Assembly: GCA_013361475.1 (NCBI GenBank)
Contig: JABFYB010000114.1
Location: 1 to 37,307, forward strand
DNA length: 37,307 bases
Direction of reading: 5' to 3'
DNA from: Hamadaea sp.
GTDB lineage: Bacteria; Actinomycetota; Actinomycetes; Mycobacteriales; Micromonosporaceae
Shown: positions 1 to 37,307 of the stretch, one piece after another
Layout of the letters: every line of letters starts with the position of its first letter
Numbering within the stretch: position 1 is the first letter of the stretch
Translations under genes and position numbers: made by a program
Notes under the pieces: model-generated
The model's database searches: none
What the model saw: only the letters and a program-made list of their open reading frames with translations
What the model was told of the DNA's origin: nothing

Positions 1-129
1 TCGCTCGGCTTCGACCCGGTGATCGCCGGTCCGCTCGCGGCCGGCGTACGCCTGCAGCCCGGGACCGAGATGTTCGGCGCGCACGTCGACGCGGCCGAGG
101 TGCGCGCCCGGCTGGACCGGGCTAGCTGA
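1..129 (+). CDS. C-terminus of F420-dependent NADP reductase-like protein (partial)
   Basis: The window opens inside an ORF that reads 42 residues to a TGA at 127-129. The tail contains GFDPVIAGPLAAGVRLQPG followed by MFGAHV. This resembles the end of NAD(P)-binding proteins annotated as NADPH-dependent F420 reductase or F420-dependent oxidoreductase, where a GFDPV-x-x-GPLA segment precedes a proline/glycine turn. The N-terminal Rossmann motif lies outside the window, so cofactor use cannot be judged. The 3' end overlaps the convergent asparaginase gene by 8 bp. The family call rests on a short tail only. Confidence 0.55.
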   Translation, partial: SLGFDPVIAGPLAAGVRLQPGTEMFGAHVDAAEVRARLDRAS

Positions 130-1138
130 CGTCGTCGGCGAACTCCTGGCGGATCTGTTCGCCGGTCGCGCCTGCGGCCAGCAGCGTACGCAGCAACACC
201 CGGGCTTTGAGCGGGTCCAGGAACCCGGCCGGGATCAGCCCTCGGCCGAGCAGGTCACGTTCGGAGCCCGGGAATCCGTAGGACGAGGTCAGCACCGGCC
301 CACGGCCGATCCGGGAGGCGAGCACGACCGGGATGGCCGCCGCCGCCTTCGTCAGCGGTTCCACGAGGACGGCCGGGACGTGCCCGACTCCCATGCCCGC
401 GACGACCAGCCCGTCCATCCTGGATTCGGCGTCGGCCAGGAACACCGGATCGTCGTCGAGGGTGACCGTGTGCAGCATGACTCTGACTGCGCGCGCCGTC
501 GCACCCGGGTACGCCGCCGGCACGGAGCGCCGGGTTACCGGACCGGTCAGCCACCGTGGCGTACCCTCCACCAGACGACCCGCCGGTCCCGCGTTGGGCG
601 ACGTGAACGCGGCTGGCGAGGTGGTGTGGCTTTTCTGGACGCGCGCGGCGAGATGGATCTCGTCGTTGAGCACCACGAGTACGCCGCGGTCCCGCGCGGC
701 CGGGTCGGTGGCGGTGGCGACCGCGGCCAGCAAGTTGGCCGGGCCGTCGGCTCCAGCGGTGGCCGGATTCCGCATGGCGCCGGTGACCACGAGCGGCTCG
801 GGCCGGGTGTGGCGCAGATCGAGGTAGTAGGCCATCTCCTCGATGCTGTCGGTGCCGGTCGTGACCACGACCCCGGCGGCGCCTCCGGCTATCGCCTGGT
901 CCACGGCGGTCCGCAGGTCGTCGAGGTCGGCGAAGCTCAGCCACGCGCCCGGCATTCGCCGGAAGTCGACCACGCGCAGGCGGTCGCCGTGCTCAGCCAG
1001 CCCGGGGACGGCCTGGACGAGGTCGGCGGCGGTGAGTTGCGGGCTGACACCGCCGTCGCTGGTCGGGACCATGGCGATGGTGCCGCCGACGCCGATCACG
1101 GCGACGATCGCGGCCTCGGCGGGAGCCTGCGGTGACAT
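122..1138 (-). CDS. L-asparaginase (cytosolic type)
   Basis: This 338-residue protein has the asparaginase/glutaminase fold, which hydrolyses L-asparagine to aspartate and ammonia. The first nucleophile motif GVGGTIAM contains Thr20. The second active-site motif TTGTDSIEEMAYYLDL contains Thr96-Asp97. VVTGAMR and ADGPANLLAAV follow, and Lys169 sits in VQKSHTT, at the position of the catalytic lysine that pairs with the second Thr/Asp. All family catalytic residues visible by eye are present. There is no signal peptide, which suggests the cytosolic enzyme. The ATG at 1138 has no Shine-Dalgarno sequence, but TAGCGT lies 6 nt upstream, consistent with a leaderless transcript. The gene is convergent with the partial gene before it. 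Confidence 0.9.
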   Translation of the reverse strand: MSPQAPAEAAIVAVIGVGGTIAMVPTSDGGVSPQLTAADLVQAVPGLAEHGDRLRVVDFRRMPGAWLSFADLDDLRTAVDQAIAGGAAGVVVTTGTDSIEEMAYYLDLRHTRPEPLVVTGAMRNPATAGADGPANLLAAVATATDPAARDRGVLVVLNDEIHLAARVQKSHTTSPAAFTSPNAGPAGRLVEGTPRWLTGPVTRRSVPAAYPGATARAVRVMLHTVTLDDDPVFLADAESRMDGLVVAGMGVGHVPAVLVEPLTKAAAAIPVVLASRIGRGPVLTSSYGFPGSERDLLGRGLIPAGFLDPLKARVLLRTLLAAGATGEQIRQEFADDVS

Positions 1139-1144
1139 GCCGCA

Positions 1145-1150
1145 ACGCTA
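1145..1150 (-). promoter_or_regulatory. Candidate -10 box for a leaderless asparaginase transcript
   Basis: TAGCGT on the minus strand ends 6 nt before the ATG of the asparaginase gene, and no ribosome binding site is visible. The spacing fits TANNNT -10 elements of leaderless actinobacterial genes. No convincing -35 element was seen. Confidence 0.45.
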
Positions 1151-1155
1151 CGGGC

Positions 1156-2379
1156 TCAGCCCGGCTGGGTGGCGAGCGGCCGGGTGGTATGCGTGGGGCG
1201 GGTCGTCCACAGCAGCACCAGGCCGACGGCGCACACCCCGGTGGCGATCGGCCAGGCGGTGCGGTAGCCGAAGTGCTGGGCCAGGCCGAAGAGCGGACCG
1301 GCGAGCATGGCCCCGATCGGGAACGAGTTCGTGAACAGCGCGGTGGCCCGTCCGGGGTGGCGCGGCAGCATGTTCTGCATGTAGGAGATGCCGACGCCGG
1401 CCACGGCCGAGATGAACAGCGCGTTGAGGATCTGTGCTGCCACGAGTTGCCACACGGCGGTGGCGGCCGACGCGACGGCGAAGTACGCGACTCCGCAGCA
1501 GCTGCCCGCGAGGACCACTGTGCGTACGCTGATCCGGGTGGTGATCGCGCCGAGCGTCAGCATGAACGGGATCTCCAGGAAGGCGCACACGCCGAGGATC
1601 ACGCCGGTGTCACTGACGTCGCCGTCCAGATACCGTCCGATGTAGATGGGCAGCACCTGGGAGATCAGCGTCAGCGGGGCCTGCAGCAGGGTGAATCCGG
1701 CGGCCGTCGCCATCAGCGTCCACCAGGACACTTCCAGCGGCCCGGTCGCGTCCGGCTGCTCGACTGCTGAGCCGTCGGCCGCCTCGTGCTCGACGGGCGG
1801 CCGGGCTTCGTCCTTGTCGAACCGGGCCAGCACGAGCAGCCCGGCGACGGCGTACATGGCCGCTGACAGGGCGTAGAGCCAGGTGAAGCCGCCTGCCTTC
1901 AGGACGAACGCCGCCAATGACGGCCCGATCACCCAGGCGACGGAGAAGACGGTTCGCAGTGCGCTCATGCCTAGCGCGGCGCGGTCGGGCCGATCGCGGT
2001 CGAGCACCTGGCGGGCGTACGCGAGGGTCTGCGGGAACAATGCCCCGGCCAGCGCCCAGCCGGTCACGTTGACGGCGAGCAGCAGCCAGTAGTCGCGTAG
2101 GACGGCGGTCAGCCCGGCGCTGACGAGGCCGCCGAGCGCGGCGAGCAGCATCAGCGCGCGCCGGATCGCCCGCCGGTCGGACAGCCGGCCCAGGCCGCTG
2201 GCCACGATGACACTGGCCAACGGCCCGACGACGAGGAAGACGGTGATCTGGATCGGGCTGGCGTGCACCGCCGAGTCCAGGAACAACGCGAGGAACGGGT
2301 AGACCAGCGCGGTCGAGACGCCGACGCTGAAGAACACGAGTGCGAACGGCAGCATCGCGCTGCCCAGCCGCCGGGTCAT
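1156..2379 (-). CDS. MFS transporter, sugar-efflux (SetA-like) type
   Basis: This 407-residue protein has about 12 hydrophobic segments. The N-terminus (MTRRLGSAMLPFALVFF) leads directly into TM1. The loop GLGRLSDRRAIRRALM is the MFS motif A equivalent (G-x-x-x-D-R-x-x-R-R). The half-way sequence SALRTVFSVAWVIGPSLAAFV matches SetA/SetB-type sugar efflux proteins, which export sugars or sugar analogues by proton antiport. The substrate cannot be read from sequence. A hydrophilic acidic stretch (KDEARPPVEHEAADGSAVEQPD) lies between TM6 and TM7. The start at 2379 is favoured because ATG overlaps the TGA of the upstream gene as ATGA (2376-2379), implying translational coupling. The open frame extends further upstream but gives only arginine-rich out-of-frame-like sequence. 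Confidence 0.85.
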   Translation of the reverse strand: MTRRLGSAMLPFALVFFSVGVSTALVYPFLALFLDSAVHASPIQITVFLVVGPLASVIVASGLGRLSDRRAIRRALMLLAALGGLVSAGLTAVLRDYWLLLAVNVTGWALAGALFPQTLAYARQVLDRDRPDRAALGMSALRTVFSVAWVIGPSLAAFVLKAGGFTWLYALSAAMYAVAGLLVLARFDKDEARPPVEHEAADGSAVEQPDATGPLEVSWWTLMATAAGFTLLQAPLTLISQVLPIYIGRYLDGDVSDTGVILGVCAFLEIPFMLTLGAITTRISVRTVVLAGSCCGVAYFAVASAATAVWQLVAAQILNALFISAVAGVGISYMQNMLPRHPGRATALFTNSFPIGAMLAGPLFGLAQHFGYRTAWPIATGVCAVGLVLLWTTRPTHTTRPLATQPG

Positions 2380-2903
2380 GACTGGGCCGGCGGGCCGCTG
2401 AGGCGAGTCCGCAGCGTGCCCACGATCGGCGCCGGGTAGCCCTGGCGAAGCTTCGCGGCGATGTCGTCGCGGGTCTCCAGCGCCCGCCGCCAGCCGACGA
2501 CGTCGGTGGAGAAGATCTGCTCGGTCTGCCCGTCGTCGTACGCCGCCTCGACCGTCCACGGCCGCCGGAACAGCACCCGGGCCGGGATCGCGATCAGCAG
2601 CAGCAGAACGACGACGAGGATGTCCACGATGAGCAGCAGCAACGGCAGCAGGATGAACCAGAACACCAGCACACCGAGGATGAAGAGCACGATGCCGAGC
2701 ACGATCGCGGCCAGATCACCGTCGCCGGAGCCGCAGCCGGCGAGGTCACCGCAGCCGCTCAGGTCGTTGCCGGAGCTCGCCTCGCCCTTGCGTTTGCGGC
2801 GCCACGCCCCGAATCGCCGCACCAGTGCGCTCCACCGTGGCTGCCACACCACGCGTACGCCCCATGTCTGGCCGCTGGGGGTGTCGACCTTGACCGTTCG
2901 CAC
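2376..2903 (-). CDS. Hypothetical membrane protein with two TM segments
   Basis: This 175-residue protein belongs to no family I recognise. Residues 1-60 are basic and soluble, with a short Ser/Gly/Asp/Cys-rich segment (SGNDLSGCGDLAGCGSGDGD). Residues 63-110 form two closely spaced hydrophobic helices rich in Leu, Val and Ile. The remaining C-terminus is soluble and contains RRPWTVEAAYDDGQTEQIF. The start is GTG at 2903. A TAGGGT box lies 6 nt before it and no ribosome binding site is visible. The stop overlaps the start of the sugar-efflux MFS gene by 4 bp, so the two are probably co-transcribed and coupled. It could assist or be packaged with the transporter, but that is conjecture. Confidence 0.7.
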   Translation of the reverse strand: MRTVKVDTPSGQTWGVRVVWQPRWSALVRRFGAWRRKRKGEASSGNDLSGCGDLAGCGSGDGDLAAIVLGIVLFILGVLVFWFILLPLLLLIVDILVVVLLLLIAIPARVLFRRPWTVEAAYDDGQTEQIFSTDVVGWRRALETRDDIAAKLRQGYPAPIVGTLRTRLSGPPAQS

Positions 2904-2909
2904 ACGCGT

Positions 2910-2915
2910 ACCCTA
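2910..2915 (-). promoter_or_regulatory. Candidate -10 box for the 2-TM membrane protein / MFS operon
   Basis: TAGGGT on the minus strand lies 6 nt before the GTG at 2903. No Shine-Dalgarno sequence separates it from the start, so the transcript is likely leaderless. Confidence 0.45.
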
Positions 2916-2929
2916 GTTCGAGCCCGCAA

Positions 2930-2961
2930 AATGAGAGCGCGACCGTGACGGCCGTCTCATT
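2930..2961. promoter_or_regulatory. Inverted repeat in a divergent promoter gap, possible operator
   Basis: AATGAGA (2930-2936) is repeated inverted as TCTCATT (2955-2961), with an 18-nt spacer. It lies between the divergent 2-TM protein and DHA2 exporter genes. The arms are short, so chance is possible. Confidence 0.25.
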
Positions 2962-3007
2962 CCGGCGGGACCGCCCAGTTCGGCGGCGCGGCGGTGTCAG
3001 CACTGCC

Positions 3008-4450
3008 ATGACTCACGAAAGACTGACTGCTTCGCAGCGCTGGGTGCTGGGGCTTACGGCGATCGCCGCGCTGCTCGTCGGGCTCGACACGACTGTCGTG
3101 GCGACCGCACTGACCACTCTTCGCCTCGATTTGGGCGCGTCCGCCGAGGAGCTCGAGTGGACGGTGAACGCGTACACGCTGAGCTTCGCCGTGTTGTTGC
3201 TGACGGCGGCGGCCCTCGGCGACCGGTTCGGGCGGCGGCGGGTGTTCGTCGCCGGGCTGGGCGTCTTCGCGCTGGCTTCGGCGGGTTGTGCGCTCGCGCC
3301 GGACGCGGGCTGGCTCATCGCCGGGCGGGCGGTGCAGGGCGCCGGGGCGGCGGCGGTCATGCCGCTGGCGTTGACGCTGCTGGGCGGCGTCGTGTCGGCG
3401 TCGACCCGGGCGCGGGCGCTGGGCATGTTCTCGGCGGTCGTGGGCGTGTCCGTCCCGGCCGGGCCGCTGCTCGGCGGCGCGATCGCCGACGGCACGTCGT
3501 GGCGGTGGATCTTCTGGCTCAACGTGCCGCTGGTCGCCGTCCTGGTCCCGCTGGTGCTGACCCGGGTCGCGCCGAGCCGTGGCCCGCGGGTACGCCTGGA
3601 TCTGCCGGGTCTGCTGCTGTCCGCCGGGGCTGCGCTGGGATTGGTCTGGGGACTCGTGCGGGCCAACACGGCCGGCTGGACGGCCCCGGAGACGGTGCTG
3701 GCGTTGGGCGCCGGAGTCGTTCTGACGGTGGCGTTCCTTCTGGTGGAGAGCCGGACCGAGCAGCCGATGCTGCCGCTGCGGCTGTTCGGCGTACGCGCCT
3801 TCACGGCGGGCAACGCGGCGATCTTCTTCCTGTGGGCGTCGACCTTCGGCTCGGTCTTCTTCATGGCCCAGTTCTTCCAGGTCGGGCAGTCGGCGGGACC
3901 GTTCGAGGCCGGGCTGCGACTGATGCCGTGGGGTGCGATGACGGTCCTCGTGCCGCGGGCGGTCGGCTCCCTGATCCACAAGTACGGCGAGCGCCCGTTC
4001 ATCGTCGGCGGCATGGTGCTGCATGGGGCGTCCATGGTGTGGATCGCCGTCCTGGCCGCGCCCGACGTCGCGTACTGGCGGATGGTGGCGCCGCTGATCC
4101 TTTCCGGCATCGGCGTCGCGGCGGCGATCCCGGCGACCCAGAGCGCGGTGCTGGGGGCGGTCACTCCCCCGGACCTCGGGAAGGCGTCCGGGGCGTACAG
4201 CGCGTTGCGGCAGCTCGGCGGGGCCTTCGGAGTGGCGGCTGTCGTCGCCGTGTTCGCCGCGTCCGGCGGGTACGCCTCGGCCCGCGTGTTCGTCGACGGC
4301 TTCGCCCCGGCGATGGTCGGCTGCGCCGTGCTCGCGGTGGGAGCGATCCTCGCCGGCGCTGGTACGCCCGGTCGCCGGATGGTTCCGGCTGCCCAGGTCA
4401 CCGCCCCGGCGGCGGCCAGTCCGTCGGAGACCGTGCGCGTGAGCCGTTAG
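3008..4450 (+). CDS. MFS transporter, DHA2 (14-TM) drug:proton antiporter family
   Basis: This 480-residue protein has about 14 hydrophobic segments. Residues 10-35 contain the TM1 signature LLVGLDTTVVATALTTL, equivalent to the D-x-T-V-V-N-V-A-L motif of DHA2 exporters. ELEWTVNAYTLSFA is the W-x-x-x-x-Y-x-L motif in TM2. GDRFGRRRVFVAG is motif A. GRAVQGAGAAAVMPLALTLL and GPLLGGAIADGTSWRWIFWLNVP correspond to motifs B and C. Members export antibiotics, dyes or secreted metabolites across the cytoplasmic membrane. The ATG at 3008 places the start just before TM1; an in-frame GTG at 2945 would add a basic 21-residue leader. The next gene, a sigma factor, begins within about 45 nt of the stop, so the two are probably co-transcribed. 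Confidence 0.88.
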   Translation: MTHERLTASQRWVLGLTAIAALLVGLDTTVVATALTTLRLDLGASAEELEWTVNAYTLSFAVLLLTAAALGDRFGRRRVFVAGLGVFALASAGCALAPDAGWLIAGRAVQGAGAAAVMPLALTLLGGVVSASTRARALGMFSAVVGVSVPAGPLLGGAIADGTSWRWIFWLNVPLVAVLVPLVLTRVAPSRGPRVRLDLPGLLLSAGAALGLVWGLVRANTAGWTAPETVLALGAGVVLTVAFLLVESRTEQPMLPLRLFGVRAFTAGNAAIFFLWASTFGSVFFMAQFFQVGQSAGPFEAGLRLMPWGAMTVLVPRAVGSLIHKYGERPFIVGGMVLHGASMVWIAVLAAPDVAYWRMVAPLILSGIGVAAAIPATQSAVLGAVTPPDLGKASGAYSALRQLGGAFGVAAVVAVFAASGGYASARVFVDGFAPAMVGCAVLAVGAILAGAGTPGRRMVPAAQVTAPAAASPSETVRVSR

Positions 4451-4493
4451 GGGTGCCGTCAGGATGGGAGTAGCACAGCGGAAGGACTGGACA

Positions 4494-5495
4494 GTGGGGA
4501 CGACGGATCTGATCTCCCGGGCACGGGCCGGCGACGGCGACGCGTTCCGGGCGCTGACCGAGCCGCATCGGCGGGAACTGCACGTGCACTGCTACCGGAT
4601 GCTGGGCTCGGTCCAGGACGCCGAGGACGCGCTGCAGGACACGATGCTGGCCGCCTGGCAGGGGCTGGCCGGGTTCGGGGAGCGGTCGTCGATCCGGACC
4701 TGGCTCTACCGGATCGCGACGAACCGGTGCCTCAACACGCTGCGCTCGGCCCGTCGCCGACCGGCCAAGGAGTGGGGGTGGCCAGGCCTGGAGCCACCGG
4801 AGCCGACCCGGCTCGGTGAGGTGCCGTGGCTGGAGCCGTATCCGGACGCGCTGCTGGCCGGGGCGTCGGGCGTACCGGTCGGGCCGGAGGCGCGGTATGA
4901 GCAGACCGAGTCGATCTCGCTGGCCTTCGTCACCGCATTGCAGATCCTGCCGCCCCGCCAGCTGGCGGTCCTCGTGTTGCGGGACGTGCTCGGCTTCCAC
5001 GCGACCGAGGTCGCCGAGATGCTCGACTCGACGGTCGAGTCGGTGACCAGCGCGCTGCGGCGGGCGCGGGCGGGGCTGCACGCTCGGCTCCCGGAGGTCG
5101 CCGACCGTGTGCCCGCCCCGCCCGTCGCCTCGGCCGCCGAGGACGCGATCGTCGCCAAGTTCGTCAGCGCGTACGAGTCGGCCGACGTCGAGGCGCTGGT
5201 CGCGCTGCTCACCGACGACGTGTTCATCGCGATGCCGCCGGTGCCGTTCGAGTACCTCGGCATCGCCGCCGCCACGCGCTTCTGCGAGACCGTCTTCAGC
5301 TCGGGACGCCGCTACACGCTGGTGGCGACCCGGGCCAACGGCTCGCCGGCGTTCGGGATCTACAAGCCGTCACCCGACGGTACGCAGACCGCCTTCGGCC
5401 TGATGGCGGTGACGCTCAGCGGCGACCGGATCCGCTCGCTGACCCGGTTCGACGACCGTACGCTGCCGTGGTTCGGGCTGCCCGCCCAGCTGTGA
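4494..5495 (+). CDS. ECF sigma factor, SigG-like, with C-terminal SnoaL-like domain
   Basis: Sigma region 2 is clear: ARAGDGDAFRALTEPHRRELHVHCYRMLGSVQDAEDALQDTML, followed by RTWLYRIATNRCLNTLR. Region 4 contains LPPRQLAVLVLRDVLGFHATEVAEMLDSTVESVTSALRRAR. About 120 residues follow that look like a SnoaL/NTF2-like fold, from AEDAIVAKFVSAYESADVEALVALL to the end. This architecture, with the central EPTRLGEVPWLEPYPDALL linker, matches actinobacterial SigG / SigX5-type ECF factors. In these the fused domain, rather than a separate anti-sigma factor, is thought to control activity. GTG at 4494 is preferred because GGAAGGA lies 7 nt upstream; ATG at 4464 would add ten residues without a clear ribosome site. 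No anti-sigma gene is adjacent. Confidence 0.88.
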   Translation: MGTTDLISRARAGDGDAFRALTEPHRRELHVHCYRMLGSVQDAEDALQDTMLAAWQGLAGFGERSSIRTWLYRIATNRCLNTLRSARRRPAKEWGWPGLEPPEPTRLGEVPWLEPYPDALLAGASGVPVGPEARYEQTESISLAFVTALQILPPRQLAVLVLRDVLGFHATEVAEMLDSTVESVTSALRRARAGLHARLPEVADRVPAPPVASAAEDAIVAKFVSAYESADVEALVALLTDDVFIAMPPVPFEYLGIAAATRFCETVFSSGRRYTLVATRANGSPAFGIYKPSPDGTQTAFGLMAVTLSGDRIRSLTRFDDRTLPWFGLPAQL

Positions 5496-5498
5496 AGC

Positions 5499-5519
5499 GG
5501 CCACACCGCCTCCGTGGCC
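5499..5519. terminator. Weak hairpin between convergent genes
   Basis: GGCCAC (5499-5504) pairs perfectly with GTGGCC (5514-5519) across a 9-nt loop, starting 4 nt after the sigma-factor stop. It may act as a terminator for that gene. The stem is short and no T-run follows. Confidence 0.35.
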
Positions 5520-5530
5520 TGCCTCCGCGG

Positions 5531-5608
5531 GGCGGTCCACTCACGCGGGTGGCGGTCCACTCACGCGGGTGGCGGTCCACTCACGCGGGTGGCGGTCCAC
5601 TCACGCGG
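5531..5608. repeat. 20-bp tandem repeat, 3.9 copies
   Basis: The unit GGCGGTCCACTCACGCGGGT occurs at 5531-5550, 5551-5570 and 5571-5590 without mismatch. A fourth copy at 5591-5608 lacks the last two bases. On the minus strand the fourth copy supplies the TGA stop (5601-5603) of the alpha/beta hydrolase gene, so the array is essentially its 3' flank. It runs directly into an 18-bp tandem repeat that is coding. Confidence 0.95.
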
Positions 5609-6332
5609 TGATGGGCCGCTCCGCGGTGATGGGCCGCTCCGCGGTGATGGGCCGCTCCGCGATGCGGGCCAGGACGCGGGCGAGGTCGACGGGCTTGCTG
5701 AACATCGGCCAGTGCCCGGAGTCGATGTCGACGTACTCGACGTGCTTGGCCTTGGCCAGCTCGGGGACGTCGCCGCCGTCGACCCACTCGCGGGCCTGAG
5801 CCGGGCTGAACTCCGGGCACACGACCGTCACCGGGACGTCGTAGCGACGCTCGTCGGTGAGGCGTACGACGGCGTGGGCGACGCCTTCAGGCACCGGGAC
5901 GGCGCCGGCGGCGAGCCGGTCCCGGGTCGCCTCGTCGAGGTCGGCCGAGTCCGCGCCCTCGAACGGCCCCCAGCCGGGGAACCGCATGACTCCGTCGGCG
6001 ACCTCGAAGAAGGCCGCGTACTGCTCGCCGTCGGCGGACGGGAACCCGCCGATCAGGGCCACCTTGGCGACCCGCTCGGGACGGGCGTCGGCGGCGAGCC
6101 AGGCCAGCGTGGACGCGGCCGAGTGACCCACCACCAGCGGATTCCCGGCAGCCCCGTCGACGGCCGCGACCACCGTCGCGAGCTGGTCGTCGAGCGTGGC
6201 GTCGACGGGTTCGGCGCCCTGGCCGGGCAGGGTGACGGCGACCGGCTTATGGCCGAGCGCCTGCAGCGCGGGCACCACCTCGTCCCAAGCCGAGCCAGTG
6301 AGCCAGAGGCCGCCGATGAGCAGGATGTCCAT
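5601..6332 (-). CDS. Alpha/beta hydrolase with triplicated C-terminal ERPITA repeat
   Basis: This 243-residue protein has an alpha/beta hydrolase core. It starts with a strand-turn (MDILLIGGLWLTGSAWDEV), has the nucleophile elbow VVGHSAAS with Ser71, and carries a C-terminal histidine at His207 in SGHWPMFSKP. The acid residue is probably Asp or Glu in VVCPEFSP near residue 173. The substrate is unknown, but the fold fits small esterases and lactonases. The last 18 residues are three exact copies of ERPITA (226-243), encoded by an 18-bp tandem repeat. A typical family member would end near residue 230, so this looks like a recent slippage product. The ATG at 6332 has a weak upstream purine run (AGAAAG). 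The gene is divergent from the WYL regulator, which may control it. Confidence 0.82.
   Translation of the reverse strand: MDILLIGGLWLTGSAWDEVVPALQALGHKPVAVTLPGQGAEPVDATLDDQLATVVAAVDGAAGNPLVVGHSAASTLAWLAADARPERVAKVALIGGFPSADGEQYAAFFEVADGVMRFPGWGPFEGADSADLDEATRDRLAAGAVPVPEGVAHAVVRLTDERRYDVPVTVVCPEFSPAQAREWVDGGDVPELAKAKHVEYVDIDSGHWPMFSKPVDLARVLARIAERPITAERPITAERPITA
5605..5658. repeat. 18-bp tandem repeat, 3 exact copies, coding
   Basis: GCGGTGATGGGCCGCTCC occurs at 5605-5622, 5623-5640 and 5641-5658 without mismatch. It encodes the triplicated C-terminal ERPITA of the minus-strand hydrolase. The period is a multiple of three, so expansion kept the reading frame, unlike the adjoining 20-bp array. 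Confidence 0.95.
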
Positions 6333-6428
6333 GTCGAAGTCGCTTTCTGCCAGACAACTGGGTGGCTTACCCGGTCACCGTAAACCCTATTCCGGACGTT
6401 CTACTTCCGGTTCATATTTCGGCCGGTT

Positions 6429-6434
6429 TAGGCT
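6429..6434 (+). promoter_or_regulatory. Candidate -10 box for a leaderless WYL regulator transcript
   Basis: TAGGCT lies 6 nt before the GTG at 6441, with no ribosome binding site between. The surrounding 108-bp gap (6333-6440) is the most AT-rich stretch nearby. It also holds TAAACC and GGTTTA as distant inverted arms and repeated TTCCGG motifs. Confidence 0.45.
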
Positions 6435-6440
6435 GGCCGG

Positions 6441-7427
6441 GTGCCGTCCGATCCGAGTCCGACCGCCCGCGCGCTGCGCGCGCTGGAGATCCTGCAGAGC
6501 CGGCCCGGCGTCACCGCCGACGAGCTGGGCGAGCGCCTCGGGGTGACCGAGCGGGCCGCCCGCCGCTATGTCGAGATCCTGCGGGAGGCGGGCGTACCGG
6601 TGGAGTCGGTGCGCGGTCCGCACGGCGGCTACCGGCTCGGCCGCGGCGTACGCCTCCCGCCGATCGTCTTCTCACAAGAGGAAGCGCTGGCATTGGTCAT
6701 GGCGGTGCTCGACGGCCAGCCCGCCGCGACCGACGCCGAGAACACCGTCGGATCGGCCCTCGTCAAGGTCATCCGGGCACTGCCGGAGAGGATCGGCCGC
6801 GAGGCGGCGGCGCTCCGGGAGAACATCGCGGCCACCCCCGACCGGCACGCCTCCCGCCCGGACCCGGCCACCACCAGCGTCCTGATCGCCGCCGTCGCGG
6901 AACGGCGACGGGTTCGGCTGACCTACCACAGTCCCCGGGGCGAGAGCGGCGCATGGCAGGGCGACGTCGACCCGTGGGCGGTCGTCGTCCGATATGGACG
7001 CTGGTACCTGCTGTGCCATTCGCTGCGCGCCGACGCCGTACGCACCTATCGCGTGGATCGCATAAGGGCGGTCGAGCCGACCGGCCACGAGTTCGATCCA
7101 CCGGAGGGCCTGGATCCGGTGCGGGCGCTGGAGGAGAACCTCGGCTCGGGCTGGCCGATGGTGACCGAAGTGGTGTTCGACGCACCCCTCGCCGAGGTCG
7201 CGCCCTGGATCCGGCCGACGATGGGACGGCTGGAACCGTGGGGCGACGGCTGCCGAGTGGTCGGCACGACGAACAATCCCGCAATGTACGCGCAGGAGTG
7301 GCTGGCCGCCGTGCCGTTCGCGTTCCACGTCGTGGGCGGGCCGGAACTGCGGGCGGCGGTGGCCGCGGTCGCAGCCCGGTTCGCCGCCGCTCTCGAAGAC
7401 CGTCCGGCTGACCATCCGTCCCCCTGA
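6441..7427 (+). CDS. WYL-domain transcriptional regulator (YafY/DeoR-like HTH)
   Basis: This 328-residue protein starts with a winged HTH (ALRALEILQSRPGVTADELGERLGVTERAARRYVEIL). A conserved wing follows (GVPVESVRGPHGGYRLGRGVRLPP). The WYL domain spans roughly residues 140-225; its core here reads YGRWYLLCHS, with RTYRVDRIRAVEPTG after it. A WCX-like C-terminal region contains TEVVFDAPLAEVAPWIRP. WYL domains sense ligands, and those in some phage-defence and DNA-repair regulators bind nucleic acids. It is divergent from the alpha/beta hydrolase, which is its most likely target along with itself. The GTG start is supported by the domain boundary and the TAGGCT box upstream. Confidence 0.88.
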   Translation: MPSDPSPTARALRALEILQSRPGVTADELGERLGVTERAARRYVEILREAGVPVESVRGPHGGYRLGRGVRLPPIVFSQEEALALVMAVLDGQPAATDAENTVGSALVKVIRALPERIGREAAALRENIAATPDRHASRPDPATTSVLIAAVAERRRVRLTYHSPRGESGAWQGDVDPWAVVVRYGRWYLLCHSLRADAVRTYRVDRIRAVEPTGHEFDPPEGLDPVRALEENLGSGWPMVTEVVFDAPLAEVAPWIRPTMGRLEPWGDGCRVVGTTNNPAMYAQEWLAAVPFAFHVVGGPELRAAVAAVAARFAAALEDRPADHPSP

Positions 7428-7475
7428 CCGGCTGACCTGCCCTGATCACGCCGACGGATCGTCGACTTAACCCGG

Positions 7476-7534
7476 CTGGATCAGGGTTCTCGGTCGAATC
7501 ATGGAGCAAGATTCGACCGGGAACCCTGATCCAG
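7476..7534. repeat. Long hairpin element, copy 1 of 3
   Basis: The left arm 7476-7500 starts CTGGATCAGGG and ends CGGTCGAATC. It pairs with 7510-7534 over 25 bp with a single T.G wobble. The loop is 9 nt (ATGGAGCAA). It lies between the convergent WYL-regulator and dehydrogenase genes, so it could terminate transcription from both sides. Related copies lie at 16819-16873 and 30651-30709. A 15-bp tandem repeat starts at its right base. Confidence 0.93.
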
Positions 7535-7535
7535 C

Positions 7536-7580
7536 GCCCAGCCGGGCAGCGCCCAGCCGGGCAGCGCCCAGCCGGGCAGC
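7536..7580. repeat. 15-bp tandem repeat, 3 exact copies
   Basis: GCCCAGCCGGGCAGC occurs at 7536-7550, 7551-7565 and 7566-7580. Each unit can fold GCCC onto GGGC. The array sits between hairpin copy 1 and the 3' end of the dehydrogenase gene and is non-coding. Confidence 0.93.
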
Positions 7581-7606
7581 GCACGAGCGTCGCCGCCTCA
7601 GGAGTT

Positions 7607-8482
7607 TCAGTCGAAGCTGGCGAAGTAGGCCGCCGCCATGTCGTCGTCGGCATGCCCGGCGTCGGCGGCCCGTCGCAGGCGTTCCGCGCTCGCGGCCGCC
7701 ACGTCGAGGCGTACGCCGTTCTGCTCGGCGGCCAGCACGATGAGCCCGGCGTCCTTCGCCGCCGTGGCGACCGCGAACGAGGCGGGAGTAAGCCGGTCGT
7801 TGCGGATGAGGTCGGCCTTCACGTGGGCGTACCCCATGTCGAGCGGCCCGCCGCCGATCGCCTCGAAGAAGCCGTCGGGGTCCACGCCCAGCGCCCCGGC
7901 CAGGGCCAGCACCTCGCCGACGGCGTTGGTGGCGGCCAGGACCCAGCTGTTCACCACGAGTTTCAGCCGGGTCGACGCGCCGGTCGCGCCGTCCTCGCCG
8001 GTCCACATCGTCCGCACGCCGACCGCGTCGAACACCGGTGTGACGACGTCCCGGGCGCCGGCCGGTCCGGCCGCGAGGACCAGCAGCTTGCCCGCTTCGG
8101 CGGGCTGACGCGTACCGAGCACCGGGGCGTCGTAGAACACGAGCCCGTGCTCGGTCGCGAACTCGGCCAGCTCGGCGACGGCGTCGACGGCCACGGTGGT
8201 CGACTGGACCCACACGGTCCCGGGCCGCAGCGCGGGGGCTGCTTGGCGCATCACCGCCAGCACGGCGGAGTCGTCGAAGAGCATGGTGAGCACGACGTCG
8301 GCGTCCTGCACCGCTTCGGCGGGCGACTCGGCGACCAGTACGCCGTCGGCCGCCAGCGGCTCGGCCTTGTCCCGGCTCCGGTTCCAGGCCCGGACGGCGT
8401 GGCCGGCGCGTACGAGATTGCGGGCCATCGCCGCGCCCATGATCCCGGTGCCCAGCACTGCGACTGTCGTCTTGTCCGTCAT
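7607..8482 (-). CDS. NAD(P)-dependent beta-hydroxyacid dehydrogenase family protein
   Basis: This protein of about 291 residues has an N-terminal Rossmann motif (VAVLGTGIMGAAMARNLVRAGHAV). It carries the family substrate-region motif in altered form (YDAPVLGTRQPAEAGKL; canonical DAPVSGG-x-x-x-A-x-x-G-x-L). The catalytic lysine is in RLKLVVNSWVLAATN (about Lys174). The superfamily includes 3-hydroxyisobutyrate dehydrogenase, glyoxylate/succinic semialdehyde reductases and imine reductases, and the exact substrate cannot be decided. ATG at 8482 is preferred: a CATGAT box lies 7 nt upstream and would give a leaderless message. An ATG at 8494 adds four residues and has no ribosome site. The gene stands alone, convergent to the WYL regulator and divergent from a small ORF. 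Confidence 0.85.
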   Translation of the reverse strand: MTDKTTVAVLGTGIMGAAMARNLVRAGHAVRAWNRSRDKAEPLAADGVLVAESPAEAVQDADVVLTMLFDDSAVLAVMRQAAPALRPGTVWVQSTTVAVDAVAELAEFATEHGLVFYDAPVLGTRQPAEAGKLLVLAAGPAGARDVVTPVFDAVGVRTMWTGEDGATGASTRLKLVVNSWVLAATNAVGEVLALAGALGVDPDGFFEAIGGGPLDMGYAHVKADLIRNDRLTPASFAVATAAKDAGLIVLAAEQNGVRLDVAAASAERLRRAADAGHADDDMAAAYFASFD

Positions 8483-8580
8483 GAGGTCGATCATGGCATG
8501 GCCGGGTCGAGCCCGCGATCGGGCGCTTCCCCCTGCGCGAGGCCACCCGGCGAGGGAGAATGAACGCGGGGGTGCTGATC

Positions 8581-8784
8581 ATGATCGACCGTCGGCTCGG
8601 CGAACCCGATCGGCCGGACGCCGAAGATCTGCTGGATCTGGCGCTGGAACCGGACTTCGCGTCGGAGCACAACCACGTGTCGGTGGCCGACCACGATTTC
8701 GGTCCCGAGGGTCGCCCGGACAACGAGACGCCGCACGGCTACGGCGGCCCGGACTGGAACTACCACCACCGGCTGGTCGTTTGA
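8581..8784 (+). CDS. Small acidic hypothetical protein
   Basis: This 67-residue ORF is rich in Asp, Glu, His and Pro: MIDRRLGEPDRPDAEDLLDLAL, then a C-terminus with HGYGGPDWNYHHRLVV. Third-position GC is high and the composition is protein-like, unlike the basic, Arg/Val-rich frame on the opposite strand. A GGGGGTG run precedes the ATG at 8581 by about 6 nt. An in-frame ATG at 8560 would add seven residues but has its purine run too close. I do not recognise a family. No TM segment or signal peptide is present. It is divergent from the dehydrogenase and convergent with the AraC gene (15-bp gap). Confidence 0.55.
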   Translation: MIDRRLGEPDRPDAEDLLDLALEPDFASEHNHVSVADHDFGPEGRPDNETPHGYGGPDWNYHHRLVV

Positions 8785-8799
8785 CGGCCGGTGCCGGGA

Positions 8800-9588
8800 T
8801 CAGGTCGCGCCGGTCTCGGCGCGGTAGCCGCTCGGGGTGAACCCCAGCTGCTCCCGGAATTCGCGGGTCAGGTGCCCGTGGTCGGCGTAGCCGAGTTCGG
8901 TGGCGATCTCGGCCAGGTTCACGCCCGGTTCGGTCCGGACCCGTTCGGCGGCCTCCTGCAGGCGACGGCGGCGGATCATCTCGGCCGGGCTCAGGCCGAC
9001 ATACCGAGTCGCCAGGCGGTGCAGCGTACGCGGAGCGACGTGCATGCGCGTCGCGGCGTCGTCGAGCGTACGCACCTCGGCGTCGCCGTCGAGCAGCTCC
9101 GCCAGCTCGTTGGCCTGCCGACCCTGCTCGGTGACGGGGAGCGCGTGCTTGTCCAGCCAGGTCGCGAACGCCTCGACCGCGGCGGCGTGCCGCTCGTCGC
9201 GATCGGCGACGGTCATCGCGTCGGCGACGGCTTCCCGCAGGTCGGGGGCGTCGAAGGGGCGTACGGTGTCGCGGAGGTCGCCAGGCGTCTCCGTGAACGT
9301 GGGCATCGCCGCCGGGCGCAACAGCGCGCCGACCGCCCAGCCGCGGCCGGTCAGGTCCCGGTGGGACACCCGCGTCGTCGGCCCGGAGAACACGACTTCA
9401 CCCGGCTCCACCACCAGGTTGCTCGCCGGGAACGACACCAGGTGCTGCCGCGACGACCGGCCGGGCGCGATGTCCCATTCGGGGATCCAGAACCAGCGGA
9501 CGAGCTCGGCGACGGCCTCCGGCGCGGGCATCCGCCGGAACTCCGGCAGGCGCGCCGGGTAGAGGATGCCGCGGTCCTTGCCACTCAC
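8800..9588 (-). CDS. AraC-family transcriptional regulator
   Basis: This 262-residue protein has an N-terminal ligand/sensor region (MSGKDRGILYPARLPEFRRM, then WFWIPEWDIAPG) of the type found in actinobacterial AraC proteins. The C-terminal double HTH begins near residue 170: VRTLDDAATRMHVAPRTLHRLATRYVGLSPAEMIRRRRLQEAAERV. It is completed by the second helix pair LAEIATELGYADHGHLTREFREQLGFTPSGYR. The GTG at 9588 has a TAGGCT box 6 nt upstream and no ribosome site. It is divergent from a VOC protein gene starting at 9703, the most likely regulated partner. Confidence 0.9.
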   Translation of the reverse strand: MSGKDRGILYPARLPEFRRMPAPEAVAELVRWFWIPEWDIAPGRSSRQHLVSFPASNLVVEPGEVVFSGPTTRVSHRDLTGRGWAVGALLRPAAMPTFTETPGDLRDTVRPFDAPDLREAVADAMTVADRDERHAAAVEAFATWLDKHALPVTEQGRQANELAELLDGDAEVRTLDDAATRMHVAPRTLHRLATRYVGLSPAEMIRRRRLQEAAERVRTEPGVNLAEIATELGYADHGHLTREFREQLGFTPSGYRAETGAT

Positions 9589-9594
9589 CCGACG

Positions 9595-9600
9595 AGCCTA
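9595..9600 (-). promoter_or_regulatory. Candidate -10 box for a leaderless AraC regulator transcript
   Basis: TAGGCT on the minus strand ends 6 nt before the GTG at 9588. The gap to the divergent VOC gene (9589-9702) holds both predicted promoters. Confidence 0.45.
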
Positions 9601-9665
9601 CTCAAGCAGCTCGGCGCGGCAGCGCGCGGGCGCAGCGCCCCTCGGCAAGGCTGGCACGAATCTCC

Positions 9666-9690
9666 AAGCCGGGTGCCAACGCCCAGGCTT
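9666..9690. promoter_or_regulatory. Inverted repeat in the AraC/VOC divergent promoter
   Basis: AAGCCGGG and CCCAGGCTT form an imperfect inverted repeat with one extra A. It ends at the first base of the predicted -10 box of the VOC gene. The position fits an operator, but this is a visual call. Confidence 0.3.
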
Positions 9691-9695
9691 ACCGT
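9690..9695 (+). promoter_or_regulatory. Candidate -10 box for a leaderless VOC gene transcript
   Basis: TACCGT lies 7 nt before the ATG at 9703, with no Shine-Dalgarno sequence. Confidence 0.4.
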
Positions 9696-9702
9696 CGAAC
9701 AC

Positions 9703-10182
9703 ATGAACGGAAAGCACACCACCAACGGAATTCCCAACGGTCACACCAGCCTCACGCCGTTCCTGGCAGTTCCGGACGCGGGCAAGGCCATAGCCTTCTA
9801 CGAGGAGGTCTTCGGCGCGAAGATCGCCGACGTGACGGAGATGGGCGGCGTCGTCGTGCACGCCGACCTCGACTTCGGCCACGGCCACCTCCAGCTGGGC
9901 GAGCCCAGCCCGGCGTACCACCTGGTCGCCGCCCCGGAGGGCGACGACGACTGCTACTCGATGGGGCTCTACTGCGCCGACGCCGACGCGCTCGTCGCGC
10001 GGGCCGAGGCCGCGGGCGCGACGGTACGCGAGCCGCTCATGACCTTCGTCTCGGGCGACCGGTACGCCTCGATCCGCGACCCGTTCGGCGTCCGCTGGAC
10101 GATCATGACGCGGGTCGAGGATCTCTCCCCGGAAGAGAGCGCCCGGCGCGTGGCGGAGTGGGCGGCGCAGCAGCAGGGCTGA
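9703..10182 (+). CDS. VOC (glyoxalase/bleomycin-resistance-like) protein, PhnB type
   Basis: This 159-residue protein has two beta-alpha-beta-beta-beta halves. The first contains LTPFLAVPDAGKAIAFYEEVFGAKI. The second contains MGLYCADADALVARAEAAGATVREPLMTFVSGDRYASIRDPFGVRWTIMTRVEDLSPEE. The DPFG-x-x-W-x-I motif followed by ED-x-SPEE is typical of PhnB-like proteins, whose substrates are mostly unknown. The ATG at 9703 is favoured over the long upstream open frame because the domain begins there and a TACCGT box precedes it. It is divergent from the AraC regulator. Confidence 0.88.
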   Translation: MNGKHTTNGIPNGHTSLTPFLAVPDAGKAIAFYEEVFGAKIADVTEMGGVVVHADLDFGHGHLQLGEPSPAYHLVAAPEGDDDCYSMGLYCADADALVARAEAAGATVREPLMTFVSGDRYASIRDPFGVRWTIMTRVEDLSPEESARRVAEWAAQQQG

Positions 10183-10232
10183 TCTCACTACAGAGGTAGA
10201 GCCGCCGGGTGAGACCGGCGTCGGCAGAAACA

Positions 10233-10270
10233 ACGCGCGGACCGGCAACCATCGACGCCGGTCCGCGCGT
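10233..10270. terminator. Perfect 14-bp stem-loop, terminator or 5' leader element
   Basis: ACGCGCGGACCGGC (10233-10246) pairs without mismatch with GCCGGTCCGCGCGT (10257-10270). The loop is 10 nt. It lies 50 nt after the VOC stop and 46 nt before the PBP start. The likeliest role is terminator of the VOC gene. If the PBP promoter lies upstream of it, it could act as an attenuator. No T-run follows. Confidence 0.7.
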
Positions 10271-10316
10271 CTGGCATCTCGGCGCACGTACTGTCACGAC
10301 GAAACGGGATGTCGAG

Positions 10317-12419
10317 ATGACCTCGAACGAACAGCCGGGCACCGAGGCGGGCCAGCACTCAGGCAAGGTCACCGGCAGACGGAACAGACGGTTCAAGGTG
10401 CTGGCGGCGGCGGTCGCGACGCTGGTCGTCGTAGCCGGCGCCGGGCTGATCGGCGTCACGTACTACGTGGACAGTGTGGCGGAGCTGATCCCGGAGAACG
10501 TCGCGGCGACCCAGGCGACCGCGATCATGGCCGCCGACGGCCAGACGCAACTCGCGCAGCTGGGCACGGTGAACCGCATCGACGTCCCGATGGGCGTCAT
10601 GCCGGACAAGGTACGCAACGCTCTGATCGCCGGCGAGGACAAGGACTTCTTCCACGACTCGTTCCGCGGCTCGCACCTGACTCACCTGTATGTGCGGCAG
10701 GCTGTCGGCGAGCGGCTGAGTTCGGCTCGGGAGGCGGTGCTGGCCCGGAAGCTGGAGGACAAGTACGACCGGCTCTCCATCATGGGGTTCTACCTGAACG
10801 GCGCCGAGTTCGGCCGTGGCGCGGTCGGTGTCGAGACGGCCGCTCAGGCGTACTTCGGCAAGTCCGCCAAGGATCTGACGGTGGCCGAGGCCGCCGTGCT
10901 CGGGTCGGTGCTTCACCAGCCTTATGACGCCGGTGGCGGGCCGAGCCCGTTCGACCCGGAGGCGCATCCGGCGGAGGCCAAGGACCGGTGGGCGTACGTG
11001 CTGGACACGATGGTTCCCGACTGGCTCCCCGCGGCTGAACGGTCCACACTGGAGTTCCCCCAGGTTCGGGCGGCCGCGACGGTGACGCCCACTGCGGAAT
11101 GGGGCCTGCGGGTCAAGCCCGGCGAGGGCGCCGGCCGCGCGACCGGCAACGTCGTCAACTACGTGTACGCCGAACTTAAGGCGCAGGGCATCGAGCCGAG
11201 GGATCTCAAGACCGGGGGCTATCGGGTCATCACGACGATCGATCCGCGGGCGCAGCTGGCGTTGGAGCAGGCGGCGCGGCCGGATCTGAAGGGCTCCGAA
11301 CTCTACGGGCGCACGGTCGTCCGTGACGCGAGCGGCAAGGTCCAGCAGGATCTCGAGGCGGCCGGCGTGGTGCTCGATCACACGAGCGGCGCCGTGCTCG
11401 CCTACTACGGCGGCCTCGACGCCATGGAGCTGGACCTGGCCGGTGTCAACACGGCCAACTCCTTGATCGGCGGGCACCCGCCGGGCGGGACCATGAGGGT
11501 GTACACGCTGGCCGCCGCGCTGGAGGCGGGCGCTTCGCTGCAGTCGCGGTGGAAGGCGCTGCCCTTCACGACCGACGACGGGTTCAAGATCGGCAACGGT
11601 GGTGCCGTCAACACCACCTGCAAGGACAATTGCACGCTCGAGCAGAGTTTCGTGAAGTCCTACAACGTGCCGTTCTACTGGATCGCCCGGCAGCTCGGCC
11701 CCGGCTCCGTCGTCAAGACGGCGAATCTGGCGGGGATCAGGTGCATGTGGAACGACGAGGGCCTGGAGCGGCTGGCCGGCGGCGGCGTGCAGGACACTCC
11801 CGCCCGGAGTCCGTTCGACCGGCAGGTCGGCTACGGCCAGTACCCGGTCACGGTGCTGGACAACGCGGCCGGCGTCGCGACGATCGCCAACGGAGGCATC
11901 TACAACAAGCCGCACTTCGTGGCGAAGGTCGAGCGCCGGGACCCGACGACCGGCAAGTACGTGGTCGTGGCCGGCGTCGGCCCGAAACTCACCCCCCAGC
12001 AGGTCATCCGCCGGGCGGTCGCCGACGACGTCACCTACGCGATGACGCGTACGGCGGCCGACCGGAACTGGGGTGCGGCGGTGGGTGGACGGGAGATCGC
12101 CACGGTGGGCGGGGTCTGGGACGGCGCGAAGCTGGACGCCGCCGGCAAGCGGATCCTCACCCCCGACAGCTCGAACGCCTGGCTCGTCGGCTTCACCAAG
12201 CAGTTCACCGTGGCCATCTGGACCGGCAACGCGGCCGGCTCCTACCCGGTGATCGATCCGAGGATGAAGACGCCGATCACCGCCTCGACGCCGTTCCGGA
12301 TCTGGTCCGACGTCGTCACCGGGTACAGCACCGCCCGCCGGCTGCCGAACGAGAAGCTCGCCGGCCCGTCGCATGTGGGCCGCGACGACTTCCCGCCGGC
12401 CAACGGCGTCGCACGTTAG
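10317..12419 (+). CDS. Class A penicillin-binding protein-like, catalytic motifs eroded
   Basis: This 700-residue protein has one N-terminal TM helix (about 28-48), a GT51 glycosyltransferase-like domain (about 65-235) and a penicillin-binding domain (about 345-640), the layout of bifunctional peptidoglycan synthases. In GT51, Glu107 of GEDKDFF is kept, and so is YLNGAEFGRGAVGVETAAQAYFGK. However, the usual 25-30 residues before the donor-site motif are missing, and GGSTITQQ reads RGSHLTHL (117-124). In the transpeptidase domain the Ser-x-x-Lys box PGSTFK reads PGGTMR (389-394), so the acylated serine is Gly391 and the lysine Arg394. S-Y-N (448-450) is present. The K-T-G box reads TVGGV (596-600). 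It therefore should not acylate beta-lactams and is probably a pseudoenzyme. ATG at 10317 has GGGAT about 7 nt upstream. The frame is intact over its whole length. Confidence 0.88.
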   Translation: MTSNEQPGTEAGQHSGKVTGRRNRRFKVLAAAVATLVVVAGAGLIGVTYYVDSVAELIPENVAATQATAIMAADGQTQLAQLGTVNRIDVPMGVMPDKVRNALIAGEDKDFFHDSFRGSHLTHLYVRQAVGERLSSAREAVLARKLEDKYDRLSIMGFYLNGAEFGRGAVGVETAAQAYFGKSAKDLTVAEAAVLGSVLHQPYDAGGGPSPFDPEAHPAEAKDRWAYVLDTMVPDWLPAAERSTLEFPQVRAAATVTPTAEWGLRVKPGEGAGRATGNVVNYVYAELKAQGIEPRDLKTGGYRVITTIDPRAQLALEQAARPDLKGSELYGRTVVRDASGKVQQDLEAAGVVLDHTSGAVLAYYGGLDAMELDLAGVNTANSLIGGHPPGGTMRVYTLAAALEAGASLQSRWKALPFTTDDGFKIGNGGAVNTTCKDNCTLEQSFVKSYNVPFYWIARQLGPGSVVKTANLAGIRCMWNDEGLERLAGGGVQDTPARSPFDRQVGYGQYPVTVLDNAAGVATIANGGIYNKPHFVAKVERRDPTTGKYVVVAGVGPKLTPQQVIRRAVADDVTYAMTRTAADRNWGAAVGGREIATVGGVWDGAKLDAAGKRILTPDSSNAWLVGFTKQFTVAIWTGNAAGSYPVIDPRMKTPITASTPFRIWSDVVTGYSTARRLPNEKLAGPSHVGRDDFPPANGVAR

Positions 12420-12862
12420 CCGGCCGCCTGCTTGACCAGCTCGGCGATCCGCTTCTCCTCGGCGGCGCCGAGCTTGGTCAACGCGAAGGAGGTCGCCCAC
12501 ATCCCGCCCTCGTCGAGCTGGGCGGCCTCCTGGAAGCCGAAGGTCGCGTACCTGGTCTTGAACTTCGCCTTGGCCTGGAAGAAGCAGACCACCTTGCCGT
12601 CCTTCTTGTAGGCGGGTTGCCCGTACCAGGTCTGCGGGGTCAGCTCGGGGGCGTGCTTCTTGACGATCGCGTGGATCTTCTCGGCCATCTCCCGGTCGGA
12701 GCCGTCCATTTCGGCGATCTTCGCCAGAACCTCGGCCTCCGCGTCGGCCCCGGCCTTGGCCGCCTTCATCTCCTTGGCGTGTTCCTTCATCGCCGCGCGT
12801 TCCTCGGCGCTGAACCCGTCGTAGGACTTGTCGGCCTTGGTCGCCTTCTTCGCAGTGGCCAT
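12416..12862 (-). CDS. DUF1801 / YdhG-like protein
   Basis: This 148-residue protein starts with a Lys/Ala-rich segment (MATAKKATKADKSYDGFSAEERAAMKEHAKEMKAAK). The DUF1801 core follows: IVKKHAPELTPQTWYGQPAYKKDGKVVCFFQAKAKFKTRYATFGF. It ends in an alpha-helical tail (EEKRIAELVKQAAG). The family belongs to the YjbR/CyaY-like fold group, some members of which have been linked to iron handling; its role here is unknown. An AGGGAGGAAAG ribosome site precedes the ATG at 12862. The stop overlaps the stop of the convergent PBP gene by 4 bp. Confidence 0.85.
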   Translation of the reverse strand: MATAKKATKADKSYDGFSAEERAAMKEHAKEMKAAKAGADAEAEVLAKIAEMDGSDREMAEKIHAIVKKHAPELTPQTWYGQPAYKKDGKVVCFFQAKAKFKTRYATFGFQEAAQLDEGGMWATSFALTKLGAAEEKRIAELVKQAAG

Positions 12863-12946
12863 CGTCGGCTTTCCTCCCTGTGAATCTTGCTCCTGTCGAC
12901 CGTAATGCTAGGGAGGGGCGGGCGGCGGCGGCTTCTCCGAAACTGA

Positions 12947-13000
12947 TCAGGTGGGCGTCACGGGTCAGGTGGGCGTCACGGGTCAAGTGGGCTCAGGGGG
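12947..13000. repeat. 18-bp tandem repeat, 2 exact copies plus a degenerate third
   Basis: TCAGGTGGGCGTCACGGG occurs at 12947-12964 and 12965-12982. A degraded third copy at 12983-13000 contains the stop codon (12993-12995) of the minus-strand response regulator. On that strand each unit carries TGA triplets, so the array lies just past the reading frame. Confidence 0.9.
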
Positions 13001-13643
13001 TGGTCCGGCCGAGCCCGGCCTCCCGGGCCCGGACGATGGCCTCGGCCCGGGTGGCGACCTGCAGTTTGGCGAAGATCGCCGAGATGTGGTTGCCGACCGT
13101 CTTCGGGGCCAGCCCCAGCCGGCTCGCGATCGCGGCGTTGGGCAGCCCGGCCGCGATGAGGTCCAGGACGTCCCGCTCGCGGGCGGTCAGCTCGGGGAAC
13201 GGCACCCCGGCGGCGGTGGGCGCCGGGCCGGTGAAGTAGTCCAGGACTCGCCGGGCCACCCCGGGGCTGAAGATCGCCCCACCGGCCGCCACGGTCGCGA
13301 TCGCCTGCGAGATCTGCTCCTGGGCGGCGCCCTTGACGAGGTAGCCGCGGGCTCCGGCCCGCATGGCGGCGTACACGGACTCGTCGTCGTCGAACATCGT
13401 CAGGACCAGGACCGCCACGTCGGGGGCGACCCGGCGGATCTCGGCCGTGGCGGCGATGCCGTCGACGTCCGGCATCCGCAGATCCATGACCAGCACGTCC
13501 GGCCGCTGGACGACGGCGGCCCGGATCGCCTCCCGGCCGTCGGTGGCCTCGCCGACCAGCTCCGTGCCGGGCAGCGAGGTGAACAGGGCGCGCAGCCCGT
13601 CACGGACGACGGGATGGTCGTCGGCCACCACGATCCTGATCAT
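12993..13643 (-). CDS. NarL/FixJ-family response regulator
   Basis: This 216-residue protein has a receiver domain starting MIRIVVADDHPVVRDGLRAL. The acidic pocket is Asp8-Asp9, the phosphoacceptor is Asp54 in VLVMDLRMPDVDG, and a conserved lysine sits in GYLVKGA. The C-terminal LuxR-type HTH is LTARERDVLDLIAAGLPNAAIASRLGLAPKTVGNHISAIFAKL. Its ATG overlaps the TGA of the histidine kinase gene (ATGA, 13640-13643), so kinase and regulator are translationally coupled and surely partners. The most likely targets include the divergent membrane-protein operon at 15722. Confidence 0.95.
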   Translation of the reverse strand: MIRIVVADDHPVVRDGLRALFTSLPGTELVGEATDGREAIRAAVVQRPDVLVMDLRMPDVDGIAATAEIRRVAPDVAVLVLTMFDDDESVYAAMRAGARGYLVKGAAQEQISQAIATVAAGGAIFSPGVARRVLDYFTGPAPTAAGVPFPELTARERDVLDLIAAGLPNAAIASRLGLAPKTVGNHISAIFAKLQVATRAEAIVRAREAGLGRTTP

Positions 13644-15592
13644 GCGGCTCCTTCCAGGGGCAACACTGCCACGACGCGTCCGCCGTCGGGGCCTGGACCG
13701 GCCGTGCACAGCCCACCGAGTTCGGCGGCGCGCTCGCGGATGGAGGTGAGGCCGACACCGGGCCGCCAGGGCTCGCCGGTGCGGCCGTCGTCGAGGACGG
13801 ACAGTTCGACCGCGCTGCCGACGGTGATGGTGACGGTGACCTTGGTCGCGGCGGCGTGCCGGGTCACGTTGGTCAGCGCCTCGGTGACGATCCGGTAGGC
13901 GGCGACCTCGATCGCGGCGGGCAGTGCGGCGAGCTGCGGCGGGGCGTCGAAGGTGACCTCCAGCGGCAGTCGCTCGCAGTGCCGTCGGAGGGCTCCGATC
14001 AGGCCGACCTCGTCGAGGGCCGGCGGTCGCAGCCCGTAGACGAGCCGCCGGACGTCGTCGATCGCGGTTCCGATGTCGGTGCGCAGCTCGCTCAACAGCA
14101 GCCGGGTCCGGTCGGGGTCCGAGGTGGACAGGTTGAGCGCCGCGTCGGCCTTGTAGCCGGCTCCGGTCAGCGTCGGACCCAGCCCGTCGTGCAGGTCCCG
14201 GTGCAGGCGGCGGCGTTCCTCCTCCCGCGCGGTCACGATGCGTTCGCGGCTGGCCTGGACCTCCTCCGCCAGCGCGGTCGCGGACAACGCGGCGGCCAGG
14301 GGCGCGGCGAGCAGGTTCAACACCGCCCGGTCGGCTTCGCCGAGAGTGCGCTCCCCGGCGCGTACGCCGACGAGCAGGTCGCCGACGCGCTCCCCGCGGT
14401 AGGACAGTTCGACGGTCTCCAGGTGGTCCGGTGGCGTACCGGCGGCGGCGACCTCCACCGATCGGGAGCGCACCGCCGTGAACGGCAGCCGCAGCGTCTC
14501 GCGGATACCGGTGAGCACTCCCCCGAGGTCGTCGGCGGCCAGCCGGGCCCCGACCGCGGTGACCGCTGCGACCGGGTCCGACCGCGACCCGTAGAGGAGG
14601 TGATCGACCGCCCGCTGAAGGCGTACCCGCACTGGATTGAAGAGGATCGCGATGAGCAAGGTGGCCGCGAGTGGCGCCCCCACGCCGCGCAGGAGGGCGT
14701 CGAACAGCGCCACCAGGCCCAGGTACGCGACCACGACGCCCAGCGTGAGCAGCAGATAGAGCAGCGTGCGGGAGACGACGAGCCGGATGTCGAGCAGCTG
14801 GTAGCGCAGGATCGCGATGGTGATGGCGATCGGCACGAGCGGTACGGCGAGCAGCAGCAGGATCGGGCCGTCGCCGACGATCCAGCGTGGCAGGTTGACC
14901 GCGACCGCGACGATGAGCGCCAGGACGAGCCAGAGCAGCTGGCGGCGCAGCCGCTCGTCGCCGCGCCGGTAGCGCACGACCAGCCCGGCGATCGCACCGA
15001 GCAGGCCGAGTAGCGGCGCGGTGTTGGCGGTCGCCCACAGCGGGCCGAGCCGGTCGAAGAACAGAACCCCGAGGTAGGTCCGGATCGCCAGGCCGGGTCC
15101 GAACTCGACCGGCGCGGGGTCGAGCGACATGGCGGCCACGAAGCCGACGCCGGCGACGATCGTCACCACCACGAGCCAGCGCCACCGGGGTGACACCGGG
15201 TGGCCGTCCGGGAACAGCTGCAACGACAGCGGCAGCAGCAGGCAGATGCCCCACGGCCAGCCGGACACGAACAGGCTGGCCAGGATGCGCAGCAGCGGCT
15301 CGGGCCAGCCGTGAGTGTGCCCGTAGCCGCCGAGGGTCCCGCTGGCCGCGGTCAGCAGATGCGCGATCCCGGCGGCCAGCAGCAGCCAGCCGATCGGGTT
15401 GCGGCCGCGCTGCACCGCCAGGATCGCGCCGCAGGTCGCGAAGCCGACGCCCATCGCCGAGTTCGTCAGCAGGTAGCTGTCCACGATGTCGGCCGCGGAC
15501 AGGCGCAGGGCTACGGCACCGGCCGCGGCGACGATCGCCAGCAGGGCGGCCAGTGCGAGGAGCAGCCAGGCGAGCGGTCGCGTTCGGGTCAC
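13640..15592 (-). CDS. Membrane histidine kinase, NarL-partner (HisKA_3) type
   Basis: This protein of about 650 residues starts with multiple TM helices over its first 320 residues and has almost no extracytoplasmic domain (intramembrane-sensing type). A GAF-like linker region follows. The dimerisation/phosphoacceptor helix is AREEERRRLHRDLHDGLGPTLTG, with the probable phospho-His in LHD (about His468). The HATPase domain has an N box (EALTNVTRHAAATKV) and a short G box (DDGRTGEPWRPGVGLTSIRERAAELGG). GTG at 15592 is chosen because the hydrophobic helix starts right after VTRTRPLAW; a possible -10 (CACCAT) lies 6 nt upstream. A longer start at 15649 would add 19 residues of unlikely composition. 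The stop overlaps the response regulator start. Confidence 0.9.
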   Translation of the reverse strand: MTRTRPLAWLLLALAALLAIVAAAGAVALRLSAADIVDSYLLTNSAMGVGFATCGAILAVQRGRNPIGWLLLAAGIAHLLTAASGTLGGYGHTHGWPEPLLRILASLFVSGWPWGICLLLPLSLQLFPDGHPVSPRWRWLVVVTIVAGVGFVAAMSLDPAPVEFGPGLAIRTYLGVLFFDRLGPLWATANTAPLLGLLGAIAGLVVRYRRGDERLRRQLLWLVLALIVAVAVNLPRWIVGDGPILLLLAVPLVPIAITIAILRYQLLDIRLVVSRTLLYLLLTLGVVVAYLGLVALFDALLRGVGAPLAATLLIAILFNPVRVRLQRAVDHLLYGSRSDPVAAVTAVGARLAADDLGGVLTGIRETLRLPFTAVRSRSVEVAAAGTPPDHLETVELSYRGERVGDLLVGVRAGERTLGEADRAVLNLLAAPLAAALSATALAEEVQASRERIVTAREEERRRLHRDLHDGLGPTLTGAGYKADAALNLSTSDPDRTRLLLSELRTDIGTAIDDVRRLVYGLRPPALDEVGLIGALRRHCERLPLEVTFDAPPQLAALPAAIEVAAYRIVTEALTNVTRHAAATKVTVTITVGSAVELSVLDDGRTGEPWRPGVGLTSIRERAAELGGLCTAGPGPDGGRVVAVLPLEGAA

Positions 15593-15721
15593 GGTTCCAT
15601 GGTGCGGCCTGAGGGGCCCGCAGGGCTGGGGGCGAGCCCCTAGACGCACCGGGCATCTTCCCGCCGCGTCCGGCGTGCGGCCCCGGGCTTTCGGGGGCCG
15701 GGCGGTCGCAGCGTGGAAGCC

Positions 15722-16423
15722 ATGACTACGACACTCACCCGCTCACCGGCCGCCACCCGGGCCGACACGCGTACCGTGCGGCGCGTCGCAGCAGCGGTCC
15801 TGCTGCCGCTCGGGCCGTTGTCGGTCGCGATCCTGCGCGGCATCCTGCCCTATCACACCACCGACGAGGGCTCCGGCCTGCTCGATCACGCGGCGTCCGC
15901 GCTCGGGCGGATGGACGCGGTCGTCTGGCTCGGTCTGCTCGCGACGCTCACGCTCGTGCCGTCGGCGCTTGCCGCGGGCCGGCTCGCGCACCGCCGAGCA
16001 CCTCGGCTGACGCTCGCCGGGCTCACTCTGCTTGTGCCGGCCTATCTGGTGCTTCCCATCGTCAACAACGACATTCTGGTACGCACAGCGGCGGCCGACG
16101 CCGACCGGACAGCAGCACTGCGCATCCTGGACGCGGCCGGTTCCCACGGCGCGGCGGCGGTGGCCGGGGTGATCTTCGTCGCCGGGCACATCCTCGGCGC
16201 GATCCTGCTCGGCACGGCCTTGTGGCGGTCCGGCGCGATTCCGGCGTGGGCCGGGATCTGCGTGATCGTGTCCCAGCCGCTGCATCTGGTCTTCGCCGCG
16301 ATCGTCCCGAACGCGTTCCTCGACGCCGGCGCATGGGGTCTGACCGCGCTCGGGTTCGCCGTCGCGGCGGCTCGAGTCCTGCGTACCTCGAACGACGACT
16401 GGGACCTGGGTCCCACCGCCTGA
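15722..16423 (+). CDS. Multi-pass membrane protein, unknown function
   Basis: This 233-residue protein has about six hydrophobic segments starting near residue 24 (VAAAVLLPLGPLSVAILRGILPY). Conserved-looking features include LDHAASALGRMDAVVWLGLLATLTLVPSALAAGRL and a short hydrophilic C-terminus (LRTSNDDWDLGPTA). It resembles the DUF4386-like integral membrane proteins often found beside two-component systems, but I cannot name it. ATG at 15722 is chosen; GTG at 15713 is an alternative. It is divergent from the histidine kinase (129-bp gap) and 13 bp upstream of a second small membrane protein, so it is plausibly a target or accessory of the two-component system. Confidence 0.75.
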   Translation: MTTTLTRSPAATRADTRTVRRVAAAVLLPLGPLSVAILRGILPYHTTDEGSGLLDHAASALGRMDAVVWLGLLATLTLVPSALAAGRLAHRRAPRLTLAGLTLLVPAYLVLPIVNNDILVRTAAADADRTAALRILDAAGSHGAAAVAGVIFVAGHILGAILLGTALWRSGAIPAWAGICVIVSQPLHLVFAAIVPNAFLDAGAWGLTALGFAVAAARVLRTSNDDWDLGPTA

Positions 16424-16436
16424 AAGGAGTCCTCTG

Positions 16437-16781
16437 ATGCCTGCTCTGCGTACGGGTCTGGTGCTCGCGATGCTACTCGGCCTGGCCGACCTCGCCCTGC
16501 CGTTCGGCGACGCCGACTTCCCGCCGCTGCCGGTGGCGATCGCGAGTGCCGTCCTCGGCCTGATCACGGTCGTGTCGGCGGTGTACGCCTGGCGCGGGAG
16601 CCGGGTCGCCACGGTCACCGTCGTCGTCACCCGGGTGCTGTCGGCGCTGTCGGCGGTTCCCGCGTTCTTCGTGCCGGACGTCCCGGTGGCTGCCCGCGTC
16701 GCCGCCGCCGTGATCTGCGTACTGACGATCACCGTCGTGGCGTTGGTGAGCCCGGGACTGCGCAAACCGTTGCCCGCCTGA
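16437..16781 (+). CDS. Small membrane protein, four predicted TM segments
   Basis: This 114-residue protein is almost wholly hydrophobic: LVLAMLLGLADLALPF, VAIASAVLGLITVVSAVYAW, VVTRVLSALSAVPAFFV and VAAAVICVLTITVVALVS. No family is recognised. AAAGGAG lies 7 nt before the ATG, and the gene follows its neighbour by 13 bp, so the two form an operon. The pair is divergent from the kinase/regulator genes and may be controlled by them. Confidence 0.75.
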   Translation: MPALRTGLVLAMLLGLADLALPFGDADFPPLPVAIASAVLGLITVVSAVYAWRGSRVATVTVVVTRVLSALSAVPAFFVPDVPVAARVAAAVICVLTITVVALVSPGLRKPLPA

Positions 16782-16818
16782 GCTCGGCACCTCCCCTGGG
16801 CGCTTCCCGTTGGGCGCT

Positions 16819-16873
16819 GGATCACGGTTCCCGGTCGAATCTTGGGCGATGATTCGACCGGGAACCGTGATCC
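16819..16873. repeat. Long hairpin element, copy 2 of 3
   Basis: The left arm 16819-16841 starts GGATCACGG and ends CGGTCGAATC. It pairs without mismatch with 16851-16873 (23 bp), and the 9-nt loop is TTGGGCGAT. The element lies between the convergent small membrane protein gene and esterase gene. Compared with copy 1, one G-C pair has flipped to C-G on both arms (a compensatory change), so the structure itself appears to be selected. Confidence 0.93.
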
Positions 16874-16884
16874 TGTGCGGATGT

Positions 16885-17832
16885 TCAGGGCTTGGGGTGG
16901 GCCAGGAAGAAGTCCCAGCTGATCCCGGTGGCGTCGGGGCCGGCCGGGTCGCCGTAGAGGCTGCACGAGCACCCGCCCGGGTACGCGTGCCCGGCTCCGT
17001 CGATCATGTACTGCTCGACGAGGGGCTGCCCCGTCGCGGTGCGGTAGGTCAGATGCGTGTACGTGCGCCCGCCGGGGGCCTGGGCGTACTCGACGGTGTC
17101 GGCGACGGTGTCGACGTGGCCCACGGTGGTCCACTGCCCGGCGATCCGGTACGCCGTCGACGGCGGGACGACGATGTCGGCGGTGCCCTGCCAGATCACC
17201 ACCGGCACGGGCCGGGCGCGGCTGCCCATCTCGGCCAGTGCGTCGAGGCCGGCCTGCTCCGGCGTACGCAGTTGCAGGATGTCGCATTCGTACTCGCACC
17301 CGGCGAGGATCGCCGCGGAGGCGTACAGGTCGGGGTAGGTGACGGCCATGATGTTGGCCATGACGCCGCCCGCCGAGACGCCGGTGACGTAGACGCGTCG
17401 GGGGTCGACGCTGTAGGTGGACTTCATCCGGTTGGTGATCCCGGCGATGATGGCCGGTTCGCCCCAGCCGCGGTGCAGGTTGGTGGGCAGTGTCCAGTTC
17501 CAGCAGCCGGCCGGGTTGACCAGGTTGTTCTGGTCGGGGAACACGACGATGAAGCCTCGGCGTTCGGCTTCGGCGCTCCATCCGGACAGCAGGTCGAAGC
17601 CCACGTCGTTCTCGGTGCAGCCGTGCAGGGCGACGAGCAGCGGCATCGGCGTGCCCGCCCGATAGGTCGACGGGACGTAGCCGTGGTAGTCGCGAGAGCC
17701 GTAGATGCTGACGTAGGCGCCGGCGAAGTAGGAGCCGCCAGCGGCGTGCGCGGCCGGGGGCGCGGCCACGAGCGCCAGGGTGAACGCGACGGCGGCGATG
17801 AGCGTGCGAAGCAGTCGGGACGGGATTGACAT
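16885..17832 (-). CDS. Secreted PHB-depolymerase / feruloyl-esterase family hydrolase
   Basis: This 315-residue protein has a signal peptide (MSIPSRLLRTLIAAVAFTLALVAAPPAAHA, cleavage after residue 30). The CE1-like esterase domain carries HGCTEND, the nucleophile elbow TGVSAGGVMAN (Ser153), GTADIVVPP (Asp219) and GAGHAYPGG (His282), a complete triad. Several cysteines (Cys72, 110, 179, 183, 288, 290) fit disulfides in a secreted protein. Related enzymes hydrolyse poly-3-hydroxybutyrate, feruloyl-polysaccharide or short acyl esters. ATG at 17832 has AGGAAGG 5 nt upstream; a start at 17859 would lie inside the operator. It is divergent from a TetR gene and shares a gap holding two palindromes. 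Confidence 0.9.
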   Translation of the reverse strand: MSIPSRLLRTLIAAVAFTLALVAAPPAAHAAGGSYFAGAYVSIYGSRDYHGYVPSTYRAGTPMPLLVALHGCTENDVGFDLLSGWSAEAERRGFIVVFPDQNNLVNPAGCWNWTLPTNLHRGWGEPAIIAGITNRMKSTYSVDPRRVYVTGVSAGGVMANIMAVTYPDLYASAAILAGCEYECDILQLRTPEQAGLDALAEMGSRARPVPVVIWQGTADIVVPPSTAYRIAGQWTTVGHVDTVADTVEYAQAPGGRTYTHLTYRTATGQPLVEQYMIDGAGHAYPGGCSCSLYGDPAGPDATGISWDFFLAHPKP

Positions 17833-17856
17833 GCGCGCCTTCCTCTCGAGTACCAT

Positions 17857-17874
17857 CAACCAATCGATTGGTTG
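17857..17874. promoter_or_regulatory. 18-bp perfect palindrome, probable TetR operator O1
   Basis: CAACCAATCGATTGGTTG is a perfect palindrome, 24 bp upstream of the esterase start. Its 14-bp core ACCAATCGATTGGT recurs at 17909-17922. The length and symmetry are typical of TetR-family operators. Confidence 0.85.
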
Positions 17875-17908
17875 GCTGCACTATGGCTCCGCCTTTGGCA
17901 AGATGTCA

Positions 17909-17922
17909 ACCAATCGATTGGT
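17909..17922. promoter_or_regulatory. 14-bp perfect palindrome, probable TetR operator O2
   Basis: ACCAATCGATTGGT, preceded by the same TCA as O1. Its centre is exactly 50 bp from that of O1 and 23 bp upstream of the TetR start, so it probably mediates autorepression of the TetR operon. Confidence 0.85.
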
Positions 17923-17944
17923 ATGGCATGTGGGGAGCTGACGA

Positions 17945-18616
17945 ATGGCGAGTTCGCCGGGCACGCCGCGCTGGGAGCCCAGACGGCTCAGCGCGGTCAA
18001 GGTCGAGCTGCCCGAGGGCGTGACGCCCGGCGGCACGCGCGGCCGCATCCTGCTGGGCGGGCTGCAACTGTTCGCCGAGCTGGGCTTCCACGGCACGTCG
18101 ATCCGCGACCTGGGCTCGGCGGCCGGCATCAACTCGGCGACCCTCTACGCGCACTACCCGTCCAAGGAGCACATCCTGGCCGAGCTGGTGCTACTCGGCC
18201 ACCAGGCCATGCACGAGCGGCTCCAGCAGGCCGTCCTCGACGCCCCGCCGGGACCGGCCGAGCAACTGCGCGCCCTGGTGACCGCGCACGTCTACGTGCA
18301 CACCGACTTCCCGCTGCTGGCCCTGGTCGCCAACGCCGAACTGCACGCCCTGTCCCCTGAGCAGGCCGCGCCGTCGCTGGCGTTGCGGGCGCAGACGCAG
18401 CAGCTGGCCCTCGGCGTCGTCCAGCGCGGCATCGACGCCGGGGTGTTCCACGTGCCCGACGCGTACCTGGCCACCGCCGCCGTCAGCGCCATGGGCGTGC
18501 GCGTGGCCAGCTGGTTCGGGCCCGACCAGCCGTACCGCCGCGAAGAAATCGCTCAGTCCTATGCCGACTTCGCCCTGCGCGTCGTCGGCGTCACCTCTCC
18601 AGACAAGGACCGCTGA
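17945..18616 (+). CDS. TetR-family transcriptional regulator
   Basis: This 223-residue protein has an N-terminal HTH at about 28-75 (GTRGRILLGGLQLFAELGFHGTSIRDLGSAAGINSATLYAHYPSKEHILAELV), the TetR signature. The ligand-binding domain contains VTAHVYVHTDFPLLALVANAELHAL, similar to regulators of fatty-acid or CoA-ester catabolism. GGGGAG lies 7 nt before the ATG. It leads an operon with an alpha/beta hydrolase (1-bp gap) and an acyl-CoA ligase, and is divergent from the secreted esterase. The two operators in the gap are presumably its binding sites, with an acyl-CoA or released acid as inducer; that part is inference. Confidence 0.92.
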   Translation: MASSPGTPRWEPRRLSAVKVELPEGVTPGGTRGRILLGGLQLFAELGFHGTSIRDLGSAAGINSATLYAHYPSKEHILAELVLLGHQAMHERLQQAVLDAPPGPAEQLRALVTAHVYVHTDFPLLALVANAELHALSPEQAAPSLALRAQTQQLALGVVQRGIDAGVFHVPDAYLATAAVSAMGVRVASWFGPDQPYRREEIAQSYADFALRVVGVTSPDKDR

Positions 18617-18617
18617 C

Positions 18618-19484
18618 ATGCAGCCCCTCGACATCGCACTGCCCGACGCCGCCGGGGCGTTGCGCGTACTGCGCTTCGGCGACGGCGACAACCTCGTCGT
18701 GGCCGCGCACGGCATCACCGCCTCGGCCATGTCGTTCGCCGCCGTCGCCCGCGCGCTGCCCGCCGACTGGAGCCTGCTCGCGGTCGACCTGCGGGGCCGC
18801 GGCGGCAGCGACCAGGCCCCCGGCCCGTTCGGCATCGACCGGCACGCGGCCGACCTGGCCGTGGTCGCTTCCCAGTTCGGTACGCCGATGGTGCTGGCCG
18901 GGCAGTCGCTCGGCGCGTACGTGGCGCTGCGGGCGGCCGCCCGCTTCCCCGAGCTGTTCACCCGGCTGGTGCTCATCGACGGCGGACTGCCGCTGCCGGT
19001 GCCGGAGGGGGCCGACCCCGACGCCGTGCTGGAGGCGACTGTCGGCCCGGCCGTCGCCCGGCTGAAGATGACGTACCCGTCCGAGGCGGCGTACGTCGAG
19101 TTCTTCCAGGCGCACCCGGCGCTCAGCGCGGCCTGGAACGACGACCTGACCGCGTACGTCCGCTATGACGCCGTCGGCGAACCCGGCGCGATCCGTTCGC
19201 GGGTCAACCCCGAGGCGGTCTACACCGACGGCCGGGACCTGCTGGTCAACGCGGCGTCGTTCGGCGACGACCTGGCCGCTCTGACGATCCCCGCGACCCT
19301 GCTGTACGCCCCACGCGGCATGTTCGGCCAGGAACCGGGGCTGCTTGCGCAGCCGGTGGTCGACCACTGGACCGCGGCGACCGCGCTGACGGCGCACCTG
19401 ATCGCCGACTGCAACCACTACACGATCCTGACCGATCCGAAGCCGGCCGAGGCGGTCGCCCGGGCGATCGTCGGCGACGAGTGA
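18618..19484 (+). CDS. Alpha/beta hydrolase in the TetR/acyl-CoA ligase operon
   Basis: This 288-residue protein has an oxyanion region VVAAHGITASAMSF, strand VDLRGRGGSDQAPGP, nucleophile elbow LAGQSLGAYVAL (Ser97) and a C-terminal His267 in CNHYTIL. It has no signal peptide, so it acts in the cytosol. The family includes carboxylesterases and C-C hydrolases. Its place between TetR and an acyl-CoA ligase suggests it cleaves an imported ester before the acid is activated. ATG at 18618 follows the TetR stop by one base. AAGGA inside the end of the TetR gene serves as ribosome site. Confidence 0.88.
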   Translation: MQPLDIALPDAAGALRVLRFGDGDNLVVAAHGITASAMSFAAVARALPADWSLLAVDLRGRGGSDQAPGPFGIDRHAADLAVVASQFGTPMVLAGQSLGAYVALRAAARFPELFTRLVLIDGGLPLPVPEGADPDAVLEATVGPAVARLKMTYPSEAAYVEFFQAHPALSAAWNDDLTAYVRYDAVGEPGAIRSRVNPEAVYTDGRDLLVNAASFGDDLAALTIPATLLYAPRGMFGQEPGLLAQPVVDHWTAATALTAHLIADCNHYTILTDPKPAEAVARAIVGDE

Positions 19485-19497
19485 AGGAGACCCGGGC

Positions 19498-21012
19498 ATG
19501 ACCAACCTGGCCGCCAATCTGACCGCCTCCGCCGCCGAGTTCCCCGACCAGGTCGCGGTGAAGCTCGGCGACCGGACGCTCACCTTCGCCGAGCTGGACG
19601 ACGCCTCGGCGCGGTTCGCCGGCTACCTGCGGCTGACCGGTGTCCAGCCGGGCGACCGCGTCGGCCTGATGCTGCCGAACGTGCCCGAGTTCGCGGTGCT
19701 CTACTACGGCATCCTGCGCGCCGGCGCGGTCGTCGTGCCGATGAACCCGCTGCTCAAGGCCCGGGAGATCGACTACTACCTCGACGACTCCGGCGCCGCC
19801 GGGATGCTGGCCTGGCACACCGTCGCCGACGAGGCCGCCCAAGGTGCACACCGGGCGGACAGTGTCAGCCTGATCATCGACCCGGAGCGGTTCGCCCGCG
19901 AACTGTCCACCTACGACCCGGTGCCGGAGGTGGTCGAGCGGGCGGGCGACGACACCGCCGTCATCCTCTACACCTCGGGCACGACCGGCCGCCCGAAAGG
20001 CGCCGAGCTGACCCACGACAACCTGACCCGCAACGTCGACGTCACCGCGCGTACGCTGCTCGACCTCGGCCCGTCCGATGTGGTGTTCGGCGGTCTGCCG
20101 CTGTTCCACTCGTTCGGCCAGACCGTCGCACTCAACACCGCCGTGGCCGCCGGGGCGACGCTCGTGCTCGTCGCCCGGTTCGAGCCGCAGGCCGCGCTCG
20201 AGCTGCTCGCGACCGAGCAGGCGACCGTCTTCGCCGGCGTGCCCACCATGTACGGCGCTCTGCTGCAAGCCGCCGCAGGGACCGATGTCGAACTGCCGAG
20301 TCTGCGTATCTGCGTCTCCGGCGGGGCCGCCCTGCCGGTCGAGCTGCTGCACCGCTTCGAGGCCCGGTTCGGGGTGGCGATCCTGGAGGGCTACGGGCTG
20401 TCCGAGACCTCGCCGGTGGCCTGCTTCAACCATCCCGACCGGCCCCGCAAGGCCGGCACCATCGGCACGCCGATCGCCGGAGTCGAGATGAAGGTGGTCA
20501 GCCTGCCCGGCGAGGACGGCGTACGCCGTGACCTGGGCGACGGCGAGGTCGGCGAGATCGCCATCCGGGGCCACAACATCATGAAGGGCTACTGGCAGCG
20601 ACCCGAGGCGACCGCCGAGGCCATCGTGGACGGCTGGTTCCACTCCGGCGACCTGGGCCGCCGCGACGCCGACGGCTACTACTCCATCGTCGACCGGGCC
20701 AAGGACATGGTGATCCGGGGCGGCTTCAACGTCTACCCGCGTGAGGTCGAAGAGGTCCTCTACGAGCATCCGGCGGTCGGCGAGGCGGCGGTGCTGGGCA
20801 TGCCGCACCGTACGCACGGCGAAGAGGTCGTGGCCGTCGTCGTGCTGCGCCCGGGTGCCACCGCCACCCCGGAGGAGCTGCGCGACCACGTCAAGGCGCA
20901 GCTCGCGGCGTACAAGTATCCGCGGCACGTCTGGATCGTCGACGCGCTGCCGAAGACCGCGACCGGCAAGATCCTCAAGCGCGAGATCGCCCTTCCGCCG
21001 CTGGCCGGGTAA
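19498..21012 (+). CDS. Long/medium-chain fatty acid-CoA ligase (ANL superfamily)
   Basis: This 504-residue protein has the AMP-binding motif ILYTSGTTGRPKGAELTHDNL (about 157-177). It also has GYGLSETSPVA, then DGWFHSGDLGRRDADGYYSIVDRAKDMVIRGGFNVYPREVEEVL, the A8 hinge region. The catalytic lysine is Lys491 in KTATGKILKREI. It activates a carboxylic acid to the acyl-AMP and then the CoA thioester. The sequence resembles long-chain acyl-CoA synthetases, but chain length is not readable. AAGGAG lies about 9 nt before the ATG, 13 bp after the hydrolase stop. A strong hairpin follows the stop. Confidence 0.93.
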   Translation: MTNLAANLTASAAEFPDQVAVKLGDRTLTFAELDDASARFAGYLRLTGVQPGDRVGLMLPNVPEFAVLYYGILRAGAVVVPMNPLLKAREIDYYLDDSGAAGMLAWHTVADEAAQGAHRADSVSLIIDPERFARELSTYDPVPEVVERAGDDTAVILYTSGTTGRPKGAELTHDNLTRNVDVTARTLLDLGPSDVVFGGLPLFHSFGQTVALNTAVAAGATLVLVARFEPQAALELLATEQATVFAGVPTMYGALLQAAAGTDVELPSLRICVSGGAALPVELLHRFEARFGVAILEGYGLSETSPVACFNHPDRPRKAGTIGTPIAGVEMKVVSLPGEDGVRRDLGDGEVGEIAIRGHNIMKGYWQRPEATAEAIVDGWFHSGDLGRRDADGYYSIVDRAKDMVIRGGFNVYPREVEEVLYEHPAVGEAAVLGMPHRTHGEEVVAVVVLRPGATATPEELRDHVKAQLAAYKYPRHVWIVDALPKTATGKILKREIALPPLAG

Positions 21013-21016
21013 CCCG

Positions 21017-21053
21017 CCGGTGGCCGTCGCACCCGCCTCGCGGCGGCCACCGG
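21017..21053. terminator. Hairpin terminator after the acyl-CoA ligase operon
   Basis: CCGGTGGCCGTCGC (21017-21030) pairs with GCGGCGGCCACCGG (21040-21053) over 14 bp with one T.G wobble. The loop is 9 nt. It begins 4 nt after the ligase stop. There is no T-run, which is usual for actinobacterial terminators. Confidence 0.75.
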
Positions 21054-21111
21054 ACGTATCCTTGAGCGGCGAGGACTCTTTCCGGGCCCGAAGCGTGAAG
21101 GCGGGAGCGGC

Positions 21112-22773
21112 GTGGCAGCGATCGACCAGTCCGTCCCGAACCAGGACCTCGCCGACGGCCGGACGGCGGCCGAGCGGCACGCCTGGGCGGACGCCTTCGA
21201 CTCGCTCTGCCGCGCCGCGGCGGCCACTCCCCTGCCACCTGAGGATCTGTTCCTGCTCGCGACGGCCGCGTATCTGCGGGGCGAGGTCACCGCGTGCGTG
21301 GACGCGCTGCGGCGTGCGTACGAGATCGACGTGCGGGAGATCCGCCCCCGCCGAGCCGCCCGAGCCGCGTTCTGGATGTCGTTCGCGCTGGGCAACCAGG
21401 GCGAGATCGGTCAGGCGAGCGGCTGGCTGGCCCGCGCCGAGGCGCTGCTGGCGGCGGAGCCGGCCGACTGCGCCGAGCGCGGGCTGGTGCTGTCGGCGTA
21501 CGCCTTCCGCAGCAACGCGGGCGGTGACTTCGCGCAGGGGGCCGCCCTCGCTCGTCAGGCGATCGAGATCGGCCGTCGCACCGGCGATCCCGACGTGCAG
21601 GGCCTGGCGTTGACCCAGTGCGGCGGTGCGCTGGTCAAACTCGGACAGGTCGCCGCGGCGGTGCCGATCCTGGACGAGGCGATGCTGGCGGTCGTGGGCC
21701 GCGAGATCTCGCCCATCGCCGCGGGGACGGTGTATTGCGTGGTCATCTCGGTGTTCAGCGAGATGGCCGAGATCCGGCGGGCTCAGGAGTGGACCGACGC
21801 CCTCACCGGCTGGTTGGACCAGCACCACAACATGATCGTCTTCTCGGGGCGTTGTCTCGTGCACCGGGCCGAGCTGCGTCAGCTGCACGGCGACTGGCCC
21901 GGCGCGGTCGAGGAGGCCGAACGCGCCTGCCGTCGGCTGTCCCGCTCGCCGGAGGTGATCTCCAGCGGTGGAGCCCGCTACCAGCAGGCCGAGGTGCTGC
22001 GGCGGTGGGGCGATTACGCGGCGGCCGAACAGGCGTACCGGGCGGCCGCCGAATGGGGGCATGAGCTGTGCCCGGGCCTGGCGCTGCTCCGGCTGGCCCA
22101 GGGCGACACCGCCACCGCACGGTCGGCGCTGCGCCGGGCGCTGGGCGAGACGTCGGACCGGCTCCGGCGAGCCCGGCTGCTGCCCGCCCAGGTCGAAGTC
22201 GAACTGGCCGCCGGGGACCCCGCGTCGGCCCGCGCGGCAGCGGCCGAACTGGCGACGATCGCCGAGGTCTACGGAGCCCCGGCGCTGCTCGCCCAGGTCC
22301 ATTACGCCCGCGGAGCGGTCCTCCTCGCTGAGGATGACCCGGTGGGGGCGCTCACCGAGCTGCGCTCGGCCGCCCACTTCTGGCGCGATCTCGACGTGCC
22401 TTACGAGGCGGCCCGGTCACGTGTCCTCATCGCGCAGGCGTGCCGCCGGCTGGGCGACGAAGACACCACCGCACTGGAGCTGGCCGCGGCGGAGGCCGTC
22501 TTCACCCAGCTCGGCGCCCGGCCTGACCAGGCCCGGGTGACCGCGCTGCGGGCGGATCCGGCGCCTTCCGCGCACGGGCTGACCCCACGCGAACTGCAGG
22601 TGCTCCGCCTGGTCGCCACCGGCAAGACCAACAGCGCCATCGCCCGCGAGCTGTCGCTGTCGGAGAAGACCGTCGAGCGTCACCTCAGCAACGTCTTCAC
22701 CAAGATCGGCGTCTCGTCCCGGGCCGCTGCCACCGCGTACGCCTTCCAGCAACACCTCATCGATCAGTCGTGA
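21112..22773 (+). CDS. LuxR-family regulator with TPR-like sensor region
   Basis: This 553-residue protein consists of about 480 residues of helical repeats of TPR type. Examples are GQASGWLARAEALLAAEPADCAERGLVLSAYAF and AGDPASARAAAAELATIAEVYGAPALLAQVHYARGAVLLAEDDP. The C-terminal LuxR HTH is LTPRELQVLRLVATGKTNSAIARELSLSEKTVERHLSNVFTKIGVSSRAAATAYAF. No N-terminal STAND ATPase is present, unlike the large LuxR (LAL) regulators, so this is a shortened form. The GTG at 21112 has GGGAG 5 nt upstream. It is immediately followed by a flavin monooxygenase gene on the same strand, its likely target. Confidence 0.88.
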   Translation: MAAIDQSVPNQDLADGRTAAERHAWADAFDSLCRAAAATPLPPEDLFLLATAAYLRGEVTACVDALRRAYEIDVREIRPRRAARAAFWMSFALGNQGEIGQASGWLARAEALLAAEPADCAERGLVLSAYAFRSNAGGDFAQGAALARQAIEIGRRTGDPDVQGLALTQCGGALVKLGQVAAAVPILDEAMLAVVGREISPIAAGTVYCVVISVFSEMAEIRRAQEWTDALTGWLDQHHNMIVFSGRCLVHRAELRQLHGDWPGAVEEAERACRRLSRSPEVISSGGARYQQAEVLRRWGDYAAAEQAYRAAAEWGHELCPGLALLRLAQGDTATARSALRRALGETSDRLRRARLLPAQVEVELAAGDPASARAAAAELATIAEVYGAPALLAQVHYARGAVLLAEDDPVGALTELRSAAHFWRDLDVPYEAARSRVLIAQACRRLGDEDTTALELAAAEAVFTQLGARPDQARVTALRADPAPSAHGLTPRELQVLRLVATGKTNSAIARELSLSEKTVERHLSNVFTKIGVSSRAAATAYAFQQHLIDQS

Positions 22774-22843
22774 GGGAAATCCCCCATCCGGCGATCGGAC
22801 AGGGTGCGGGGTTCTGCCGAAGCGCGCGGACTCGGGCCGGCCA

Positions 22844-22849
22844 TAGCGT
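22844..22849 (+). promoter_or_regulatory. Candidate -10 box for a leaderless flavin monooxygenase transcript
   Basis: TAGCGT lies 6 nt before the ATG at 22856 and no ribosome site is visible. The 82-bp gap also begins with GGGAAATCCCCC, a near-symmetrical sequence that could be a regulator site. Confidence 0.45.
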
Positions 22850-22855
22850 CGGGGC

Positions 22856-23971
22856 ATGAACACGAACCATGTCGAGACGTTGATCATCGGAGCCGGCCAG
22901 GCGGGCCTGTCGACCGGCTACCACCTGCGGAGACTGGGCCGGCCGTTCCTCATCGTGGACGCCCACGACGAGATCGGCGACGTCTGGCGGCGGCGCTGGG
23001 ACTCGCTGCGGCTGTTCACCCCGGCCCGCTACGACGCCCTTCCCGGAATGGCCTTCCCCGATCACGGGTTCGCCTTCCCGACCAAGGACCAGATGGCCGA
23101 CTACCTGCAGGCGTACGCCGAGCGGTTCCAGCTCGACGTGGAGACCGGCGTACGCGTCGACGCCCTGACCCGGACCGACGAAGGTTTCCTCGTCGACGCG
23201 GGCGCGCGGCAGTACACCGCGGACAACGTCGTCGTCGCGATGGGCAACCAGCAGCAGCCGAAGCTGCCCGAGTTCGCCGCCGACCTGAGTCCGGCCATCA
23301 CGCAGCTGCATTCGATCGCCTACCGCAACCCTGGCCAGCTCCAGCCGGGCACCGTCCTGGTCGTCGGCGCGGGCAACTCCGGCGCCGAGATCGGCCTCGA
23401 ACTCGCGCGTACGCACAAGGTGGTCGTCGCGGGCCGGGACACCGGGCACCTGCCGTTCCGCATCGCGGGCTGGCCGAGTCGGCTGCTGTTGAGCCGGGTC
23501 GTGCTCCGGCTGGTCTTCCACCGGCTGCTGAGCGTCGCCACGCCGATCGGGCGCAAAGCCCAGGCGGCCGCCCACAGCGGTGGCGGGCCACTGATCCGGA
23601 CCCGGCCGCGGGAGCTGGCCGAAGCCGGGGTCGTCCGCGCGCCCAAGATGGTCGGCGTGCAAGACGGCCTGCCGGTGCTCGCCGACGGTCAGGTCGTCGC
23701 CGCCGACAACGTCGTGTGGTGCACCGGCTACGAACCGGGCTTCTCGTGGGTGAACATCCCCGTCCTCGACGGCGTGACACCCCGGCACGACCGCGGCATG
23801 GTGCCGGAGGTTCCCGGGCTCTACTTCACCGGGCTGCACTTCCAGTACGCCTTCTCCTCCGGCATGGTGCAGGGCGCGGGACGCGACGCCGAACGCGTGG
23901 CGAAGGCGATCGCGGCCCGCCCGGTCACCGCACCGATTCACCAGGGCAGGGTGCCGTTGGCGTCGAAGTAG
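22856..23971 (+). CDS. FAD/NAD(P)-dependent monooxygenase (CzcO/YUC-like)
   Basis: This 371-residue protein has an FAD-binding motif at 11-17 (IIGAGQAGLSTGYHLRRLG). The flavin-monooxygenase region GDVWRRRWDSLRLFTPARYDALPGM follows. The second, NADPH-binding dinucleotide motif is VVGAGNSGAEIGLELARTH (about 170-188), then the GYEPGFSWVNIPV segment and the C-terminal VPGLYFTGLHFQYAFSSGMVQGAGRDAERVA. Such enzymes hydroxylate N, S or carbonyl compounds; the substrate is unknown. The predicted -10 gives a leaderless ATG. The last 34 bp overlap the 3' end of the convergent SDR gene. Confidence 0.9.
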   Translation: MNTNHVETLIIGAGQAGLSTGYHLRRLGRPFLIVDAHDEIGDVWRRRWDSLRLFTPARYDALPGMAFPDHGFAFPTKDQMADYLQAYAERFQLDVETGVRVDALTRTDEGFLVDAGARQYTADNVVVAMGNQQQPKLPEFAADLSPAITQLHSIAYRNPGQLQPGTVLVVGAGNSGAEIGLELARTHKVVVAGRDTGHLPFRIAGWPSRLLLSRVVLRLVFHRLLSVATPIGRKAQAAAHSGGGPLIRTRPRELAEAGVVRAPKMVGVQDGLPVLADGQVVAADNVVWCTGYEPGFSWVNIPVLDGVTPRHDRGMVPEVPGLYFTGLHFQYAFSSGMVQGAGRDAERVAKAIAARPVTAPIHQGRVPLASK

Positions 23972-24645
23972 CCGCCGGTGGGGCCGTCCGGTCCCAGGCC
24001 GGCCATCCGCACGATGATCTCGGCCCCCTGCTCGACCGTCTGGTGCCCGGTGTTGCCGTTGAGGTCGGTCTTGGTGAAGCCCGGCTCGACGGCGTTGATC
24101 CGGATCCCCGGGTACGCCTTCGCGTACTGCACGGTGAGCATGTTCAGGGCGGTCTTCGACGCCGGATAGGCCACCCCGGGATACGCGTACGCCGGAGTGC
24201 CGGGCGTCGTCACCCGGCTGAGCGAACCCAGACCGCTGCTGACGTTGACGACGACCGGGGATGCCGAGCGGAGCAGCAGCGGCAGGAACGCGTGCAGGAC
24301 GCGTACCGGGCCGAAGACGTTGGTCTCGAAGGTCTGGCGCATCATCTCGGCGGTGAGGCCGTCGGCGCCGACGATGCCGCCGTCGTGCATCTCGACCTGG
24401 ATTCCGGCGTTGTTGACCAGCACGTCCAGTCCGCCGTCGGCCTCGATCGCACGAGCCGCCGCTTCGACGGAGGCGTCGTCGGTGACGTCGAGCTGCACGG
24501 AGCGTACGCCCAGCCGCAGCGCCGCAGCACGGCCGCGCTCCGCGTCGCGGCTTCCGATGTAGACGGTGTGGCCGGCGTCGTTCAGGCGGCGGACGGTCTC
24601 GAGGCCGAGGCCCTTGGTCGCGCCCGTGATCAGGGTGATTGTCAT
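23938..24645 (-). CDS. Short-chain dehydrogenase/reductase (SDR)
   Basis: This protein of about 235 residues is a classical SDR. The cofactor motif is MTITLITGATKGLGLETVRRLNDAG, with LDVTDDASVE, LVNNAGIQ and a catalytic serine region VVVNVSSGLGSL. The active-site motif is YPGVAYPASKTALNMLTVQYAK (Tyr-x-x-x-Lys) and the C-terminus ends VEPGFTKTDLNGNTGHQTVEQGA. ATG at 24645 is preferred since a TAGGGT box lies 7 nt upstream; an ATG at 24651 would add two residues. It is head-to-head with a MerR gene only 24 bp away and is very likely its target. Confidence 0.92.
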   Translation of the reverse strand: MTITLITGATKGLGLETVRRLNDAGHTVYIGSRDAERGRAAALRLGVRSVQLDVTDDASVEAAARAIEADGGLDVLVNNAGIQVEMHDGGIVGADGLTAEMMRQTFETNVFGPVRVLHAFLPLLLRSASPVVVNVSSGLGSLSRVTTPGTPAYAYPGVAYPASKTALNMLTVQYAKAYPGIRINAVEPGFTKTDLNGNTGHQTVEQGAEIIVRMAGLGPDGPTGGYFDANGTLPW

Positions 24646-24652
24646 GATCATG

Positions 24653-24662
24653 ACCCTAGAAT
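24653..24662. promoter_or_regulatory. Overlapping face-to-face -10 boxes of SDR and MerR genes
   Basis: On the minus strand TAGGGT (24653-24658) lies 7 nt before the SDR ATG at 24645. On the plus strand TAGAAT (24657-24662) lies 7 nt before the MerR GTG at 24670. The two boxes share two base pairs, and neither gene has a ribosome site, so both transcripts are probably leaderless and mutually exclusive. Confidence 0.5.
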
Positions 24663-24669
24663 TGAGAGC

Positions 24670-25146
24670 GTGCTCGAAGTCAAGGGAATGACCATCGCGG
24701 AGGCGGCCCGGCGTACCGGGGTCAGCGTGCACACTTTGCGCTACTACGAACGGGCCGGGCTGGTCGTCACGGTCGGGCGGACCGCCACCGGGCGGCGGCG
24801 TTACCAGCAGATCGACCTGGACTGGATCGCGATCTGCACTCGGTTGCGCGCCACCGGCATGCCGATCCGCACCATCCGCCGGTACGCCGACCTCGTCGCG
24901 GCCGGCCGCAGCAACGAACGGGAGCGGCTGGCGCTGCTGGAGACCCATCGGGCCGAGGTCGCGGCCCAGCTGGAGGAGCTGCGGCAGAATCTCGCCGCCA
25001 TCGACCACAAGATCGACGTCTACCGGGACCGGCTCGACTCCGGGGATCTCGACGGGCTCTGGGAACCGGGCGCGGAGTGCACGGAGACGGTGGCCGCCAG
25101 CAGTCGCAGCGCCGCCTCGGAGGGCGTACCGGGGGCGGCGGTGTAG
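24670..25146 (+). CDS. MerR-family transcriptional regulator
   Basis: This 158-residue protein has the winged HTH MTIAEAARRTGVSVHTLRYYERAGLVVTVGRTATGRRRYQQIDLDWIAICTRLRATGMPIRTIRRY. A coiled-coil dimerisation helix follows (ERERLALLETHRAEVAAQLEELRQNLAAIDHKIDVYRDRL). No metal-binding cysteines of the MerR metal-sensor type are present; this is the aldehyde/redox-type subgroup. GTG at 24670 is chosen; ATG at 24688 is an alternative but its purine run is adjacent. The family normally ends near LDGLWEP (about residue 132). The remaining 25 or so residues read through into the antisense of the XRE gene, giving a 127-bp convergent overlap. Confidence 0.9.
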   Translation: MLEVKGMTIAEAARRTGVSVHTLRYYERAGLVVTVGRTATGRRRYQQIDLDWIAICTRLRATGMPIRTIRRYADLVAAGRSNERERLALLETHRAEVAAQLEELRQNLAAIDHKIDVYRDRLDSGDLDGLWEPGAECTETVAASSRSAASEGVPGAAV

Positions 25147-25934
25147 GTGATGACGCGGCTGCCGTTGCCGTCGGGCAGGTGCAGCAGCTCGAAGTCCAGG
25201 TCGAGCGGGCCGACCTCGGGATGATGGAGGCGCTTGGTGCCGGTCGTGCAGTTCTGCACCGACTGACGCGACCACAGCGCCGCGAACTCCCGGCTTTTCA
25301 CCGACAGTTCGCCGACCAGTTCGGCCAGTTCGCGGTCGTCGGGATAGCCGCCGGTGACCAGCCGCAGCGAGGCGACCGCGCGGGCAGCCTCCTCCTTCCA
25401 GCGGGGATACAAGTCACGGGTGTGCGGGTCGCAGAACAGCATCCGGGTGAGGTTGGGCCGGTCGGCGATCCGGTCGGGCGCGCCGACGTCGTAGTGCCCG
25501 GCCAGCAGCAGGTGGCCGAGCTGGTTCCAGGCGAGCACGTCGCTACGGCGGTCCATGACGACCGCCGGCACGCCGCTCATCGCCGTCAGCAGTTGGCGTA
25601 CGCCGGAGCGGGCGGTCTGCGGGCGCGGCGGACGGGGGCGGCGGGCCGGTCGCGGGCGGGCCAGGTTGTGCAGGTGCGCCCGTTCGTCGTCGGACAGGTT
25701 GAGCGCCCGACCGAGAGCGTCGATGACCGACTCGGAGGCGTTGGCGCTCTGCCCCTGTTCCAGCCGGGTGTAGTAGGTGAGGCTGACCCCGGCGAGCTGG
25801 GCGAGTTCTTCCCGGCGCAGGCCCGGCACCCGGCGAGCCCCGTACGAGGTGAGGCCGACGTCTTGCGGGGACAGCCGGGCGCGCCGGCTGCGCAGGAACT
25901 CGCCGAGGTCGGTGCCGGTCGTTTCGCCGTTCAT
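25020..25934 (-). CDS. XRE-family regulator with MmyB-like ligand domain
   Basis: This 304-residue protein has an N-terminal Cro/C1 HTH: LGEFLRSRRARLSPQDVGLTSYGARRVPGLRREELAQLAGVSLTYYTRLEQGQSANASESVIDALGRAL. The MmyB-like ligand domain then contains MDRRSDVLAWNQLGHLLLAGH, RMLFCDPHTRDLYPRWKEEAARAVASLRLVTGGYPDD and FELLHLPDGNGSRVITYTAAPGTPSEAALRLLAA. The usual end is LLAA; about 22 extra residues follow and overlap the MerR gene. It is divergent from a DHA2 exporter (151-bp gap), which it probably regulates. ATG at 25934 begins just before the HTH. Confidence 0.92.
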   Translation of the reverse strand: MNGETTGTDLGEFLRSRRARLSPQDVGLTSYGARRVPGLRREELAQLAGVSLTYYTRLEQGQSANASESVIDALGRALNLSDDERAHLHNLARPRPARRPRPPRPQTARSGVRQLLTAMSGVPAVVMDRRSDVLAWNQLGHLLLAGHYDVGAPDRIADRPNLTRMLFCDPHTRDLYPRWKEEAARAVASLRLVTGGYPDDRELAELVGELSVKSREFAALWSRQSVQNCTTGTKRLHHPEVGPLDLDFELLHLPDGNGSRVITYTAAPGTPSEAALRLLAATVSVHSAPGSQSPSRSPESSRSR

Positions 25935-26085
25935 GATCACAGTGTGCCTCGCGGCGGTGGGCGTTGCCTGTCCCTGTGAGTGATAGGCAGCCGCTGACCA
26001 GTCAGATCGCGGTCTGGTGGGGGTTCGGGGAGCCGCCGCAGAGTGAGTCGCATCCCGATCATCACTGCGGAAGGACACGATCGCC

Positions 26086-27531
26086 ATGGCGGTCATCGAT
26101 CAGCTCGGCACCACGGCTCCGGCCGGCACCACGGCTCCGGCCGCTGCCCTGGGCCGGCGCGACCGGCTCACCCTGCTCGTCCTGCTGACGGCGGGCTTCA
26201 CCCTCGCCGTCGACTTCTCCATCCTCAACGTCGCGTTGCCGGTGATCGGCGCGGACGTCGGCCTGCCGCTGCACGCCCTGCAATGGATCGCCACCGCGTT
26301 CGCATTGTGCGCCGCCGGGTTCACCCTGCTCTTCGGGCGGATCGCCGATCTGTTCGGACGGCGTCGGCTGTTCCTGGCCGGTTTGGCGCTGCTGGGCGTC
26401 TCGTCGTTGGCCGGCGGGCTGGCCACTACGCCGGGCGTGCTGCTGGCGGCCCGGGCGTTGCAGGGCCTGGCCACCGCCGCCGTCACCCCGGCCGCGCTGT
26501 CGTTGCTGACGACGTCGTTCGGCGAGGGACCGCGGCGCGACAAGGCGCTGGGCCTCAACGGCGCGCTCACCGCCGCCGGTTTCACCACCGGCGCGATCCT
26601 CGGCGGTGTGGTCACCGACCTGCTGAGCTGGCGGTGGGCGTTCTTCATCAACGTCGTCGTCGCCGTCGTGGTGCTGCCGATCGCGGTCCGCGTCCTGCCG
26701 GAGGGCCGTCCGCCGGCCCGGCCCGCGCTCGACCTGTCCGGCGCGGTGACGGTCACCCTCGGGCTGCTCGCCCTGGTGTACGGGTTGACGACCGCCGGGC
26801 AGACGTCGTGGCGTGATCCGCTCGTCATCGGTTCGCTCGCGGCCGCGGTCGCGTTGCTGGCCGCGTTCTGGGTGATCGAGCGCCGCCACCGGCAGCCGCT
26901 CGTGCCGGTGTCGGTGCTCCGGCGGCCGACGGTGGCCTGGGGCAACTTCGCCGGGCTGATGGCGTTCGCGACCGAGACGTCGCTCGTGTTCCTGCTGACC
27001 CTGTACCTGCAGGAGGTGCTGGGCTATTCGCCGCTGGCGGCCGGGCTGGCGTTCTCGGTGCTCGGCGCGGGCACCGTCGCCGGTGGGCTGCTCGGCCCGC
27101 GGGTGATCGGCCGGCTGGGCGCCAAGGCGGGGATCGTGGCCGCGCTGCTGGTGCAGACGGCCGCGACGGCGCCGCTGGTCTTCCTCGGCTCCGATCCGGC
27201 TTGGATCGGCCTGCTGCTGCCGTTGACCTTCGTCGGCGGCGTGGCGAACCTCGTGGCGATCGTCGGCTTCATGGTGACTGCCACCTCGGGCCTGCCGGAC
27301 GGTGAGCAGGGCCTGGCGACCGGTCTGACGACGATGAGCCAGCAGGTCGGGATCACGCTCGGCATCCCGGTCATGTCGGCGGTCGTCGCGGGGTCGCTGG
27401 GCGGTCACGCCGGCTCGGGCGCGGTGCTGCGCGCCGTCACGATCGCCGTCGCGGCCAACGCCGTGCTGTGCCTGGTCGCGGCGCTTCTGATCGCGGTCTT
27501 CCTGCGTACGCGGGCCGGTCGGCGGGCGTAG
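26086..27531 (+). CDS. MFS transporter, DHA2 (14-TM) family
   Basis: This 481-residue protein has about 14 TM segments. TM1 carries LAVDFSILNVALPVIGADVG, TM2 LQWIATAFALCAAGFTLLFGRIADLFGRRRLFLAG (motif A), then ARALQGLATAAVTPAALSLL and GAILGGVVTDLLSWRWAFFINV. The N-terminus has a duplicated GTTAPA, encoded by an 18-bp direct repeat. GGAAGGA lies about 8 nt upstream of the ATG. The gene is divergent from the XRE/MmyB-like regulator, a common arrangement in actinobacteria for exporter control. An alpha/beta hydrolase follows on the same strand with its own putative promoter. Confidence 0.9.
   Translation: MAVIDQLGTTAPAGTTAPAAALGRRDRLTLLVLLTAGFTLAVDFSILNVALPVIGADVGLPLHALQWIATAFALCAAGFTLLFGRIADLFGRRRLFLAGLALLGVSSLAGGLATTPGVLLAARALQGLATAAVTPAALSLLTTSFGEGPRRDKALGLNGALTAAGFTTGAILGGVVTDLLSWRWAFFINVVVAVVVLPIAVRVLPEGRPPARPALDLSGAVTVTLGLLALVYGLTTAGQTSWRDPLVIGSLAAAVALLAAFWVIERRHRQPLVPVSVLRRPTVAWGNFAGLMAFATETSLVFLLTLYLQEVLGYSPLAAGLAFSVLGAGTVAGGLLGPRVIGRLGAKAGIVAALLVQTAATAPLVFLGSDPAWIGLLLPLTFVGGVANLVAIVGFMVTATSGLPDGEQGLATGLTTMSQQVGITLGIPVMSAVVAGSLGGHAGSGAVLRAVTIAVAANAVLCLVAALLIAVFLRTRAGRRA
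26107..26142. repeat. 18-bp tandem duplication inside an exporter N-terminus
   Basis: GGCACCACGGCTCCGGCC occurs at 26107-26124 and again at 26125-26142 without mismatch. It encodes GTTAPA twice, in frame, ahead of TM1. Confidence 0.95.
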
Positions 27532-27546
27532 GCGCCGGTTGCGCGG

Positions 27547-27552
27547 TAGCGT
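27547..27552 (+). promoter_or_regulatory. Candidate -10 box for a leaderless alpha/beta hydrolase transcript
   Basis: TAGCGT lies 7 nt before the ATG at 27560, immediately after the exporter stop at 27531. The hydrolase may thus be transcribed separately from the exporter. Confidence 0.4.
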
Positions 27553-27559
27553 CCGGGAC

Positions 27560-28372
27560 ATGAGCTTTCTCGATGTCCCGGGCGCCCGCCTGTATTACGA
27601 GTCGCAGGGCGAGGGCCCGTTGCTGCTGCTCATCGGGTCGCCGATGGACAGCACCGGGTTCGCCCCGCTGGCCCAGGTGATGGCCGAGCGGTACACCGTG
27701 GTGACTTACGACCCGCGTGGGATCGGCAAGAGCACCCGGGAGGACGCCGACGCGGACATCACGCCGGAGGTGCAGGCCGACGACGTACACCGGCTCATCG
27801 AGAGTCTCGGCGGCGGGCCGGTCGACTACCTGGGCAGCAGCGGCGGCGCGGTCGTCGGGCTGGCGCTGATCACGGCGCATCCGGGCGATGTGCGTACGCT
27901 GGTCGCCCACGAGCCGCCGATCGTCGAGACGCTGCCGGACTCCGCCGAGGTCCACGCGAAGTTCGAGGAGATCTATCAGACGTTCCTGGCGCAGGGCAGC
28001 ATGCCGGCGCTGACCATGTTCCTCACCTATGCGGGGCTCGCCGGGATGGGTCAGCAGGACGACGTGCCGCGCTGGGAGCCGTCACCGGAACAGCTGGCCA
28101 CCATGGAGGCGACCAACACGGTGTTCTTCGGCCATCTGATCCGGCAGACCACCGCGTTCGTACCGGACCTGGACGCGTTGCGGACGTCGCCGGTCCGGAT
28201 CGTGGTCGGAGTGGGTGCGGCGTCGAAGGGCCAGTTCGCCCGGCGGTGCGCCGAGGTCTTCGCCGGCCAGGTGGGGCTGACGCCCGTGGAGTTCACCGGC
28301 GACCACGGCGGCTTCGCCGCCCACGCACCGGAGTTCGCGGAGCAGCTCACAGCGGTGCTGCAGGAAACCTGA
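27560..28372 (+). CDS. Alpha/beta hydrolase
   Basis: This 270-residue protein starts with MSFLDVPGARLYYESQGEGPLLLLIGSPMDSTGFAPLAQVMAERYTVVTYDPRGIGKS, the typical strand 3/4 region. The nucleophile elbow is YLGSSGGAVVGLAL. The C-terminal histidine is probably in TGDHGGFAAHAPEFAEQL. There is no signal peptide. The function is not determinable beyond hydrolase. It lies 28 bp after the DHA2 exporter and could share its transcript or use its own TAGCGT promoter. ATG at 27560 matches the usual family start. Confidence 0.88.
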   Translation: MSFLDVPGARLYYESQGEGPLLLLIGSPMDSTGFAPLAQVMAERYTVVTYDPRGIGKSTREDADADITPEVQADDVHRLIESLGGGPVDYLGSSGGAVVGLALITAHPGDVRTLVAHEPPIVETLPDSAEVHAKFEEIYQTFLAQGSMPALTMFLTYAGLAGMGQQDDVPRWEPSPEQLATMEATNTVFFGHLIRQTTAFVPDLDALRTSPVRIVVGVGAASKGQFARRCAEVFAGQVGLTPVEFTGDHGGFAAHAPEFAEQLTAVLQET

Positions 28373-28429
28373 CAGGGAAGAGCCGGACCGATAGCGGTGC
28401 CGACTTGACGGCTTCGGCATGATAGGCCG

Positions 28430-30595
28430 GTGACTTCGAGCGGCCAGGCTGGCACCGATGCCCTCACTCCGGTGGCAGTGCTAGACGACAAGGGCAGAAT
28501 CCGGATCGGGCGCGATCCGGGTAACGACATCGTGCTGCCGGACCTGTGGGTCTCCGGCTCGCACGCGGAGATCCGGCGCGTCGGCACCGGGCATCAGCTG
28601 GTGGACCTGGGCAGCACCAACGGCATCCACCACAATGGACGGCGCGTGCAGAAGGGCGACCTGAAACCGGGCGACCGGTTCACCGTCGGCCGGCACGAGT
28701 TCCTCTACGACGGCGCACGGCTCTATCAGCACGACGACCAGGGTCCGACCTCGTTCGTCGCGGACGACATCACGGTGGACGTCGGAAAGGCGACTCTGCT
28801 CGACGACGTGAGCTTCGCGTTGCAGCAGGGCACGCTGCTCGGCATCATCGGCCCGAGCGGGTGCGGCAAGTCCACCCTGGTGAAGGCGATGACCGGCTTC
28901 CAGAAGCCGTCGCGGGGCGAGCTGCTCTACGACGGGCGCGACCTCTACGAGCACTACTCCGAGCTGCGTCACCGCATCGGCATGGTGCCGCAGGACGACG
29001 TGCTGCACCGGCAGCTGACCGTGCAGCGGGCGCTGCGGTTCTCGGCGTCCCTGCGATTCGCCGACGACGTGCCACGCCGGCAGCGCAAGCAACGAGTCGC
29101 CGACGTGCTCGAACTCCTCGGTCTGCGCGAGCGGGCCCGGCAGCGTATCGACACGCTGTCCGGCGGCCAGCGCAAGCGCACCTCGGTCGCGCTGGAGCTG
29201 CTCACCGAGCCGTCGCTGCTGGCCCTGGACGAACCCACCTCGGGCCTCGACCCCGCGCTGGACAAGGAGGTCATGCGGGAGCTGCGGCTGCTCGCCGACC
29301 GGGGGCGTACCGTCGTGGTGGTCACGCACAGCGTGCTGCACCTGGACATCTGCGACCGCGTCCTGGTCATGTGCATGGGCGGGCACATGGGCTACTTCGG
29401 CCCGCCCGACGAGGTCCTGCCGTTCTTCGGCGCCGAGGACTACGCCGACGTCTTCCACAAGGTCACCAACGAGCCCCGGCGCTGGTCGCAGGAGTTCCGC
29501 AACTCCGAGGTCTACCGCCGCTACGTCGGTGACGTGGCGCAGGAGCTGGCCCGGATCTCCGACGCACGCAAGGAACTCGTGACGGTCGCCGCCGCACCGG
29601 TGGCGGAGCCGGTCGACGAGGCCGTCATCGAGGAGCCGGCCGCCGTCGTGGAAGGCCCGCCGGTGCCCAAGCAGGCCGGTCCGCCGGAGGCGGAGACGAC
29701 CCGGTTCGCCGACGCCGCCAAACCGGCGCAGTCCGCTCCTTCCGGCGTACAAGATCTGTCTATCAAGGATCGTGCGCGGCATCCGCGCGCGCCCCTGCGG
29801 GCCTTCATCACGCTGTGCTGGCGGATGCTCGCCGTGATCGCCTCGGACCGCGGGTATGCCGCGTTCCTGGTGGGATTGCCCCTGGCCCTGGCGATTCTGA
29901 GCCGGGCGGTGCCCGGTGACAAGGGGTTGAGCGCGGACCCGGAGGGATTCGCGCTGGAGGGGCAGCGGCTCATCGTCGTGTTCGTGATCGGCGCGGCGTT
30001 CATGGGTGTGGCGGTGGCGATCCGCGAGATCGTCAACGAACAGTCGATCTATCGGCGGGAACGGGCGATCGGCCTGTCCCCCACCGCCTACCTGTTGTCG
30101 AAGGTCGTCGTCTTCCTCGTCATCGACGCGATCCAGTGCGCGATCTTCGTCTACCTGGCCATGTTCGACCGGCCCAAGCCGCCCGCGGCCCTGGTGCTCG
30201 GCGATCCGATGATCGAGATCACGGTGGCGGCGACGCTCGTGGCGATCGCGTCGACCTCGCTCGGCCTGCTCGCCAGCGCCCTGGTCCGCACGACCGAGCA
30301 GACGACGCCGATCCTGGTCGTCAGCGTGATGTTCCAGCTGGTGCTCTCGGGTGGCCTGTTCGAGATCACCGGCCAGCGGGCGCTGGAGATCATCTCGGCG
30401 ATCGACCCGTCCCGGTGGGGCTTCGCCGCCGGCGCGGCCACGACCAACCTGGTCGGCTTCCCGTTCCCGGAGGCGATCTGGGCGCCGACCCCGTTCAACT
30501 GGTGGCGGGCGGTCGCGGTGCTGCTGCTGCACATCGCGGTGCTCCTGGTGGCGGCCCGGTTCGCGTTGCGGCGGTTCGAACCCGGCCGGAACTGA
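28430..30595 (+). CDS. FHA-ABC transporter fusion (Rv1747-like, ABCG-type)
   Basis: This 721-residue protein has an N-terminal FHA domain (IRIGRDPGNDIVLPDLWVSGSHAEI, then LVDLGSTNGIHHNGRRV, about 23-85), which binds phosphothreonine. An ATPase follows with Walker A GPSGCGKSTL, signature LSGGQRKRTSVALELL, Walker B LLALDEPTSGLD and the switch histidine in VVTHSVLH. A Pro/Ala/Glu-rich linker (about 385-445) leads to a C-terminal ABC2-type membrane domain with about six TM helices (FLVGLPLALAILSRAV to LLLHIAVLLVAARFALRRFE). The layout matches mycobacterial Rv1747, a Ser/Thr kinase-regulated exporter, except that one FHA domain is seen instead of two. GTG at 28430 has CATGAT 6 nt upstream and no ribosome site. 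Confidence 0.93.
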   Translation: MTSSGQAGTDALTPVAVLDDKGRIRIGRDPGNDIVLPDLWVSGSHAEIRRVGTGHQLVDLGSTNGIHHNGRRVQKGDLKPGDRFTVGRHEFLYDGARLYQHDDQGPTSFVADDITVDVGKATLLDDVSFALQQGTLLGIIGPSGCGKSTLVKAMTGFQKPSRGELLYDGRDLYEHYSELRHRIGMVPQDDVLHRQLTVQRALRFSASLRFADDVPRRQRKQRVADVLELLGLRERARQRIDTLSGGQRKRTSVALELLTEPSLLALDEPTSGLDPALDKEVMRELRLLADRGRTVVVVTHSVLHLDICDRVLVMCMGGHMGYFGPPDEVLPFFGAEDYADVFHKVTNEPRRWSQEFRNSEVYRRYVGDVAQELARISDARKELVTVAAAPVAEPVDEAVIEEPAAVVEGPPVPKQAGPPEAETTRFADAAKPAQSAPSGVQDLSIKDRARHPRAPLRAFITLCWRMLAVIASDRGYAAFLVGLPLALAILSRAVPGDKGLSADPEGFALEGQRLIVVFVIGAAFMGVAVAIREIVNEQSIYRRERAIGLSPTAYLLSKVVVFLVIDAIQCAIFVYLAMFDRPKPPAALVLGDPMIEITVAATLVAIASTSLGLLASALVRTTEQTTPILVVSVMFQLVLSGGLFEITGQRALEIISAIDPSRWGFAAGAATTNLVGFPFPEAIWAPTPFNWWRAVAVLLLHIAVLLVAARFALRRFEPGRN

Positions 30596-30650
30596 CGCTT
30601 TACGCGCCTCGGCGCTCGCGTTGGCCCGCTCGCGCCGGCCGGCTTAGGTG

Positions 30651-30709
30651 CTGGATCAGGGATATCGGTCGAATCTTGGGGAAAGATTCGGCCGATACCC
30701 CTGATCCAG
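30651..30709. repeat. Long hairpin element, copy 3 of 3
   Basis: The left arm 30651-30675 starts CTGGATCAGGG and ends CGGTCGAATC. It pairs with 30685-30709 over 25 bp with one A-C mismatch and one T.G wobble; the 9-nt loop is TTGGGGAAA. It lies between the FHA-ABC gene and the co-directional Fpg/Nei gene, 56 bp after the former's stop, so it could terminate the ABC transcript. Confidence 0.92.
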
Positions 30710-30757
30710 CGGGGAACGACTCGGGGTGCCGCTCGCGAGAACGCGGGCGGCACCCTC

Positions 30758-30763
30758 TATTTT
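30758..30763 (+). promoter_or_regulatory. Candidate -10 box for a leaderless Fpg/Nei transcript
   Basis: TATTTT lies 7 nt before the ATG at 30771. It is the most AT-rich hexamer in the gap and no ribosome site is present. Confidence 0.5.
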
Positions 30764-30770
30764 GATCGGC

Positions 30771-31589
30771 ATGCCCGAATTGCCGGAGGTCGAGTCCGCC
30801 CGCCAGGTCATCGACCGGTACGCCCTGGGCCGGGTGATCGCCGACGTCGACGACACCGACACCTACGTGTGCCGGCCGCATACGCCGGGCGAGATCCGGT
30901 CGGCGCTGCTGGGCCGGCGGCTGTCGGCGGTGCACCGGCGCGGCAAGAGCATGTGGTGCGAGACGACCGGGGCTGGTCGTTCCCGCAAACCCGGCCCGTT
31001 GCTCGGCCTGCACCTGGGCATGTCGGGCAAGATCGTGGTCGCCGACCGGCGGGGGTCCGAGGTGGACGGCGGTGACTACTGGGAGCGCGGTCGGCGGCAG
31101 GGTGACCTGCGGTTCACCCGGTTCCGGCTGACCTTCGCCGACGGCGGGTTCCTCGCGCTGGTGGACCCACGACGGCTGGGCCGCGTACGCCTCGACCCGC
31201 CGGTCGAGAAGCTGGGCCCGGACGCGGCAGTGGTGACCCGGGACGAGTTCCAGTCGGCGATGAGCCGCGGGACGGCGCCCGTCAAGGCCCGGCTGCTGGA
31301 TCAGGAGGCGCTGGCCGGGGTCGGGAACCTGCTCGCCGATCAGGCGCTGTGGACGGCCCGGATCCGCCCGTCCCGGCCGGTCGACGAGTTGTCCGCCGAC
31401 GACGTCGACCGCCTCTACGACGCCGTACGCGAATCGGTCGGCGACAGCCTCGCCAACGGCGGTGTGCATACGTTGTCGTTCATTCCGGCGCGCCGGGCCG
31501 GGGGCACCTGTCCACGGTGCGGTGCGGCGTTGCAGGTCGGCGTGGTGGGCACCCGGACGACCTGGTGGTGCCCGGTCGAGCAGAACTGA
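30771..31589 (+). CDS. Fpg/Nei-family DNA glycosylase, incomplete zinc finger
   Basis: This 272-residue protein starts with MPELPEVE, whose Pro2 and Glu3 are the catalytic N-terminal proline (after Met removal) and glutamate of formamidopyrimidine/endonuclease VIII glycosylases. Lys59 in RRGKSMW is the conserved beta-elimination lysine. LLDQEALAGVGNLLADQALW is the H2TH region, with Asn186 and the usual Glu of GN-x-x-ADE replaced by Gln. The C-terminal zinc finger reads CPRC (247-250) and CP at 267-268, but the fourth cysteine position is Glu270 and the protein ends two residues later. The enzyme should excise oxidised bases, but its finger is abnormal. The 18-bp tail is tandemly duplicated. 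Confidence 0.9.
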   Translation: MPELPEVESARQVIDRYALGRVIADVDDTDTYVCRPHTPGEIRSALLGRRLSAVHRRGKSMWCETTGAGRSRKPGPLLGLHLGMSGKIVVADRRGSEVDGGDYWERGRRQGDLRFTRFRLTFADGGFLALVDPRRLGRVRLDPPVEKLGPDAAVVTRDEFQSAMSRGTAPVKARLLDQEALAGVGNLLADQALWTARIRPSRPVDELSADDVDRLYDAVRESVGDSLANGGVHTLSFIPARRAGGTCPRCGAALQVGVVGTRTTWWCPVEQN

Positions 31590-31607
31590 CCGGTCGAGCA
31601 GAACCGA
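31572..31607. repeat. 18-bp tandem duplication at the 3' end of the Fpg/Nei gene
   Basis: CCGGTCGAGCAGAACTGA (31572-31589) is repeated as CCGGTCGAGCAGAACCGA (31590-31607), with one change that removes the stop. The first copy encodes the final PVEQN and the TGA. Confidence 0.95.
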
Positions 31608-31610
31608 CCC

Positions 31611-31635
31611 GTCCGGTCGACGGTGCCGGCCGGAC
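31611..31635. terminator. Weak hairpin after the Fpg/Nei gene
   Basis: GTCCGG (31611-31616) pairs with CCGGAC (31630-31635) over a 13-nt loop. The stem is short, so this is only a possible terminator. Confidence 0.3.
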
Positions 31636-31666
31636 GATGTCGGTGGCGTGGAGGAGGATGTGAGGC

Positions 31667-32383
31667 ATGGTGGGACAGCTCAAGACGATCGTGATCGACG
31701 CGGCCGACATCGCCGGCCTGTCTGCCTTCTATGCGCAGCTCGCTGGATGGACCCAGCGCTACGCCGACGACGAGTGGATCACGATGACCACCGACGACGG
31801 CTGGCGGATCGGCCTGCAGCATGCGCCCGACCATGTGCCGCCGCGCTGGCCCGATCCGGCGTACCCGCAGCAGGCGCACCTGGATCTACGCGTACCCGAC
31901 CTGGCCGAGGGCACTGGTCGCGCGCTCGCTTTGGGGGCGACCCTGCTCCGGGAGAACGAGACCTGGCATACCCTGGCCGATCCGGCCGGTCACCCCTTCG
32001 ACCTCTGCCTGAAGGCCGACGACCCGAAGGTGACGCTGATGGGCGTCATGATCGACTGTCCCGACGCCAAGGCGCTGTCGGCGTTCTACAGCGAACTGCT
32101 CGGCAAGCCGATCACATATGAGGGCGACGGCATGGCCATGATCGGCGAGGAGGGCGACCGCCCGATCATGTTCCAGCAGGTCGACGTCTATGCCGCGCCG
32201 CAGTGGCCGGATCCGGCCCATCCGCAACAGTTCCACTTCGACATCATGGTCGACGACATCGAGGTGGCCGACCGGGCGGCGCTGGCCCTCGGCGCCCGGC
32301 GGATGCCCGGGTCGGGCGACAACTGGCACGTCTACGCCGACCCGGCTGGAAAGCCGTTCTGCCTACTCTGGCCGGTGGAGTAG
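31667..32383 (+). CDS. Double-VOC-domain protein
   Basis: This 238-residue protein contains two homologous VOC halves. The first is LKTIVIDAADIAGLSAFYAQLAGW to HTLADPAGHPFDLCLK. The second is LMGVMIDCPDAKALSAFYSELLGKPI to HVYADPAGKPFCLLWPVE. Each half ends in ADPAG-x-PF-x-L, and the middle motif PRWPDPAYPQQAHLDLRV is repeated as PQWPDPAHPQQFHFDIMV, an obvious internal duplication. Such proteins may bind metal and small substrates or act in drug resistance by sequestration; none can be assigned. GAGGAGG lies 9 nt before the ATG. Confidence 0.9.
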   Translation: MVGQLKTIVIDAADIAGLSAFYAQLAGWTQRYADDEWITMTTDDGWRIGLQHAPDHVPPRWPDPAYPQQAHLDLRVPDLAEGTGRALALGATLLRENETWHTLADPAGHPFDLCLKADDPKVTLMGVMIDCPDAKALSAFYSELLGKPITYEGDGMAMIGEEGDRPIMFQQVDVYAAPQWPDPAHPQQFHFDIMVDDIEVADRAALALGARRMPGSGDNWHVYADPAGKPFCLLWPVE

Positions 32384-32420
32384 CGGCGGCGTGCGGACTG
32401 CCCTGTGACGACGCGGAGAG

Positions 32421-32720
32421 TCAGGCGCGCCGGGTCAGTTCGGTGAGGACGCCGGAGACCTGCAGGATGGTCTGCACCATGCCGCCGACGTTGACCAGGT
32501 AGAGCGCGCGGCCGTCGTCGCGCGCCTCGCGTTGCGCCGTGACGAGGGCGCCGATGCCGGCCGAGTCGCAGTAGGTGAGCGCGGCCAGGTCGAGTTCGAC
32601 GACCTTCGCGGGTGCTTCGAGCACGGCCTGGGCGAGCAGCGCCTTCGAGTCCAGGTCGAGTTCGCCGGCCAGGGCGACCCTGGTCACGGCGGCGTCGCCG
32701 GAGATCTCGACGGTCAACAT
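32421..32720 (-). CDS. STAS-domain anti-sigma-factor antagonist
   Basis: This 99-residue protein is a single STAS domain: MLTVEISGDAAVTRVALAGELDLDSKALLAQAV, then VVELDLAALTYCDSAGIGALVTAQREAR. Ser53 of DSAG is the phosphorylation site used by SpoIIAA/RsbV-like antagonists. When dephosphorylated, these bind the anti-sigma kinase and free the sigma factor. The gene lies 31 bp downstream of an anti-sigma kinase gene on the same strand. It also has its own TAGGGT box 6 nt before the ATG, so it could be expressed independently. No sigma factor gene is next to the pair. Confidence 0.92.
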   Translation of the reverse strand: MLTVEISGDAAVTRVALAGELDLDSKALLAQAVLEAPAKVVELDLAALTYCDSAGIGALVTAQREARDDGRALYLVNVGGMVQTILQVSGVLTELTRRA

Positions 32721-32726
32721 CGGTAC

Positions 32727-32732
32727 ACCCTA
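32727..32732 (-). promoter_or_regulatory. Candidate -10 box for a leaderless STAS transcript
   Basis: TAGGGT on the minus strand ends 6 nt before the ATG at 32720. It lies in the 31-bp gap after the kinase stop, so the antagonist could have a dedicated promoter. Confidence 0.45.
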
Positions 32733-32751
32733 ACGTGATTCGATCACTGCT

Positions 32752-33234
32752 TCACCGCTCGTCGGCCTCGGAGGTGTCGGGGGGCTCGTCGCCGCCGCGC
32801 AGCGTTGACGATGGACGGATGTCGATGACTGCGGTGACCGTCGTGCCCAGCGGACTGGAGTCGACGGCGAACCGGTCGGCGAAGACGCGGGCCAGCCACA
32901 GGCCGCGGCCGCCGGGTGCGGACGGCGACGGCGGCCGCCAGCCGGCCCGATGGCTGCGCGGGATGCCCGGCCCCCGGTCGAACGCCTGGCACACCAGCCG
33001 CCCCCGGTAGAGGGCGACTTGCAGCCGGCCTTCTCCGTCGCAGTGCACGACGATGTTCGCCACGAGTTCCGTCGCGACCAGGGCGAGCACGGACCGGACC
33101 CGGGGCGGCACGCCCCAGGCCGCGCACTCGGTGTCGAGCTGCCGCCGGATCGACTCCAGATCGGCCGAGGTGAACGGGCCGTCGATCCGCAGGCGGCGCT
33201 GGTCCACGACGGGACGGTCGGCAAAGTCGGGCAT
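32752..33234 (-). CDS. Anti-sigma serine kinase (RsbW/SpoIIAB-like HATPase)
   Basis: This protein of about 160 residues has a GHKL ATPase fold. The N box is ALVATELVANIVVH (Glu56, Asn60), the first G box is AFDRGPGIP and the second is GGRGLWLARVFAD. It then has a short tail rich in Asp/Glu (GGDEPPDTSEADER). Such kinases bind and inhibit a sigma factor and phosphorylate the STAS antagonist encoded just downstream. ATG at 33234 is chosen because GGAAGGA lies 6 nt upstream; an ATG at 33261 lacks a ribosome site. The target sigma factor is not in the vicinity. Confidence 0.88.
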   Translation of the reverse strand: MPDFADRPVVDQRRLRIDGPFTSADLESIRRQLDTECAAWGVPPRVRSVLALVATELVANIVVHCDGEGRLQVALYRGRLVCQAFDRGPGIPRSHRAGWRPPSPSAPGGRGLWLARVFADRFAVDSSPLGTTVTAVIDIRPSSTLRGGDEPPDTSEADER

Positions 33235-33351
33235 GCGGTCCTTCCAGTCGACGGGGGCCATCGTGTCGACTGCTACCCTGCCACGCCGCGCGGCTAACCT
33301 GCCTTGTCGCCTATGCCCGAAACGAGAGGTCTGCGAGGTAGGTCGCCGCGG

Positions 33352-33636
33352 TCAGCGGCGGGCGGGACGGGCGATCAACGCGGCCGTATGCCCGAAGCCG
33401 AGCACCCAGGTGGCCGCGGCGAAGACCGCGACGACCCGGATCAGCGGGCCGCCTTCGGCGTACGCCTGACCGAGCACATTGCCGCCGGTCAGCGCACCCA
33501 CGACGAGCACCGTCAGGGCGAACCCGAGACGCGCGGCCCGGCTGCGGATGCGGTGGGTGACGAAGTCACCGATCAGGTCGGCGTACGCGGCCTTCATGGC
33601 GCGCAGCACCGCGCCGACCAGCTTGAACTGAGACAC
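33352..33636 (-). CDS. Small membrane protein, two TM segments
   Basis: This 94-residue protein has a basic amphipathic N-terminus (KLVGAVLRAMKAAYADLIGDFVTHRIRSRAARLG) and two hydrophobic helices (FALTVLVVGALTGGNVLG and VVAVFAAATWVLGFGHTAALI). I do not recognise the family. The GTG at 33636 is followed by a plausible reading frame; ATG at 33597 would leave 81 residues. It is divergent from the GH15 gene across a 135-bp gap. It lies upstream of the anti-sigma kinase gene on the same strand with a 117-bp gap. Confidence 0.6.
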   Translation of the reverse strand: MSQFKLVGAVLRAMKAAYADLIGDFVTHRIRSRAARLGFALTVLVVGALTGGNVLGQAYAEGGPLIRVVAVFAAATWVLGFGHTAALIARPARR

Positions 33637-33771
33637 GGCTTCGAGGATGCCGGGTGAGTTGGCCGGCGACCTCCCCAAAGCAGGCCGATCAGCCCACCGA
33701 TCGGACCCGGTCGACGATGGCACGAACCGCCGATACCCACATGGACCGCGCCTTCGGGAGATCATGGGAGC

Positions 33772-35532
33772 ATGCCGCAGCGTATCGAGGATTACGGGCT
33801 TATCGGGGATCTGCACACCGGGGCACTGGTCGGCCGGGACGGCTCGGTGGACTGGCTGTGCCTGCCCCGGTTCGACGCACCCGCGTGCTTCGCCGCGCTG
33901 CTCGGCGGCCCGGAGGCGGGGTTCTGGCGGATGGCGCCCGCGGACGGCGGCCCGGCGACGCGACGGCGGTACCGCGGTGACTCGCTCATCCTCGAATCGG
34001 AGTGGGAGTCCACCCAGGGCACGGTCCGGGTGGTCGACTTCATGCCGCCGCGCGGGGAGGCCGCGGACATCGTGCGGGTCGTCGAGGGGGTCAGCGGCAC
34101 CGTGCCGATGAAGATGGCGCTGCGGCTGCGGTTCGACTACGGCCGCATCGTCCCGTGGGTACGCCACGTCGGCGGTCAGCTGGCGGCGATCGCCGGCCCG
34201 GACGCGGCCTGGCTGAGCACCCCGGTCGAGGTGTACGGCCAGGACTTCACCAGCTACGCGGAGTTCACGGTGACCGCCGGTCAGCGGGTGCCGTTCGTGT
34301 TGACCTACCGTCCGTCGCACGAGCCGACGCCGAAGCACGTCGACCCGGGTCAGGCGCTGGCCGACACCGAGCAGTTCTGGGCGGATTGGATGACCCGGTT
34401 CCGCTACGACGGCCGGTGGCAGGAGCCGGTGCGTCGGTCGCTGATCCTGCTCAAGGCGCTCACGTACGCCCCGACGGGCGGCATTCTCGCGGCGGCCACG
34501 ACGTCGTTGCCGGAGCAGCCGGGCGGCCCGCGCAACTGGGACTACCGCTACTGCTGGCTGCGGGACGCGACGTTCACGCTGCAGGCGTTGCTCGGCACCG
34601 GGTTCGTCGCCGAGGCCAAGGCCTGGCGCGAGTGGCTGCTGCGGGCGGCCGCCGGCGATCCCGCCGATCTGCAGATCATGTACGGGATCGACGGCACACG
34701 CCGGTTGACCGAGTACACGTTGGACTGGTTGCCCGGCTACGAGCAGTCGTCGCCGGTGCGCGTCGGCAACGCGGCGTCGGGCCAGTTCCAGCTGGACGTG
34801 TGGGGTGAGGTCCTCGACGGGCTGCACCAGTCGCGCGCGGTCGGCATGGGCGCCACCGACGAGGCGTGGGATCTGCAGCGGGCGTTGCTGGACTACCTCG
34901 AAAGCCATTGGGACGAGCCCGACAACGGGTTGTGGGAGGTCCGCGGCGACCGGCAGCACTTCGTGCACTCGAAGGTGATGGCGTGGACCGGCTTCGACCG
35001 CGCGGTGCAGGCCGTGGAGAAGTTCGGGCTGCCGGGCGACGCCGATCGGTGGCGCGCGGCGCGGGACGCGGTGCACGCCGAGGTCTGCGAGCGCGGCTTC
35101 GATCCCAGCCGCAACACGTTCACGCAGTTCTACGGCTCGCGCGGGCTCGACGCCGCGCTGCTGCTGCTGCCCCGGGTCGGCTTCCTGCCGTGGGACGATC
35201 CGCGGGTGGCGGGCACGGTCGACGCGTTGCGGCGCGAGCTGAGCCACGACGGCTTCCTGCTGCGCTACGACCCGCGGGCCGACGGGGGCGTGGACGGTCT
35301 GCCCGGCACCGAGGGCGCGTTCATCGCGTGCACCTTCTGGCTCGCCGAGGCCCTGTCCGGGATCGGCCGGGATCGGGAGGCGGTGGAGCTGTTCGAGCGG
35401 CTGCTCACGCTCCGCAACGACCTGGGCATCCTGGCCGAGGAGTACGACCCGGTCGTGGGTCGCCATCTGGGCAACACGCCGCAGGCGTTCAGCCACGTCG
35501 GCCTGGTCAACGCCGCCCGGCGTCTCGGTTAA
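33772..35532 (+). CDS. Glycoside hydrolase family 15 protein (glucoamylase/trehalase-like)
   Basis: This 586-residue protein has the GH15 N-terminal beta-sandwich signature (RIEDYGLIGDLHTGALVGRDGSVDWLCLPRFDAPACFAALLGG). The (alpha/alpha)6 barrel contains RNWDYRYCWLRDATFTLQALL, the catalytic acid region EPDNGLWEVRGDRQHFVHSKVMAW, and the catalytic base Glu in LAEEYDP. All GH15 landmarks are present. There is no signal peptide, so it acts inside the cell. In actinobacteria this cytosolic subgroup includes mycobacterial-type trehalases and glucoamylases, and substrate choice cannot be made here. ATG at 33772 follows a GGGAG purine run. Confidence 0.92.
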   Translation: MPQRIEDYGLIGDLHTGALVGRDGSVDWLCLPRFDAPACFAALLGGPEAGFWRMAPADGGPATRRRYRGDSLILESEWESTQGTVRVVDFMPPRGEAADIVRVVEGVSGTVPMKMALRLRFDYGRIVPWVRHVGGQLAAIAGPDAAWLSTPVEVYGQDFTSYAEFTVTAGQRVPFVLTYRPSHEPTPKHVDPGQALADTEQFWADWMTRFRYDGRWQEPVRRSLILLKALTYAPTGGILAAATTSLPEQPGGPRNWDYRYCWLRDATFTLQALLGTGFVAEAKAWREWLLRAAAGDPADLQIMYGIDGTRRLTEYTLDWLPGYEQSSPVRVGNAASGQFQLDVWGEVLDGLHQSRAVGMGATDEAWDLQRALLDYLESHWDEPDNGLWEVRGDRQHFVHSKVMAWTGFDRAVQAVEKFGLPGDADRWRAARDAVHAEVCERGFDPSRNTFTQFYGSRGLDAALLLLPRVGFLPWDDPRVAGTVDALRRELSHDGFLLRYDPRADGGVDGLPGTEGAFIACTFWLAEALSGIGRDREAVELFERLLTLRNDLGILAEEYDPVVGRHLGNTPQAFSHVGLVNAARRLG

Positions 35533-35573
35533 ATCAGTTGTTATACGCCGAAAGCCGTGACCAGGATGGCGAT

Positions 35574-36158
35574 ATGACCACCACCACCCGACGGGCCGAC
35601 ATGTTCACCGAGGACGGCCGCCCCTCCGACGACGACCCCCGCGAGCACGGCCCCTCGATGGCCGACGAGCGCACCACGCTGGCCGAGTCGTTGCGCTGTC
35701 AACGCCTCACCCTGGAGCTGAAGTGCGCCGGACTCGACGCCGAGCAGATGGCCCGGCGCTCGGTCGAGCCCTCGACGATGTCGCTGCTGGGACTCGTGCG
35801 GCACCTCGCCGAGATGGAGCGCGGGACGTTCCGCGTACTGCTCGCCGGCCAGGACGTGCCGAAGTTGTACTGCTCCGAGACCAACCGTGACGGCGACTTC
35901 GACGGCGCGGTCGCCGACCCCGAGGTCGTCGCCGAGGCCTGGGCGGCATGGCGGGCCGAGGTCGAGTTCTCCACCCGGTTCCTCGCCGACGCGCCGAGCC
36001 TCGACGTCATCGTCGACGATCCCGAGAACAAGCACGGCAGTGGCGGTGGCTCACTGTCCTATCGAGACGTCGTGCTCGGCATGGTCGAGGAGTACGCCCG
36101 CCACATGGGCCACGTCGACTTCCTGCGCGAACGGATCGACGGCCGGATCGGGCAGTAG
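35574..36158 (+). CDS. DinB-like DUF664 protein
   Basis: This 194-residue protein has a DinB four-helix-type fold: LAESLRCQRLTLELKCAGLDAEQMARRSVEPSTMSLLGLVRHLAEMERGTFRVLLAGQ. It ends with SLSYRDVVLGMVEEYARHMGHVDFLRERIDGRIGQ. The histidines in LVRHLAEMER and EEYARHMGHVDFLRE are the usual metal-ligand positions of the DUF664/mycothiol-dependent group. Members may be thiol-dependent transferases; its substrate is unknown. AGGATGG lies about 5 nt before the ATG. The gap after the GH15 gene holds TATAC (35552-35556), a possible -10. Confidence 0.88.
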   Translation: MTTTTRRADMFTEDGRPSDDDPREHGPSMADERTTLAESLRCQRLTLELKCAGLDAEQMARRSVEPSTMSLLGLVRHLAEMERGTFRVLLAGQDVPKLYCSETNRDGDFDGAVADPEVVAEAWAAWRAEVEFSTRFLADAPSLDVIVDDPENKHGSGGGSLSYRDVVLGMVEEYARHMGHVDFLRERIDGRIGQ

Positions 36159-36167
36159 CCCGCAGGC

Positions 36168-37289
36168 TCAGGCCGCCGCCGGTTCGGTTCCACCGGTGCC
36201 GGGGTCCTCGCCGTCCCCGGCGTCGGCCGGATCGTCGGCGACGACCATCGGCGTCAGCACGACCTTGACCGCGGCCGCGATCGGGATCGCCATGAGCGCG
36301 CCGACCAGGCCGAGCACGGTCCCGCCGATCAGCGCCACGACCAGGACTGCCACCGGCGACAGGTCCACCGCGTTGCGCATCACCCGCGGCTGGATCAGGT
36401 AGTTCTCGATCTGCTGGTACGCGATGAAGAACAACAGCACGACGATGGATCGTGGCCAGATCCCGACGGTCAGCAACGAGACCCCGACGCCGATGATGGC
36501 GCCCAGGCTGGCCCCGATCATCGGGATGAGGTCGGTGATGGCGACCATGACGGCCAGCGGGACGGCGTATGGGACGCCGACGGCTTGGAAGCAGATGAAC
36601 GCGGCCACTCCGGCGATGAGCGAGATGACGATGTTGCCGATCATGTAGCCGCCGACCTTGTCCACGACGACGGCGACGATGTGCGCGCCCCGCCGGCGGT
36701 GCGCGGGCGGGAACAGGCGCACCACACCCCGCTGCAACCGGGGCATGTCGGCCATGAAGTAGATCGACAGCACGAGCACGGTCAGCGCGGCGGCGATCGT
36801 GCCGAACAGCTTCTGCACGAAGCCGAGCGCGCCGTTGGCGATCCGCCCCGGCAGCTCACCGGCGAGCGAGGTCAGCCGGTCGGTGAGGTTGTAGCGGTCG
36901 GTGATCTCCTGGATGGCGCGGGACTTCTCCGACCACGTCTGCACGTAGCTCGGCAGCTTCTGCAGCAGGGTCCCGCTCTGGTCGACGACCGGCGGCACGA
37001 TCGACCACACGAACAAGCCGAACAGCGCGACGAGGACCAGGATCACGATGCTGACCGCCCAGCTGCGGTGGAGCCCTCGGCGTACCATCCAGCGCACAGC
37101 CGGATCAAGGCTGACCGCGACGAACAACGCGATCAAGACCAGGACGAGGATGTTGCGGACGGTGTAGAGCCCGAGCACCACCGCGGCGACGGCAACGACC
37201 CCGGCAGCGCCGGCGACCGCCCACCGGAACACCAACGACGGCGGTACGCGGTCGGCGAGCGACCTTCCGGCGGGATCAGGCTCTGCCAT
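36168..37289 (-). CDS. AI-2E family permease
   Basis: This 373-residue protein has about eight TM segments. The N-terminal pair (VAGAAGVVAVAAVVLGLYTV and ILVLVLIALFVAVSLDPAVRWMV) is followed by a central soluble stretch (QSGTLLQKLPSYVQTWSEKSRAIQEITDRYNLTDRL). The conserved second half contains VGVPYAVPLAVMVAITDLIPMIGASLGAIIGVGVSLL and QQIENYLIQPRVMRNAVDLSPVAVLVVALIGGTVLGLVGALMAIPIAAAVKVVL. The family is named for AI-2 export but includes Na+/H+ antiporters and other exporters, so the substrate is open. The C-terminal tail is acidic and Gly/Pro-rich. ATG at 37289 lies at the end of the window, and its promoter would be beyond it. Confidence 0.9.
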   Translation of the reverse strand: MAEPDPAGRSLADRVPPSLVFRWAVAGAAGVVAVAAVVLGLYTVRNILVLVLIALFVAVSLDPAVRWMVRRGLHRSWAVSIVILVLVALFGLFVWSIVPPVVDQSGTLLQKLPSYVQTWSEKSRAIQEITDRYNLTDRLTSLAGELPGRIANGALGFVQKLFGTIAAALTVLVLSIYFMADMPRLQRGVVRLFPPAHRRRGAHIVAVVVDKVGGYMIGNIVISLIAGVAAFICFQAVGVPYAVPLAVMVAITDLIPMIGASLGAIIGVGVSLLTVGIWPRSIVVLLFFIAYQQIENYLIQPRVMRNAVDLSPVAVLVVALIGGTVLGLVGALMAIPIAAAVKVVLTPMVVADDPADAGDGEDPGTGGTEPAAA

Positions 37290-37307
37290 CGTCCCATTGA
37301 AGCACGG

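Follow-up and report, generated by a model that had tools for sequence, protein, structure and literature searches.

Dispersed REP-like repeats of bacteria are usually attributed to RAYT transposases, and intrinsic bidirectional terminators are stable stem-loops located just 3' of the stop codons of convergent genes. For repeats without a terminal tag, the closest accounts are PMC1590033 (Petrillo et al. 2006) and PMC3733652 (Di Nocera and colleagues 2013). Excerpts of both describe untagged REP-like/SLS repeats, such as the Bordetella Bor repeats, as palindromic, extragenic, multicopy sequences with no conserved terminal tag, whose stem-loops are enriched at 3' ends and between convergent genes. 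The palindromes of Hamadaea analyzed here share these traits, but are longer (about 65 nt, with a 28-bp stem), have a tiny loop, are found in one genus in the genomes searched, coexist with several other families, and have, in one congener, an inner stem that differs in concert. They also resemble the REP/REPIN sequences in the excerpted parts of PMC3116915 and PMC8049555 in population size (91-323 REPINs per genome, PMC8049555), inverted doublet organization, extragenic position, and a frequent sequence accompanied by variants; however, the four Hamadaea genomes contain no RAYT, the half-sites are only 9 nt apart, there is a strong 3'-end preference, and the consensus lacks the GTAG/CGTC tag that PMC3733652, as excerpted, gives as the defining mark of REPs. 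Neither Micromonospora nor Salinispora occurs in PMC1590033 or PMC3733652, and a literature search, judged by titles and abstract openings, found no paper about these Hamadaea repeats.

The window, i.e., the whole stretch of 37,307 nucleotides analyzed (Hamadaea sp., contig JABFYB010000114.1), contains three copies of the element (Table 1), first noticed in a preliminary description as a family of long intergenic hairpins. An inverted-repeat search returned these as the top three inverted repeats of the whole window, with arms at 7475-7503/7507-7535 (copy 1), 16814-16841/16851-16878 (copy 2), and 30650-30677/30683-30710 (copy 3), all 93% complementary; the arms called for copies 1 and 3 include part of the loop. 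The common features first listed were found in every copy: GGATCA at the base, CGGTCGAATC adjoining the loop on the 5' arm, and a 9-nt loop (ATGGAGCAA, TTGGGCGAT, and TTGGGGAAA). The hairpins were thus real, but the stem of 23-25 bp originally given was slightly short, since the near-perfect palindrome has the full length stated above and continues weakly beyond 65 nt, with T at -3 and A at +3. The reported C-G swap of copy 2, at stem pair 12, and the wobbles were also present, and copy 3 has in addition one A.C mismatch (+ strand). Folding energies ranged from -48.6 to -53.4 kcal/mol on both strands, with z-scores of -9.9 to -11.3 and 0/200 shuffles equally good. Genes called with a simple in-house caller agreed with the intergenic placement described, the flanking genes being 6441-7427(+) and 7607-8494(-) for copy 1, 16437-16781(+) and 16885-17832(-) for copy 2, and 28478-30595(+) and 30762-31589(+) for copy 3. 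All copies are close to a stop codon, as had been claimed, the distance to the nearest one being roughly 10-60 nt.

Table 1. Palindromic elements and the adjoining hairpin in the window.
Feature	Position	Strand	Context
Copy 1, palindromic element	7473..7537 (65-nt frame; hairpin 7475-7535)	.	Between convergent genes
Copy 2, palindromic element	16814..16878	.	Between convergent genes
Copy 3, palindromic element	30648..30712 (hairpin 30650-30710)	.	Between co-directional genes
Terminator-like hairpin, canonical, T-rich tail	30723..30756	+	Directly 3' of copy 3; outside family A; also called as inverted repeat

The family clearly exceeds these three copies. With up to two mismatches, the core gave 194 forward and 191 reverse matches in the genome of origin, and the reversed-pattern control gave 0 and 1, indicating that the family is not due to chance. 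The apex GAATCTTGNNNCAAGATTC (up to one mismatch) was found 150 times per strand in this genome (G000, 87.7% complete), and 167, 118, and 75 times in three presumed Hamadaea congeners, G001, G002, and G003 (the last a single contig, 100% complete), with one palindromic match among the other 350 Micromonosporaceae genomes searched. The family is therefore confined to one genus within the genomes searched. Each element consists of two inverted 28-nt half-sites (GCGCTGGATCAGGGTTCTCGGTCGAATC) linked by TTGnnnCAA, in which the blocks GATCA, GG, and GTCGAATC reach 1.8-2.0 bits per base. Several palindrome families lie side by side (A-E, with the present one as A), and A, B, and C have an outer GATCA(G/C)GG block in common. 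In G001, about 180 copies carry a different inner stem under an unchanged apex: TCACCCGAATCN9GATTC had 180/188 matches there, and 8/6, 6/3, and 4/4 in G000, G002, and G003. One exact 29-mer, loop included, is common to 44 G001 loci, and this population is made of one frequent sequence plus variants, as in REPINs. This concerted inner-stem difference is what we refer to as concerted turnover.

The position relative to genes was analyzed in 138 strong copies (112 intergenic, 14 inside called ORFs, and 12 at sequence edges), taken from a contiguous 4.4-5.6 Mb stretch of G003, selected where hits were plentiful, and from elsewhere because they were already hits. The intergenic copies were distributed as 54 convergent, 54 tandem, and 4 divergent, against 13, 55, and 32% of the intergenic-base background. 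The median distance to the stop codon was 24 nt, and 96/108 copies were within 50 nt, compared with 70% upon random placement within the same intergenic regions; for tandem copies only, the values were 45/54 and 48%. These contexts, along with the copy number, support the earlier proposal of a large dispersed palindrome family at gene 3' ends. Since a 3'-end bias is reported for intergenic stem-loops in general (PMC1590033, excerpt), the position by itself is no proof of function.

The preliminary description also took the pairing kept between differing copies as the mark of selection on structure, and this was weakly supported: some pairs covary and the two halves are alike, but total pairing is near independence and G.U pairs are not preferred. 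In the contiguous G003 stretch (24 copies), 546/672 pairs were Watson-Crick, against 544.7 from independently drawn half-sites, and in 42 copies of G000, nearly all found by pattern, 1062/1176 against 1046.4. A five-position variant was identical in both halves in 6/24 (1.1 when shuffled) and 13/42 (6.7) of these copies, two sets whose selection did not rely on model score, and in 52 of all 138 (16.2 expected). The largest excess was observed in G002 (27/48 vs 8.5), whose copies were down-weighted because they had been chosen by model score or an exactly symmetric pattern. Among the 138 copies, covariation was found at stem pairs 15-51 and 17-49 (0/300 shuffles), weakly at 20-46, 5-61, and 18-48 (4, 9, and 16 of 300), and not at 19-47; C.C or G.G mismatches at stem pair 19 occurred in 65/138 copies, as commonly as pairs. 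The sense strand of tandem copies had 39 G.U and 33 A.C (p = 0.56). Comparison of orthologous copies showed 9 double changes preserving pairing and, among one-sided changes, 18 that break a pair and 14 that mend one. Strong compensatory evolution was not borne out as a general claim, on the basis of the total pairing, pair 19-47, and the one-sided changes, though half-to-half symmetry is not absent. Near-independent pairing, together with the highly conserved blocks, is what would be seen if the elements were dyad sites whose halves are read separately by a dimeric DNA-binding protein, either nucleoid- or chromosome-organizing or polymerase-related. We consider this highly improbable: within a copy, the two halves resemble each other more than they do after shuffling, a likeness not predicted by separate reading; an operator of 65 nt would be very long; the scarcity in divergent regions (4/112) is unlike that of a promoter operator; and species differ in the inner stem in a concerted way.

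A mobile origin was evaluated with the Y1 transposase profile (PF01797), as the preliminary description had proposed. No match was found in any of the four congeneric genomes, with a positive E. coli control, and 8/61 genomes searched were positive. The GTAG/CGTC tag was absent from the ends, both in the consensus and in per-position base counts. The genes lying between 15 close copy pairs had no common homologue except in one orthologous pair, and no mobilizing gene was identified. In another Micromonosporaceae genus, GCAGTTTCGGGGAAA gave 16-282 matches per strand in 11/11 genomes, and at most 5 in every remaining genome of the 354; Y1_Tnp was present in 6/11 of these genomes and missing from the three richest in copies. 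Membership in the RAYT/REPIN system was rejected on the absence of PF01797 and on these three genomes. That the elements are classical REPINs or MITEs moved by a genome-encoded transposase agrees with the REPIN-like population of G001 and the coexistence of several families, but the distribution of Y1_Tnp in both genera, the lack of a recurring gene between the 15 close copy pairs apart from the orthologous one, and the fact that no target-site duplication was seen in the regions read by eye speak against it; this explanation is mostly refuted for Y1, and we give it very little credence.

Orthologous sites revealed both turnover and conservation. The element was kept at about half of them, under a loose definition that counts some related C-type hairpins as family A, and both copies scored at least 48 in 11/17 two-sided rows; copy 3 of the window has an orthologous copy in G003 (locus L072). 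Convergent rows without family A had another strong hairpin in 4/8 cases as computed (background 23%), or in 4/6 when two gene-call artefacts were dropped, these two one-sided rows and one tandem row having in fact the element or a related hairpin. When read by eye, element-free orthologous regions differed along most of their length, and neither a clean empty site nor a target duplication was seen. Of the masked 3' ends that bear an element, about 5% (7/142, from rounded fractions) had another terminator-like structure, compared with 13, 16, and 9% of element-free 3' ends, where more sequence was scanned; the values for G000 alone were 7% with and 9% without the element. This scarcity could mean that the element itself terminates transcription. 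The first proposal, of sequence-conserved bidirectional terminators, i.e., hairpins that halt RNA polymerase from both sides in a family kept because it is functional, also draws on the short distance to stop codons, the convergent contexts, the stability on both strands, the half symmetry and covariation at 15-51 and 17-49, and the presence of other strong hairpins at convergent sites that lack family A. However, no U-tract follows the 3' arm: position +3 is A in 57-68% and T in 12-22%, and at least four T in 8 nt were found in 2% of the 190 ends of family-like hairpins (families A-E pooled) and in 17% of the 82 ends of other hairpins. Unlike intrinsic terminators, the element is conserved from base to apex and its wobbles show no transcript-strand bias, pair 19 is often mismatched, and a separate U-tailed terminator adjoins copy 3. 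Moreover, genus-wide sequence identity and the concerted stem difference of G001 are left unexplained. Because the U-tract and wobble bias are missing, intrinsic termination was rejected as the main identity of the element, and the terminator explanation as a whole seems unlikely.

We regard it as probable that family A represents untagged REP-like dispersed extragenic palindromes, spread by a non-RAYT process, tolerated at the 3' ends of mRNAs, and perhaps recruited to a role there. In agreement, the copies are many, similar, extragenic, 3'-biased palindromes with no tag and no known transposase. They would have been spread and homogenized within the genome as DNA, by duplication with an enzyme other than a Y1/RAYT transposase, and were probably born symmetric, drifting later at loosely held positions. 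Survival would occur mainly just 3' of stop codons, where no gene or promoter is broken. Once transcribed, the 28-bp hairpin probably contributes to the definition or protection of mRNA 3' ends and restricts read-through between convergent genes. On the other side, no insertion event was caught and no mobilizing gene has come to light, and the likeness of the halves and the covarying pairs would also be explained by selection on pairing.

Copies of the parallel genus that were read have a similar apex and a different stem. We tentatively propose, as a broader and rather speculative possibility, that Micromonosporaceae harbor a class of bacterial miniature mobile palindromes that do not depend on RAYT. 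A putative enzyme would recognize the apex, GAATCTTGNNNCAAGATTC or one of its variants, and copy the palindrome to gene ends. This would generate populations specific to genera and species, with concerted stem switches under a constant apex, and with families taking each other's place as interchangeable 3'-end hairpins of mRNAs. Two genera of this group have large lineage-specific palindrome populations, with Y1/RAYT undetected in the 4/4 Hamadaea genomes and the three richest of the other genus, and this turns the spread and sequence likeness of such repeats into a concrete, testable question. Likewise, orthologous gene ends at which one hairpin family occupies the place of another offer a natural experiment on 3'-end hairpins lacking a U-tract in high-GC actinomycetes.

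Within the window, no Rfam family reached its gathering score and no tRNA was found. A single DNA-uptake-like motif was rejected, as GGTCGAATC had 12 window matches with up to one mismatch against 10.65 expected; its five exact matches were all half-sites of the three elements.

The three hairpins of the preliminary description were recovered as the top three inverted repeats of the window, alignable without gaps across the core. Their folding energies were about −49 to −53 kcal/mol on both strands, and 0/200 shuffles were as good. By our own gene calls, neighbours were convergent at copies 1 and 2 and co-directional at copy 3, and the functions of the flanking genes were unrelated. All three belong to a family of palindromes, family A, whose inverted half-sites have the consensus GCGCTGGATCAGGGTTCTCGGTCGAATC and are joined by TTGnnnCAA.

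Positions of family A copies (65-nt frames) and of further features
Feature	Sequence	Position	Strand	Remarks
Copy 1	window	7473-7537		WYL/HTH regulator and NAD-binding dehydrogenase
Tandem duplications	window	7535-7584		GCGCCCAGCCGGGCA repeats behind copy 1
Copy 2	window	16814-16878		protein without Pfam match and PHB-type esterase
Perfect palindrome ACCAATCGATTGGT, twice	window	17859-17922		divergent region 16885-17832(-)/17945-18616(+)
Copy 3	window	30648-30712		FHA/ABC transporter and formamidopyrimidine-DNA glycosylase
U-tailed hairpin	window	30723-30756		directly behind copy 3
ORF with element	L209	8006-9544	-	element mid-ORF, read through in frame; weak MatE/polysaccharide-flippase matches
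ORF with element	L229	6564-7391	-	terminates inside element
ORF with element	L231	9933-11198	+	terminates inside element
ORF with element	L240	10072-10947	-	terminates inside element
Enlarged loop	G003 stretch	158502-158771		ortholog of G000_L216 ~15865; family A arms kept, 9-nt loop now ~45 nt

A core pattern matched the window's own genome (G000; 7.1 Mb, 831 contigs) 194 times on the forward and 191 times on the reverse strand; the reversed control gave 0 and 1 matches. The element being palindromic, the two strands were assumed to report largely the same loci, some 200 in all. The pattern matched 168/171 and 108/104 times per strand in two congeners, 2/2 times in a third (G001), and 0-12 times in 57 genomes of other genera. 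A strict 20-base pattern, run against the named genome collection (from which records of this genome may be missing), hit 10 stretches, every one from Hamadaea sp. Bin2.24; the repeat-bearing congeners are probably Hamadaea as well. A covariance model trained on 36 copies found at least 150 matches each in the congeners G003 and G002, and under stricter filters it matched 12/354 Micromonosporaceae genomes, i.e., the four Hamadaea and, weakly, 8 genomes of three other genera. The apex GAATCTTGNNNCAAGATTC (≤1 mismatch) was matched 150, 167, 118, and 75 times per strand in G000, G001, G002, and G003, and among the other 350 Micromonosporaceae genomes only a single match in one genome was detected.

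Almost empty by the first core pattern, G001 was yet rich in TCACCCGAATCN9GATTC, with 180/188 matches, against 8/6 in G000, 6/3 in G002, and 4/4 in G003. In four G001 copies read by letter, the apex and the outer GGATCA(G/C)GG block were unchanged, and the inner stem differed on both arms. One exact 29-mer including the loop was common to 44 G001 loci, which suggests recent spread from a dominant copy; the commonest 27-nt centre occurred 4, 5, and 6 times in samples of 42 (G000), 48 (G002), and 48 (G003) copies. In another genus, g17, the weak model matches combined an apex of this kind with a different stem, GCAGTTTCGGGGAAA; the copies read (L107, L115, L116, L120, L121) carried a similar GAATCTTGG apex. 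All 11 g17 genomes matched this stem motif (≤1 mismatch) 16-282 times per strand, and no other genome of the 354 exceeded 5 matches per strand. At least four further hairpin families were observed in Hamadaea (G003 4.4-5.6 Mb, L132-L191; G000 and G002 loci): B, GATCACGGTTACGCATGC; C, GATCAGGGATATGCNTGCGATCTTGG; D, TGATCATTGCGCCAGCCATGCTGT; and E, GATCGTCGGCTGCCGACG. They lay mostly in the same 3'-end contexts as family A, and the outer GATCA(G/C)GG block was common to A, B, and C. For the family B half-site, forward matches numbered 54 in G000, 81 in G002, and 106 in G003; G001 had none, and the 57 further genomes of that search had 0-1 per strand. In a 1.2-Mb G003 stretch, 52/100 strong intergenic inverted repeats matched the motifs of these families.

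Next, genomic position was analyzed for 138 strong family A copies, of which 54 were convergent, 54 tandem, 4 divergent, 14 in called ORFs, and 12 at a sequence edge. With 13% of intergenic bases being convergent and 32% divergent, convergent placement was enriched (p = 2.5e-19) and divergent placement depleted (p = 1e-13). The 25 copies of the contiguous G003 stretch comprised 9 in convergent and 12 in tandem regions, none in divergent ones, and 4 in ORFs (p = 0.0009 and 0.0003). Of the 54 tandem copies in the full set, 45 were no more than 50 nt from the stop upstream, where random placement gives 48%; convergent regions are short, and stop proximity alone is uninformative there. The preference for 3' ends and convergent regions is expected for an element of this kind, since Petrillo et al. 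(PMC1590033) report it for intergenic stem-loops in every bacterium of their study. Ten of the 14 in-ORF copies were domain-scanned, with a Pfam match in 7: the element lay where the last domain ends or beyond it in five (two MFS proteins, TMP-TENI, PAP2, and DUF397), before the domain in a subtilase, and within the domain region in a MatE/polysaccharide flippase. The three ORFs that terminate inside the element take from it their stop codon, which in two cases is the TGA of its right arm, and the tails that it encodes at their C termini resemble each other (ALDQGS.SNL...).

Of the identities proposed in the preliminary description, the terminator was made less likely by the bases after the 3' arm: unlike at a canonical terminator, A and not T was enriched (A = 57-68% at +3). 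At least 4 T within the next 8 nt were found at 2% of 190 family-like ends (A-E pooled) vs 17% of 82 other hairpin ends. A terminator scan of 16500-31500 did not call copies 2 and 3; it called the U-tailed hairpin behind copy 3. With the element masked, another terminator-like structure was present at 3/60 (G003), 1/41 (G002), and 3/41 (G000) 3' ends, counts derived from rounded fractions, and at 13%, 16%, and 9% of the respective 3' ends without an element. The lower share of such structures at element-bearing ends, where less sequence was scanned, hints at substitution by the element.

The pairing had been described as the mark of selection on structure, and this stood only in part. Watson-Crick pairs numbered 3439/3864 vs 3372 expected for independent arms (138 copies, 28 pairs), and the totals were near independence in the G003 stretch (546 vs 544.7) and in G000 (1062 vs 1046.4); the symmetry therefore arises mostly from two conserved half-sites. 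Some pairs nevertheless covaried: 15-51 (109 vs 80 expected) and 17-49 (136 vs 124.5), both with 0/300 shuffles, and weakly 20-46 (4/300), 5-61 (9/300), and 18-48 (16/300). Covariation was absent at 19-47 (64 vs 63.7 expected; 37 C.C and 28 G.G in 138 copies). The same five-position variant occurred in both halves in 6/24 copies of the G003 stretch (1.1 when shuffled; 0/1000 shuffles) and 13/42 of G000 (6.7; 4/1000), owing to positions 15 and 17, not 18 or 19. This remaining symmetry could stem from copies born symmetric that later drifted, or from weak selection for pairing. Tandem copies showed no sense-strand G.U bias (39 G.U vs 33 A.C, p = 0.56), and nothing points to the RNA strand as the target of selection.

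Syntenic gene pairs of three genomes were then compared in rows of species pairs, so that one site may count twice. The element was in both, one, or neither genome in 7, 8, and 30 convergent, 10, 10, and 131 tandem, and 0, 3, and 40 divergent rows. On this loose row definition, presence in one species was associated with presence in the other (Fisher p = 0.0016 and 6e-9), and despite this association many orthologous sites have gained or lost the element. Upon reading the sequences, two convergent and one tandem one-sided rows were gene-call artefacts. Among the remaining rows, the genome lacking family A had another strong hairpin in 4/6 convergent (two family B, one family D, one unique; background 23% of 60) and 2/9 tandem rows (background 7% of 262). 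Both copies scored at least 48 in 11/17 two-sided rows, and in G003 an ortholog of window copy 3 was present. As element-lacking orthologous regions differ along most of their length, neither a clean empty site nor a target-site duplication could be made out. The orthologous copies G000_L227 and G003_L235 had 5 differences after inverting one and 9 otherwise; the other ten strict orthologous pairs had no clear orientation preference.

A linked Y1 transposase, which the preliminary description had suggested checking for, did not turn up: PF01797 (Y1_Tnp) was unmatched in all four Hamadaea genomes, one of them a single contig with 100% completeness. The search was positive in 8/61 genomes and in the E. 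coli control; in g17, Y1_Tnp was present in 6/11 genomes and absent from the three copy-richest (G019, G144, G145). Fifteen close pairs of copies enclosed no recurrent gene, apart from one orthologous pair. We consider it rather likely that family A consists of REP-like dispersed palindromes that lack a terminal tag, are confined to one genus among the genomes searched, and evolve in concert. Their copies would be spread by a process other than RAYT, the Y1 transposase of REP/REPIN elements; at mRNA 3' ends they may be tolerated or may have been co-opted.

At L006, L069, L073, and L094, as behind copy 1, the edge or flank of the element was duplicated in short tandem repeats, for which replication slippage next to the hairpin may be responsible. 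The two ACCAATCGATTGGT palindromes of the window resemble paired operators of a regulator.
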